Assembly (NCBI GenBank): GCA_030017685.1
Contig: JASEHH010000024.1
Coordinates: 1-40,624, forward strand
Direction: 5' to 3'
Length of the DNA stretch: 40,624 bases
Source of the DNA: Thermodesulfobacteriota bacterium
GTDB taxonomy: Bacteria > Desulfobacterota > BSN033 > UBA1163
The notes below the pieces were generated by a model. That model did not search any database. It had not been told where the DNA came from and was given only the letters and a program-made list of their open reading frames with translations. Positions 1 to 40,624 of this stretch are shown piece by piece. Numbering within the stretch: the first letter of the stretch is position 1; each line of letters starts with the position of its first letter. The translations under genes were made by a program, and so were the position numbers.

Positions 1-96
1 CACGTCCTATCGGTTGAAATAATGTGATGCCTCACCTTTTGAACGTTACCAAAAAATTAGGCCTCCTCTCTCTATGAGGAGACTATCTAATCATTT

Positions 97-116
97 CCTC
101 TCCCCCAGGGGAGAGG
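97..116. repeat. GC-rich hairpin just before the methylase gene
   Basis: A 9-bp perfect inverted repeat (CCTCTCCCC / GGGGAGAGG) with a 2-nt centre sits immediately before the first possible ATG at 117. The sequence continues as a G-rich purine stretch to about 133. It looks like a dispersed intergenic repeat rather than coding sequence, which argues that the methylase starts at the ATG at 144 and not at 117. No T-run follows, so it is not a typical terminator. Confidence 0.5.
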
Positions 117-143
117 ATGAAGGTGAGGGGGACATCTCTTATC

Positions 144-3128
144 ATGCAAAATTCAAAAAGAGCAATTGAAGAGAGTTTTCCGATTGTAGAGATTAACCGC
201 CTTGCCGTTCCCGAAAGGAATGCCTTCAAACCTATCTACCAGATGCACAAATGGTTTGCCCGAAGAGCTTCCTGTGTCTTCAGGGCGATCCTCCTCGGAG
301 CCATGAAGCCTGCCGGGACCGACATCATGGGCGAGTTTTATAAAGATCACACCCATGATCCCGATACCAATGGGGTTAGAATCCTTGACCCTTTTATGGG
401 GGGAGGCACGACAGTAGTTGAAGCGCTTCGTCTGGGATGCCACGTCACCGGTATCGATCTCAATCCCGTGGCATGGTTCATCGTAAAAACCGAAGTTGAA
501 CCTGTAAATATTGAAGATTTGAAAGCGGCCTTTAAGAGATTAGAGAAAAGACCTACCTCAACCGGAAAAACATTAAAGGAAGAACTCCTGACTCATTACA
601 AGACCGAGTGCCCCTGCTGTGGAGCAGGAAAAGAGGAAGCCGATATAATCTATAACTTCTGGGTCAAATCAGCCATCTGCACGAATCCTACCTGCAGGAA
701 ACCAGTCCCATTATTTTCGGATTACATCATTGCCATGAAATCACCCACTGTTCGTTACCTTCCAGATTACAAATGTAATTCCTGCAGCAAGGAATTCGAC
801 CTCGATATAGGGAGAGCATCACTCATCTCTGAAGAATCCCTGATGGTCAACAACCCCAGGGATTCGTCCGGTGACCTAAGAAGCAATAAACGATGGGCTC
901 CTTATAATCCGATTGAGAAAAATGTAAAGTGCCCATGGTGTTCTAAGACAATCATGGTGGGAACAGTCAATACCGTTAAAAAGGAAAAGAAGAAAGTACC
1001 GTTGGCAGTCCTTTTCTGTCCCCATTGCAGCTCCGTATGGCAATACCGGGGAACACTTCCGGATGAAGTCACCTGCCCGGTATGTTCAAAGAGCTATCTG
1101 CCTCATAAAGGAAACATCTCTGAAAAAGGAAGCTTTATCTGCCCTTCCTGTGGGATTAAGGACAAGGTTATCAATTCCATTCGGAAACTTCCCGGAGACC
1201 AACTCCTTCCAACCACACCCTATGCCATTGAGGGGTATTGCCTTGAATGTGCGGGAGATGGAGGTTTTGAGGAAACTGACCTTTTAGGGAATTCGAAGAA
1301 TAGAAAGCAGGAAGTTACCCATATTTGTAATGTCAAAGACAATAATGGGAAGTTTTTCAAGAAGATTACCCCATCTGACTTAAAGAGGTATCAGGATGCT
1401 GAAAAGAGATGGGAAAAGGAGAAAAGGGATCTTCCATACCCCAAAAGTGAAATACCAATTGGGGAAAAAACTAAATCGGGGTTAATTGCTCATCATTATA
1501 AATACTGGCATCAGATGTTTAACCCAAGGCAGTTGCTGGCCCTATCGACATTGCTTAAAGGAATTATGGCCGAACCCAATGGAACGCTAAAGGAGATGTT
1601 GTTATGTGCGTTTTCTGACTGCGTCGGAAGAAACAACCAATTCTGTCGGTACTTCAACGATAGAAACACTATTCAGGAAATATTCTCCCGTCATGATTAT
1701 CAGCCAAAAATAACTATCACAGAAGGCAATATTTTCGGAGACGAATCAATACGTGGCACATATCCACAGATGTTCGGAAGATTGCTAGAAGGCAAGAAAT
1801 TCAACGATAATGCCTTTGACTGGTATCGGGTTAATCCAGGGAGGCCAAAAGAAAGCTATAAGGATACAAAAGTTGATGGGAAGCAAGCAATTTTGAGATG
1901 CGGTAATTCTACAATTGCCCTTTCTTTCAATTCAAATGAGTTGAACCACGTGATAACCGATCCTCCTTATGCTGGCAATGTCAATTACTCCGAACTTGCT
2001 GATTTTTTCTATGTCTGGCTGCGATTAACTCTTTCTAAAAAATATCCTTGCTTTGCTCCTGAGATCACCCCCAAAGCAGAAGAGATCATCGAAAATCCTA
2101 CCCGTGGCAAAACAGCCACAGATTATAAAAATGGACTTATTGAAGTATGGAAAAGATGCAATGAAAATCTCGCTGATGACGGATTGGTGGTTTTCACATT
2201 TCACCATTCCGAAGGAAGCGCCTGGGAATCACTACTTGAATCTTTATGCAATGCGGGCTTTGTAATCGAGGCCATTTATCCCATCCATAGCGAATCTGAA
2301 AGCTCACTGCATCTCATGGATAAACAGGCGATCTCATATGATCTCATCCATGTATGTAAGAAAAAGGTGAATCTCAGTGAGGAGAAAAAGCGATCCTGGG
2401 CAGGGGTACGTCAGGAGATACGCCAAAAAGCTCGGGAAGAGATCAAGGTGATAGAATCCGGACGATATGGAAAGGAAAAATTATCACCGCCAGACGTAAA
2501 TATCATCTTAATAGGGAAATGCCTTGAGTTATACAGCAAGCATTATGGCCAGATTATCGATTACAAAGGGGACGTGGTCCCCCTCGAGGAAGCTTTGACT
2601 GCCATCCGCATGATGGTGGAGCAGATTGTATCTGCCCAGCGTCCACTCCCATCGGAATTAGAGCACATAGACCCAATCAGCTACGTCTACCTCACCTGCC
2701 TTTGCGACCGGAAAGAAATCCAGAGTGATGAGGTACACAAGACAACAAGGGGTATCATGGAGCCAGAGGTGCTAATTAAGGCAGGCGTGATTAGGAAAGG
2801 CCGAGCCAAGCGCGGAAGAACTTATGAGGTAAAGCTTCCGGACGAAAGATACAAAGAACTTCAAAAACTCTTTCTTAGCACAAGAAAGACCATTGATCAG
2901 AAGTTTCTCTTTCCGGAGATGGAAGAGGCCAAATTCGATAGAATACCCTTGGTCGATGCGCTTCATTATCTGATGGGCCTTGCCGGGGCCTCGGAGAATA
3001 TCGTCCCGTGGTTGAATGAGTTCCGTCCAATCATTCCTCAGATTCGGGTTTCACTCGAATACATGAGAGAGAAAAACCCCACCTTTCGGGAGCCGATCAG
3101 CAAGGTGCTCAGTCTAATCGAGGTGTGA
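144..3128 (+). CDS. DUF1156-type adenine-specific DNA methylase with zinc ribbons
   Basis: Probably transfers a methyl group from SAM to adenine in DNA (COG1743/DUF1156-like). Numbering from an upstream ATG at 117, residues 91-99 (DPFMGGGTT) are the SAM-binding motif and 615-618 (DPPY) the catalytic motif. The N-terminus resembles DUF1156 (HKWFARRAS). Between the motifs lie many CxxC pairs (CPCC, CNSC, CPWC, CPHC, CPVC, CPSC), typical of inserted zinc ribbons. The start at 144 is preferred because codons 1-9 from 117 lie inside a repeat-like stretch. The gene is followed 1 nt later by a small gene and then a SNF2 helicase, so the three look co-transcribed. Such methylases occur in restriction or phage-defence islands, including BREX type 3, but no BrxC, PglZ or DrmA/B partner is visible here. 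The biochemical role is inferred from motifs. Confidence 0.85.
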   Translation: MQNSKRAIEESFPIVEINRLAVPERNAFKPIYQMHKWFARRASCVFRAILLGAMKPAGTDIMGEFYKDHTHDPDTNGVRILDPFMGGGTTVVEALRLGCHVTGIDLNPVAWFIVKTEVEPVNIEDLKAAFKRLEKRPTSTGKTLKEELLTHYKTECPCCGAGKEEADIIYNFWVKSAICTNPTCRKPVPLFSDYIIAMKSPTVRYLPDYKCNSCSKEFDLDIGRASLISEESLMVNNPRDSSGDLRSNKRWAPYNPIEKNVKCPWCSKTIMVGTVNTVKKEKKKVPLAVLFCPHCSSVWQYRGTLPDEVTCPVCSKSYLPHKGNISEKGSFICPSCGIKDKVINSIRKLPGDQLLPTTPYAIEGYCLECAGDGGFEETDLLGNSKNRKQEVTHICNVKDNNGKFFKKITPSDLKRYQDAEKRWEKEKRDLPYPKSEIPIGEKTKSGLIAHHYKYWHQMFNPRQLLALSTLLKGIMAEPNGTLKEMLLCAFSDCVGRNNQFCRYFNDRNTIQEIFSRHDYQPKITITEGNIFGDESIRGTYPQMFGRLLEGKKFNDNAFDWYRVNPGRPKESYKDTKVDGKQAILRCGNSTIALSFNSNELNHVITDPPYAGNVNYSELADFFYVWLRLTLSKKYPCFAPEITPKAEEIIENPTRGKTATDYKNGLIEVWKRCNENLADDGLVVFTFHHSEGSAWESLLESLCNAGFVIEAIYPIHSESESSLHLMDKQAISYDLIHVCKKKVNLSEEKKRSWAGVRQEIRQKAREEIKVIESGRYGKEKLSPPDVNIILIGKCLELYSKHYGQIIDYKGDVVPLEEALTAIRMMVEQIVSAQRPLPSELEHIDPISYVYLTCLCDRKEIQSDEVHKTTRGIMEPEVLIKAGVIRKGRAKRGRTYEVKLPDERYKELQKLFLSTRKTIDQKFLFPEMEEAKFDRIPLVDALHYLMGLAGASENIVPWLNEFRPIIPQIRVSLEYMREKNPTFREPISKVLSLIEV

Positions 3129-3129
3129 G

Positions 3130-3552
3130 ATGCCTGGCTATAAGATATTTGAAGAGCGTTATCTAAATATTTACAAGGAGGACGGCATCGCTCCCAACGA
3201 AATCAAAATCGGTCTTCTCGACTTTCTTCGTGAGTTAAGAGGTGGAGCTGAAGGAATACCAAGATTATCTTCCTTTATGGTTGTCGGTATTGATGAGGTC
3301 TTGTATCTGGCAGAGGATCGGGAGAAGATCTCGCTTTCCATCCACAAAATCCTCCAATCAGCAGCAACGACCCTTGAGCGAAAGATGGTCGAGGTGCAGA
3401 TTTCCTGTAAAGGGAAACTTTTTAAGGCTGATTCTTTCTGGTTAGAATACCGGATGGGAAAATACCCCATGGATATTATTTTTGGCACTCCAACCAGACT
3501 TGAAATCCGGGGACTTCCTGTCTTCGCCACAGGGTTCAATTTGTCAAGTTAA
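3130..3552 (+). CDS. Small conserved-looking protein between methylase and helicase, unknown family
   Basis: This 140-residue soluble protein has no signal peptide, membrane segment or motif I recognise. It starts 1 nt after the methylase stop, and the helicase starts about 20 nt after its end, so it is almost certainly part of the same transcript. Its centre is rich in charged residues (VLYLAEDREKISLSIHK) and its C-terminus is mostly beta-like. The position suggests an accessory or specificity subunit of the methylase/helicase module, which is inference from context only. Confidence 0.7.
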   Translation: MPGYKIFEERYLNIYKEDGIAPNEIKIGLLDFLRELRGGAEGIPRLSSFMVVGIDEVLYLAEDREKISLSIHKILQSAATTLERKMVEVQISCKGKLFKADSFWLEYRMGKYPMDIIFGTPTRLEIRGLPVFATGFNLSS

Positions 3553-3573
3553 CTCAAGACTTTGGGATACAGG

Positions 3574-6363
3574 ATGGAGCTCAGGGAGCATACAAAAGTT
3601 AAGGTCAACTATCGGCCGGAACTTGGATCAGGAGAGGTGCTCCGGGTAGAGGAACGACATGGGGAATACCTGGTCGATGTCGTCTTTGAGAAAGACGGTA
3701 AGAGATTACTTGAGACTTTTCCCCAACATCTCCTGGAACCTATACCGAATCTCTTACAGCGATTTCAGAAAGGTGAGTCCGACGATCCTTTAGATTTTTT
3801 CTTAAAACAGTTAGCCTACCAGTTTCCCCTCGAAAATTCCGGCGGCAAACTCTCTAACAGCAGGACAGACCTTCTTCCCCATCAAATCCTATTGACGCAT
3901 CAGGTTGTAAATGCGACGAGGCGAAAATTTCTGGTTGCGGATGAAGTTGGTCTTGGAAAGACCATTGAAGTGGGGATGATCATAAGGGAACTTTTATCAC
4001 GAGGAGACGCAAGGCGGGTATTAATCGTTTGCCCTGCAGGTCTGATTGAAAACTGGCGAAACGAGATGAGAGACTGCTTCCGGATCTATTTTGACATCTT
4101 CGGCCAGGATTTCACCGATGCAAACCCTCTTTCCTGGGAACGGCATAACCTGGCGATCATTTCAATTGATACCATCAAAAAAATCCAGAGATTGGAAAAA
4201 ATGGCCCCAGGGCCGGATTGGGATCTCATTGTTTTCGATGAGGCTCATCATCTCACAAGAAAAAAGTATGGGAAAAAGATCGATATCACTCAGAATTATC
4301 GGTTGGCGGAGAGATTAAAGGGAAAGACGAGAGATCTGCTATTTCTTACCGCTACACCTCATCAAGGGAATGCCTATCAGTTCTGGTCATTGATTCAACT
4401 CTTGGATGATCAACTCTTTGAAGCGCCCGAAGCCATGCAAGAGAATAGAGGTCTTTTAGGTCGGGTAATGTTCCGGAGAACCAAAAGAGAGGTGACGGAT
4501 GCCCAGGGAAACCCAATCTTTATGCGGAGGCAGGTCACCACACAGAAATTCCAGCTTTCCATTCGGGAACAGAGATTCTACGACAAACTGACCGATTACC
4601 TCAAAGAAGGATACGATGCCGCAGGCTTCGGGCAGGATAAAACCACCAAGCAGCAACGGGCCGTGGGATTTGTCATGGCTACTTTCCAGAAGATCATGTC
4701 ATCCAGCCCGAGGGCTATCAAGCAGGCCCTCCGACGGCGCTTGATTGCGCTTTATGCCAGAAAACAGATGGCCCTGGAAAGCGGCTTCCATGGAGGATTG
4801 ACCAAGGCAGAGGTATCTTCAAAAATCGTGCAATATCAAGAATTAATGCGAAGCGTGGTTGTTGATCTGCTTTCATTCACCAGGGGCAGGATAGATTACA
4901 TTGAGGCTGATGCCTACATTACAAGCTTAAAGCAGCGCCTGAAGAAAAGGCCGAAATTTGAGGAAGAAGTGACCCATTGGGCGCTGGATGCTACAGAGAA
5001 AGAAGACGAGGTCATCGAAGCTGAAGCCAATATCCCAAATGAGGGAGAAAAGGTAAAGGAACTGATCGACCTGGTAGACGACCGTGCGGATAGGAAATTT
5101 GATACGTTAATCCGTGCCATCGAACAGTTCCGACGGGAAAACCGGGACGAAAAGATGCTCATATTTACCCAATATCTTGAGACCCTGTATTTTCTCCAGA
5201 AGGAACTGGAAAAATATTACCCTCCTGAAAAAATAGCCATTCTCAAGGGAGGCCCCTTGGAGGATAAGATCGCATCCTGTGAATCCTTCTGGGATGAAAA
5301 CGGTGCTCAATTTCTTCTATCGACCACAGCCGGAGGAGAGGGGATCAACCTCCAGGTCTGCCGTATTTTATTCAACTACGATTTGCCCTGGAATCCCATG
5401 GCAGTGGAACAGCGTATCGGCCGAATTCATCGATATGGCCAGACCGAGACAGCTCAGGTTTATAGCCTCGTAGCTGAAGGGACCATTGAAGAGAAGGTCT
5501 ATGCGATTCTTGAAGAGAAACTTCTTGAAATCGCCCAGACCATTGGCAAGGTCGACTCTGTAACGGGTGAAGTGACTGAAGATTTTAGATCAGAGATCCT
5601 CGGATTTCTCGGCTCGTCAGCAAATTATCAAGACCTCTATAAGGAGGCGCTCGTCAATCGAGACTATAAACGAACCGAAAAAGAGATTTCTGAAGCGATC
5701 CTCAAAGCGAAGGAGGCAAGCGAGGCGTTGCGGCAACTAACCCAGGATCTCTTAACTTTTAATCTGGAACAATACAGAGAGCTTGAAGGGAAATTTACCC
5801 TGGATGATTTAAGGTGTTTTACGGAAAAGGCAATCCTGAGATTAGGAGGAAGTTTTATACCTTCAGGAGATCTGGTTCAGATTACAGTCCCCCCAGCATT
5901 GAAAAAATATCCGAATGTGGCTTCTAAATATGGAAATGTAACCTTTTCCCGGAAGATAGCAACCAGAAAGAAAAATGTTGACTTGCTTGGGATAGGTCAT
6001 CCCCTTATGGATGCTTTGATTGATTATCTGAAAGGGGAAGGGATATCTGGAGAAGTATTGGATGTAAAATGTGATGGAGTTTCACCTTGTTTGGCAGCGC
6101 GATATCTATTTATGATCGATTTCGAAGATGGGACCAAAAGAGAACTCTACAAGAAATTTCTGCTCGATGGAGCCGAGCTCCCAGAGGACTTGGTTTTACT
6201 GCAAGACAGCATGTGTAAGAGTGAAACCCCTATTAACATCCTTTCGGATCTTGAAAGTAAAGTAGAGATGCTAATCAGAAATGAAGAAGCCAAAATCCGG
6301 TCCACTTATGATGGGGTTATCAACATTAGGAACAAGTGTGTTGGAATACAACTGATAAATTGA
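3574..6363 (+). CDS. SNF2/RapA-like superfamily 2 helicase (DNA translocase)
   Basis: ATP-driven DNA translocase of the SNF2 family, about 930 residues. Numbered from a possible TTG at 3562, Walker A is ADEVGLGKT (126-134), Walker B is DEAHH (226-230), motif III is TATPHQGN, and motif VI is QRIGRIHRYGQ (617-627). The N-terminal 60 residues look like the small beta domain found in front of RapA/DrmD-type helicases. The C-terminal 250 residues after the helicase core are charged and unassigned. The ATG at 3574 is preferred to the TTG at 3562. The downstream nuclease candidate overlaps its end or starts just after it. DrmD of class 1 DISARM has similar architecture, but the other DISARM genes are absent, so the name is not transferred. 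Confidence 0.88.
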   Translation: MELREHTKVKVNYRPELGSGEVLRVEERHGEYLVDVVFEKDGKRLLETFPQHLLEPIPNLLQRFQKGESDDPLDFFLKQLAYQFPLENSGGKLSNSRTDLLPHQILLTHQVVNATRRKFLVADEVGLGKTIEVGMIIRELLSRGDARRVLIVCPAGLIENWRNEMRDCFRIYFDIFGQDFTDANPLSWERHNLAIISIDTIKKIQRLEKMAPGPDWDLIVFDEAHHLTRKKYGKKIDITQNYRLAERLKGKTRDLLFLTATPHQGNAYQFWSLIQLLDDQLFEAPEAMQENRGLLGRVMFRRTKREVTDAQGNPIFMRRQVTTQKFQLSIREQRFYDKLTDYLKEGYDAAGFGQDKTTKQQRAVGFVMATFQKIMSSSPRAIKQALRRRLIALYARKQMALESGFHGGLTKAEVSSKIVQYQELMRSVVVDLLSFTRGRIDYIEADAYITSLKQRLKKRPKFEEEVTHWALDATEKEDEVIEAEANIPNEGEKVKELIDLVDDRADRKFDTLIRAIEQFRRENRDEKMLIFTQYLETLYFLQKELEKYYPPEKIAILKGGPLEDKIASCESFWDENGAQFLLSTTAGGEGINLQVCRILFNYDLPWNPMAVEQRIGRIHRYGQTETAQVYSLVAEGTIEEKVYAILEEKLLEIAQTIGKVDSVTGEVTEDFRSEILGFLGSSANYQDLYKEALVNRDYKRTEKEISEAILKAKEASEALRQLTQDLLTFNLEQYRELEGKFTLDDLRCFTEKAILRLGGSFIPSGDLVQITVPPALKKYPNVASKYGNVTFSRKIATRKKNVDLLGIGHPLMDALIDYLKGEGISGEVLDVKCDGVSPCLAARYLFMIDFEDGTKRELYKKFLLDGAELPEDLVLLQDSMCKSETPINILSDLESKVEMLIRNEEAKIRSTYDGVINIRNKCVGIQLIN

Positions 6364-7013
6364 TTGATGGGGTTATATTTGTGAACGATAACAGGGCATG
6401 CCTCACAGTACGAAACATGGTGTCTGGGTCTTTGCCTGAACTCCGAGACGTATTCAAGAAATGGTTTTCAATAATCGAAAAGTATTGCGAGAACCAATGT
6501 TGGGAAGATGTCCCATGGTGGTACAATGAAAGAGCCTCATTGAGTCTATTTGCGGCTGCCGTTTGGAATTCAGGTGGTATAGCTCTGGAAGAGTACTCAA
6601 CCTCAAAGTCCCATAAAAAAGAACGCTGGTCAGGCAGGGGTGATCTGTATGTAAAAATAAAAAGAAAACAGTACGTGATTGAGGCAAAACAAGTTTGGTC
6701 ACCGATGGGCGCTCGTGCTCGGAGACCAAATGGCAAAATTGAAGAGGCGCTATTTGATGCACGGCATGCAGCAGGAGAGACAAAATCCTGGGGCGCAAAA
6801 AGACTGGGACTCGTATTTGCAGTCCCATATCTTCCAAATTCAGAACAAGATAATTTGAAAGAGCGGATCAATTACTGGTTGGATTGTGTCAAATCAATTG
6901 AAGGAAGCAGCATGGCATGGATTTTCAGTGAAAAGGTAAGCGATTGGTTTCAATATAAAGGATATCTTTATCCAGGCGTGGCCCTTTTACTGCGCCCACT
7001 TCGTCAAGGATAA
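6336..7013 (+). CDS. Candidate PD-(D/E)XK nuclease of the methylase/helicase module
   Basis: A 225-residue protein with a likely restriction-endonuclease core. Numbered from the GTG at 6336, D103 (GRGDLYVKI) and E116-x-K118 (YVIEAKQ) form a D-Xn-ExK pattern on predicted neighbouring strands, and E66 (YNERASLS) could be the helix glutamate of this fold. If GTG 6336 is used, the gene overlaps the helicase by 28 nt. A GTG at 6381 behind GATGGGG is an alternative start just after the helicase stop. Either way the spacing points to co-transcription with helicase and methylase. The nuclease reading rests on one motif and on context; no family was recognised. Confidence 0.6.
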   Translation: MCWNTTDKLIDGVIFVNDNRACLTVRNMVSGSLPELRDVFKKWFSIIEKYCENQCWEDVPWWYNERASLSLFAAAVWNSGGIALEEYSTSKSHKKERWSGRGDLYVKIKRKQYVIEAKQVWSPMGARARRPNGKIEEALFDARHAAGETKSWGAKRLGLVFAVPYLPNSEQDNLKERINYWLDCVKSIEGSSMAWIFSEKVSDWFQYKGYLYPGVALLLRPLRQG

Positions 7014-7081
7014 ATAATATTCTTCTTTCGCGGATGAGTTTAGGAAACAAACACTTTCGAATTTCTTAATTCTTTGGCAAC

Positions 7082-7515
7082 CTAGTGTAGTGTTTCAATA
7101 ACAGCTTTACAATAACCCTGAAAATGTTATTCCCGCGAAAGCAGAGATTTTAAGGTGGCACATAATTTTACATTTCTTTTCTGGCGCATTAGACATATTC
7201 GAGACAATGGATTGACTCGCCGCATTTGTAGTAAAATAAAATATGGCGGTAATTTCTGGAGCCGAGTTTTTTGGTAGAACATGGAATACCCTAAAAATAG
7301 GCTTTTGGGAGTCATGTTTTTAAGAAAACCGCCATAATTAATTGGACACAATTGCGGCCTAATTCTCAGCTAAAATAGAAAGAGATGGCCTAAACGTAAA
7401 ATAAACTGTACCTTTAAAATCTCTGCGAAAGCGGGAATCCAGACAGAAAAGACTGGATTCCGGATCAAGTCCGGAATGACAAAATTGTAAGGTCATTACT
7501 GTAACACTACACTAG
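7082..7515. mobile_element. MITE-like element with inverted ends and TA flanks
   Basis: The ends CTAGTGTAGTGTT (7082-7094) and AACACTACACTAG (7503-7515) are a perfect 13-bp inverted repeat. Similarity continues inward to about 31 bp with roughly six mismatches. Each end carries TA next to GTGTAGTG, compatible with a TA target duplication of the IS630/Tc1-mariner type. Nested inside are a second inverted pair (AGAGATTTTAA at about 7143 with TTTAAAATCTCT at about 7412), ATGGCGGT/ACCGCCAT, and a stem ATTCCGGA-TCAAG-TCCGGAAT at 7457-7477. No transposase is encoded, so it is non-autonomous. With its flanks it fills the 673-nt gap between the nuclease candidate and the OLD gene. The rest of that gap, 7516-7686, shows nothing convincing. 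Confidence 0.7.
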
Positions 7516-7686
7516 AAGATACAGCGGGGTACGGATGGATGTTGAGGCACAAAACCCTGATGAGTTTGATCGTAACTGGTTGCGGGAACGTCGTCAAAGA
7601 ACCCCTAGAAGAGTTAGGGATCGAGATCAAGATCAAGATTAGCGTAGAGTTACTTTAAGTCCGATGTTAACTCTTGAGTAGTCGCA

Positions 7687-9344
7687 ATGGCTGAATTGGC
7701 AACTTTGAAAATTTCAAAATTTAGATCAATTGAGGGGGCTACAATTGTATTCCCGCCGGGAATGCCTGTAGTTCTGTTTGGGCAAAATAATGCAGGGAAA
7801 TCCAACATCATAAGAGCTCTTAATATCATTATGGGCGAGCAGTACCCCAAATCAATAATATTGGACGAATCAGATTACTTTTTACGGAACCCTGATCAAA
7901 TTGTCGAAATCTCAGCTTTTTTTAGAAGTCCGCTCTCGGGCCTTTACCAAGAGATCCATTGGATTCATCAGCGGGATCAAGACGAGCCGACATTATTTGA
8001 AGGTATAACAATATCTGGAGGGAAAAAATGGCCCAAAGGTGAGGATAGAGAAGACTGTATTGTTGTAACCATAGAGGCAGATCGGAACCTAAAATATCAA
8101 TTGAGCTATTCTACTAAGTATACGATGCTTAGTAGACTGATGCATCGTTTTCATGATGTGCTTCATCGATATGAAAATGTTAAGGAGAGTCTAAAAGATT
8201 GTTTTGGAAAAACCAAGGAAGCTTTCGGTCAAGTCCCTGAGTTCCAAGAATTCTCTAGTGCTCTAAGAGAAGATATTTCTTGTGCCCTGCAATGTTGGTC
8301 ATACAAATTAGACATCGATTTTGAGGCATACAATCCTTTAAATTTTCCATGCACTGCGAGTTCAAGCCAAAGAAGGAGAGGAAATAAGGGCCTTCGAAGA
8401 ACTTGGAACAGGTGAACAGCAGATCTTAGCAATCTCTTTTGCCCATGCTTACGCAAAGGCTTTCAAAAGCGGTTTTATTTTGGCCATCGAAGAGCCTGAA
8501 GCGCATCTTCACCCTCTTGCACAAGCTTGGTTAGCTGAACGTATTAAGGGCATGTGTGAGGATGGACTCCAGTTTATTCTAAGTACACACAGCCCGTCTT
8601 TTCTGGATATTCTTTGTTTACCTGGAATGCATTTGGTTTATAAAGAGGAAAACATAACACAGGTTCGCCGGCATGACCCAAATAGTCTTGCCAAGCATTG
8701 TGTCCAAGGGGGGGGCGAATTCTAAGAAGTGTACAGAAGAGACCATTCTCCCCTTTTATGCTGCAAATAGCAGCGAGGAGATGTTAAAAGGATTCTTCGC
8801 ACAAGCAGTGGTCTTTGTTGAAGGGCCTACAGAAGCTCTTGCTTTGCCGATTTATCTTAAGGCTTGTGGGTGCGATACAAAAGAAATGGGGATCGCTATA
8901 ATTCCAACACATGGGAAAGGTAGTATTCCCAGATATATCAGGCTCTACGAAGCTTACAGTATTCCGACCTACGCAATATTTGATAATGATCCGGAGGATG
9001 ATAGTGCCGGCAATAAAAGGAAAGAAATCATTGAAACTTGCGGAGACAAGTTCGAAGAATGGTTAGTAAATATAGAGGAAATTTATGTGGAGAACAAATT
9101 CGCCATTTTTGGCAAGGACTTTGAGAAGTTTCTTCGGAGGCAATTTGAGGAGCTTGGGTATAAGGAAAATGAAAATACAATAAGCGAGAAGTTCGGCCCC
9201 GCCAAACCGCTCGTGGCAAGAGAAGTTGCGTCCTTGCTTGTTCAAGGCGGAACCGATCACGAGAGCTGGCAGCCGATTAAGGACCTCGCTTCAAAGATTG
9301 CTGCTCTGCTTAAGAAAGAAGAAACGGAGGAAATTCCCTTCTGA
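7687..9344 (+). pseudogene. OLD-family ATPase/TOPRIM nuclease gene, broken by two +1 frameshifts
   Basis: Three consecutive reading frames together encode one OLD-like protein of about 550 residues, the usual family length. Frame 1 (7687 to about 8340) gives the ABC-type N-terminus with Walker A GQNNAGKSN. Frame 2 (about 8342-8710) gives the ATPase C-half, with the signature-like ELGTGEQQ and Walker B ILAIEEPEAHLHP. Frame 3 (about 8703-9344) gives a TOPRIM domain with VVFVEGPTEA and the acidic FDND. The first break lies in AAATTTTCC near 8340-8347 and the second in a run of eight G at 8708-8715; one base fewer at each restores the frame. OLD proteins are ATP-dependent nucleases of phage-defence and repair systems. 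It is either a recent pseudogene, a phase-variable gene at the G8 tract, or an assembly error. Confidence 0.8.
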
Positions 9345-9726
9345 TACAACAAACAATCTGAAATTATCATTTGAAGATGTTTACAGTTTAGATTTCCCCG
9401 GCGAAACCTTCCGCGTCCTGAAGGAAAAAGAGGAAAAGCAATACGGCGAATACCGCACCCGCCGCCTGGTTTTGGAAGCGTGGGATAATTATTGGGGCAA
9501 TGCATAAATCTAACGGTGCTCGATAGAACTGCTGTGAAGGAAGAATTGCGTCAGCGCCCAAGCGCTCCCTAAAATTCTCAAACCTCTCTTTGAGGGAGAG
9601 GTCCCTGAGGACATCTTTGTTCCCTGGAAGCCGATTGAGAAACAACCAATTGGCTGGAACTCAGATCTTAATGACGGACTCCGCATAGAAATGGGTAAGA
9701 TATTAATTATGTTGATAAATACGTAG
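9340..9726 (+). pseudogene. Eroded C-terminal remnant of a DNA methyltransferase
   Basis: Just after the OLD gene, frame 1 encodes a segment ending RRLVLEAWDNYWGNA with a stop at 9505-9507. Further on, frame 1 from about 9541 to 9726 encodes VPWKPIEKQPIGWNSDLNDG, which resembles the conserved C-terminal tail (QPIGWxPDLNDGVRxN) of large Eco57I/PglX-like DNA methylases. A piece in another frame near 9520-9590 (LDRTAVKEELRQ) may belong to the same tail. No catalytic motifs remain. It is read as debris of a second restriction/defence gene in the island. The assignment rests on remembered tail motifs. Confidence 0.5.
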
Positions 9727-9740
9727 GAATTCTGTAAACT

Positions 9741-9771
9741 GCAAAAAGCGACAGATTGCGGTACTTTTTGC
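9741..9771. repeat. Inverted repeat GCAAAAAG / CTTTTTGC
   Basis: An 8-bp perfect inverted repeat (9741-9748 and 9764-9771) separated by 15 nt. It lies in the non-coding stretch between the methylase remnant and the convergent Rossmann gene. It could be a weak bidirectional transcript end. Nothing else was seen in 9727-9894. Confidence 0.35.
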
Positions 9772-9894
9772 AACCGGAAGATTCAATAACTTTTAGCCTG
9801 TTGATTTAAAGGTGATGGGTGTGAGGTACAATATACTGGCCGATTTTGTTGCAGGTTTACAGAGCAAGGGGCGATATACATTTAGTCATTACCA

Positions 9895-10542
9895 TTAGAA
9901 TGATAAGGCCGAGGTGACGCTATGGCAGCGGCAGGCTGTGCTGATCAGGATGAGACGGTCAGAAGCGGCTGCCTTTTTTATTTCCCTCACCATATTCAAT
10001 AAATCTTTGAACAAATATCCTCCAACTCCTAATCCCAGCTGCTTGCTCCGGATGACCTTCGATTCAAAAGGACCGCGTAAATCTTCGAGAATCTTATAAA
10101 GAGGTTTCCCCCGCTTCTCTCTTGTAACCGTGCAATGTCGGGGAGGCTCGGGGCAATCTTCCGGACAGAGGAAATCGGCCAGACTTGCGTAGAGGTCTCC
10201 TCCTTTGCCTCTCATGGGGTTAGGTAATCCTGTGAGGTTAGGGACCTTTCCCCTTTTTCCGCCCAACGGTTTCAATTGAGAGAGGATCAATTCGAAGGCG
10301 AGATGGAAAGGCACTGCAGGAATGATGTAATCAAATAGAGGTCTTTTTGACAGAGATCGGTTTAAAAATAGCCGCCCATCACAGAGGGCAGTTTCTACTG
10401 GAAGATGAGAGATTCTTTGAAGGGGCCCCTTTTTCTTATCGACCATTTTGATCTTTGAACGGGGATTTCTTTTAAGAAGCTTCTCGGCCGCGCCGCTCCC
10501 AAAATGGCCACATCCGATGATCAGATAGGAAGGAGGATTCAT
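9895..10542 (-). CDS. Rossmann-fold protein with conserved-looking Cys cluster
   Basis: This 215-residue protein begins with a dinucleotide-binding loop, IIGCGHFGSG, followed by an acidic end of strand 2 (IKMVD), as in TrkA-N/siroheme-synthase-like NAD-binding domains. Residues near 128-138 carry C-P-E-D-C-P-E-P with another Cys shortly after, suggesting a metal site, and the C-terminus has another Cys pair (ACRC). No membrane segments are seen. It stands alone between the defence remnants and the methyltransferase genes. Its ATG lies 29 nt from a hairpin repeat. The function is unknown; a redox or metal-sensing NAD-binding role is only a guess. Confidence 0.65.
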   Translation of the reverse strand: MNPPSYLIIGCGHFGSGAAEKLLKRNPRSKIKMVDKKKGPLQRISHLPVETALCDGRLFLNRSLSKRPLFDYIIPAVPFHLAFELILSQLKPLGGKRGKVPNLTGLPNPMRGKGGDLYASLADFLCPEDCPEPPRHCTVTREKRGKPLYKILEDLRGPFESKVIRSKQLGLGVGGYLFKDLLNMVREIKKAAASDRLILISTACRCHSVTSALSF

Positions 10543-10571
10543 TGATTGAAGATCTCCTCTTTGAGGATACC

Positions 10572-10596
10572 CCTAACCTGGCATAGCCAGAACCAA
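10572..10596. repeat. Dispersed hairpin repeat, copy 1
   Basis: The sequence CCTAACCTGGCATAGCCAG (then AACCAAA) holds a 5-bp hairpin CTGGC-ATA-GCCAG. A second copy at 40571-40595 matches 23 of 25 positions, and its two differences pair with each other (CCGGC-ATA-GCCGG). Both copies lie a short distance upstream of the start codon of a - strand gene. Compensatory change suggests selection for RNA or DNA structure. Confidence 0.65.
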
Positions 10597-10800
10597 AGAA
10601 GTTTTTGGGGTTTCAAAAATCCGAAATCCGAATATCGGGCGAAGCGTCCTCTTAGGACCAATCCGAAACAAATCCGAAATCCAAATGTCCAAATGACTCA
10701 AACAAAAAGGTCTTGATGTTTCGGATTTTGAACATTAGAAATTGTTTCGAATTTCGGATTTCGTGCTTCGGGTTTAGACCCCGCTCGATCACTAAAATTT
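10597..10800. repeat. Low-complexity intergenic repeat with inverted CGAAATCCGAA arms
   Basis: This is part of the 345-nt gap between the Rossmann gene and the methyltransferase gene. CGAAATCCGAA at 10622-10632 is inverted as TTCGGATTTCG at 10753-10763, and further ATCCGAAA/TTTCGGAT pieces lie between. It looks like a dispersed, structure-forming non-coding repeat; no open frame is convincing. Nothing else was seen from 10764 to 10887. Confidence 0.5.
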
Positions 10801-10887
10801 TGTTGCCATTTCGCGCACAATTTCATTCATAAGGGACTAATAATAAAAAATTCTTTTAAAAGGATATAGAAGAATCGAGGAAAAAAG

Positions 10888-11691
10888 TCAAAGTAAAATC
10901 TTCTTTTCTCGATAGGCTTTGAGATATTCGAGGCAGTAAGAGTCCTGGTTGACAAGGATCCGGCTGGCATAGGTCGATGACACGAGGGCCTGATCCCGAA
11001 CATCGATGAGGAGGGTGTCGAGACCGGCGGCAATGGCCATCGTCAAAAATGTTCGGTTGATCAATTTCCTTGCAGGGAGCCCCATGCTCACATTGCTCAC
11101 CCCACAGGTGATGTGGGACTGAAGAAAATTCGATTGGATCGTTTTGATCGTCTCCAGAGCCACGAGGGCGGCATCGGGTTCCACGGCTACGGAGAGGACG
11201 AGGATGTCAAAAAAGATATAATCAGGAGGGATATCGGCTTGCACCAGATTCTGGTAAAGCCTTTTGGCTATGGCAACCCTCTCTTCAATCGTTTTTGGAA
11301 TCCCGTGGTCGTCCATCAGGAGGACGACGGTTTTGCATTTTTTCTCAGTGACGAGTGGGAAGAGTTGATCCCATTTTTCTTTTTCACCGGATATGGAATT
11401 GAGGATGGGCGGTTCCGAATGGCGGTAGACCGAGAGGGCTGCCTTGAGGGCTTCAGGATTGGCGCTGTCGATCATCAGCGGAATAGGGACCTCTTTTTGA
11501 ACGAGTTCCACCAACCAACAGAGATCATCAACCTCATTCCCACCCGCCACACCCGCATTGACGTCCAGAAAATGGGCTCCACATTCATACTGGATTTTCG
11601 CCAATTCCCTGAGGAAAGGCTCGTTTCGATCCAGGATGGCCTGCCCCACTTTTTGAATGGTGCCGTTAATCGACTCCCCAATCATTATCAT
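10888..11691 (-). CDS. Pterin-binding methyltransferase (methyltetrahydrofolate:corrinoid type)
   Basis: A 267-residue single-domain protein of the pterin-binding (DHPS-like TIM barrel) family, like AcsE or MtgA. These move a methyl group between tetrahydrofolate and a corrinoid protein. Visible family features are MIGESING at the start, FLDVNAG, PLMIDSANPEA, PILNSISGEK, and CGVSNVSMGLPAR near the C-terminus. The length matches AcsE-like enzymes. The next gene upstream in the transcript encodes a corrinoid protein, the expected partner, separated by a short inverted-repeat element. The start is the ATG at 11691, or the ATG two codons later. The direction of methyl transfer and the primary methyl donor cannot be told, since no MttB/MtgB-like enzyme is in the window. 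Confidence 0.85.
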   Translation of the reverse strand: MIMIGESINGTIQKVGQAILDRNEPFLRELAKIQYECGAHFLDVNAGVAGGNEVDDLCWLVELVQKEVPIPLMIDSANPEALKAALSVYRHSEPPILNSISGEKEKWDQLFPLVTEKKCKTVVLLMDDHGIPKTIEERVAIAKRLYQNLVQADIPPDYIFFDILVLSVAVEPDAALVALETIKTIQSNFLQSHITCGVSNVSMGLPARKLINRTFLTMAIAAGLDTLLIDVRDQALVSSTYASRILVNQDSYCLEYLKAYREKKILL

Positions 11692-11710
11692 ATGTTTCCA
11701 TCCCTTTAGG

Positions 11711-11840
11711 AGACTGTGTTACAAGTCCGTTCATGGTTCGACAGGCTCACCACGAACGGAACATGGTACATTAAAAATCAATTATTTGGCCGTTCGTCCT
11801 GAGCGTGTCGAAGGGAGAACGGCTAATTGCGACACAGTCT
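11711..11840. mobile_element. 130-bp inverted-repeat element between methyltransferase and corrinoid genes
   Basis: The ends AGACTGTGTTACAA (11711-11724) and TTGCGACACAGTCT (11827-11840) are inverted repeats matching at 12 of 14 positions. Inside, CCGTTCATGGTTCGACAGG and a second, inverted GTTCG/CGAAC-rich arm near 11791-11822 form a longer imperfect palindrome. This TTCGACA...GAACGG type of sequence is a common dispersed repeat in environmental bacteria (from memory). It abuts the TAG stop of the corrinoid gene at 11841-11843 exactly. It could act as an inserted MITE or an intra-operon processing structure. Confidence 0.6.
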
Positions 11841-12476
11841 CTATTGCACCAGCAGGGACCTCACCACATCGACAGCCGAAGCAGCATCCGGAGCATATCC
11901 ATCTGCGCCGATCTCTCCGGCAAACTTCTCTGTGAGAGGAGTGCCTCCAACAATCATTTTGACCTGATTTCTTAAGCCGGCCTTCTCAATCGCTTCAAGG
12001 GTTGTCTTCATTTCTCTCATCGTCGTTGTCAGCAGAGCAGATATCCCGACCACCCGGGGTTGATGGGTCTGAATGGCTTCGATAAATTTTGAAGCCGGGA
12101 CATCAATTCCCAGGTCGATCACCTCAAACCCTCCGCCTTCGAGCATCATGATCACTAAATTCTTCCCAATATCGTGCAAGTCACCTTTCACGGTCCCGAT
12201 GAGGACTTTTTCTTGGCTGGATGTTGTGGATTTGGAGAGAATGGGTTTGAGAATGGCCATCCCTGCGTGCATTGCCCGGGCGGCAATAAGCACTTCCGGG
12301 ATATAAATCTCACCACTCTTGAATTTGGACCCCACTTGATCCATGGCATGGATAAGCCCATCTTTGAGGATCATCTCGGCCGTTTCTCCATTGTCCAAGG
12401 CCTCTTGAGTTAATTCCTTCACTTCATTCATCTTCCCCTGCGAGAGAGCTATGTGAAATTTCTCTTTGTTCACCAT
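11841..12476 (-). CDS. Methyltransferase cognate corrinoid protein
   Basis: A 211-residue B12-binding protein of the MtbC/MttC/MtaC type. The N-terminal helical cap (residues about 1-88) carries the family pattern GEIYIPEVLIAARAM. The Rossmann half has the base-off cobalamin motif D99-L-H101-D-I-G104, then SALLTTTM and GGTPLTEKFA. His101 would be the lower cobalt ligand. It accepts a methyl group and passes it to the pterin methyltransferase encoded immediately downstream. The start ATG lies in a 159-nt divergent region shared with the DUF1638 gene. Its paralogue at 29793-30497 belongs to the large operon. Confidence 0.92.
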   Translation of the reverse strand: MVNKEKFHIALSQGKMNEVKELTQEALDNGETAEMILKDGLIHAMDQVGSKFKSGEIYIPEVLIAARAMHAGMAILKPILSKSTTSSQEKVLIGTVKGDLHDIGKNLVIMMLEGGGFEVIDLGIDVPASKFIEAIQTHQPRVVGISALLTTTMREMKTTLEAIEKAGLRNQVKMIVGGTPLTEKFAGEIGADGYAPDAASAVDVVRSLLVQ

Positions 12477-12635
12477 GATTGTCCTCCACCCATTTCTTTT
12501 AGTATGAAAACTACACCAAAATAGTCTATTATTTTTATATCATTTGTTTCTTGTTGAATCTTGCCTTTTTTTAGAAAAATTCTGCTATTTTCTCTTTGAC
12601 AATACCTTTGGATATCAATTAAGTTAAATGGCTAT

Positions 12636-13322
12636 ATGAATAGACGGCCTCTTAAAAAACCCTTTCGATGGTTGGTGCTTGCCTGTGCTGTAATCGAAAA
12701 GGAGATTTGCCAATTTCAAAATGGTCAGGTAGAATTTAAATATTTTGATTACGGGTTACACCGCACTCCGGAAAATATGGCCAAGGCCCTTCAGTCAGAA
12801 ATCGATCAAGCCGAAGAAGGGAATTACAAAGGTATTATAATAGGTTATGGCCTCTGTAGCAATGGGATTGTGGGCCTCCATTCCCGTAAACATCGCCTCG
12901 TCATTCCAAGAATCCACGACTGTATCACCCTATTTCTGGGATCTCCCGAAGCCTATCGAGTCCAATCTGCAGAAAATCCGGGGACATACTACTTGACCCC
13001 CGGATGGATTGAAAAAGGGCAAACCCCCCTCTCCAAGTTCAAATCCTACGCCCAGTCCTATGATGAGGAGACAGCCAAGTGAGTTCTCCATGAGGAGATG
13101 AAACATTATACCCGTATTGCTCTCATTGATACTGGGGTTTATCCGATGGAACTCTATCGTGCAGTGGCCAAGGAAAATGCTGATTTTCTTGGGGTCACCT
13201 ATGAGGAACTCCAGGGGGCCCCTCAGTTATTTAGAGAATTGATCTGCGGCCCCCGGGAGGGAAACTTCCTCATATTAGAAAAGGGGCAATCCGTGCAGCA
13301 GGAGATGTTTCTCAACCTTTAA
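12636..13322 (+). CDS. DUF1638-family protein interrupted by an in-frame UGA
   Basis: Residues 1-148 and the segment after 13083 are in the same frame and read as one DUF1638-like protein (IGYGLCSNGIVGL, RIHDCITLFLG, PGTYYLTPGW; then YTRIALIDTGVY), separated only by TGA at 13080-13082. Read through, the protein is 228 residues. The junction is ETAK-x-VLHEEM. A TGG-to-TGA change (Trp) is as plausible as Sec. A short stem TCTCC-ATGA-GGAGA starts 3 nt after the UGA, which is too close for the usual bacterial SECIS. DUF1638 proteins often accompany corrinoid methyltransferases, as here. The gene is divergent from the corrinoid protein gene. Its biochemical role is unknown. Confidence 0.7.
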
Positions 13323-13373
13323 TCTTCTTCACCTGTTTTTGAAGGAAAGCCGAGAGGAACAAATGGCAAGCAT

Positions 13374-14080
13374 ATGAGGCAGGTTAACAAAAATAGAATA
13401 ACATTAGATGGGCCGAGAGGAGTCGATTCGTTCCCTCCTGGACAGGAAATCGATCAGGGACTTGAGAACCTATCACAGGCCGTATTGATGCGAGAATGCA
13501 GGCTGGTAAAGGAATTGACCGAGAGGATGGTGATCGAAGGGATTGAAAATTTTAAGGATTCTCAATCAGGGGTGGATTTCGGGTATGCTTGCTGCCAGCG
13601 AACGGTTCATACGAGGAGAGTTTTATGTTCCGGAACTGCTCATGTCATCAAGAGCCCTCAAAATCGGGTTGAGTATTTTGAGGCCCTATCTGGACCGTTC
13701 AAGTGCTCGAAAAATTGATGGATGGAATTTACGAAACCAGACACGCCAAAAATTATTAACGATTAAAGAGAGCCATGGATTTCATCGAAACCCATTACGA
13801 TGAGCCTTTAACGGTTGAACAGATTGCCCGGGAGGTTTATCTCAGCGCTTCCCGTCTGAGTCATATTATCAAGGGCGAATTAGGAGTCACCCTGGGAAAT
13901 TACATTTCAAAAGTGAGAATCGATAAAGCAAAGGGTCTTTTGAGGGAGAGAGAGTTACCCATATCGCAGATTGCTCTTGAGGTGGGATTTCCGGATCAGA
14001 GTTATTTCACAAAGGTTTTTAAAAAAGTTGAGAATTGCACGCCAAAAGTTTTTCGACAGAACGAACTCAGGTCGGCCTAA
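13374..14080 (+). pseudogene. B12-cap domain/AraC-type regulator with two +1 frameshifts
   Basis: Three frames join into one regulator. Frame 3 (from 13374) and frame 1 (about 13545-13765) give a helical cobalamin-binding cap as in corrinoid proteins (GWISGM, ERFIRGEFYVPELLMSSRALKIG). Frame 2 (13760-14080) gives an AraC HTH pair (TVEQIAREVYLSASRLS and ISQIALEVGFPDQSYFTKVFKK). Removing one A near 13544-13548 and one A near 13765-13767 restores a continuous product (GIEILRILNQGW and LLTIKRAMDFIE). The Rossmann B12-binding half with DxHxxG is absent. It lies next to DUF1638 and corrinoid genes and so was probably their regulator. Either recently inactivated or a homopolymer assembly error. Confidence 0.75.
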
Positions 14081-14883
14081 GTTTTATGTCGCAAATCCCC
14101 GTCCTCCCTCCCTTCGCTCCACAGTTTTTCGAGTTCAACATATTTTGGAGGGAAGGTGGCTTCCCAATTCATAAAGAAGGGAATGGGATAACGGACTCCT
14201 CCTTTATGGGTTCCCTGGAGTCCTGTGACGCTCTTATCGATTTGCATATGGGGAATGGCAAATGCCATTTCAAAGTCCTGAACCATTCCGAAGACCCGGT
14301 CGCCATTGCAGGGGAGAATGACCTGGCATTTTCCTGAATGCATCACACCGGCGGTATAATCGGCACAGTCATAACGGCCCATAAAACTGGAGGTAAGGGC
14401 GCCTCCTTCTTCCCAGAGAGCGGCATGGACGAGTCTCATCACCTGGGCCGAATCTCCATAGATGAGGATGACATCCGGCTCATAACTGGCACGGCCTACC
14501 GGTCCGATCAGGATATACCGGTAGCGGCCGTAATCGAATTTCGGAACAGTTGCTTCGATTCGCTTTCCCGCTTCTTTTGTGCCTGTGTACATCCCTTCGC
14601 AGAGATTTCCTTCTTTGTAGAAGGGCAGGTCCCTTTCAAAACCCAGGCTCATCTGGCTTAAAGGGCAGGAGAGATCTTCCTTGCCGAGAGCGAAAGACCA
14701 TCCCGTCCTTCTGGCCATGCCCACGGCCTGACAGATGGAAAAACGCTTCTGAAAATCCTTTTTAGGTCTTCTCGTTTTCTCCGGAATCTCTCCTTCCGAA
14801 GCCAAGAGTTTGATCGCCAGAGGGAGCGTTGTCGGTTTGATATAGGTCTGAATCTCCTGTGCAAAGGCCTTAAGGTCAGGCAT
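14077..14883 (-). CDS. DUF169 family protein
   Basis: A 268-residue protein of the DUF169 family, recognised from LPLAIKLL near the start, the FSICQAVGMAR segment, LIYGDSAQVMRLVHA and the CNGDRVFGM region. The function is unknown, although such proteins often sit near C1 and corrinoid genes. It has several Cys residues but no clear CxxC site. Its TAG stop overlaps the end of the convergent regulator gene. A purine-rich ribosome site (AAAGGGAGG) precedes the ATG. A 119-nt gap separates it from the FadR-type regulator gene. Confidence 0.85.
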   Translation of the reverse strand: MPDLKAFAQEIQTYIKPTTLPLAIKLLASEGEIPEKTRRPKKDFQKRFSICQAVGMARRTGWSFALGKEDLSCPLSQMSLGFERDLPFYKEGNLCEGMYTGTKEAGKRIEATVPKFDYGRYRYILIGPVGRASYEPDVILIYGDSAQVMRLVHAALWEEGGALTSSFMGRYDCADYTAGVMHSGKCQVILPCNGDRVFGMVQDFEMAFAIPHMQIDKSVTGLQGTHKGGVRYPIPFFMNWEATFPPKYVELEKLWSEGREDGDLRHKT

Positions 14884-15002
14884 AAAAACCTCCCTTTAAG
14901 AGAATTCTCGTTTAAAATTAGTTCGTCGCCAATGGCCTCGGTTAAGAGTTCTGGAACAGAGATGGAGGCCCGTTTGGAATTAAAATGATCCAGGATATAT
15001 CA

Positions 15003-15929
15003 TTATAATGAAAAATGTGATAGGTCATCCAAGGCAATGAAATATAATTCTCCAGTTCCAATTCTTCGAAAAACCACACCCTGTTTGTGCAGCCTGTCCG
15101 CCAATTCTTCGCCAAAGATTCGTTGCAAATCTTTCGATACTGGAACTTCATTGAGTGATCTTTCAAGAAAGATGGAAGTTTGTTCAGAACTTATGGGAAG
15201 GTTTTCACCCAGGAGTATGCTTGGATCAAAAGGTTGAGTTCCACTGGCCTTCGCTAAATGGTTACCCACTTCCAGAAGATCATTTATGATTTCTCTCCTT
15301 ACCCCAACTTCGTCTTTCTGTTTTAAACATTCCAGAATCGCTCGATGCGACTTCACCACTTTATGGTAAAATTCCCTCCCGAGGTTTAATTGGGACTTAA
15401 TGTCATCCAGGATATTATCGATAAAGTCCATCACTAAGATCAGGATAGGATTTTCAGTCATCCTCGCTAAGTAACGATGAAATCCTATTTCTTTGGAAAC
15501 AATGGTATGGGGAGCGACAGGATCCTCCGTAATCATGCTCTCCAATTTAACGATGTCCTCAGGCTGGATGCGCGAAGCGGCGATTTGGGCGACAGGTGGC
15601 TCGAGCAAATAGCGGATCATTGTAATATCCTTGATGGAAACCGTCTTGAAATGAAGAAAGTTCATGATGCCGTGGATCGTTGTCTTCATGTCCACTTCCG
15701 CAATAAATACACCACCGGCAATCCCCTTCCTGATCTCCACCAACCCCATGCCTTCGAGCACTCTCAACGCCTCTCGTAAGGTAGCTTTGCTGACACCAAA
15801 CTCAGACATGAGTTCCTTCTCAGAGGCGACTTTATCCCCTGGTTTAAAGTGACCCGAAAGAATGGCATTTCGAATCTGTTCGATGATCTGATCGGATATC
15901 TTGTGGGTTCTATTGGCAGTCTGAAACAA
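15003..15929 (-). CDS. FadR/GntR-family transcriptional regulator with extra C-terminal domain
   Basis: A 308-residue DNA-binding regulator. Residues about 10-75 form a GntR winged helix (QIIEQIRNAILSG, EKELMSEFGVSKATLREAL) and about 95-230 an all-helical FCD ligand domain. A further 75 residues at the C-terminus are unusual for the family and end in a strand-rich segment (GVVFRRIGTGELYFIALDD). The start is a TTG at 15929; the degraded copy at 39783-39977 starts at the equivalent place with ATG. A promoter with TTGACA and a palindromic AT-rich block lies upstream (15978-16034). It may control the genes near 11-15 kb, the large operon, or the aldehyde dehydrogenase next to the copied promoter. 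Confidence 0.88.
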   Translation of the reverse strand: MFQTANRTHKISDQIIEQIRNAILSGHFKPGDKVASEKELMSEFGVSKATLREALRVLEGMGLVEIRKGIAGGVFIAEVDMKTTIHGIMNFLHFKTVSIKDITMIRYLLEPPVAQIAASRIQPEDIVKLESMITEDPVAPHTIVSKEIGFHRYLARMTENPILILVMDFIDNILDDIKSQLNLGREFYHKVVKSHRAILECLKQKDEVGVRREIINDLLEVGNHLAKASGTQPFDPSILLGENLPISSEQTSIFLERSLNEVPVSKDLQRIFGEELADRLHKQGVVFRRIGTGELYFIALDDLSHFSL

Positions 15930-15977
15930 GGGTGTATCTCACTTATTTTTGTTCTAAAAATTTGAGGAATCGGGGTA

Positions 15978-16034
15978 ATCTTACCGAAAACTAATTGAGA
16001 ATGTCAAGAAAAATATCATAAATATTATAATATA
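15978..16034 (-). promoter_or_regulatory. Promoter and palindromic site of the FadR-type regulator gene
   Basis: On the - strand TTGACA (16007-16002) is followed after 18 nt by TAAGAT (15983-15978), a good sigma-70 pair. Just upstream lies AATATTATAATATA (16021-16034), nearly a perfect 14-bp palindrome. The same order (palindrome, spacer, TTGACA) recurs at 40011-40067 before the truncated regulator copy, so both elements were duplicated together. The palindrome may be an autoregulatory operator. Confidence 0.6.
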
Positions 16035-16190
16035 TTTGTAGGCGCAGATTATTTAATAAATCTAAGTGGTTACGTTGATATTATTCTTAAGTCTTAAGAA
16101 TATGTTTAATGGTGGACTACTCTATGAAAGTCTCGGATACAGGGGCAATGAGATCATTCTTGTTTGATTAGTTTCGCCATCGAATATTTC

Positions 16191-16598
16191 CTATTTGACA
16201 CTTCTTTCGATATCTTCCCAGCGCTTGACATATTCCTTGTAGGCCTCCACATCCATTAGGCCCGCCAGATCATGAATATCCCTCATGCGGAGGCCGATCA
16301 TCCATCCTTCCCCATAAGGCTGATGGTTGATCAGGGCGATTTGATCCATCAACTTTTCATTTTTTTTGACAATCGTTCCGCTGACAGGAGAATAGAGTTC
16401 AAAGGAAACTTTGGAGGTCTCGAGGATTCCAAACAGACCCAGTGATTCAATTTCTGAATTTTCCTCAAACAGGTCGATATTCAGCAGATTTCCTATCCAG
16501 GATTGGGCGAAATCGGTGATTCCAATGGTCGCCTCCTCACCATCAACCCTTACCCAGGTATGTTCTTTACTATATTTCAAATCTTTTGGAAAGATCAT
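16191..16598 (-). CDS. GcvH-like lipoyl carrier protein (copy nearest the operon end)
   Basis: A protein of 135 residues from the ATG at 16598, the length of glycine cleavage H protein. It has YSKEHTWVRVDGEEATIGIT at the N-terminus and ETSKVSFELYSPVSG, with Lys63 eight residues before the Pro of SPVSG, the position of the lipoylated lysine. A start at 16637 would overlap the preceding gene by 26 nt and lies outside the conserved part. No glycine decarboxylase or T protein gene is in the window, so it probably serves another pathway, as LbpA does in sulfur oxidation. It is the last gene of the long - strand operon. Confidence 0.85.
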   Translation of the reverse strand: MIFPKDLKYSKEHTWVRVDGEEATIGITDFAQSWIGNLLNIDLFEENSEIESLGLFGILETSKVSFELYSPVSGTIVKKNEKLMDQIALINHQPYGEGWMIGLRMRDIHDLAGLMDVEAYKEYVKRWEDIERSVK

Positions 16599-16611
16599 TC
16601 GATGTTTGTTT

Positions 16612-16926
16612 TCATTGAATGAAATGGATGAGAACATCTCGTTTTACCGCCAATCCGAGCTCTGCTTCTGCGGCCTTGATGATTCCGCAGGGCACAGGAC
16701 AACTGGTATGGCGAATCACTCTCTTCGCCGCCTGGTAAACAATGTCTTCACCGAATGGAAAGCCCAGGATGTCCTGGACCGTGAGGTAAGTGATCATAGG
16801 GGCCATCTCATTAACCTGTTCGCAGTCTGTCTGGACTGTGATGTTTGCCCCTTTTGGTCCCACTTTCGTAGCTATCACAGTAACAAAAAAACCACAAGCC
16901 CCTGGATTGATCTCTAATTTCGTCAT
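16612..16926 (-). CDS. Small Cys-containing protein of unknown function
   Basis: A 104-residue protein starting MTKLEINPGACGFFV. Its ATG overlaps the stop of the ABC ATPase gene (ATGA), so the two are translationally coupled. It has five spaced Cys residues: ACGF, TDCEQV, SCPVPC and one implied pair near the C-terminus. The last part (CGIIKAAEAELGLAVKRDV) looks like a conserved tail of small proteins found near corrinoid genes, possibly the family called DUF6951, which I cannot confirm. No membrane segment is present. A metal or cofactor-handling role is a guess from the cysteines and neighbours. Confidence 0.65.
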   Translation of the reverse strand: MTKLEINPGACGFFVTVIATKVGPKGANITVQTDCEQVNEMAPMITYLTVQDILGFPFGEDIVYQAAKRVIRHTSCPVPCGIIKAAEAELGLAVKRDVLIHFIQ

Positions 16927-18326
16927 TTCTTGGTCATCTCCGTTTCCACCAGGCAACCGTCCACCATCCTGAATTCGATATCATGCCATCTTATCGGTAA
17001 ACCTCCATGGCTTGTACACAGGATAGTACCCCCTTCTTCGCAGAATTCATTTAGCCACAAGGCTGCGATCTCCTGTTCTCTTCTGGACATGCGAGAGAAA
17101 GGTTCGTCAAGCAACAAGACGAGTGGAGCGGCAAATAGAAGTGAAATCAGCAAAAGTAGCTGCCTCTCAGATATGCGAAGATTAAAAGGGTCTGAATCCT
17201 TTCTATTATAAAGCTCTGAGGATTCAAGACATTTCTTTAAGTTATTCTCCCTACTTTTATCTGAGATTTGACCGACGATTTTGGATGGGAGAATGGATAA
17301 TTCCCAAATTGTTGGGCATAAAACCTGAGGGTTTATGTCTTGGAAGAGCATCTGCATTATCCTCGCTCGCTCTTTTGTCAGCCAGCCCTTCACGTCTTTT
17401 CCGTTGAGCCAAATTTTTCCCTTTTGGGGCTGGAGAACTCCAGCTAGGATTTTGAGAAGGGTGCTTTTCCCGCTACCATTTTCACCAGTGATCGTAACCC
17501 AAGTGCCTTTCCGAATCTCCAGATTTACCCCATTTAGCGCTTTGGTATTGTCGGGGTAAACAAACTCAAGGCTCTCGGCTGTCAGTACGACACTTTCGGG
17601 CTGACTCTTGTTCCTACTTCTCTGAAGTGTTTCAGAATGGACGTCCCCATGAGGTCTAAATGGTTGAAGTTCGCCACCCTCCAATGAGAAGAGTCGATCG
17701 GCAAAATCCGCCTGTTCGCCTTCTGGAAGGAGAAGAACGACCAGATTGTTTCCCCCATGAGCGTATTTAATCAGTTTTTCCCGCAAGGATTGCCTATTCC
17801 TCATATCCAGTTGGGAAAATGGATTATCCAAAACCATTATTTTAGGCGATCTGGCCATGATAGAAGCAATTGCTAATCGTTGGCGTTCCCCACCAGAAAG
17901 CTCAAGGGGATGTTTTTCCTTCTTTTCAAGAAGTTGCCAACTCTGAAGCTCTCTTTCACTTTGTCCTGCGATCTCTTCGGCATCTTTGTTGAGAGACAAG
18001 CTCCCGAGGGTCATCTCATCCCAAACACTTGTGGTGAAGATGTGAAGATCGCTGTCCTCGAGAACACACCCCACAAGTTTGATCCGCTCTTCTGGAGTGA
18101 GCTGGTTGATAAGTTTTCCGTTTATCCGGATATCCCCTTCGAATACTCCAGCTTCAAAGAGAGGGATAATGCCTGATATGAGTTTGGCCAATGTTGTTTT
18201 TCCACTGCCACATTCTCCTGAAACGACCACAACTTCACCGCATTTCCATCGGACAGAACCGCTTAACCTAAAAGCAGGCACCCTCATTGATGGGTAGGTG
18301 AAAGAGCAGTCTTCAAGTTCCAACAT
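16923..18326 (-). CDS. Tandem ABC ATPase of an ECF-type importer (EcfA-A' fusion)
   Basis: A 467-residue protein with two ABC domains, the energising subunit of an energy-coupling-factor importer. The first domain has Walker A GECGSGKTT, signature LSGGERQRL and a Walker B with Asn in place of the catalytic Glu (MVLDNPF). The second has GENGSGKST, a degenerate signature (RISERQ) and an intact LLLDEPF. Each domain therefore lacks a different element, and the two composite sites should be unequal. It starts 4 nt after EcfT, confirming the operon. Such two-domain ATPases feed vitamin or metal uptake; the substrate is set by the S component upstream. Confidence 0.9.
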   Translation of the reverse strand: MLELEDCSFTYPSMRVPAFRLSGSVRWKCGEVVVVSGECGSGKTTLAKLISGIIPLFEAGVFEGDIRINGKLINQLTPEERIKLVGCVLEDSDLHIFTTSVWDEMTLGSLSLNKDAEEIAGQSERELQSWQLLEKKEKHPLELSGGERQRLAIASIMARSPKIMVLDNPFSQLDMRNRQSLREKLIKYAHGGNNLVVLLLPEGEQADFADRLFSLEGGELQPFRPHGDVHSETLQRSRNKSQPESVVLTAESLEFVYPDNTKALNGVNLEIRKGTWVTITGENGSGKSTLLKILAGVLQPQKGKIWLNGKDVKGWLTKERARIMQMLFQDINPQVLCPTIWELSILPSKIVGQISDKSRENNLKKCLESSELYNRKDSDPFNLRISERQLLLLISLLFAAPLVLLLDEPFSRMSRREQEIAALWLNEFCEEGGTILCTSHGGLPIRWHDIEFRMVDGCLVETEMTKK

Positions 18327-18330
18327 GATT

Positions 18331-19128
18331 TTAATTCCTGAGAAACCAAAGGATGATGAGAAGGTTGAACAATATGATCCCGATATCCAACCATGTCCAA
18401 GAAAGTTTTCTGGTCGTGATTGGCGTTATTGGCTTTCTGATCCCCCGTAGATAAAGGGTTTGATTAAGGCCATCCATCCGGACAAAGGCTGAGACCATAA
18501 AGGCCCAAAGAATATTTCTTAGTAAGGTGAACCCCTCTGGCAAAGAGGTCTTCCGGAAACCTACCCCCCTCCCTCGCAGTACTTCGATGATTCTCTCGAA
18601 ATCGCTCACCAGCAAACCCACACTCCTAAAAATGAGTGCAAAGGTCCATAGGACAAGGCCAGGAAAACGGAGAGACTGAAAGAGCGCGATGAGTTCAGAT
18701 TCCCGAACGTTTGCTAAGAAGAGTACAGTGGCCATTGCGCACACGAGATATCTAAGCGCCACGTCCATCATAGCAATGAAAGTTCCTGTGGTGACAAAAT
18801 CCCCCCAGGGGTACTTCCAAAGCATTACTCCGGATGATATCTGACTGAAGAAAAAATATCCAATGGTGATAATGAACAAAAAGCCTGTCATGAGAGGCAG
18901 AATTAATCTCCAAGTTCTCAATTCCAATTTGGAAACCCAGGCCGACCCGATCATGAGGACCATTGTTGCTATGACAACCCCCCGGGAGACATAAAACGAT
19001 ATTAGATTCACCATGATCAAGGTGGACAACAAAGCGCAGGGGTTTATTTTTCGGAGAAGCGATCTCTCCGAAAAGTAAAAAAGCATTCCCTTGATTCGGA
19101 AATCCCCACCGCAGGAAGGACAGCCCAT
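18331..19128 (-). CDS. ECF transporter transmembrane subunit EcfT
   Basis: A 265-residue membrane protein with at least five hydrophobic segments and the two coupling-helix motifs typical of EcfT, here LRGRGV (EVLRGRG) and LRGI (LNQTLYLRG), which contact the ATPase. The N-terminus from the 19128 start contains CPSCGG, unusual in EcfT. An ATG at 19086 (MLFYFSERS) is an alternative start closer to the family N-terminus. It lies between the S component (3-nt gap) and the ATPase. It transmits ATP-driven motion to the S component for substrate release into the cell. Confidence 0.87.
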   Translation of the reverse strand: MGCPSCGGDFRIKGMLFYFSERSLLRKINPCALLSTLIMVNLISFYVSRGVVIATMVLMIGSAWVSKLELRTWRLILPLMTGFLFIITIGYFFFSQISSGVMLWKYPWGDFVTTGTFIAMMDVALRYLVCAMATVLFLANVRESELIALFQSLRFPGLVLWTFALIFRSVGLLVSDFERIIEVLRGRGVGFRKTSLPEGFTLLRNILWAFMVSAFVRMDGLNQTLYLRGIRKPITPITTRKLSWTWLDIGIILFNLLIILWFLRN

Positions 19129-19131
19129 TTT

Positions 19132-19689
19132 TTATGCAGCCCTCAGTTTGTAGGCATTGCTTTTTCTTGCGTACGGGGTTAGATAACGGAGAACGAAAGG
19201 ACTGATGGCTCCGGCCATTAAGAAAGTAATGATCAGATATTGAGCCCACAAGACCATGAAGCTCGTCCCGGGCCACAGGCGAAAATATGTCATCGTCCCA
19301 GCCCCCCAAAGGGAGGCGATGATTCCATTGATCAGGACACCGAAAGTGATGAAAACCAGCCAATCCTTCCAACCGTTGAGCAATGGGTCGCTTTTAAGAA
19401 GTTTGAATGCAAGGTAAGGGATCCCAGCCATGAATATATCGCCCGCCACTACCACAAGGGTGTAGTTGAGGGGAAATCCTTTCAATAATCCTCCGATGGC
19501 GCATCCAATGTAAGCCGATGCTACGCCAATTCCCCCAAACCAAATCCCGAAAGCGACCATGACTGGTACAGCAGGACAAAAGCCGATAGGGACACCTGGA
19601 ATGATCGTCATAAAAAAAGCGGCAGAGGTACACAAGATAGCCATAACCGCGGTGCAGATACCTAAAACAACGACTTTGGAAATATCCAT
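19132..19689 (-). CDS. ECF transporter substrate-binding S component, unknown ligand
   Basis: A protein of 185 residues with about six hydrophobic segments, the size and layout of ECF S components. The start ATG at 19689 has a strong GGAGGAAGGGAG site in front; a TTG at 19710 lies inside that site. Family-type features include the glycine-rich PAVPVMVAFGIWFGGIGVA helix and a long Gly/Ala-rich segment after it. I cannot assign a ligand. The neighbours (corrinoid, lipoyl and sulfur-carrier proteins) make a cobalamin precursor, thiamine-like or methylated substrate possible, but that is inference. EcfT and the ATPase follow directly. Confidence 0.8.
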   Translation of the reverse strand: MDISKVVVLGICTAVMAILCTSAAFFMTIIPGVPIGFCPAVPVMVAFGIWFGGIGVASAYIGCAIGGLLKGFPLNYTLVVVAGDIFMAGIPYLAFKLLKSDPLLNGWKDWLVFITFGVLINGIIASLWGAGTMTYFRLWPGTSFMVLWAQYLIITFLMAGAISPFVLRYLTPYARKSNAYKLRAA

Positions 19690-19740
19690 GAAACTTCTCC
19701 CTTCCTCCAAAAAAATTTCATCTGGAATATAATATTCTCA

Positions 19741-19770
19741 ACAGAGGAATATTTCATTCCTCTGTTTTTT
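19741..19770 (+). terminator. Strong hairpin with T-run reading rightward
   Basis: ACAGAGGAAT (19741-19750) pairs perfectly with ATTCCTCTGT after a 5-nt loop and is followed on the + strand by a T-run. That is a textbook intrinsic terminator for rightward transcription, yet no + strand gene lies upstream. On the - strand the same hairpin overlaps the stop of the Sec thioredoxin-like gene and lacks a T-run, so there it may set mRNA decay or reduce read-through into the importer genes. Confidence 0.55.
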
Positions 19771-20032
19771 CTCTGATCGCCTGGATTAATTCCTCCGATG
19801 TAGGGATAAGGCTTTCGAACCGGAGCTCTCCATTAATGGCAATGGAGGGAAGGGATCTGGCATTAGATCTCTTGAACATATCGATTCCCTCTCGATTCCT
19901 TAAGCTCCACTCATGGTAATCGATCCTATCCTGGATCTCTTTTGGAAGGTCGGCTACTGCTGCCAGCATGTAGACGCAAGCAGCTCACTGTGCAAAATCG
20001 GTCACAAAGACATCCACCCGAACTTTTTCCAT
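19754..20032 (-). CDS. Thioredoxin-like selenoprotein with UxxC site
   Basis: The frame runs from ATG 20032 to 19754 (92 residues) with one internal UGA at 19987-19985, codon 16. The site reads FAQ-U-AAC-VYMLAAV. The paralogue at 31615-31944 has YQ-C-AAC-QYMLEAV at the same place, so UGA replaces the first active-site Cys. The rest aligns throughout (LPKEIQDRIDYHEW; cis-Pro at SLPSIAING). Eleven nt after the UGA a stem CTAC-A-TGCT / AGCA-GTAG with loop GGC (19973-19954) fits the bacterial SECIS pattern. A conventional call would start at 19969 and lose the active site. It is probably a small thiol/selenol oxidoreductase serving the methyltransferases of this operon. Confidence 0.85.
19954..19973 (-). 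promoter_or_regulatory. Candidate bacterial SECIS element
   Basis: Transcribed leftward, the stem CTAC / GTAG plus TGCT / AGCA (one bulged A) closes a 3-nt loop GGC. It begins 11 nt after the UGA at 19985, and G is the first loop base. Stem length, spacing and a G in the first two loop positions match the known bacterial SECIS rules. No folding program was run. Confidence 0.55.
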
Positions 20033-20043
20033 TAGGGCCCCTT

Positions 20044-20835
20044 TTAAAGAACGATACCGCTCACGATCGCATATCCAAACTTCTCAGAAAGAAGGCGCTC
20101 CGCCATCCGGTCCAATTCGCTTTCGTCCTTAGGTTCGTATACTCCCAATCGTATGGCATCCTTGAAAGCGTTCATGACTTCATGATAGAGGACCGGTAGT
20201 TCCTCCTTCCAGGGATCTTTGATGTCCGCCGTCAATTCATAACCCACGACATTCTTCAATCCCGCTTTTATGAAGATATCCATCGTCTCCTTCAGAGGTT
20301 GTGCACCCGCTAAGCAGCAAGCATAGAGGAGAGGAGTATGGAGTTCCTTGGGGATCTCGCCTTTGGTGATGACATCGGAGACTGCTACCTTCTTGCCCGA
20401 CTTCACCCCATGGGCTATATTTTGAATCACCTGAACCTTATCTCGAAAAAGGCAGAGGGAACATTCGCTAATCGCAGCATCGAAAGAGCCTTTTGCAAAA
20501 GGCATTTTATGGACATCTCCCTTTTTGAAGGTAGCAAGATGGCGAAGCCCCAGATCCTTGGCCCTTTCAGTAGCGTGGGCTACCATTTTTTCGGAGAGAT
20601 CGAACCCTACCACCTCAGCCTTAAATCTCATTGCCAGATAGAGTGCAGTCTCTCCGGAGCCCGAAGCCACATCCAATATTCGGGTTCCTTCTCGAACACC
20701 CGCCTCCATAGCCAGCTTCTCCGTGTAATCAATGCCGCCAGGATGAAAATTCTCAATCCCTTTGATGAGCCGATCTTCGTAGTATTTAACCGTAAACTCC
20801 TGGAGTTCTTCTGATCCGATCATATCTTTTTCCAT
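20044..20835 (-). CDS. SAM-dependent methyltransferase, ArsM/UbiE-like
   Basis: A class I methyltransferase of about 263 residues. The SAM site is ILDVASGSGETALYL, followed by the acidic VVGFDLS and the motif GDVHKMPFAKGSFDAAISE. A Cys-rich stretch (ECSLCLFRD; YACCLAG) lies where arsenite-type methyltransferases have substrate cysteines. The ATG at 20835 is preferred because GGAG lies 11 nt before it; a GTG at 20847 would sit on that site. It is in the same frame as the preceding ArsM-like gene, separated only by one UGA (20859-20857) and a few codons. The substrate is unknown: a soft-metal or thiol acceptor is inferred from the cysteines and neighbour. Confidence 0.82.
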   Translation of the reverse strand: MEKDMIGSEELQEFTVKYYEDRLIKGIENFHPGGIDYTEKLAMEAGVREGTRILDVASGSGETALYLAMRFKAEVVGFDLSEKMVAHATERAKDLGLRHLATFKKGDVHKMPFAKGSFDAAISECSLCLFRDKVQVIQNIAHGVKSGKKVAVSDVITKGEIPKELHTPLLYACCLAGAQPLKETMDIFIKAGLKNVVGYELTADIKDPWKEELPVLYHEVMNAFKDAIRLGVYEPKDESELDRMAERLLSEKFGYAIVSGIVL

Positions 20836-20856
20836 CTGTTCGATCACTCCAAATGA

Positions 20857-21720
20857 TCAACTGCAACAGCAGCAGGTTTTCTCCTCTTCAGCTTCGGGTT
20901 TTATTGCTGTCACACGAATGCTGGCAATCTTTCCATCTATCGCTTTGATCTCTTCTTGAGTGAGGGGGGTTTCAAAAACTGCTGAATCGGTCTCCTTAAA
21001 CATAGCAATTTCATCATGGGTGTAAATGTGTTTCGATTCCACAGAGACACTGGAAAAGCCTGCAGCCCGAATTTTAGAGAGATAATCCTCCTCCTTTAAA
21101 GCACCTCCGATGCAACTTGTCCAGGCTTCTGGATTTTGACTGATAAATTTGGGAAGCTTGCTCTGAATGACGATATCTGAGACGGCGATCCGACCCTCCG
21201 GTTTGAGGACCCTGAAGATTTCCCGGAAGACAGCATCCTTGTCGGGAGAGAGGTTGATGACACAATTAGAGATGACGACATCGACGGAGTTGTCGGAAAG
21301 GGGAATTGCCTCCATTTCCCCCAACTTAAACTCCACATTGGTCAAACCCATCTTTCTTGCATTCTCCCAAGCCCGGTTGAGCATTTCCTCTGTCATATCC
21401 AAACCAATGACCCTTCCTTGAGGCCCGACCTTCCTGGCAGCCAGAAAGGCATCGATCCCGCCCCCCGAACCAAGGTCAAGGACTACCTCTCCAGGCTTTA
21501 AGTTGGCGATGGCTGTCGGGTTTCCACATCCCATGGACATGTCGGCTACTTCCTTAGAGAGACCCTCAATCTCTTCCTTGCTGTAAAGGGCTTCTACGTA
21601 AGCACGATTGGAAGCATCGTCACTGGGGCAACAACAACTTTTATTTATCTCAGCCAATTTGGAATACTTTTCCTTTACGACTTCTTTAATCGTTTCCTTT
21701 CCCACTGCCTTCTTTTTCAT
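20857..21720 (-). CDS. arsM: Arsenite methyltransferase-like protein
   Basis: A SAM-dependent methyltransferase of 287 residues from ATG 21720, which has AAAGGAGG in front. The extra 22 codons of a longer frame look non-coding. It shows the ArsM layout: [18 protein letters not shown] near the N-terminus, MSMGCGNP, the SAM loop [29 protein letters not shown] with a conserved Cys, and [12 protein letters not shown] with another. The C-terminus ends in a cluster of Cys (TCCCCS) just before a UGA. ArsM methylates trivalent arsenic. Within an operon of corrinoid methyl-transfer and thiol proteins it might instead methylate another soft acceptor. No arsR or arsB gene is in the window. Confidence 0.82.
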
Positions 21721-21721
21721 C

Positions 21722-22132
21722 CTATCCTCCTTTTCTTTGGAGTTCCTCGATCCGCCTGGCCACCTGCTCGGCCACCGCCCGAGCAAGGTCAGGTTCGAAT
21801 TCCTCTCTCGTTCCCTTCATATCGAGATGAAGGGCTTTGATAATGTCTGGAATGACAAGAGCCCAGGCAACGGTGTGGCTATATTTCTCTGTTCCAATTT
21901 GGGCGCAACGCTTCTCACATCCATCCAAAGTAATTGTTGGAAAGCTTTGGGCAAAGGTCCTCTCCTGCTCATCCCCCGCAATGAAGAGAGGTAGACAGAT
22001 GGTGGCTGTTTCTTCGGGTTTGAGTTCTTCCATAAGGATTCGAACCACGGCCCGGGTGAGAGTCCCTTCAGGGATTTCCTCTCCGCAGCAAGCGATGACT
22101 CCAATCCGTTTGGGGGTGGTCTTTTCATTCAT
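21722..22132 (-). CDS. DGC-domain putative zinc-binding protein (copy A)
   Basis: A 136-residue protein with the signature D70-G-C72-x3-C76 (LDGCEKRCA) and an N-terminal Cys pair in IGVIACCGEE. The family is annotated as putative zinc-binding without a known reaction. Its ATG overlaps the end of the next DGC gene by 8 nt, and its stop lies 1 nt before the ArsM ATG, so translation is coupled. It is one of four DGC paralogues in the operon. The N-terminal CxG-type strand-loop resembles the P-loop position of a Rossmann-like fold, with Cys instead of phosphate ligands. Confidence 0.82.
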   Translation of the reverse strand: MNEKTTPKRIGVIACCGEEIPEGTLTRAVVRILMEELKPEETATICLPLFIAGDEQERTFAQSFPTITLDGCEKRCAQIGTEKYSHTVAWALVIPDIIKALHLDMKGTREEFEPDLARAVAEQVARRIEELQRKGG

Positions 22133-22544
22133 CCTTATCCCCCATTCTGTCCATTACATGACAAATTTCATCAGCCAGAAGATGGACCAGGTATTTGCCT
22201 CCCTCCCCCAGATGGAGAACCGTCCCTAGGTCGAGGTCGTTGGGGTTGAGGTCCCTGTGTTTTCGAAAAAGATCCATGATCGTGAATGGTATGGAAGTCT
22301 TTTCAGCCATCCGTTCAATGTTCTTGTATGAGCATTTTTTTGCGCAACCATCCACGGAGATACAGGGACTTTCTTTCAGAAGGTCAATCGCCTCTTCATC
22401 TCCTTTGGTCAAAAGGCCGAGGCAGAGGGTTCGGGCTTTATCGGGCCGCCGACGTTCCACGACCTCATAAACCGCTTCACGGCAGATGGTTCCGTAGGCT
22501 TTGCCGATGCCGCTACAGGGGATAATTACAACGGGTTTTTTCAT
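22125..22544 (-). CDS. DGC-domain putative zinc-binding protein (copy B)
   Basis: A protein of 139 residues from ATG 22544; a TTG two codons earlier is less likely. It has VVIIPCSGIGKAYG at the N-terminus and VDGCAKKCSYKN (D65-G-C67, C71). The Pro-Cys-Ser-Gly loop followed by a Lys matches copies C and D, where it reads PCGG. It lies 20 nt after the Sec thioredoxin-like gene and overlaps copy A. The tandem arrangement with a Sec thioredoxin suggests that the Cys or metal centre is a redox partner, which is inference. Confidence 0.82.
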   Translation of the reverse strand: MKKPVVIIPCSGIGKAYGTICREAVYEVVERRRPDKARTLCLGLLTKGDEEAIDLLKESPCISVDGCAKKCSYKNIERMAEKTSIPFTIMDLFRKHRDLNPNDLDLGTVLHLGEGGKYLVHLLADEICHVMDRMGDKDE

Positions 22545-22564
22545 TTTCAAGCCATTAAGCCCCT

Positions 22565-22858
22565 TTACCGAAGCCTCTGGTGAATCGCTTCAACCAGTGT
22601 GTCGGAGTCGGGGATAGAGTCAAAGACAATTTCTTCATTCATCAAGATAGAAGGGACGTTGGGTTTTCGATCCAGTTTCTTCCTCACCTGTTTAAGTCTT
22701 TCGAGGCCTTCAGGCTTCGATATATCCATCATCGAATAGGTCAGTTGGTCCTTGAAAATAGGGGAGACCTCATCCAGAGCCTCCATGGCCAATTGGCAGA
22801 GGATTCAGTTCGGCCACCCCACAATTTCCACAACGACCTTAATTGCACCGTCACTCAT
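22565..22858 (-). CDS. Thioredoxin-like selenoprotein with UxxC site (second)
   Basis: The frame runs from ATG 22858, with AGGGGTGATAG in front, to 22565, 97 residues, with UGA at 22807-22805 as codon 18. The site reads GWPN-U-ILC-QLAMEAL, aligning with QCAAC and HCIPC of the two Cys paralogues in this operon. After it come the fold-typical NVPSILMNEEIVF (cis-Pro) and a C-terminal helix. Starting downstream of the UGA would remove strand 1 and the active site. The SECIS candidate is weaker: a stem GGCC-AUGGA-GGCU starts 14 nt after the UGA, without G in the first two loop positions. It is probably a redox partner of the adjacent DGC or flavin reductase proteins. Confidence 0.8.
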
Positions 22859-22960
22859 TCTATCACCCCTAACTTTTGAAAGCTCCATAAATCTGCGAAG
22901 GTCTCCATCCCGACTTTTCAAATATTTGCTTCAGGGAATGCCCATCGCTTTCCATAATCC

Positions 22961-23476
22961 CTACAAATAAGCGAAAGTGGCATTCTCCTCCCTGTCATAC
23001 CCCTCCAGAGGAGTGCCCAGCAGGTGGACGGTCAGGATTTCTCCAAAGAACCAGGTATGGGTTCCCAGCTCCGCTGTCTGTACCACCCGGCACTCGGTAT
23101 TAACCGGGCACTCATCGATCAGGTAGCTGTTTACTTGGCTAGCGCGGACAGGTGTTAAGCCGGTCTCCTTGAATTTATTTACCTTTCGTCCGGAGTGGGT
23201 TCCGCAGTAGTCGATGGCTGGTCGCAGATCGGCTTTGGGGATGTTGACTACGAATTCCCCGTATTTTGTCATTAGCTCATGACTGTACTGGCCCCTGCCG
23301 ATGCCAACGCCTAACATAGGCGGCTTGAAGGAGACGGGATGGACGAAGTGGATGGTGATGATGTTACGGTCACGTTCCCCGCCCACGGTGACCAGCACCA
23401 CTGGGAATTTAGGAAACTGGTATATCCCTTGAAGAATGGGCACCTCTTGTTTCACGAGTGGAGTCTCTGCCTTCAT
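22961..23476 (-). CDS. Flavin reductase-like FMN-binding protein
   Basis: A protein of about 171 residues of the flavin reductase-like (flavoredoxin) family: PKFPVVLVTVGG, then HFVHPVSFKPPMLGVGI, GEFVVNIPKADL and the typical C-terminal EILTVHL. The ATG at 23476 follows AAAGAGGG; a TTG at 23497 would add seven residues. The frame ends in TAG (22963-22961), after which nine sense codons (GLWKAMGIP) precede a UGA. The extension looks partly family-like, so the exact end is uncertain. FMN-bound members pass electrons between ferredoxin or NAD(P)H and small redox partners. It lies between a GcvH-like gene and a Sec thioredoxin-like gene. Confidence 0.82.
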   Translation of the reverse strand: MKAETPLVKQEVPILQGIYQFPKFPVVLVTVGGERDRNIITIHFVHPVSFKPPMLGVGIGRGQYSHELMTKYGEFVVNIPKADLRPAIDYCGTHSGRKVNKFKETGLTPVRASQVNSYLIDECPVNTECRVVQTAELGTHTWFFGEILTVHLLGTPLEGYDREENATFAYL

Positions 23477-23494
23477 GCATCCCTCTTTCGTATC

Positions 23495-23516
23495 CAAGGT
23501 GAATAATTCAACCTTG
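23495..23516. repeat. Intra-operon hairpin at the end of the second GcvH-like gene
   Basis: CAAGGT (23495-23500) and ACCTTG (23511-23516) form a 6-bp stem around GAATAATTCA, itself nearly self-complementary. It spans the stop of the GcvH-like gene at 23508-23510 and has no T-run. A role in mRNA processing between gene groups is possible. Confidence 0.4.
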
Positions 23517-24026
23517 TTTCTGGCTGCGGAGGGAACTGTAAATCGTTCGGCACGTTGGAGATGTACCCCCTTTCAGTCCATTGGGATTTCCACAAGCCTC
23601 AGACTGGAGAAGCCTCTTTTGGTAAGAGATCGGGTTTAAAAAGTGATCTTGGAGACCTATGGAGCCTGATAGCTGAAGAGAAAAGATCCAGGCCCTTCCA
23701 TAAGGGTCTTCCTGGAAGAGATGAGGATTGTCTGTCACTGCTCGGTTAATGCTGAGGATATTTCCAGCCAGAGGCGTTTCAATATATTTAACTTTGTTCG
23801 TTACAGCAAAGGCGATCGTATCCCCAGAGGAAACGGCTTGTCCTTCTTCGACCAGATATTCTACACTTACCACCTCTCCAGACAAAATAAGGCCAGCCTG
23901 AGTGAAACCGAAGACGAGTGCCTTTCCATCCTTCTCGGATCGAATCCAAAACTCAGGGCCTGGCAAGTAGAGTCGATCTTCAGGGATCTCTATCCGGTAT
24001 CCATTAAATCCTTCCACCACAAGCAT
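23508..24026 (-). CDS. GcvH-like carrier protein with Cys-containing tail (second copy)
   Basis: A 172-residue protein. Residues about 25-110 are a lipoyl-type beta-barrel (GPEFWIRSEKDGKALVFGFT, SGDTIAFAVTNKVKYIETPLAG). The candidate modified lysines are K78 and K80; K80 is seven residues, not the canonical eight, before the Pro of TPLAG, so lipoylation is uncertain. A C-terminal tail of about 50 residues (SEACGNPNGLKGGTSPTC) is absent from true GcvH and carries two Cys. The gene starts 30 nt after the TSCPD fusion gene. It may be a dedicated carrier for a different acyl, methyl or thiol group. Confidence 0.75.
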   Translation of the reverse strand: MLVVEGFNGYRIEIPEDRLYLPGPEFWIRSEKDGKALVFGFTQAGLILSGEVVSVEYLVEEGQAVSSGDTIAFAVTNKVKYIETPLAGNILSINRAVTDNPHLFQEDPYGRAWIFSLQLSGSIGLQDHFLNPISYQKRLLQSEACGNPNGLKGGTSPTCRTIYSSLRSQKQG

Positions 24027-24055
24027 TGCGAGGTCGGCTCCTTAACTCCTCTCTC

Positions 24056-24967
24056 TTAATCCTGGATCTCCTTAAATTCAACGGTTAACTGATCTTCTTT
24101 AGCTTCCAAAATAGCATAAGAACCTTTTTTACTCACCATAGGTGTAATTTTCCCAACATCAACGAAATGGCGATTCGGAAGGGTTTTGTAAAAGGGATCA
24201 TCCGTATTGTTAAAGACATAAAGATTAGCCCAGAACTGCCTCGAAAGAGTCTCAAAAGCCGGGTAGACATGCTCATTTCTCAGATAGTCACTCAGGTATA
24301 TAATCGCATTGATGTCTGCTCCATATTTCCCATACTCTGAAAAACCGGGGATCTCTTCCATAGCTCCTCCATGGAAAGCAATCCCCTTCAACCTTCCCAG
24401 TTGAAATTCGAGAAGGGCTGGCAGTTGGGATAAGAATTCCTTACCCGGTTTGGAGATTTCCTTGTGCTGATTGAACTTATAATCGGAAGGGGCTTGCAAG
24501 ACGATCACCTTCGCCTTGAATAGTAAGGAAACGATCTCTTCACGGAAGAAGGTTTCTCCCATGAGGCCTCCCAGGCAGATCAGCTTGTCGAGTTTTCCCT
24601 CGGAGAGTTGATCCAGAACAGCCTTCAAGGTCTGGAGATTTCCATAGATACCTGAAAAAATACCGATCCTTTCCCACTTTTCCTTCATTGTGAGAACGTT
24701 CATTTCAGCCGTTGGCAGTCCCTCCTTCTCCTCCAATTCGAGGGCCTTGGCGACCTGGTCAGGGCAAGAAGTCCCTTCCCGACAAGGAATGCCTTTGAGT
24801 AGAGGGATCAGTTCCGAAACCTTTTTCCCTTGAATTAGTTTGGAGACGAGATAAGAGTTGCCTCGGCATCCTCCTCCTAAAAAACTTAGCTCTTTGAGGA
24901 TCCCGCCCTCGATATCCAAGTGAATTTCCTTGGGGCAGATCCCCTGGGGTTTAAACTGTTTCTTCAT
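24056..24967 (-). CDS. TSCPD domain fused to a degenerate metallophosphoesterase-like domain
   Basis: A 303-residue protein. Residues 1-75 are a TSCPD domain (LSFLGGGCRGN and the name-giving GTSCPD at 65-70). Residues about 100-300 look like a YfcE-type calcineurin-like phosphoesterase, but the metal ligands are gone: the family SDIHGN is SGIYGN (105-110) and GDLVG is GGLMG (133-137), so Asp, His and Asp are replaced. It is probably a binding or scaffold domain rather than an enzyme. The gene overlaps the preceding thioredoxin-like gene by 17 nt. I know of no characterised protein with this architecture. Confidence 0.75.
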   Translation of the reverse strand: MKKQFKPQGICPKEIHLDIEGGILKELSFLGGGCRGNSYLVSKLIQGKKVSELIPLLKGIPCREGTSCPDQVAKALELEEKEGLPTAEMNVLTMKEKWERIGIFSGIYGNLQTLKAVLDQLSEGKLDKLICLGGLMGETFFREEIVSLLFKAKVIVLQAPSDYKFNQHKEISKPGKEFLSQLPALLEFQLGRLKGIAFHGGAMEEIPGFSEYGKYGADINAIIYLSDYLRNEHVYPAFETLSRQFWANLYVFNNTDDPFYKTLPNRHFVDVGKITPMVSKKGSYAILEAKEDQLTVEFKEIQD

Positions 24968-25286
24968 CTTGGCATTCCATCTCTTTTCCCTCTAAGACTC
25001 TTTCAATGGTCGTTCTCAGAAGTTGGGGGCCTGGAATTCTTTCAAAAGCCACTCGCTCGTTGATCAGAATGGAAGGAATGGGGGGATTCTTCCCCAGCTT
25101 CTGAGCAAGCTCCAGGTATCGGTTGGCACCTTCTCGCTCTTTCAGAAGCACCACGCGCCACTCTATGACCCCCTCAAATTCAGGAGCTATCTCCCGCACC
25201 GATTTGATGGCATACTCACAGGGGATACAATGGGGACCCTCTGAAATGACCTCAATAAGAATCTTTTCCTTTTGGCGTGTGATCAT
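24951..25286 (-). CDS. Thioredoxin-like protein with CIPC site
   Basis: A 111-residue thioredoxin-fold protein with active site GPHCIPCEYAIKSV near residues 20-23 and the cis-Pro segment PPIPSILINERVAF. It aligns over its length with the two Sec proteins and the CAAC protein of this operon and is the plain Cys version. It lies between the DUF2284 gene (8-nt gap) and the TSCPD fusion gene (17-nt overlap). The role is probably thiol-disulfide exchange with operon proteins. There is no signal peptide, so it is cytoplasmic. Confidence 0.85.
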   Translation of the reverse strand: MITRQKEKILIEVISEGPHCIPCEYAIKSVREIAPEFEGVIEWRVVLLKEREGANRYLELAQKLGKNPPIPSILINERVAFERIPGPQLLRTTIERVLEGKEMECQDEETV

Positions 25287-25294
25287 AGAAGCGC

Positions 25295-25924
25295 CTATTC
25301 CAGGAGAATAATGCTGTAGTGTTTAAAATGATCACCAGTATTCTGAGCTAATTTAGTTTCCTTTCCAATATGCTGCAAAGTTTGGAAGATGTCGATGGAG
25401 AAGGATTCCACTGAAGGTCGCTTCTCTTTCGGAAATAGACAATTCTCCGGGTAAGTACACTTTTTGCAAAGGGCACAAGATTCAGAAGTAAGGCCGAAAG
25501 CCTTGTGATAGCCGAGAAGAAAGAGCTCCCTTTCGATGGCGACTGTTCCTTTCCAAAACTGAACCTGCCTTCGCCGCTTCTTAGAATTGTTTTGGTAGAA
25601 ATGTGGATGATCGACTTCCCCACTTAGTAGCAAGGCGGTTTTATACTCCCTCAAAATCTCCCTTGCCTCCCTCACAGTGACCGTGGCAGGAGGGCAACAC
25701 CAGTTCGTATTATAGTGGTCGCATCCATAGCGACATTTAAGCCGCACCCACCGGGCCACCACAATTTGTGAGGTCTTTATAAAGTGAACCCCTTGGATAC
25801 CATGGTGTTGGCATAGAGTAAAGATCCTTTCCTCTAAGGCCGGGTTTTCCAAGAATGGTTCGTTCCTGGGTAAGGATGACCAGGGTTTGTCATAAGACAG
25901 TGGAATTCTGTTCTCCATTAACAT
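25295..25924 (-). CDS. DUF2284 putative metal-binding protein
   Basis: A protein of about 210 residues with the DUF2284 pattern LKCRYGCDHYNTNWCCPPAT and a C-terminal Cys cluster (CALCKKCTYPENC), suggesting iron-sulfur or zinc binding. Starts at 25954 (overlapping the RACo gene by 20 nt), 25924 or 25918 are all possible; the start is not decided by a clear ribosome site. DUF2284 proteins are common next to corrinoid methyltransferases in anaerobes. No reaction is known. Placed directly after the corrinoid activator gene, it may assist electron delivery or metal handling. Confidence 0.8.
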   Translation of the reverse strand: MLMENRIPLSYDKPWSSLPRNEPFLENPALEERIFTLCQHHGIQGVHFIKTSQIVVARWVRLKCRYGCDHYNTNWCCPPATVTVREAREILREYKTALLLSGEVDHPHFYQNNSKKRRRQVQFWKGTVAIERELFLLGYHKAFGLTSESCALCKKCTYPENCLFPKEKRPSVESFSIDIFQTLQHIGKETKLAQNTGDHFKHYSIILLE

Positions 25925-25934
25925 CTCAGCCCAG

Positions 25935-27884
25935 CTATGATTTGGGAATAGCATCCAGGATATGCTGGATATGGGGAAACTTATCCTTCATATGAGGAAA
26001 ATGCATGGATTCCATAAACTCCCTTTGGAAGGTTGAGTCAACCGCGAGTTCCACATACTCCACTTGTCTGGCAATGAGATTGGCTTCGTCCCGTTTGCCC
26101 TTGTTCAGCAAGGCGATTCGCGCGCCGTCACCGGCGGCATTGCCCACCGCATAGACATTCTCCATTTCACAGTCCGGAAACATCCCGATGATCATGGCTG
26201 ATTCCTTGTTGATGTAACTTCCAAAGGCACCTGCTAATATTACCTTGTCAAGTTTAGTAATCCCAAGCCTTTTCATCATCAGCTTGGCTCCCGAATAAAG
26301 AGCTCCCTTGGCAAGTTGGACGGCTCGGACGTCCTTAATGGACATGGTAATATCCCGGCCAATGGAAGTTTCATTGGCCCAGGCGATGACGAATTCAGCC
26401 ATATCATTTTCTTTTCGGAGTCTGGGTGAATTGATATTCATGTTGATGTTGCCATTCTTAAAGATGACGCCCGTCCTGAACATTTCCGCAACGGCATCGA
26501 TGATCCCGGAGCCGCAGATCCCTTTGGCTTCGGGATTTTCAATTTCTGTGCTCCATTCCTCCTTTCCGATCACTTTAAACGTGACTTCACGGGTCACCGG
26601 ATCAATCTTTACCCTTTCGATGGCTCCAGGGGCAGCTCTCATACCGAATTTGATGTGAGCTCCTTCAAGAGCAGGGCCGGTGGCGCATGAGGATGAGATG
26701 AGTTTTTGACGGTTACCAAGAACCAGTTCTCCGTTTGTCCCGATATCGATGACCAGCTCCATGCTGTCCTGGTTATAAGGCTCTTCAGCGATGAGAACAC
26801 CCACGTTGTCGGCGCCCACAAACCCTGCTTCAATGGGGAGAATATGGACATAGGCCCCCTCATAAATATTTAGCCTTAAATCCCTGGCCTTCACGTCAAT
26901 CGAGTGGTGAAGGGTAGGGGGGAATGGGGCAACCCCAATATGCTCCGGGTAGATATTCATGAAGAGATGGTGCATGGCTGTATTGCCAACAATCGTCATC
27001 TCACAGATATCCTCTGGAGTAATCCCACCTGCGATGGATACACTCTGAATGAGTTTGTTGAGGCCTTCGATGATCGACCGATTCAGTTTTTCCAAACCGT
27101 CCTGATGCATCATGGCATAGGTGATACGAGACATCACGTCTTCCCCATAAGGAACTTGAGGGTTCATCATGGAGTCTACAGCTACAATTGACCCCGTAGT
27201 AAGGTCACAAAGGTAGGCGGCTACAGTTGTTGTTCCAATATCAATAGCTAAGCCGTAACCTTTTTCTACAAAGCCAGGTTCTATCTTAACCACTTCCTTT
27301 TCGTTCCAGATGGTGACCGTCACATTCCACTTGCCCTGCCTGATTCGGATGGGCATATCTCTTAGGACGAAGTAGTCAATAGTCAAATGGTCTAAGGCGT
27401 AAGTTTTTTTCAGTTCCTGGGTTAATCGTTCCCAATCTCCCATGGATTCATGTAGTGAAGGGGGGGGGAGTTCCACATAAAATTTTCTGATCGCCGAGTC
27501 CAGTTTGATTGCCCGTTCTGTGGCTGCCTTTCTGACCACCTGTTTCCCTGCACGGCTTTCTTCAGGAACGAAGACTAAGACGTCTCCGTTTATAGCTGTA
27601 ACGCACCCTAAGCGGTAGCCATCGGCCTCTTCCTCGGTCTTGATGAATTTCAATTCTTCTTCAGTCAAGCCGAGAGGGGTCAAATGCTCCATCTTCGATT
27701 CAATTCCATAACGCTCGAAGAATCCTGCTTCAATCCTGACCTTACACTTTCCGCATTTTTTCTTCTCTCCGCAAACGGCCTCAATATCTGCACCTAATTC
27801 CCTTGAAGCTTCAAGAATGGTCTTCCCATCTTCAACTTCACCTCTTCGGCCTGAAGGCTGAAAAATTACCTTATGTTTCATCAT
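25935..27884 (-). CDS. RACo-like reductive activator of corrinoid proteins
   Basis: A 649-residue protein matching corrinoid activation proteins with an ASKHA domain (DUF4445). The N-terminal 2Fe-2S ferredoxin domain has C38, C44, C47 and C94 (CGEKKKCGKC; RLGC). The ATPase part has AIDIGTTTVAAYL, VIDIGTNGELVLG and GAFGSYINKESA. These enzymes use ATP to drive electron transfer that returns inactive Co(II) to Co(I) in corrinoid methyltransferase systems. AAGGAGG precedes the ATG. It lies in the same transcript as the corrinoid protein and the UroD/MtaA-like enzymes, its probable targets. Confidence 0.92.
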   Translation of the reverse strand: MMKHKVIFQPSGRRGEVEDGKTILEASRELGADIEAVCGEKKKCGKCKVRIEAGFFERYGIESKMEHLTPLGLTEEELKFIKTEEEADGYRLGCVTAINGDVLVFVPEESRAGKQVVRKAATERAIKLDSAIRKFYVELPPPSLHESMGDWERLTQELKKTYALDHLTIDYFVLRDMPIRIRQGKWNVTVTIWNEKEVVKIEPGFVEKGYGLAIDIGTTTVAAYLCDLTTGSIVAVDSMMNPQVPYGEDVMSRITYAMMHQDGLEKLNRSIIEGLNKLIQSVSIAGGITPEDICEMTIVGNTAMHHLFMNIYPEHIGVAPFPPTLHHSIDVKARDLRLNIYEGAYVHILPIEAGFVGADNVGVLIAEEPYNQDSMELVIDIGTNGELVLGNRQKLISSSCATGPALEGAHIKFGMRAAPGAIERVKIDPVTREVTFKVIGKEEWSTEIENPEAKGICGSGIIDAVAEMFRTGVIFKNGNINMNINSPRLRKENDMAEFVIAWANETSIGRDITMSIKDVRAVQLAKGALYSGAKLMMKRLGITKLDKVILAGAFGSYINKESAMIIGMFPDCEMENVYAVGNAAGDGARIALLNKGKRDEANLIARQVEYVELAVDSTFQREFMESMHFPHMKDKFPHIQHILDAIPKS

Positions 27885-27896
27885 CGATCCTCCTTA

Positions 27897-28400
27897 TCAT
27901 TTCGAATGATCTTCTTCTTTCTGATATTTGCTCCTTCTCTGAACTCTGGCTCCTGCTCCACAGTGGTCTGACTCTCCACGTATCAAGGCCTGCTTATACG
28001 CCTCAACGTCAAGGAATACCATTTTGGGGTCTATAGATTCTTTTGGGACCATATGGAAGAATGGGTTTTCATAGCAATTTGTTTCCAATATGGATACTTT
28101 TTCGCCTTTCAGATTTTCGTTGATCCGGGTGATCCGTCCAGAGATGGGTGCCTGAATGTTGAAAATAGCCTTATGGGTCTCCACAAAGAGGACATCATCC
28201 TCTTTCTCCAACAAGTCGCCAACTTCCGCCAGGTACTCAAGGTAGGTAAACCCGCTTACCAGAATGACGCCAGCGTGGGTGACGCCAAAGGCCAGTTCAT
28301 CATCTTTTTCCAAAGGTCGAACCCACAGTTCCTGAGGAGTATAGTAAAGGAGGTCCTCACGGAGTTCGACCTTTTGTCCATAGAACCCTTCGAAGATCAT
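27897..28400 (-). CDS. GcvH-like carrier protein (third copy)
   Basis: A protein of 167 residues from ATG 28400, whose first base pairs overlap the stop of the ThiS-like gene (ATGA). A longer frame to 28511 is not conserved-looking. Residues about 22-100 are a lipoyl-type domain with VETHKAIFNIQAPISG, where K77 is eight residues before Pro, the canonical lipoyl-lysine spacing. It resembles the copy at 23508-24026 (FGVTHAGVILVSG / FGFTQAGLILSG) more than true GcvH. The basic C-terminal tail is unusual. Its coupling to a ThiS-like carrier is striking and suggests joint action in sulfur or C1 transfer. Confidence 0.8.
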   Translation of the reverse strand: MIFEGFYGQKVELREDLLYYTPQELWVRPLEKDDELAFGVTHAGVILVSGFTYLEYLAEVGDLLEKEDDVLFVETHKAIFNIQAPISGRITRINENLKGEKVSILETNCYENPFFHMVPKESIDPKMVFLDVEAYKQALIRGESDHCGAGARVQRRSKYQKEEDHSK

Positions 28401-28630
28401 CCTACGCTGCCCCCAGAAAGGATTCGAATAATTTCGACATGGTCTCCTGGCTCGAGAACCTTCTGTCCAAAATCTGATTTCAGGATTATCTTCCGGTTGC
28501 AAGCGACCCAATAAGGATCTGTCTCCTTTATCTCAAGTTCTTCTATGAGATCCTTGAAGGTCATCTTTTCTTTAATTTCAATCTGCCTCAGTGAATTTTC
28601 AAAAAGGACCTCGACAAAACCACCTATCAT
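28397..28630 (-). CDS. ThiS/MoaD-like small sulfur-carrier protein
   Basis: A 77-residue beta-grasp protein: MTFKDLIEELEI, VACNRKIIL, LEPGDHVEIIRILSGG. The pattern VEIIRILSGG corresponds to the ThiS C-terminus, where Gly-Gly carries the thiocarboxylate. Here three residues (SVG) follow, so activation would need trimming or would use another site. It overlaps the DGC gene upstream and the GcvH-like gene downstream by 4 nt each. No ThiF/MoeB-type activator or thiazole synthase is in the window. Confidence 0.8.
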   Translation of the reverse strand: MIGGFVEVLFENSLRQIEIKEKMTFKDLIEELEIKETDPYWVACNRKIILKSDFGQKVLEPGDHVEIIRILSGGSVG

Positions 28631-29196
28631 AACTGGATCTCTTTTTCTTCAAGTCCCGGCAATGAATTCATATCCTTGGGTCTGTAAACCCCTGGGGCTA
28701 TTTTGATATACCCAAAAGCCTCCTCCACATCCACTTCATAATCGCAAAGGGTAAGCCCGACGGCGTTGATCTTCTGAAGAGTATAATGATAGTTAGGGTT
28801 CTCTCTCATTCCTTTAACAATCCTTACAGCCCTCCGGGCGACCTCTCTGGCCAGTCGTTGGCCTGAATCCTCCAAGACCTTTCTCGCTCTTCCAGGGAAG
28901 AGGCCTGTCTCACTTATAATCTCTGGGACGTAAATCCTGGCAGCCGGTTTGATCTTTAATAGATAGAAGAGGTTCGATCCACACTGGTGAGCACATCCAT
29001 CCAAGATGATGGTTGGATAGGTTTCCACTAATTCAATCTCATCAGGCATTCCCCGAATGAGCCGATGCATGTCAAGAATTTCAACGTCTGATTTGAAGAG
29101 TTCTTCATCGAGTAAATAACCCGCCAATCGAGTCACACAAGAAACGTGTAACCCTATCCCCCCACAGGGGTAGACGGTAACCTTATAAACACTCAT
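28627..29196 (-). CDS. DGC-domain putative zinc-binding protein, long form (copy C)
   Basis: A protein of 189 residues from ATG 29196; the frame is open to a TTG at 29220. It has TVYPCGGIG at the N-terminus, ILDGCAHQC in the middle and a C-terminal extension shared with copy D (ARIYVPEIISETGLFPGR; KINAVGLTLCDYEVD; APGVYRPKDM). The extension makes these two longer than copies A and B. The GRARKVLEDSGQRLAREVARRAV helix closes the domain. The gene is coupled to the ThiS-like gene by a 4-nt overlap. Its reaction is unknown. Confidence 0.8.
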   Translation of the reverse strand: MSVYKVTVYPCGGIGLHVSCVTRLAGYLLDEELFKSDVEILDMHRLIRGMPDEIELVETYPTIILDGCAHQCGSNLFYLLKIKPAARIYVPEIISETGLFPGRARKVLEDSGQRLAREVARRAVRIVKGMRENPNYHYTLQKINAVGLTLCDYEVDVEEAFGYIKIAPGVYRPKDMNSLPGLEEKEIQL

Positions 29197-29210
29197 GTGA
29201 TCCCCGGTAC

Positions 29211-29756
29211 TCAATCCCAAAGAGGGGGCATGGATTTTGGCCGATAGATTGCTGGTTCCACCTGGACGTAGTCCAATAAATCAATTGCTTCGTCAGAGAA
29301 TTCACAGAGGTTTTGGTTGAAGGCTTTTACTTTTCTTTTTTCAAAGCTGTAATATTGATCTTCCAGCATCCATTGAGCTGCTTTGGCTACACAACGAGCG
29401 ACCTCTTGAGCCAATCTTTCCCCCACCAGGTCTAAAACCTGTCGATTTCTTCCCGGGATCAATCCCGTTTGGCTGACCACATCAGGAATATAGATTCTCG
29501 CCGCTGGTGGGATCCCAATTAAGGCCATCAGGCCGGAGCCACAACTCTCCTCGTGACAATCGATGACCACGGTGGGATTATTTTCCACCATGAGGATATC
29601 TTCCTCCACCCCTCTCAAAAAGGCAGGGACGCACATGAGCATCGTCTTTCCCGGAAGAAGATCCTCGTTCACGATGTAGGATGCGATCCGAGCAACGGTT
29701 GACTCGACCTTCTTCATTCCTCCACAAGGGAAGATGCAAATCCGCTTTACAGCCAA
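29211..29756 (-). CDS. DGC-like putative zinc-binding protein, long form (copy D)
   Basis: A protein of about 181 residues, probably starting at TTG 29756 with AAAGGAGG ten nt before; a TTG at 29777 would lie upstream of that site. It has ICIFPCGGMKKVES and IDCHEESC, where the DGC signature is altered to D-C-H with the second Cys kept. The C-terminal half matches copy C (ARIYIPDVVSQTGLIPGR; QVEPAIYRPKSM). It lies between the corrinoid protein gene and copy C. The two long copies may form a heterodimer, which is inferred from pairing and similarity. Confidence 0.78.
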   Translation of the reverse strand: MAVKRICIFPCGGMKKVESTVARIASYIVNEDLLPGKTMLMCVPAFLRGVEEDILMVENNPTVVIDCHEESCGSGLMALIGIPPAARIYIPDVVSQTGLIPGRNRQVLDLVGERLAQEVARCVAKAAQWMLEDQYYSFEKRKVKAFNQNLCEFSDEAIDLLDYVQVEPAIYRPKSMPPLWD

Positions 29757-29792
29757 CTGTACTCCGCCTCCTTTCAACCGACTGAAAGGGAA

Positions 29793-30497
29793 TCAGGGAG
29801 TGGCCCCAAGCTGCTGTTTTGCATGCATCTCTCGGAGCCTCGATATCATTTTGATGGCTTCCTGAACAGCATTGCCAGCATTTTCCGCATAGCCATCGGC
29901 GCCGAAAATATCCGCAACCTCTTTGGTCAGTGGCGCTCCGCCCACCATGATGGCCACGTCCGGATTACGCTCCTTGATCATATGGATGACCTTCTTCATT
30001 CCCATCATGGTGGTCGTCATCATGGCCGATAAGGCAATAATATTGGAGTCAGTCCTGACCTGCTCTTCTGCGAACTTCTCTAAGGGCACATCAGCGCCCA
30101 GATCGTGGACGGTGAAACCAGCCACGTCGAACATCATCTTCACCAGGTTTTTTCCTATGTCATGGACGTCTCCCTGGACCACTCCAATGACAACCTGCCC
30201 CTTGACCGCTTCTTTCATCTCTTTAGCCTTGAGATGGGGGCGGAGAATATTGAGCCCTCCGTAAAGGGCATCGGCACACATCAGGATTTCAGGAACGAAG
30301 TACTCCTGTTTTTCGTAGAGTTGTCCCACGATCTCCATGCCGGCCGCCAGCCCGTTCATGATGGCATCAAAGGGGTCGAGTCCATCCTCAACCGCCTCAT
30401 TAGACGCCACAATTACCTTTTCTTCGTCGTAATAAACAACCCCATCGCTCAGACGCTTTAAAATATCGTTTCTTTTTTCATCGTCTACCATTTTCAT
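29793..30497 (-). CDS. Corrinoid protein of the large operon
   Basis: A protein of 234 residues from ATG 30497, which overlaps the stop of the MtaA-like gene (ATGA) and follows a G-rich ribosome site. The helical cap (EYFVPEILMCADALYGGLNIL) precedes the cobalamin domain with D110-V-H112-D-I-G115, then SAMMTTTMMGM and GGAPLTKEVADIFGADGY. His112 is the expected cobalt ligand. A longer frame to 30587 runs inside the upstream gene and is rejected. It carries the methyl group between the UroD/MtaA-like or MtrH-like enzymes and should be reactivated by the RACo-like protein. Confidence 0.92.
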   Translation of the reverse strand: MKMVDDEKRNDILKRLSDGVVYYDEEKVIVASNEAVEDGLDPFDAIMNGLAAGMEIVGQLYEKQEYFVPEILMCADALYGGLNILRPHLKAKEMKEAVKGQVVIGVVQGDVHDIGKNLVKMMFDVAGFTVHDLGADVPLEKFAEEQVRTDSNIIALSAMMTTTMMGMKKVIHMIKERNPDVAIMVGGAPLTKEVADIFGADGYAENAGNAVQEAIKMISRLREMHAKQQLGATP

Positions 30498-31543
30498 CCC
30501 CCCTTTTTCTTTTTTGATCCATATTCTCTGGTTGTTTCGACCATGGCCTTCATATTTTCCGCAGGAGTTCCGGGCCAGATATCGCATCCCGGCCAGATGG
30601 CGTCGACTCCGCCATCGATGGCCGCCCTCACCTCATTGGCCACATTTTCGGCGGTACCCTCCACCATCACCTTATAGGTGTTCAGGTTTCCTAATAGGAG
30701 ATTTTTGGGCGGGGGACCGATCTTCTGCCTCGACATGGCGACATCGTTTTGGTGCTCCACACTGACAGCATCATATCCGCATTCGTGCATAAAATGGATG
30801 ATTTCATTCGTTTTCCCACAGATGTGGAGGACGACAGGCGACCCAATCTCTTCCCTCATCTTAATCATGAATGGCTGGATCATCGATTTCCAGACTCTCG
30901 GGCTGAGGAGATCGACAGGCGTCCCCATCTCCCGCACAGTGATAAAGTCTGCGCCAGCCTTCTGGTAGAGTTTGGCTTCGGCAATGAGCAGATCCCTGAG
31001 GGGGGTAAGGAACTGGATCACCTCATTGGGCTTTTTGAATGTGTCCTTGAGGAGCTTAGTAAGGTCCGTCACCTGACCGGCCAGGGTAAAAGGCCCCAGT
31101 ACCCAGGACCCCACAGCCACGTCGTTGCCGGTTTCTTTTTTCAAGATACGGATGGCCTCCATGACGACGGGAAAGCGACCTGCATTTTCAGGATCTGAGG
31201 GTAATTTGATGTCCTCAAAAGACTTGATAATCTTTTCTGGAATAGAAGGATAGAGGATGTCTTCGGTCTTGTAGTATTGAACTTTACTCCCCAGCGCTTC
31301 CGCGCATACATTGAAGTCAAAAGGGACGATGGCGCAGTCGTAACCAAAGAGTTCAGGAGTCGCTTTTGCAGCCAGAGCCATCTTCCTGGCATCCTGGTGG
31401 ACCTCATTGAATTGCAGGCCGTACTTCTTCAAGCCGTCCATAACAATATTGCCCATGCCGCTGAAACAAGGGATGAAGTCCACCTCCTCATGGTTCAGTA
31501 GCTTAAGGACTTTCTCTCTCGAATTCAATCCATTTCCCCCCAT
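30494..31543 (-). CDS. UroD/MtaA-family methyltransferase (Cys form)
   Basis: A 349-residue TIM-barrel protein of the uroporphyrinogen decarboxylase-like group that includes MtaA and MtbA, zinc enzymes moving methyl groups between corrinoid proteins and thiols. Likely zinc ligands are H240 and C242 (VVLHICGKT) and C320 (WPGCDIWPG). The N-terminus SREKVLKLLNHEEVDFIPC is typical. The corrinoid protein follows with a 4-nt overlap. Its homologue at 31998-33050 has Sec at the position of C320. The methyl acceptor (coenzyme M, another thiol, or folate) is unknown. Confidence 0.87.
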   Translation of the reverse strand: MGGNGLNSREKVLKLLNHEEVDFIPCFSGMGNIVMDGLKKYGLQFNEVHQDARKMALAAKATPELFGYDCAIVPFDFNVCAEALGSKVQYYKTEDILYPSIPEKIIKSFEDIKLPSDPENAGRFPVVMEAIRILKKETGNDVAVGSWVLGPFTLAGQVTDLTKLLKDTFKKPNEVIQFLTPLRDLLIAEAKLYQKAGADFITVREMGTPVDLLSPRVWKSMIQPFMIKMREEIGSPVVLHICGKTNEIIHFMHECGYDAVSVEHQNDVAMSRQKIGPPPKNLLLGNLNTYKVMVEGTAENVANEVRAAIDGGVDAIWPGCDIWPGTPAENMKAMVETTREYGSKKKKGG

Positions 31544-31579
31544 AGAGGCAATACCTCCTTTCTTCTATTTTCGAGAACA

Positions 31580-31603
31580 GGCGGAGGACTCCCGCCCTCC
31601 GCC
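31580..31603. repeat. Strong GC hairpin between thioredoxin-like and MtaA-like genes
   Basis: GGCGGAGG (31580-31587) and CCTCCGCC (31596-31603) form an 8-bp perfect stem with an 8-nt loop. It lies in the 71-nt gap inside the operon and has no T-run on the - strand. It may slow degradation or partly terminate, so that the genes on either side differ in expression. Confidence 0.55.
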
Positions 31604-31614
31604 ATGGCTCTCTT

Positions 31615-31944
31615 TTAAACCTCAATTGATTTCTGATATTCTTTCCAGAGGGCGTCCGCAAACTCCTTAGGCGCCCGCTTGGCCAATTCCTGTATCAACT
31701 CTTCGTAAGTGGGGATGATGCTCTCAAAGACCAGATCTTTATTAATGCAGATGGTGGGGAGCACCCGTCCCTTCAATTCTAAAAATTTTCCAATGCCCTC
31801 CTTCCCCTTGATGTTCCATTCTTTATATTCCATCATGTCCTGGATCTGTTTGGGAAGGGCAGACACCGCTTCCAGCATGTACTGGCAGGCGGCACATTGG
31901 TAACTGTCTAACGTCAGCACATCGACGACCAATTTATCAGCCAT
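31615..31944 (-). CDS. Thioredoxin-like protein with CAAC site
   Basis: A 109-residue thioredoxin-fold protein with active site SYQCAACQYMLEAVSALP (CxxC) and cis-Pro segment VLPTICINKDLVFES. It is the Cys counterpart of the Sec protein at 19754-20032: QIQDMMEYKEW matches EIQDRIDYHEW, and SIIPTYEELIQ matches SLIPTSEELIQ. This pairing is the main evidence that UGA in that gene encodes Sec. GGAGGG precedes the ATG. It lies between the two UroD/MtaA-like genes and may keep their zinc thiolates or substrates reduced. Confidence 0.88.
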   Translation of the reverse strand: MADKLVVDVLTLDSYQCAACQYMLEAVSALPKQIQDMMEYKEWNIKGKEGIGKFLELKGRVLPTICINKDLVFESIIPTYEELIQELAKRAPKEFADALWKEYQKSIEV

Positions 31945-31997
31945 GTTCTTCCCTCCTTTCTTTAGAATTAGACCTCTGTGAGATGGCCCTTTCCGTC

Positions 31998-33050
31998 TCA
32001 GGTGAGGGATATAAAACCTTTGGGGACCGTTGTGGGATATTTTGCATAGAATTGTTCATACCACGCTTTTGCTTCAAGAGCCTTATCCACGTTCTCGACC
32101 GGAACGTCATAGGGCATGTCTCAGCCAGGGGCAAAAGTATAGCCTGTTAGTCCCCCTGCGGCCAGACTCACAATGGCATCCTCCTTGGGGTTCACGATTC
32201 CCAGGGAGAGGGCTAAAGTGAGTTTGAGGTTTCCTCCAAAGCCTTTGTTATACTTGACGGCTAAGTCTCTGACGTAGTTGAGGTTGAGTTGCTCGTCAAT
32301 GGCAAACCCGTGGGTTCCTACCTGGCACACTTCTTCAAGGACCTTGGTGGCATCTCCACAAATGAAGAAGCTCGAAGTGAGACCCGCATCATGGATCACT
32401 TTAATCGCTTCCTGGCATGCCGGTGTGACAAACTCTCTAAAGGTTTGGGGTTTGATCTGGGACGCCACGGGGTCAACAATGGCAATGATTTCACATCCGA
32501 TATCACGATAAATTCTTGCCGATTCAGCTCCCACCTTGCCAGCAAAATCGATGATCTCTTTAGCGAGGGGTCTGTTCTTGATGACATCGGTAAAGATCTT
32601 CACCCCACGGAGATGGGAAGCCAAAGTGAGAGGACCACACAAGAGGCCCATCAGAACCCAGTCACCCTTTTTGGCCATCACTTTCTTGCCAGCCTCTACG
32701 ATGACGGGCCAACGACCATCCTTGGCCGTCGGGATCTTGAGATTTGCTTCTTTCAAGGACTTATCCTGCAAAGGATGGCTTACGACGGCCGGCGGGTTGT
32801 CTAAGACCCACTTTGCTTGACACCCCATGGAGATGGCCTCTACATTCAGATCAAAGATCAGAGGAACGCCATCTGCTTTGTACCGTTCGGCCGCGAACAA
32901 AACCCCTTTGGCAATGAGGTCGGGGTCTTGGAGATATTTGTCTGCCTTCTCCCCGATGAGATAGGCGGCGTGGACCCCTGCATAGGGAACCCAGGGGGCC
33001 GTTTCAGTTTTCTTTCCCCGATAGGCATCAATCAACAATTGTTTAGCCAT
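31998..33050 (-). CDS. UroD/MtaA-family methyltransferase with selenocysteine as zinc ligand
   Basis: The frame from ATG 33050 continues through UGA at 32123-32121 (codon 310) to a UGA at 32000-31998, giving 350 residues. The paralogue at 30494-31543 has 349. The site reads FAPG-U-DMPYDVPVENVDKA against WPG-C-DIWPGTPAENMKA, so Sec takes the place of the third zinc-ligand Cys. Thirteen nt after the UGA is a stem ACGTTC / GAACGT closing the loop CGGTCGA, which contains GGUC as in the E. coli fdhF SECIS. C231 (FFICGD) is kept, but the His two residues before it is Phe229. Stopping at the first UGA would remove the family C-terminus. The substrate is unknown. Confidence 0.9.
32089..32107 (-). promoter_or_regulatory. 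Candidate bacterial SECIS element (GGUC loop)
   Basis: Read on the - strand, ACGTTC and GAACGT form a perfect 6-bp stem around the 7-nt loop CGGTCGA, 13 nt after the UGA at 32121. G is the second loop base and the GGUC core is the one bound by SelB in E. coli fdhF mRNA. Spacing and loop fit the known bacterial rules. This was found by eye; no folding energy was computed. Confidence 0.75.
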
Positions 33051-33209
33051 TTAATTCCCTCCCTTCCTTGAATATTCCCTCGAAGAATTGACCTTTCTTC
33101 TCAGGGTTTGCTCTGCCCCACCACTCCTGACCCAGCCTCCTTCTCCTGGGAGTCTTTTTGGGTTTGGGCGGATTGTTGCTCCTCCTTCTTGTAACTTTTA
33201 AGAATTCGT

Positions 33210-35186
33210 TTAAACGGCGACTGTCACCACCCGGTAGCAGCGCAGGCAACGCTCGGATTCGGCTACCGCTTCCGGGGAAGAAAAGCCTTTCTCCACTTCC
33301 TCAAAGGAAGATTTCCTGGTTTCCGACGGCAATTTTGTCACTGGTTTCCGATCTCGAGGCTCAGAAACTTTTACGGTTTCATTCGGATCATAAATTTTTA
33401 CTGTTTTAAAGAGTTGGTCAAAATAGTCGTCGTTCCCAGCTTCGAGAGGAGAACCGTTCAAGAGCCCGTCAATGGTGAAGGCCGCTTTCTTACCCATAGC
33501 CGTAGCTTCTATCAGGGATTGGGGACCCAAGACCGCATCTCCTCCGGCGAACAGGGTCGGATCATCCGTTTGCATGGTGAAGGGATTCACCTTCAAGGTG
33601 CCCCACTCGGAAAGGGTGCAGACACATTCAGGCCCTAAGCAAGCCCAGTCTGATTCCTGTCCCAATGCCGATATTACCCCATCAACCTCCATGAGAAACT
33701 CCGAGCCTTCGACAGGTATCGGATGGGGACGCCCGCTGGCATCGGGTTCGCCCAAAGTTACCTCAAGGCATTCGATGGCTTTTACCTTGCCGTTTTCCCC
33801 AATGATCCGCTTGGGGTTGGTCAAGGTCTGGATATGGATCCCTTCTGCCTCACAGTCTTTTATTTCATCCGGGTGGGCAGGCATTTCTTCTCTGCTTCGG
33901 CGATAGATTATGAAAGCCTCTTCGGCTCCTAATCTTCGAGCCGTTCGAACCGCATCGATGGCCACATTCCCGCCGCCAATCACAGCGATTCGTTTTCCCA
34001 AAGTGTTTTTTTTCCCCGATCTCACTTCTTTCAAGAAATCCAGCCCGGAATCAACCCCTTTTAGGTCTTCTCCTTCTATTCCCAGCTTTTTGCATTCATG
34101 GGCGCCGATAGATATAAAAATGTATTGGTATCCCTCCTTCCGGAGTTGCTCGGTGGTAATATCCCTACCTATTTCCAGACTGGTTTTGATTTCCCCCCCC
34201 AGTTTTTTAATCGCCTCGATCTCAGCCTGAACTATATCCTGGGGCAAACGATATTCAGGGATCCCAACCGCCATCATTCCGCCTGCTACAGGTTGTTTCT
34301 CAAAAACCGTAACCGGATGCCCTTTCCTGGCCAAGTGATAGGCACAGGTCAGACCGGCCGGACCAGCGCCAACAATGGCCACCTTGCCCGTCGTTTCCGA
34401 GGAAATAATGGGATAGGCCGGTTGTTTCCGGCTGGATAATTCCTGATCGGCCACAAAGCGCTTGAGCAAACGGATGGCAATGGGCTCATCCGCGTTGGCA
34501 CGGAGGCAATGGTCCTCACAGGGATGATAGCAAACCCGGCCCACGACACCGGGCAGAGGCAAGTCCTCACGGATTACTTCCAGGGAATCTGCAAATTTGG
34601 CCTCTTTAATACGCTCAATATATCTGGGGATATCAAGGTGAATGGGGCAGGCATCCATGCATGGAGCGGTCAATTTGGAATAATACCTGCCAGCCGCCAC
34701 CTGGCTCCTTTCACGGATAGCCCGTGAAAAGTCCTCGCTAAAATATTTCAGGGCATGAAGGAGGGGAACAGGGCCCTCCCTTCCGATGCTGCATTTTGAA
34801 TACCCGATGATCGTTTTCGCCGCTGTTTGTAAAAACTCAGGATCATCTTCCCGGGCCTCTCCGTTAGTGAGATCCCTGAAGACTTCTAATATCTCCTTGA
34901 ATCCGGTGTTGCAGTAATTACACTTATCACAGGTTTTGGTATGGTCGGATATCGCCTCAATATAAACCCGACAGAGATCGAGTATATTTACTTCCGCCGA
35001 ACAGATAATGATGCCTCCCCAGCCCATCATGGCCTTGATCTCTTCCCCCGGTTTGAAATATTCCTGCAATGCTACCTGATCTACCGATGCAAAATCCTTT
35101 GATTCTTTTCCCCGGTTATCTATAATTTGGCCTTGCCATGAACTAAAAAGTACATCCTTCACGAATTCTTTTCCCCCATATACCAA
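33210..35186 (-). CDS. GltD-like FAD/NAD(P)H oxidoreductase with N-terminal Fe-S domain
   Basis: A 658-residue flavoprotein. Residues 1-160 resemble the iron-sulfur end of NuoF-type subunits (CDKCNYCNTGF). From about 175 on it matches the small subunit of glutamate synthase: Fe-S motifs APCMDACP and CYHPCEDHC, FAD site VAIVGAGPAG, NAD(P)H site IAVIGGGNVA, and a C-terminal CLRCYR. It probably transfers electrons between NAD(P)H and a ferredoxin-like carrier or the MtrH/corrinoid proteins. It starts 1 nt after the MtrH-like gene. The 159-nt gap behind it holds no gene I believe. Confidence 0.85.
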   Translation of the reverse strand: MVYGGKEFVKDVLFSSWQGQIIDNRGKESKDFASVDQVALQEYFKPGEEIKAMMGWGGIIICSAEVNILDLCRVYIEAISDHTKTCDKCNYCNTGFKEILEVFRDLTNGEAREDDPEFLQTAAKTIIGYSKCSIGREGPVPLLHALKYFSEDFSRAIRERSQVAAGRYYSKLTAPCMDACPIHLDIPRYIERIKEAKFADSLEVIREDLPLPGVVGRVCYHPCEDHCLRANADEPIAIRLLKRFVADQELSSRKQPAYPIISSETTGKVAIVGAGPAGLTCAYHLARKGHPVTVFEKQPVAGGMMAVGIPEYRLPQDIVQAEIEAIKKLGGEIKTSLEIGRDITTEQLRKEGYQYIFISIGAHECKKLGIEGEDLKGVDSGLDFLKEVRSGKKNTLGKRIAVIGGGNVAIDAVRTARRLGAEEAFIIYRRSREEMPAHPDEIKDCEAEGIHIQTLTNPKRIIGENGKVKAIECLEVTLGEPDASGRPHPIPVEGSEFLMEVDGVISALGQESDWACLGPECVCTLSEWGTLKVNPFTMQTDDPTLFAGGDAVLGPQSLIEATAMGKKAAFTIDGLLNGSPLEAGNDDYFDQLFKTVKIYDPNETVKVSEPRDRKPVTKLPSETRKSSFEEVEKGFSSPEAVAESERCLRCYRVVTVAV

Positions 35187-36176
35187 CTAACCCTGTATCT
35201 TCTTTAATTCACCGGCTTGATCCCAACGGACCCTGAGCTGTTCTGCAAAATCGTTATACAGCTTAAATAAAGGATGATTTGGCTCTTTGGGAAGCTGTTT
35301 CGTTTCATCAAAAGCCGCTGTAGCCAGAAAGGCATCGGCCATTGCTACCGCGGGCATGACCCGCGGGGCGCCGGCCATGGGCCCGGTAAAGACCAGATCG
35401 TGGTAGTAAAAGGCGGCCAGGGCTTCTAATGCGGCATCAATAGCGGCCCAGCCCTTAAAATCACCCTTCTCCTGGAAACGCTTAAATTCCATGTAAGAGC
35501 CGTTACTTGGCGCACCGGCTGTGGCAAAGCCCCACCTTTCCTTGATCATCCGGTTGGCAATCCCGCACAGGGCAGTCGCAGGTCCATTTAGCACCGAAGT
35601 ATCCACAATAATGCTCTCAAACTTAGCTCCGACCTTTTCTAAGGCATTGATCAGTTTCTCAGCCCCTTTAATCCTGCCGGAAGGCATTTGATCGTTTACA
35701 TCAAAGGCCACCAGGACGACATGCTTTACTCCGATATTTACAATTTCCTTGATCTCGGTTTCTATATTTTCCTCGAAGACAGTCAGACTATTATAGAACA
35801 TGCGGTCGAGCAAACCCTTCTCCGCACAATAGGCCGCTCCCTGCAGTTTGGTTTCCATCCCGATGGCATCTATGCAAAAAGCCATTTTGCTGTTGGAGAT
35901 TACAAAATCGATGTAGGCGTTAAATTTTTCTCCCGGGCTGGCTACGATGTCCGCCATAGGGATGGCCCCGGTTTCATCCCATAAGCGGTCACAGGTCTTA
36001 AGCATCTCTTCCGCCCGCTTTTCATTAAACCCCCTTCTGCGGCTGCCTTTATCAAACAGTTTGTCGCTTTCCTGAAATATGGAAAAGCAACAGATGGTGG
36101 GATATTCCCCTGGTTGACCCCCAAATTTAACCCCCCCAATTTCACATACCATTTGCTCTTTGGCAAAACGAAACAT
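35187..36176 (-). CDS. MtrH-like methyltransferase (H4MPT/H4F-dependent)
   Basis: A 329-residue homologue of MtrH, the subunit of methanogen methyl-H4MPT:coenzyme M methyltransferase that moves methyl groups between pterin and corrinoid. Typical features are IGGVKFGGQPGEYPT near the start, the DIVASPGEKFNAYIDF region, FNAYI..ISNS, and GPATALCGI. ATG 36176 follows AAAGGAGGGTG; a GTG at 36179 is directly before it. Bacterial MtrH proteins accompany corrinoid methyltransferases and take the methyl group to tetrahydrofolate. It is the first gene of the operon, behind a TTGACA promoter and a leader hairpin. Confidence 0.9.
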   Translation of the reverse strand: MFRFAKEQMVCEIGGVKFGGQPGEYPTICCFSIFQESDKLFDKGSRRRGFNEKRAEEMLKTCDRLWDETGAIPMADIVASPGEKFNAYIDFVISNSKMAFCIDAIGMETKLQGAAYCAEKGLLDRMFYNSLTVFEENIETEIKEIVNIGVKHVVLVAFDVNDQMPSGRIKGAEKLINALEKVGAKFESIIVDTSVLNGPATALCGIANRMIKERWGFATAGAPSNGSYMEFKRFQEKGDFKGWAAIDAALEALAAFYYHDLVFTGPMAGAPRVMPAVAMADAFLATAAFDETKQLPKEPNHPLFKLYNDFAEQLRVRWDQAGELKKIQG

Positions 36177-36287
36177 CACTCACCCTCCTTTCTCAAATTA
36201 GAGACCCCACCCTGTCCTTGGATGGATTTTTAATATTTTTGAAACTTCCCCAATTGAATGAATCGGGTCAATCCCCATTGAAAAGAG

Positions 36288-36306
36288 ATCCTTTCTTTGA
36301 AAGGAT
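36288..36306 (-). promoter_or_regulatory. Leader hairpin of the MtrH operon
   Basis: ATCCTTTC (36288-36295) and GAAAGGAT (36299-36306) form a perfect 8-bp stem with a 3-nt loop in the untranslated leader, about 112 nt before the MtrH start. On the - strand it is preceded by GAGGGT. A shorter relative (GGGTATCCTCAAAGAGGA) occurs just upstream of the Rossmann gene at 10543-10570. It could be a regulatory or mRNA-stabilising structure. Confidence 0.45.
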
Positions 36307-36416
36307 ACCCTCATAAGTTTAAGGATTAAGACAAAAGCGCTTGCCTAAAGCCCCTATCTGTTGGAATTTATTAATTTTTTAATTTTAAAGGGAAATAGAG
36401 AGAATGATATGATATA

Positions 36417-36445
36417 GATTTATATAAATTCATATAATATGTCAA
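36417..36445 (-). promoter_or_regulatory. Probable promoter of the large corrinoid/selenoprotein operon
   Basis: On the - strand TTGACA (36445-36440) is followed after 17 nt by TAAATC (36422-36417) in a very AT-rich stretch containing TATATGAATTTATATAAA. It lies in the 307-nt gap between the MtrH-like gene and the MerR gene and is the only good promoter seen ahead of the operon. The surrounding AT-rich palindromic TTTATATAAA may be an operator for the adjacent MerR-type or the FadR-type regulator. Apart from the leader hairpin nothing else was seen in the gap. Confidence 0.55.
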
Positions 36446-36483
36446 GAAGAAAAGTTTCACATGAATTTGAAATCGTTTTGAAA

Positions 36484-36972
36484 TTATTCACTCAGAATAG
36501 TTTCGATGCTGGACAATATGAGACCTTTTCTCTGTTTGGAAGCCTGGAAAAAGACGCATTCAGTGCATGAAATTCGATTAACGCATTGTCTACATTTGGT
36601 ATTTATTTTTTCCCAACATGGTTTAGAGTGGTTAACATAGACTTGACATTGCTTAATCACTTCCTCAGGGCATCCCTTGACCATCCAGCAGGGAACCAGG
36701 GAGAGGATGTAGCTTAAACTCTTCAGGGTGAACCCATCCCCATGGACCAGTTTGGCAATGCAACTGATCCACTTTATATCATTATTAGAATAGAGGCGGC
36801 GATTGTTTTTGGGATCTCGGAACGGGTTGATTAAACCCAGCTTCTCGTATTTCATTAAAGTTCGAGAGTGAATTTTAAGCATTTTGGAGACAGAGGTAAT
36901 AGAATAAATAGGTTCTTCTCCAGGAATGAGGGTCTTTGCTTTCTCTTTAATGATCTTAAGAAAAATATACAT
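36484..36972 (-). CDS. MerR-family regulator with Cys-rich C-terminus
   Basis: A 162-residue regulator. Residues about 20-90 are a MerR winged helix (SITSVSKMLKIHSRTLMKYEKLGLI, NNRRLYSNNDI). The C-terminal part has nine Cys (CWMVKGCPEEVIKQC, KPCWEKINTKCRQC, NRISCTEC), enough for an iron-sulfur cluster or metal site. It lies directly upstream of the MtrH operon in the same direction and probably controls it in response to redox state, metal, or a corrinoid/thiol signal. A start a few codons downstream is possible, since the first 15 residues are not conserved-looking. Confidence 0.87.
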   Translation of the reverse strand: MYIFLKIIKEKAKTLIPGEEPIYSITSVSKMLKIHSRTLMKYEKLGLINPFRDPKNNRRLYSNNDIKWISCIAKLVHGDGFTLKSLSYILSLVPCWMVKGCPEEVIKQCQVYVNHSKPCWEKINTKCRQCVNRISCTECVFFQASKQRKGLILSSIETILSE

Positions 36973-37059
36973 GGCTCGATTATAATAGATTGTTGCTAAG
37001 GCTGTCCATATAAGAGTATTTAATCACACACCCTATATTTTTAAAGAAAGGAGATTCCC

Positions 37060-37137
37060 ATGGAAATGATCAAGTCAATAGGGCTTTTCATTTTGGCTGG
37101 CCTTACCAAAGCTAACACGATTGCTTATTTCTGCTAA
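37060..37137 (+). pseudogene. N-terminal remnant of a YnfA/UPF0060-like membrane protein
   Basis: A good ribosome site (AAAGAAAGGAG) precedes ATG 37060 and a 25-codon frame starting MEMIKSIGLFILAGL. This matches, from memory, the first transmembrane helix of YnfA-type small membrane proteins (MEIIKSIGLFILAGL). Similarity stops after about 15 residues and the frame ends at 37137, so the gene is truncated. A short leader peptide is an alternative reading. It lies between the MerR gene and the PPOX-type gene. Confidence 0.45.
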
Positions 37138-37226
37138 TCTATTTATAATAAGTTTTAAAAAGACTAAGGAACGCTCGAAGTAGAAATCCAATTCATCAGA
37201 GAAAATTTGAATAGAGGGATGTCACT

Positions 37227-37589
37227 ATGGAAATGTTACAAGAGGTTAAGAATGCAGTGGCTGAATACTCTCCGGCGATGGTAGCTACCGTTGACAAAAC
37301 TGACAAGCCGAATGTTTCAGCTAAAGGCTCTCTCCGAGTTATTGACGATGAACATCTGCTCTTTGCTGATATACGTTCACCCCGTACGATTGCCAATCTG
37401 AAAGAGAATCCCCAGGTAGCTGTTATCTGCCTTAATCCGACCACTCGCAAGGGGTGTCGAATCTGGGGGAAAGCACAGATAATGACCTCGGGAGATCTAT
37501 TTGACCAGTTGACTAAGGAATATGCTGCAAGAAATATGAAAGTAAATCATGTTGTCAAAATTACTGTTGACGAGGCCGTCGCCTTCTGA
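37227..37589 (+). CDS. Pyridoxamine 5'-phosphate oxidase-like flavoprotein
   Basis: A 120-residue single-domain protein of the PPOX-like split-barrel family: AVAEYSPAMVATVDKTDKPNVSAKGSLRVID, then FADIRSPRTIANLKENPQVAVI, and the terminal KITVDEAVAF. These bind FMN or F420/haem. The length and C-terminal pattern agree with the TGA at 37587-37589 being the true end. It stands alone on the + strand, with AGAGGGATG as ribosome site. Its substrate is unknown. An open frame continues for about 70 codons past the stop but looks like chance. Confidence 0.85.
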   Translation: MEMLQEVKNAVAEYSPAMVATVDKTDKPNVSAKGSLRVIDDEHLLFADIRSPRTIANLKENPQVAVICLNPTTRKGCRIWGKAQIMTSGDLFDQLTKEYAARNMKVNHVVKITVDEAVAF

Positions 37590-37775
37590 CGACTTAGGTT
37601 TAAAGATTACTCGGATAAATTTCCAATGCTTTCAAATTATCTTCTTCCGATCGAACCCAAGAGAAGGTCCGATTCCCTTAAAGGTGCCTTCCCGATACCT
37701 TTGCGTCATCTTTCAAATGCTACGATTCATATTGGTCGGTTTCGAGTCGCAACGACTGGAATTTCTAACGGGGGT

Positions 37776-38213
37776 TTACTTCTCAAGAAGAGACTTTAAC
37801 TTGGTTAAACGTTCGGTTCTTTTTTTGGCCACCATTGTAAAAGATCTCGGAACATCTGCCATCAAGTGCTTGGACTGTTCCGCTGCAACTTGATAAAAAT
37901 TAATGATCATTTCCTCCATTGCCAATGCCTCTTTCACGGCATTGGAATAACTATCGTCCTTCGGTAGGGTTCCTTTAATCTGAAAATCCTCTGGATTGAG
38001 ATCAAAGGCGAAACAACCTTCGATGGCATCGGTGATCACGCCGTAGTAAGTTCGCTCAATCTGTTTAACATATTTTTCATTCTCTTTGGCAAAAGCAAGA
38101 AAAAGCTCTTTTTCCTGTTCATATCTGTTTGACAATTCCTGATAGAACTTGGCAGAATTATTTTCCAGTTCTTTTGAAAGGCTGATCGCCTCCGAACATG
38201 TACTGATTCCCAT
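37776..38213 (-). CDS. Ferritin/rubrerythrin-like four-helix protein
   Basis: A 145-residue, mostly helical protein. Glutamates in pairs such as SLSKELENNSAKFYQEL, FAKENEKYVKQIE and ALAMEEMIINFYQVAAEQ fit a di-iron ferritin-like bundle (ExxH/ExxY variants). No rubredoxin domain is attached. It lies between the PPOX-type gene (convergent, 186-nt gap without features) and the aldehyde dehydrogenase gene. GGAGGT precedes its ATG. A role in oxygen or peroxide defence or iron handling is inferred from the fold alone. Confidence 0.75.
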   Translation of the reverse strand: MGISTCSEAISLSKELENNSAKFYQELSNRYEQEKELFLAFAKENEKYVKQIERTYYGVITDAIEGCFAFDLNPEDFQIKGTLPKDDSYSNAVKEALAMEEMIINFYQVAAEQSKHLMADVPRSFTMVAKKRTERLTKLKSLLEK

Positions 38214-38253
38214 TAGAATTTACCTCCTCTATTCTCCCATAGTATCTATTATC

Positions 38254-39744
38254 CTAAAACCACCTTTGGATGACGACCTTGCTTTCCGTGAAGAAGCGAA
38301 CTGCCTCCTGACCCTGGGTGTGCAAGATTCCGAAGAAGGAGTCCTTCATCCCGCTGAATGGGAAGAGGGCCACAGGAGCTACGATTCCAATGTTGATGCC
38401 GACATTGCCGCTCGTCACGTTGTATTGAAAATCCCTGGCGCTCCTACCATTCTGGGTAAAGATCGCATGGCCGTTCCCAAAGGGACTTGCATTGCATATC
38501 TGGACCGCTTCATCCAGGGTTTTGGCTCGGAAAACACCCATCACTGGGCCAAAGATTTCTTCACTCCCTATTCTCATGTCAGAGGTGACATTTTCAAAAA
38601 TCGTCGGACCCACAAAACAGGTGTCAGGGCAGCCCCCCTCAACCTTGGGCTTCCTTCCATCGAGTCTCAGCCTGGCCCCTTCTTTGATGCCAATTTCGAT
38701 GTAGCCCATGATGTTGTCCCTTTTCTCTTTATCCCGGACAGGCCCCATCTGGATGGATTCATCCAACCCATAACCCATCTTGATCCTGGAGGACATGTTT
38801 GTGACCTCTTCCATAAAACTGTTGTAGAATTTGTCGTCTTCGCCAACGATGAGAAGATTGGCGCCTGCCAGACATCTTTGACCTGCATTGCCGAAGAAGG
38901 AAGTCATCAAAGCGGGAACAGTGGCCTTGACGTTACAATCGGGCATGATGACCATGAAGTTTTTCGCACCGCACTGGGCAATGACCCTCTTTCCCGTCTC
39001 ACCACATCTTTTGTAAATCACATCTTTTCCTATGGGGGTGGAGCCCACAAAGGTGATTCCCACGATATCTTTATGCTCCAACATGCCATCCACCACAGTT
39101 CTTCCGCCATTGACAACATTCCAAACGCCAGGCGGGAAACCAGCCTCCTCTGCCAATTCAGCAAGTCTCATCTGACTGAAAGGCACCTCGCTCGAAGGTT
39201 TGATCACAATACAGTTTCCTGTAGCCACCGCATAGGGGGCTGACCAGAGAGGAATCATAAACGGGAAATTAAAAGGGCCGATGATCCCAAAAACTCCCAT
39301 TGGCGTTGGGATGACCCACTCATCAATCCCGCTCGCAACATCCTCTGAATAATAACCTTGCATCAATGTGGGAATACCGCAGGAGACCTCCACATTTTCG
39401 ATTCCTCGCCTCGTTTCACCCCTGGATTCATCGATGGTTTTCCCATGCTCCATGGTCTGGATTCTGCTCAATTCCTCAAAATTTTCTTCAAGCAGATTTT
39501 TCATTCTGAAGAGAGTCCTCGATCTGGCAAGAGGGGTGGTCCTTCTCCAGTCCGGAAAAGCTTCTTTCGCCGCTTCCACGGCAGCATTGATCTCCGCTTT
39601 GGTCGAGATGGGGCATTTCCCCATCACCTTTCCTGTTGCAGGATTGACGACATCCACAATCTTCCCCTTCGAATCAACCCATTCCCCATTGATGTAATTC
39701 TTTACCTCTTTAATGCCTTTAATCGGTTCCTCCAAAAGTGCCAT
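38254..39744 (-). CDS. mmsA: Methylmalonate-semialdehyde/CoA-acylating aldehyde dehydrogenase
   Basis: A protein of 496 residues from ATG 39744, which has AGAAAGGAGG in front; a frame to 39786 adds 14 unlikely residues. Aldehyde dehydrogenase features are NYINGEWVDS, FNFPFMIPLW, ITFVGSTPIGKDV and the catalytic Cys in FFGNAGQRCLAG. The first three and the MmsA-like AGQRC context point to the CoA-acylating methylmalonate-semialdehyde group (valine/inositol breakdown to propionyl-CoA). The neighbouring methylmalonyl-CoA epimerase supports a propionate/methylmalonyl pathway. The exact substrate is not proven. Confidence 0.87.
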   Translation of the reverse strand: MALLEEPIKGIKEVKNYINGEWVDSKGKIVDVVNPATGKVMGKCPISTKAEINAAVEAAKEAFPDWRRTTPLARSRTLFRMKNLLEENFEELSRIQTMEHGKTIDESRGETRRGIENVEVSCGIPTLMQGYYSEDVASGIDEWVIPTPMGVFGIIGPFNFPFMIPLWSAPYAVATGNCIVIKPSSEVPFSQMRLAELAEEAGFPPGVWNVVNGGRTVVDGMLEHKDIVGITFVGSTPIGKDVIYKRCGETGKRVIAQCGAKNFMVIMPDCNVKATVPALMTSFFGNAGQRCLAGANLLIVGEDDKFYNSFMEEVTNMSSRIKMGYGLDESIQMGPVRDKEKRDNIMGYIEIGIKEGARLRLDGRKPKVEGGCPDTCFVGPTIFENVTSDMRIGSEEIFGPVMGVFRAKTLDEAVQICNASPFGNGHAIFTQNGRSARDFQYNVTSGNVGINIGIVAPVALFPFSGMKDSFFGILHTQGQEAVRFFTESKVVIQRWF

Positions 39745-39782
39745 ATTATAGAGCCTCCTTTCTTGTATTTTAAATTTTCTTT

Positions 39783-39977
39783 TCAATTTTTCTCGAATGA
39801 ACTTGAATCATCACATAATCCATACCGCGGGATGGTTTCGCCGCCTTTAAATTTTTCAACAGTTTCTTTTTCGCAGGAAAGTTTATCTCCCGGTATCAAT
39901 CTCTCTTCGAAGATGGCGCTTCGAATCTGTTCGTTGATATGTTCAGAGACCTTATTCTACTTAATCGAATTGAACAT
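39783..39977 (-). pseudogene. Truncated copy of the FadR/GntR-type regulator
   Basis: From ATG 39977 the frame reads MFNSIK-(TAG)-NKVSEHINEQIRSAIFEE, then RLIPGDKLSCEKETVEKF, matching MFQTANRTHKISDQIIEQIRNAILSG and FKPGDKVASEKELMSEF at the start of the gene at 15003-15929. Similarity ends in the winged helix, and TGA follows at 39785-39783. Both the internal TAG (39959-39957) and the truncation argue for a dead copy. Its promoter region is also duplicated. It lies directly ahead of the aldehyde dehydrogenase gene, which may still use that promoter. Confidence 0.75.
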
Positions 39978-40010
39978 CAAGAATTTTGGTAAGATAGAAT
40001 AAATGCGAAT

Positions 40011-40067
40011 TATTTACATAAAAAACATTGTTTTGTCAAGGCAAAACATTATAAATATTATAATATT
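40011..40067 (-). promoter_or_regulatory. Duplicated promoter and palindrome before the truncated regulator/mmsA
   Basis: TTGACA (40039-40034) and TAAATA (40016-40011) are separated by 17 nt. Upstream is the perfect 14-bp palindrome AATATTATAATATT (40054-40067), followed on the - strand by TTATAATGTTTT, closely like the region before the intact regulator gene (16021-16034 and on). The remaining gap up to 40148 is AT-rich without other features. Conservation of both elements in a dead-gene context suggests they still drive mmsA under FadR-type control. Confidence 0.6.
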
Positions 40068-40148
40068 TTGTATTAAACAATTTGCCGCTCTGTATGTACT
40101 TAATAATTAAAGTAATTTGATTCAAAGATAAAAAGACTTAAAAAATAT

Positions 40149-40559
40149 TTAATGGTTTTTTGGAAGTTCACAGAGCTCGATGAGGACGCCACTTGAGGAT
40201 TTGGGGTGGATGAAGGCGACCATTGTGTTGTGGGCTCCGGGCCTGGGTTTTTGATCGATCAGGGTTGCTCCCTTATCAAGGTAAGCTTTGACCTCTGCCT
40301 CCACATCCTCCACCTCAAAACAGATGTGATGGATTCCCTGTCCTTTCGTTTCCAGGAATTTCACCAGCGGGGAATCCGGCTCAGCGGGTTGAACCAGTTC
40401 GATGTTCGACTCCCCGATTTTAAAGAAGCCCACTTTCGTCTTCTGGGCTGTTACCACTTCGACCCCTGAAAGGGTGAGGCCCATTACCTCCTGATAGAAC
40501 CTGGCGGCCTCTTCAAGATTGTTCACAGCAATGGCAATGTGATTAATTTTCTTTAGCAT
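40149..40559 (-). CDS. mce: Methylmalonyl-CoA epimerase
   Basis: A 136-residue vicinal-oxygen-chelate protein interconverting (R)- and (S)-methylmalonyl-CoA. Metal-ligand regions are visible: KINHIAIAV (His), GIHHICFEVEDV (His) and GVLIELCE (Glu). The length is typical for the family. The ATG at 40559 follows AGGAGG. The hairpin repeat copy 2 lies 11 nt further upstream. It probably belongs to a methylmalonyl-CoA pathway continuing beyond the window edge. Confidence 0.92.
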   Translation of the reverse strand: MLKKINHIAIAVNNLEEAARFYQEVMGLTLSGVEVVTAQKTKVGFFKIGESNIELVQPAEPDSPLVKFLETKGQGIHHICFEVEDVEAEVKAYLDKGATLIDQKPRPGAHNTMVAFIHPKSSSGVLIELCELPKNH

Positions 40560-40570
40560 TCTATCATCCT

Positions 40571-40595
40571 CCTAACCCGGCATAGCCGGAACCAA
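40571..40595. repeat. Dispersed hairpin repeat, copy 2
   Basis: The sequence CCTAACCCGGCATAGCCGG (then AACCAAA) matches the copy at 10572-10596 at 23 of 25 positions. Its hairpin CCGGC-ATA-GCCGG differs from the other copy by one base pair only. On the - strand it lies between the window edge and the ribosome site of the epimerase gene, as the other copy lies before the Rossmann gene. Confidence 0.65.
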
Positions 40596-40624
40596 ACAGG
40601 GTCTTTGTAGGTTTATCGACCCAA

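What the first reader, a model, noticed from the sequence alone, without database searches (positions are those of the whole stretch)
16191..36176. Twenty-kilobase operon joining corrinoid methyl transfer, selenoproteins, lipoyl-type carriers and an ECF importer
About 25 same-strand genes with overlaps or small gaps combine MtrH, two UroD/MtaA-like enzymes, a corrinoid protein, RACo, three GcvH-like proteins, a ThiS-like carrier, four DGC proteins, four thioredoxin-like proteins (two Sec), TSCPD, DUF2284, ArsM-like enzymes and an importer. I know of no described pathway with this set. It may process an imported methylated sulfur, selenium or metalloid compound and hand the methyl group to a pterin.
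Basis: inference. Interest (0 to 1): 0.85.

Follow-up and report, generated by a model that had tools for sequence, protein, structure and literature searches.

The report
Selenoprotein methyl-transfer operon of anaerobes
A long operon in an uncultured anaerobic bacterium carries vitamin-B12-dependent methyl-transfer genes whose recurring core, shared with sulfate reducers and some acetogens, is a methyltransferase-like protein with selenocysteine in its predicted active site, paired with or fused to its own thioredoxin-like protein; the compound it acts on is still unknown.

Summary
The operon is real: 27 contiguous same-strand genes (16191-36179). A same-genus MAG has 17 of the first 18 in the same order; its contig then ends. 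A DUF6951 gene was also missed. 80 related loci show a local build of a modular system. In 73 main-family loci MlpA is Sec in 67, Cys in 3, cut off in 3. A CAAC thioredoxin-like gene (TrxA) is next in 63 of 69 with room, and fused to MlpA in all 7 distant (Sporomusa-type) loci. A G3E GTPase is near in 58 of 73, though none was found in this window. Donor enzymes vary: MlpB, pyrrolysine MtmB, or MtmB without pyrrolysine. MtrH, and acetyl-CoA synthase elsewhere in the genome, support methyl delivery to tetrahydrofolate. The substrate (S, Se, As, amine) is not established; the importer seems lineage-specific. By a tested criterion it is not a type 1 mlp gene cluster. New variant of a known kind.

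The parts
36484..36972 (-). MerR-type regulator with a Cys-rich C-terminus, upstream of the operon (possible regulator)
   Evidence: PF13411 48.5 bits; sequence
35187..36179 (-). MtrH-like methyltransferase (methyl-corrinoid to tetrahydrofolate, inferred)
   Evidence: PF02007 146 bits, cut-off 22.8
33210..35186 (-). NuoF-type Fe-S / GltD-like flavoprotein (electron supply, inferred)
   Evidence: PF10589, PF14691, PF07992; next to MtrH also in G001, G041, G067, G159
31998..33050 (-). MlpA: UroD-fold, methyltransferase-like selenoprotein; Sec codon 32121-32123, stop is the second TGA
   Evidence: PF01208 156 bits; Sec/Cys exchange; stem after UGA; model nearest 4ay7 MtaA
31615..31944 (-). TrxA: thioredoxin-like partner of MlpA, QCAAC motif
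   Evidence: next labelled gene after MlpA in 63 of 69 loci; fused in 7 of 7 distant loci
30494..31543 (-). MlpB: MtaA-like methyltransferase with His-x-Cys...Cys kept (donor-side enzyme, inferred)
   Evidence: NF004889 257.6 bits, cut-off 244; sequence
29793..30497 (-). corrinoid protein (ORF extends to 30587)
   Evidence: PF02310, PF02607
29211..29777 (-). DGC-domain protein 1
   Evidence: PF08859 28.9 bits, cut-off 27
28627..29220 (-). DGC-domain protein 2
   Evidence: PF08859 36.7 bits
28397..28630 (-). ThiS-like carrier, C-terminus GGSVG
   Evidence: TIGR01683 44.3 bits
27897..28400 (-). divergent GcvH-like protein a, lipoyl-lysine position kept (by reading)
   Evidence: PF01597 41.7 bits; with DGC1-DGC2 also in L060, L061, L125
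25935..27884 (-). RACo corrinoid reductive activase
   Evidence: PF14574 326 bits
25295..25954 (-). DUF2284 protein
   Evidence: PF10050 156 bits
24951..25286 (-). HUIPC-family thioredoxin-like protein, Cys form (HCIPC)
   Evidence: NF047660 107.3 bits, cut-off 105
24056..24967 (-). TSCPD domain plus a phosphoesterase-like region
   Evidence: TIGR03905 81.3 bits, cut-off 67.7; second part by reading only
23508..24026 (-). GcvH-related protein b
   Evidence: NF045810 202.5 bits, cut-off 150
22961..23497 (-). flavin reductase-like protein (absent from the G001 copy)
   Evidence: PF01613 113 bits
22565..22858 (-). thioredoxin-like selenoprotein (UILC), Sec codon 22805-22807
   Evidence: UGA kept in L007; NF047660 55 bits, below cut-off
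22125..22550 (-). DGC-domain protein 3
   Evidence: PF08859 50.4 bits
21722..22132 (-). DGC-domain protein 4
   Evidence: PF08859 61.5 bits
20857..21720 (-). ArsM (arsenite methyltransferase family)
   Evidence: NF008823 340 bits, cut-off 263
20044..20847 (-). second SAM methyltransferase, DVU_1556-like
   Evidence: NF045667 107.5 bits, below cut-off 155
19754..20032 (-). thioredoxin-like selenoprotein (UAAC), Sec codon 19985-19987
   Evidence: related stretches have UxxC in 24 of 31
19132..19710 (-). membrane protein, probable ECF S component
   Evidence: no family match; lies before EcfT; no relative in the other 296 genomes
18331..19128 (-). ECF T component
   Evidence: PF02361 44 bits
16923..18326 (-). 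ECF double ATPase
   Evidence: PF00005, two stretches
16612..16926 (-).
   Evidence: PF22263 93.9 bits, cut-off 27
16191..16637 (-). standard-type GcvH, contiguous with the DUF6951 gene
   Evidence: TIGR00527 120.1 bits, cut-off 115.85

Best explanation
A corrinoid methyl-transfer operon of a modular kind. The recurring core is a selenocysteine UroD-fold protein (MlpA), a CxxC thioredoxin-like partner (TrxA) and, usually nearby but not found in this window, a G3E GTPase; donor and acceptor enzymes are exchangeable around it. In this window, as I infer: MlpB takes a methyl group from a soft-atom (thiol- or selenol-type) substrate onto the Co(I) corrinoid protein; RACo keeps the corrinoid reduced; MtrH passes the methyl to tetrahydrofolate for the acetyl-CoA synthase pathway. 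MlpA keeps Cys231 and Glu253 and has Sec310 in place of the third ligand Cys and Phe229 in place of the His of MtaA. It works on the same methyl-corrinoid with TrxA: most likely a TrxA thiol is the thiol that MlpA methylates or demethylates, the place coenzyme M holds for MtaA, kept reduced by thioredoxin-reductase-type enzymes. Shown by sequence: gene content, order, Sec/Cys exchange, pairing and fusion. Inferred: every reaction and the direction of flow. My estimates: shared core system 0.9; methyl to tetrahydrofolate 0.75; MlpB acts on S- or Se-methyl 0.45; TrxA as thiol partner of methyl transfer 0.35.
For: TrxA is the next labelled gene after MlpA in 63 of 69 main loci with room; fused in 7 of 7 distant loci and in G035. 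Sec in 67, Cys in 3, cut off in 3 of 73 main loci; fewest Sec/Cys changes on a quick tree 4; a complete 5-pair stem after the codon in 70 of 73 Sec copies and 1 of 10 Cys copies (one record counted twice, L123/L152). SelB and tRNA-Sec in the genome. Near MlpA in 73 loci: G3E 58, corrinoid protein 49, RACo 47, DUF6951 37, MlpB 34, MtrH 31. MtmB with an in-frame TAG in 4 of 7 distant loci, and PylD and PylSn genes beside the fusion in Sporomusa ovata. acsB/cdhC present. MlpA model pLDDT 93.4, nearest solved fold MtaA 4ay7; residue mapping. Of 297 phylum genomes, all 3 with HUIPC over cut-off and all 4 with GcvH_rel_desulf over cut-off have Sec-MlpA, which 5 genomes have.
Against: No biochemistry. 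MlpA scores below the MtaA/CmuA cut-off (128 against 235 bits) and lacks the usual ligand set, so it may not transfer methyl at all. With MtrH in the operon a second acceptor step is not obviously needed. Six of 69 loci have another gene after MlpA (MtrH 3, another Trx 2, MlpB 1), and in 6 of the 63 the gap is 186-489 nt. No G3E gene matches the window at E<=1e-3. Contigs are often short, so counts are lower bounds. Model coordinates could not be opened, so the Cys-Sec distance was not measured.
Confidence: 0.5

Rival explanations
1. It is a type 1 mlp gene cluster or a close cousin: salvage of methyl-selenium or methyl-sulfur compounds (dimethylselenide, methaneselenol, methanethiol) to release selenide for a selenoprotein-rich cell.
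For: Two UroD/Mlp proteins, corrinoid protein and RACo in one direction with gaps under 2 kb; MlpB keeps His-Cys-Cys; Mlp2 assay on selenide and Methanococcus work as reported in PMC10418091 and PMC11097638 (passages); three Sec genes in the operon.
Against: MtrH lies within 20 kb, which the authors' definition excludes; MlpA lacks His-Cys-Cys; related loci carry amine-type methyltransferases.
Confidence: 0.25
2. It handles methylated metalloids (arsenic or similar): methyl groups removed through MlpB and the corrinoid, the freed As(III)-like product held by dithiol proteins (Trx-like, lipoyl, DGC).
For: ArsM in the operon (340 bits); DUF2284 matches the C-terminal part of an ArsM-fused selenoprotein model at 78 bits, far below its cut-off of 575; aquaglyceroporin label in 6 of 73 loci; ArsR-like genes seen by eye in G159 loci; many vicinal-thiol proteins.
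Against: ArsM and the second SAM methyltransferase match nothing at E<=1e-10 in 80 loci; by reading, no arsenic efflux gene among the unlabelled neighbour clusters shared by five or more loci.
Confidence: 0.12
3. MlpA-TrxA is not a methyltransferase but a redox or repair partner of the corrinoid protein: Cys231/Sec310 form a selenenylsulfide switch reduced by TrxA.
For: His ligand replaced in all 41 aligned MlpA (40 Phe, 1 Tyr); CxxC partner; thioredoxin-reductase-like gene in 26 of 73 loci; core found with different donor enzymes.
Against: RACo already reduces the corrinoid; G3E metallochaperone-type genes nearby hint at a metal site; nearest fold and PDB sequence relative is MtaA.
Confidence: 0.2
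4. The run is several unrelated sub-operons that happen to be adjacent.
For: ArsM and the second methyltransferase are not found in the 80 loci; the S component has no relative; the G001 contig ends before this part.
Against: 17 of the first 18 genes are colinear in G001; DGC1-DGC2-GcvH_a with MlpB and MlpA in three further contigs; the far end of the run holds a DUF6951 gene, a family near MlpA in 37 of 73 loci. Odds lowered from 0.15 to 0.12 after that gene was found.
Confidence: 0.12

Closest known systems
Type 1 mlp gene clusters (Kountz and Balskus, PMC10418091)
   Same: at least two MtaA-like proteins, corrinoid protein, RACo-type activase, same strand; mostly in selenium-using anaerobes (their report)
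   Different: MtrH present; MlpA is a selenoprotein without the His ligand and with a paired or fused thioredoxin-like partner; DGC, lipoyl, TSCPD, DUF6951 genes. Membership of MlpA/MlpB in clades Mlp1-3 not tested
Methanol methyltransferase operon of Desulfofundulus kuznetsovii/salinus (PMC5770442, PMC11206085; passages seen)
   Same: corrinoid proteins, UroD protein, P47K (CobW) GTPase, ferredoxin-type protein, MtrH-type protein
   Different: has MtaB for methanol; no thioredoxin in the gene list seen and no occurrence of 'selen' in PMC5770442
Methanogen MtmB-MtmC-MtbA-RamA methylamine system (recalled; partly described in PMC8318568 passages)
   Same: donor enzyme, corrinoid protein, UroD-type second methyltransferase, activase; the Sporomusa relative sits with MtmB and Pyl genes
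   Different: coenzyme M is the acceptor there; no Trx partner (recalled)
HUIPC thioredoxin-like selenoprotein family NF047660 (Haft and Tolstoy 2025 as cited in PMC13188914; paper itself not held)
   Same: one window protein is above the family cut-off; the 3 of 297 genomes over cut-off all have Sec-MlpA
   Different: nothing I could read links that family to MlpA or corrinoid transfer

Membership tests
[quoted passage not shown]
   MlpA is a distant MtaA relative (128 bits, cut-off 235)
Type 1 mlp gene cluster | same direction, no more than 2 kb between these genes | tested here: met
   largest gap, corrinoid protein to RACo, about 1.9 kb (coordinates)
Type 1 mlp gene cluster | no tetrahydrofolate methylase homolog within 20 kb | tested here: not met
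   MtrH at 35187-36179; a pterin-binding enzyme at 10888-11691 (PF00809)
Type 1 mlp gene cluster | His-Cys-Cys zinc site in the Mlps (the authors note exceptions in several Mlps1) | tested here: not met
   MlpB yes; MlpA has Phe-x-Cys and Sec/Cys
Type 1 mlp gene cluster | members of clades Mlp2 and Mlp3 | not testable with these tools
   reference Mlp sequences were not at hand
Corrinoid methyl-transfer pathway to tetrahydrofolate | donor methyltransferase, corrinoid protein, activase, folate methyltransferase, C1 sink encoded | tested here: met
   activities not tested
Bacterial selenoprotein (MlpA) | conserved frame after UGA, Sec/Cys exchange, stem after UGA, SelB and tRNA-Sec in the genome | tested here: met
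HUIPC thioredoxin-like family NF047660 | score above curated cut-off of 105 bits | tested here: met
   window 24951-25286, 107.3 bits; the other three thioredoxin-like proteins are below it
SAO or Tso selenoprotein operons | Sao or Tso family proteins encoded in the operon | tested here: not met
   none listed for 27 window proteins scanned with NCBIfam (26 of the 27 operon genes and the MerR gene); four lists were cut at 25 families

The most novel reading that the evidence does not exclude
MlpA-TrxA is a protein-based substitute for coenzyme M: a selenocysteine methyltransferase moves the methyl group of a methyl-corrinoid protein to or from a thiol of a dedicated thioredoxin-fold carrier, giving anaerobic bacteria a protein thiol as C1 carrier between corrinoid and folate or sulfur metabolism.
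Probability: 0.22. Interest if true: 0.87.

Novelty: new variant of a known kind. Interest (0 to 1): 0.62.

Why it matters
The core occurs in named isolates that can be grown (record titles: Desulfatitalea alkaliphila, Desulfospira joergensenii, Desulfocicer vacuolatum, three Desulfofundulus, Desulfotomaculum copahuensis, three Sporomusa). A selenocysteine at the predicted metal site of a corrinoid methyltransferase-like protein, with a paired or fused thioredoxin partner, is not described in what I could search. It is a directly testable candidate for the second methyltransferase of bacterial methylamine and methyl-sulfur/selenium pathways, and a gene caller that stops at the UGA loses the active-site end of MlpA.

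Tried and rejected
GcvH_rel_desulf is too loose below its cut-off (245 of 297 genomes at E<=0.001, 4 above cut-off). Two Sec residues in MlpA: dropped. The draft also left GcvH_c out of the operon; a check search found the DUF6951 gene that closes the gap. My script label 'MttB' proved to be the MtmB family. A fixed-register stem test was off by one base and was redone. An S-component model without alignment was poor (pLDDT 54.8) and is not used. Promoter/terminator scan uninformative. Rfam found nothing at gathering scores in the window.

Full report
What is there. On the minus strand from 36179 to 16191 lie 27 contiguous genes. Gaps from MtrH to EcfA are -65 to 159 nt, and EcfA, a DUF6951 gene and the last GcvH overlap by a few bases. 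There are three selenoprotein genes, not two. The extra one is the first UroD-fold protein, called MlpA here: its frame continues through a UGA at 32121-32123 and ends at a second UGA, since sequence after that is not conserved in the relative. The genome has SelB (373.9 bits, cut-off 242.25) and tRNA-Sec (82.2 bits, cut-off 47). It has acetyl-CoA synthase twice above the cut-off of 356 bits (565 bits with one TAA inside, and 435 bits). Its one dsrA match has 75 bits against a cut-off of 393, so the host may not reduce sulfate; the MAG is 92% complete.

Is it more than chance. A same-genus MAG (G001; contig L007, identical to record L059) has 17 of the window's first 18 genes in the same order; the flavin reductase is absent and GcvH_b matches in two overlapping pieces. 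Nucleotide identity is 83% over 10.3 kb. The contig ends inside DGC3, so the rest could not be compared.

The wider family. A 4-row MlpA alignment found 96 relatives among genome contigs, of which the best 80 were kept. 73 are main family (58% identity or more) and 7 are distant (about 42%: three Sporomusa and four others). In the main family the position is Sec in 67 (66 read as APGU, L095 as SPGU), Cys in 3, and 3 contigs end before it. In the distant group 1 is Sec and 6 Cys. In 41 aligned proteins Cys231 and Glu253 are invariant and position 229, His in MtaA, is Phe in 40 and Tyr in 1. That these MtaA residues are the zinc ligands is recalled; PMC10418091 gives the site as His-Cys-Cys. A quick tree needs at least 4 Sec/Cys changes and joins the window's MlpA to Bacillota copies such as Dethiobacter with 99% support (the program warned of long branches at G035 and MlpB). 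Two other genomes of the same phylum have MlpA loci nearest Desulfobacteraceae or Desulfococcus records, so the host phylum is probably Thermodesulfobacteriota and the operon may have moved between phyla; this is inference.

The partner. The next labelled gene after MlpA is TrxA in 63 of the 69 main loci with at least 400 nt of room, MtrH in 3, another thioredoxin-like gene in 2, MlpB in 1; 4 loci had no room. The gap is 11-489 nt, median 34, six of them 186 nt or more. Of 71 TrxA stretches read, 63 have QCAAC, 7 (the distant ones) CPPC or CAPC, and one began after the motif. In all 7 distant loci the UroD and Trx parts form one frame. Pfam sees both domains in the Sporomusa ovata protein, the Trx part at 22.4 bits against a cut-off of 24.8. 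The phylum sample gave one more fusion, in G035, with Cys and a CAAC Trx part.

The neighbourhood. Labels within about 10.5 kb of MlpA in the 73 main loci (tblastn E<=1e-6, best label per place): G3E GTPase 58, corrinoid protein 49, RACo 47, DUF6951 37, DUF2284 35, MlpB 34, a small CxxC thioredoxin 34, MtrH 31, thioredoxin-reductase-like 26, HUIPC-like 24, sigma-54-type sensor and response regulator 13 each, SMC-like 11, MtmB-type 10, GcvH_b 8, TSCPD 8, aquaglyceroporin 6, DGC1, DGC2 and GcvH_a 4 each. Names of the extra families rest on one Pfam-scanned representative each or on reading. Contigs are often short, so these are lower bounds. In Sporomusa ovata the order is corrinoid protein, MtmB with one in-frame TAG (754 bits when read through), RACo, UroD protein, a class II tRNA synthetase core (PylSc by position), radical SAM (PylB by position), PylC-like, PylD, PylSn (139.6 bits, cut-off 51), MlpA'-Trx, G3E. 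MtmB matches carry one in-frame TAG in 4 of the 7 distant loci; the other 3 have no MtmB label. In the main family 10 of 10 have no stop in the matched stretch and share the motif whose valine aligns with the pyrrolysine of MtmB in L138. The core is therefore not tied to one donor enzyme.

Co-occurrence. Of 297 genomes drawn from the phylum, 6 carry MlpA at E<=1e-60: five with one UGA (G000, G041, G067, G159, G178; five genera, four families) and G035 with Cys and fused. HUIPC over its cut-off is in 3 of 297 (G000, G041, G067) and GcvH_rel_desulf over its cut-off in 4 (those and G159), all within the five. Weaker HUIPC matches at E<=1e-8 add only G159 and G178; in G178 they are the thioredoxin-like genes beside MlpA, one of them TrxA itself, so that case is not independent. 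In G067 and G159 the HUIPC-type genes lie on other contigs than MlpA. No correction for ancestry was made.

How it probably works. Established family chemistry gives the frame: corrinoid protein as methyl carrier, RACo as reductive activase, MtrH as folate-type methyltransferase, MtaA-type proteins as thiol methyltransferases. MlpB with His-Cys-Cys is the likely donor enzyme for a soft-atom substrate in this window. MlpA's site suggests either a changed metal site or a Cys-Sec redox pair; the paired or fused Trx ties it to a thiol. I favour a TrxA thiol as methyl partner (0.35), with the redox-switch reading as closest rival. The predicted model is confident (pLDDT 93.4) and nearest to MtaA 4ay7 (TM-score 0.82, 26% identity), but its coordinates could not be opened.

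What is known. PMC10418091 (abstract, first three of six parts of the text, figure legends) describes type 1 mlp gene clusters and proposes methyl-selenide or methionine salvage; its criteria exclude clusters with a folate methylase within 20 kb, so this operon is not one by definition. The Desulfofundulus methanol operons (PMC5770442, PMC11206085, passages) list a similar core with MtaB. The 2026 review of prokaryotic selenoproteins (PMC13188914, passages and one section) lists HUIPC but has no occurrence of uroporphyrinogen, UroD, MtaA or CmuA. The main text of deep-Sep (PMC12013277, word search only) has no occurrence of methyltransferase or corrinoid. I found no description of a Sec UroD/Trx pair in the listings of searches, all of one open-access library. 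Haft and Tolstoy 2025, Haft and Gwadz 2023, Niess and Klein 2004 and Zhang and Gladyshev 2007 were not held and may contain relevant matter.

Verdict. The real find is the shared core, not the gene list. The window's own additions (DGC, ThiS-like, lipoyl proteins, ArsM, importer) remain unexplained, though DGC1-DGC2-GcvH_a recurs in three further contigs labelled Bacillota, Dethiobacter and Syntrophomonadaceae.

Noticed in passing
L094, L113, L114, L115, L117, L118, L119, L120, L122, L138: MtmB-family genes without an in-frame stop beside MlpA; valine stands where L138 aligns with the pyrrolysine of MtmB. Function unknown, perhaps a parallel to MttB-family proteins without pyrrolysine.
   Followed up: partly
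L133 (Sporomusa ovata) about 496-12364: Pyrrolysine genes, MtmB with an amber codon, a UroD-Trx fusion and a G3E GTPase in one locus.
   Followed up: partly
window 10888-12476, minus strand: A second small corrinoid module: pterin-binding enzyme and corrinoid protein, with DUF1638 and DUF169 genes nearby.
   Followed up: no
window 117-9344, plus strand: Likely anti-phage defence island: DUF1156 DNA methylase, SNF2 helicase near BrxH/HmaA/DrmD models, and separate OLD/GajA-like ATPase and TOPRIM pieces.
   Followed up: partly
window 28397-28630 and L007 5344-5574: ThiS-like protein whose GG is followed by three residues (SVG, SEG) in both genomes.
   Followed up: partly
window 19132-19710: Probable ECF S component with no family match and no relative in the other 296 sampled genomes of the phylum.
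   Followed up: partly
L053 2890-3870, L055 6032-7060, L080 4411-5409: Short SMC-like ATPase ending in Cys-Cys, label found in 11 of 73 MlpA neighbourhoods; role unclear.
   Followed up: no
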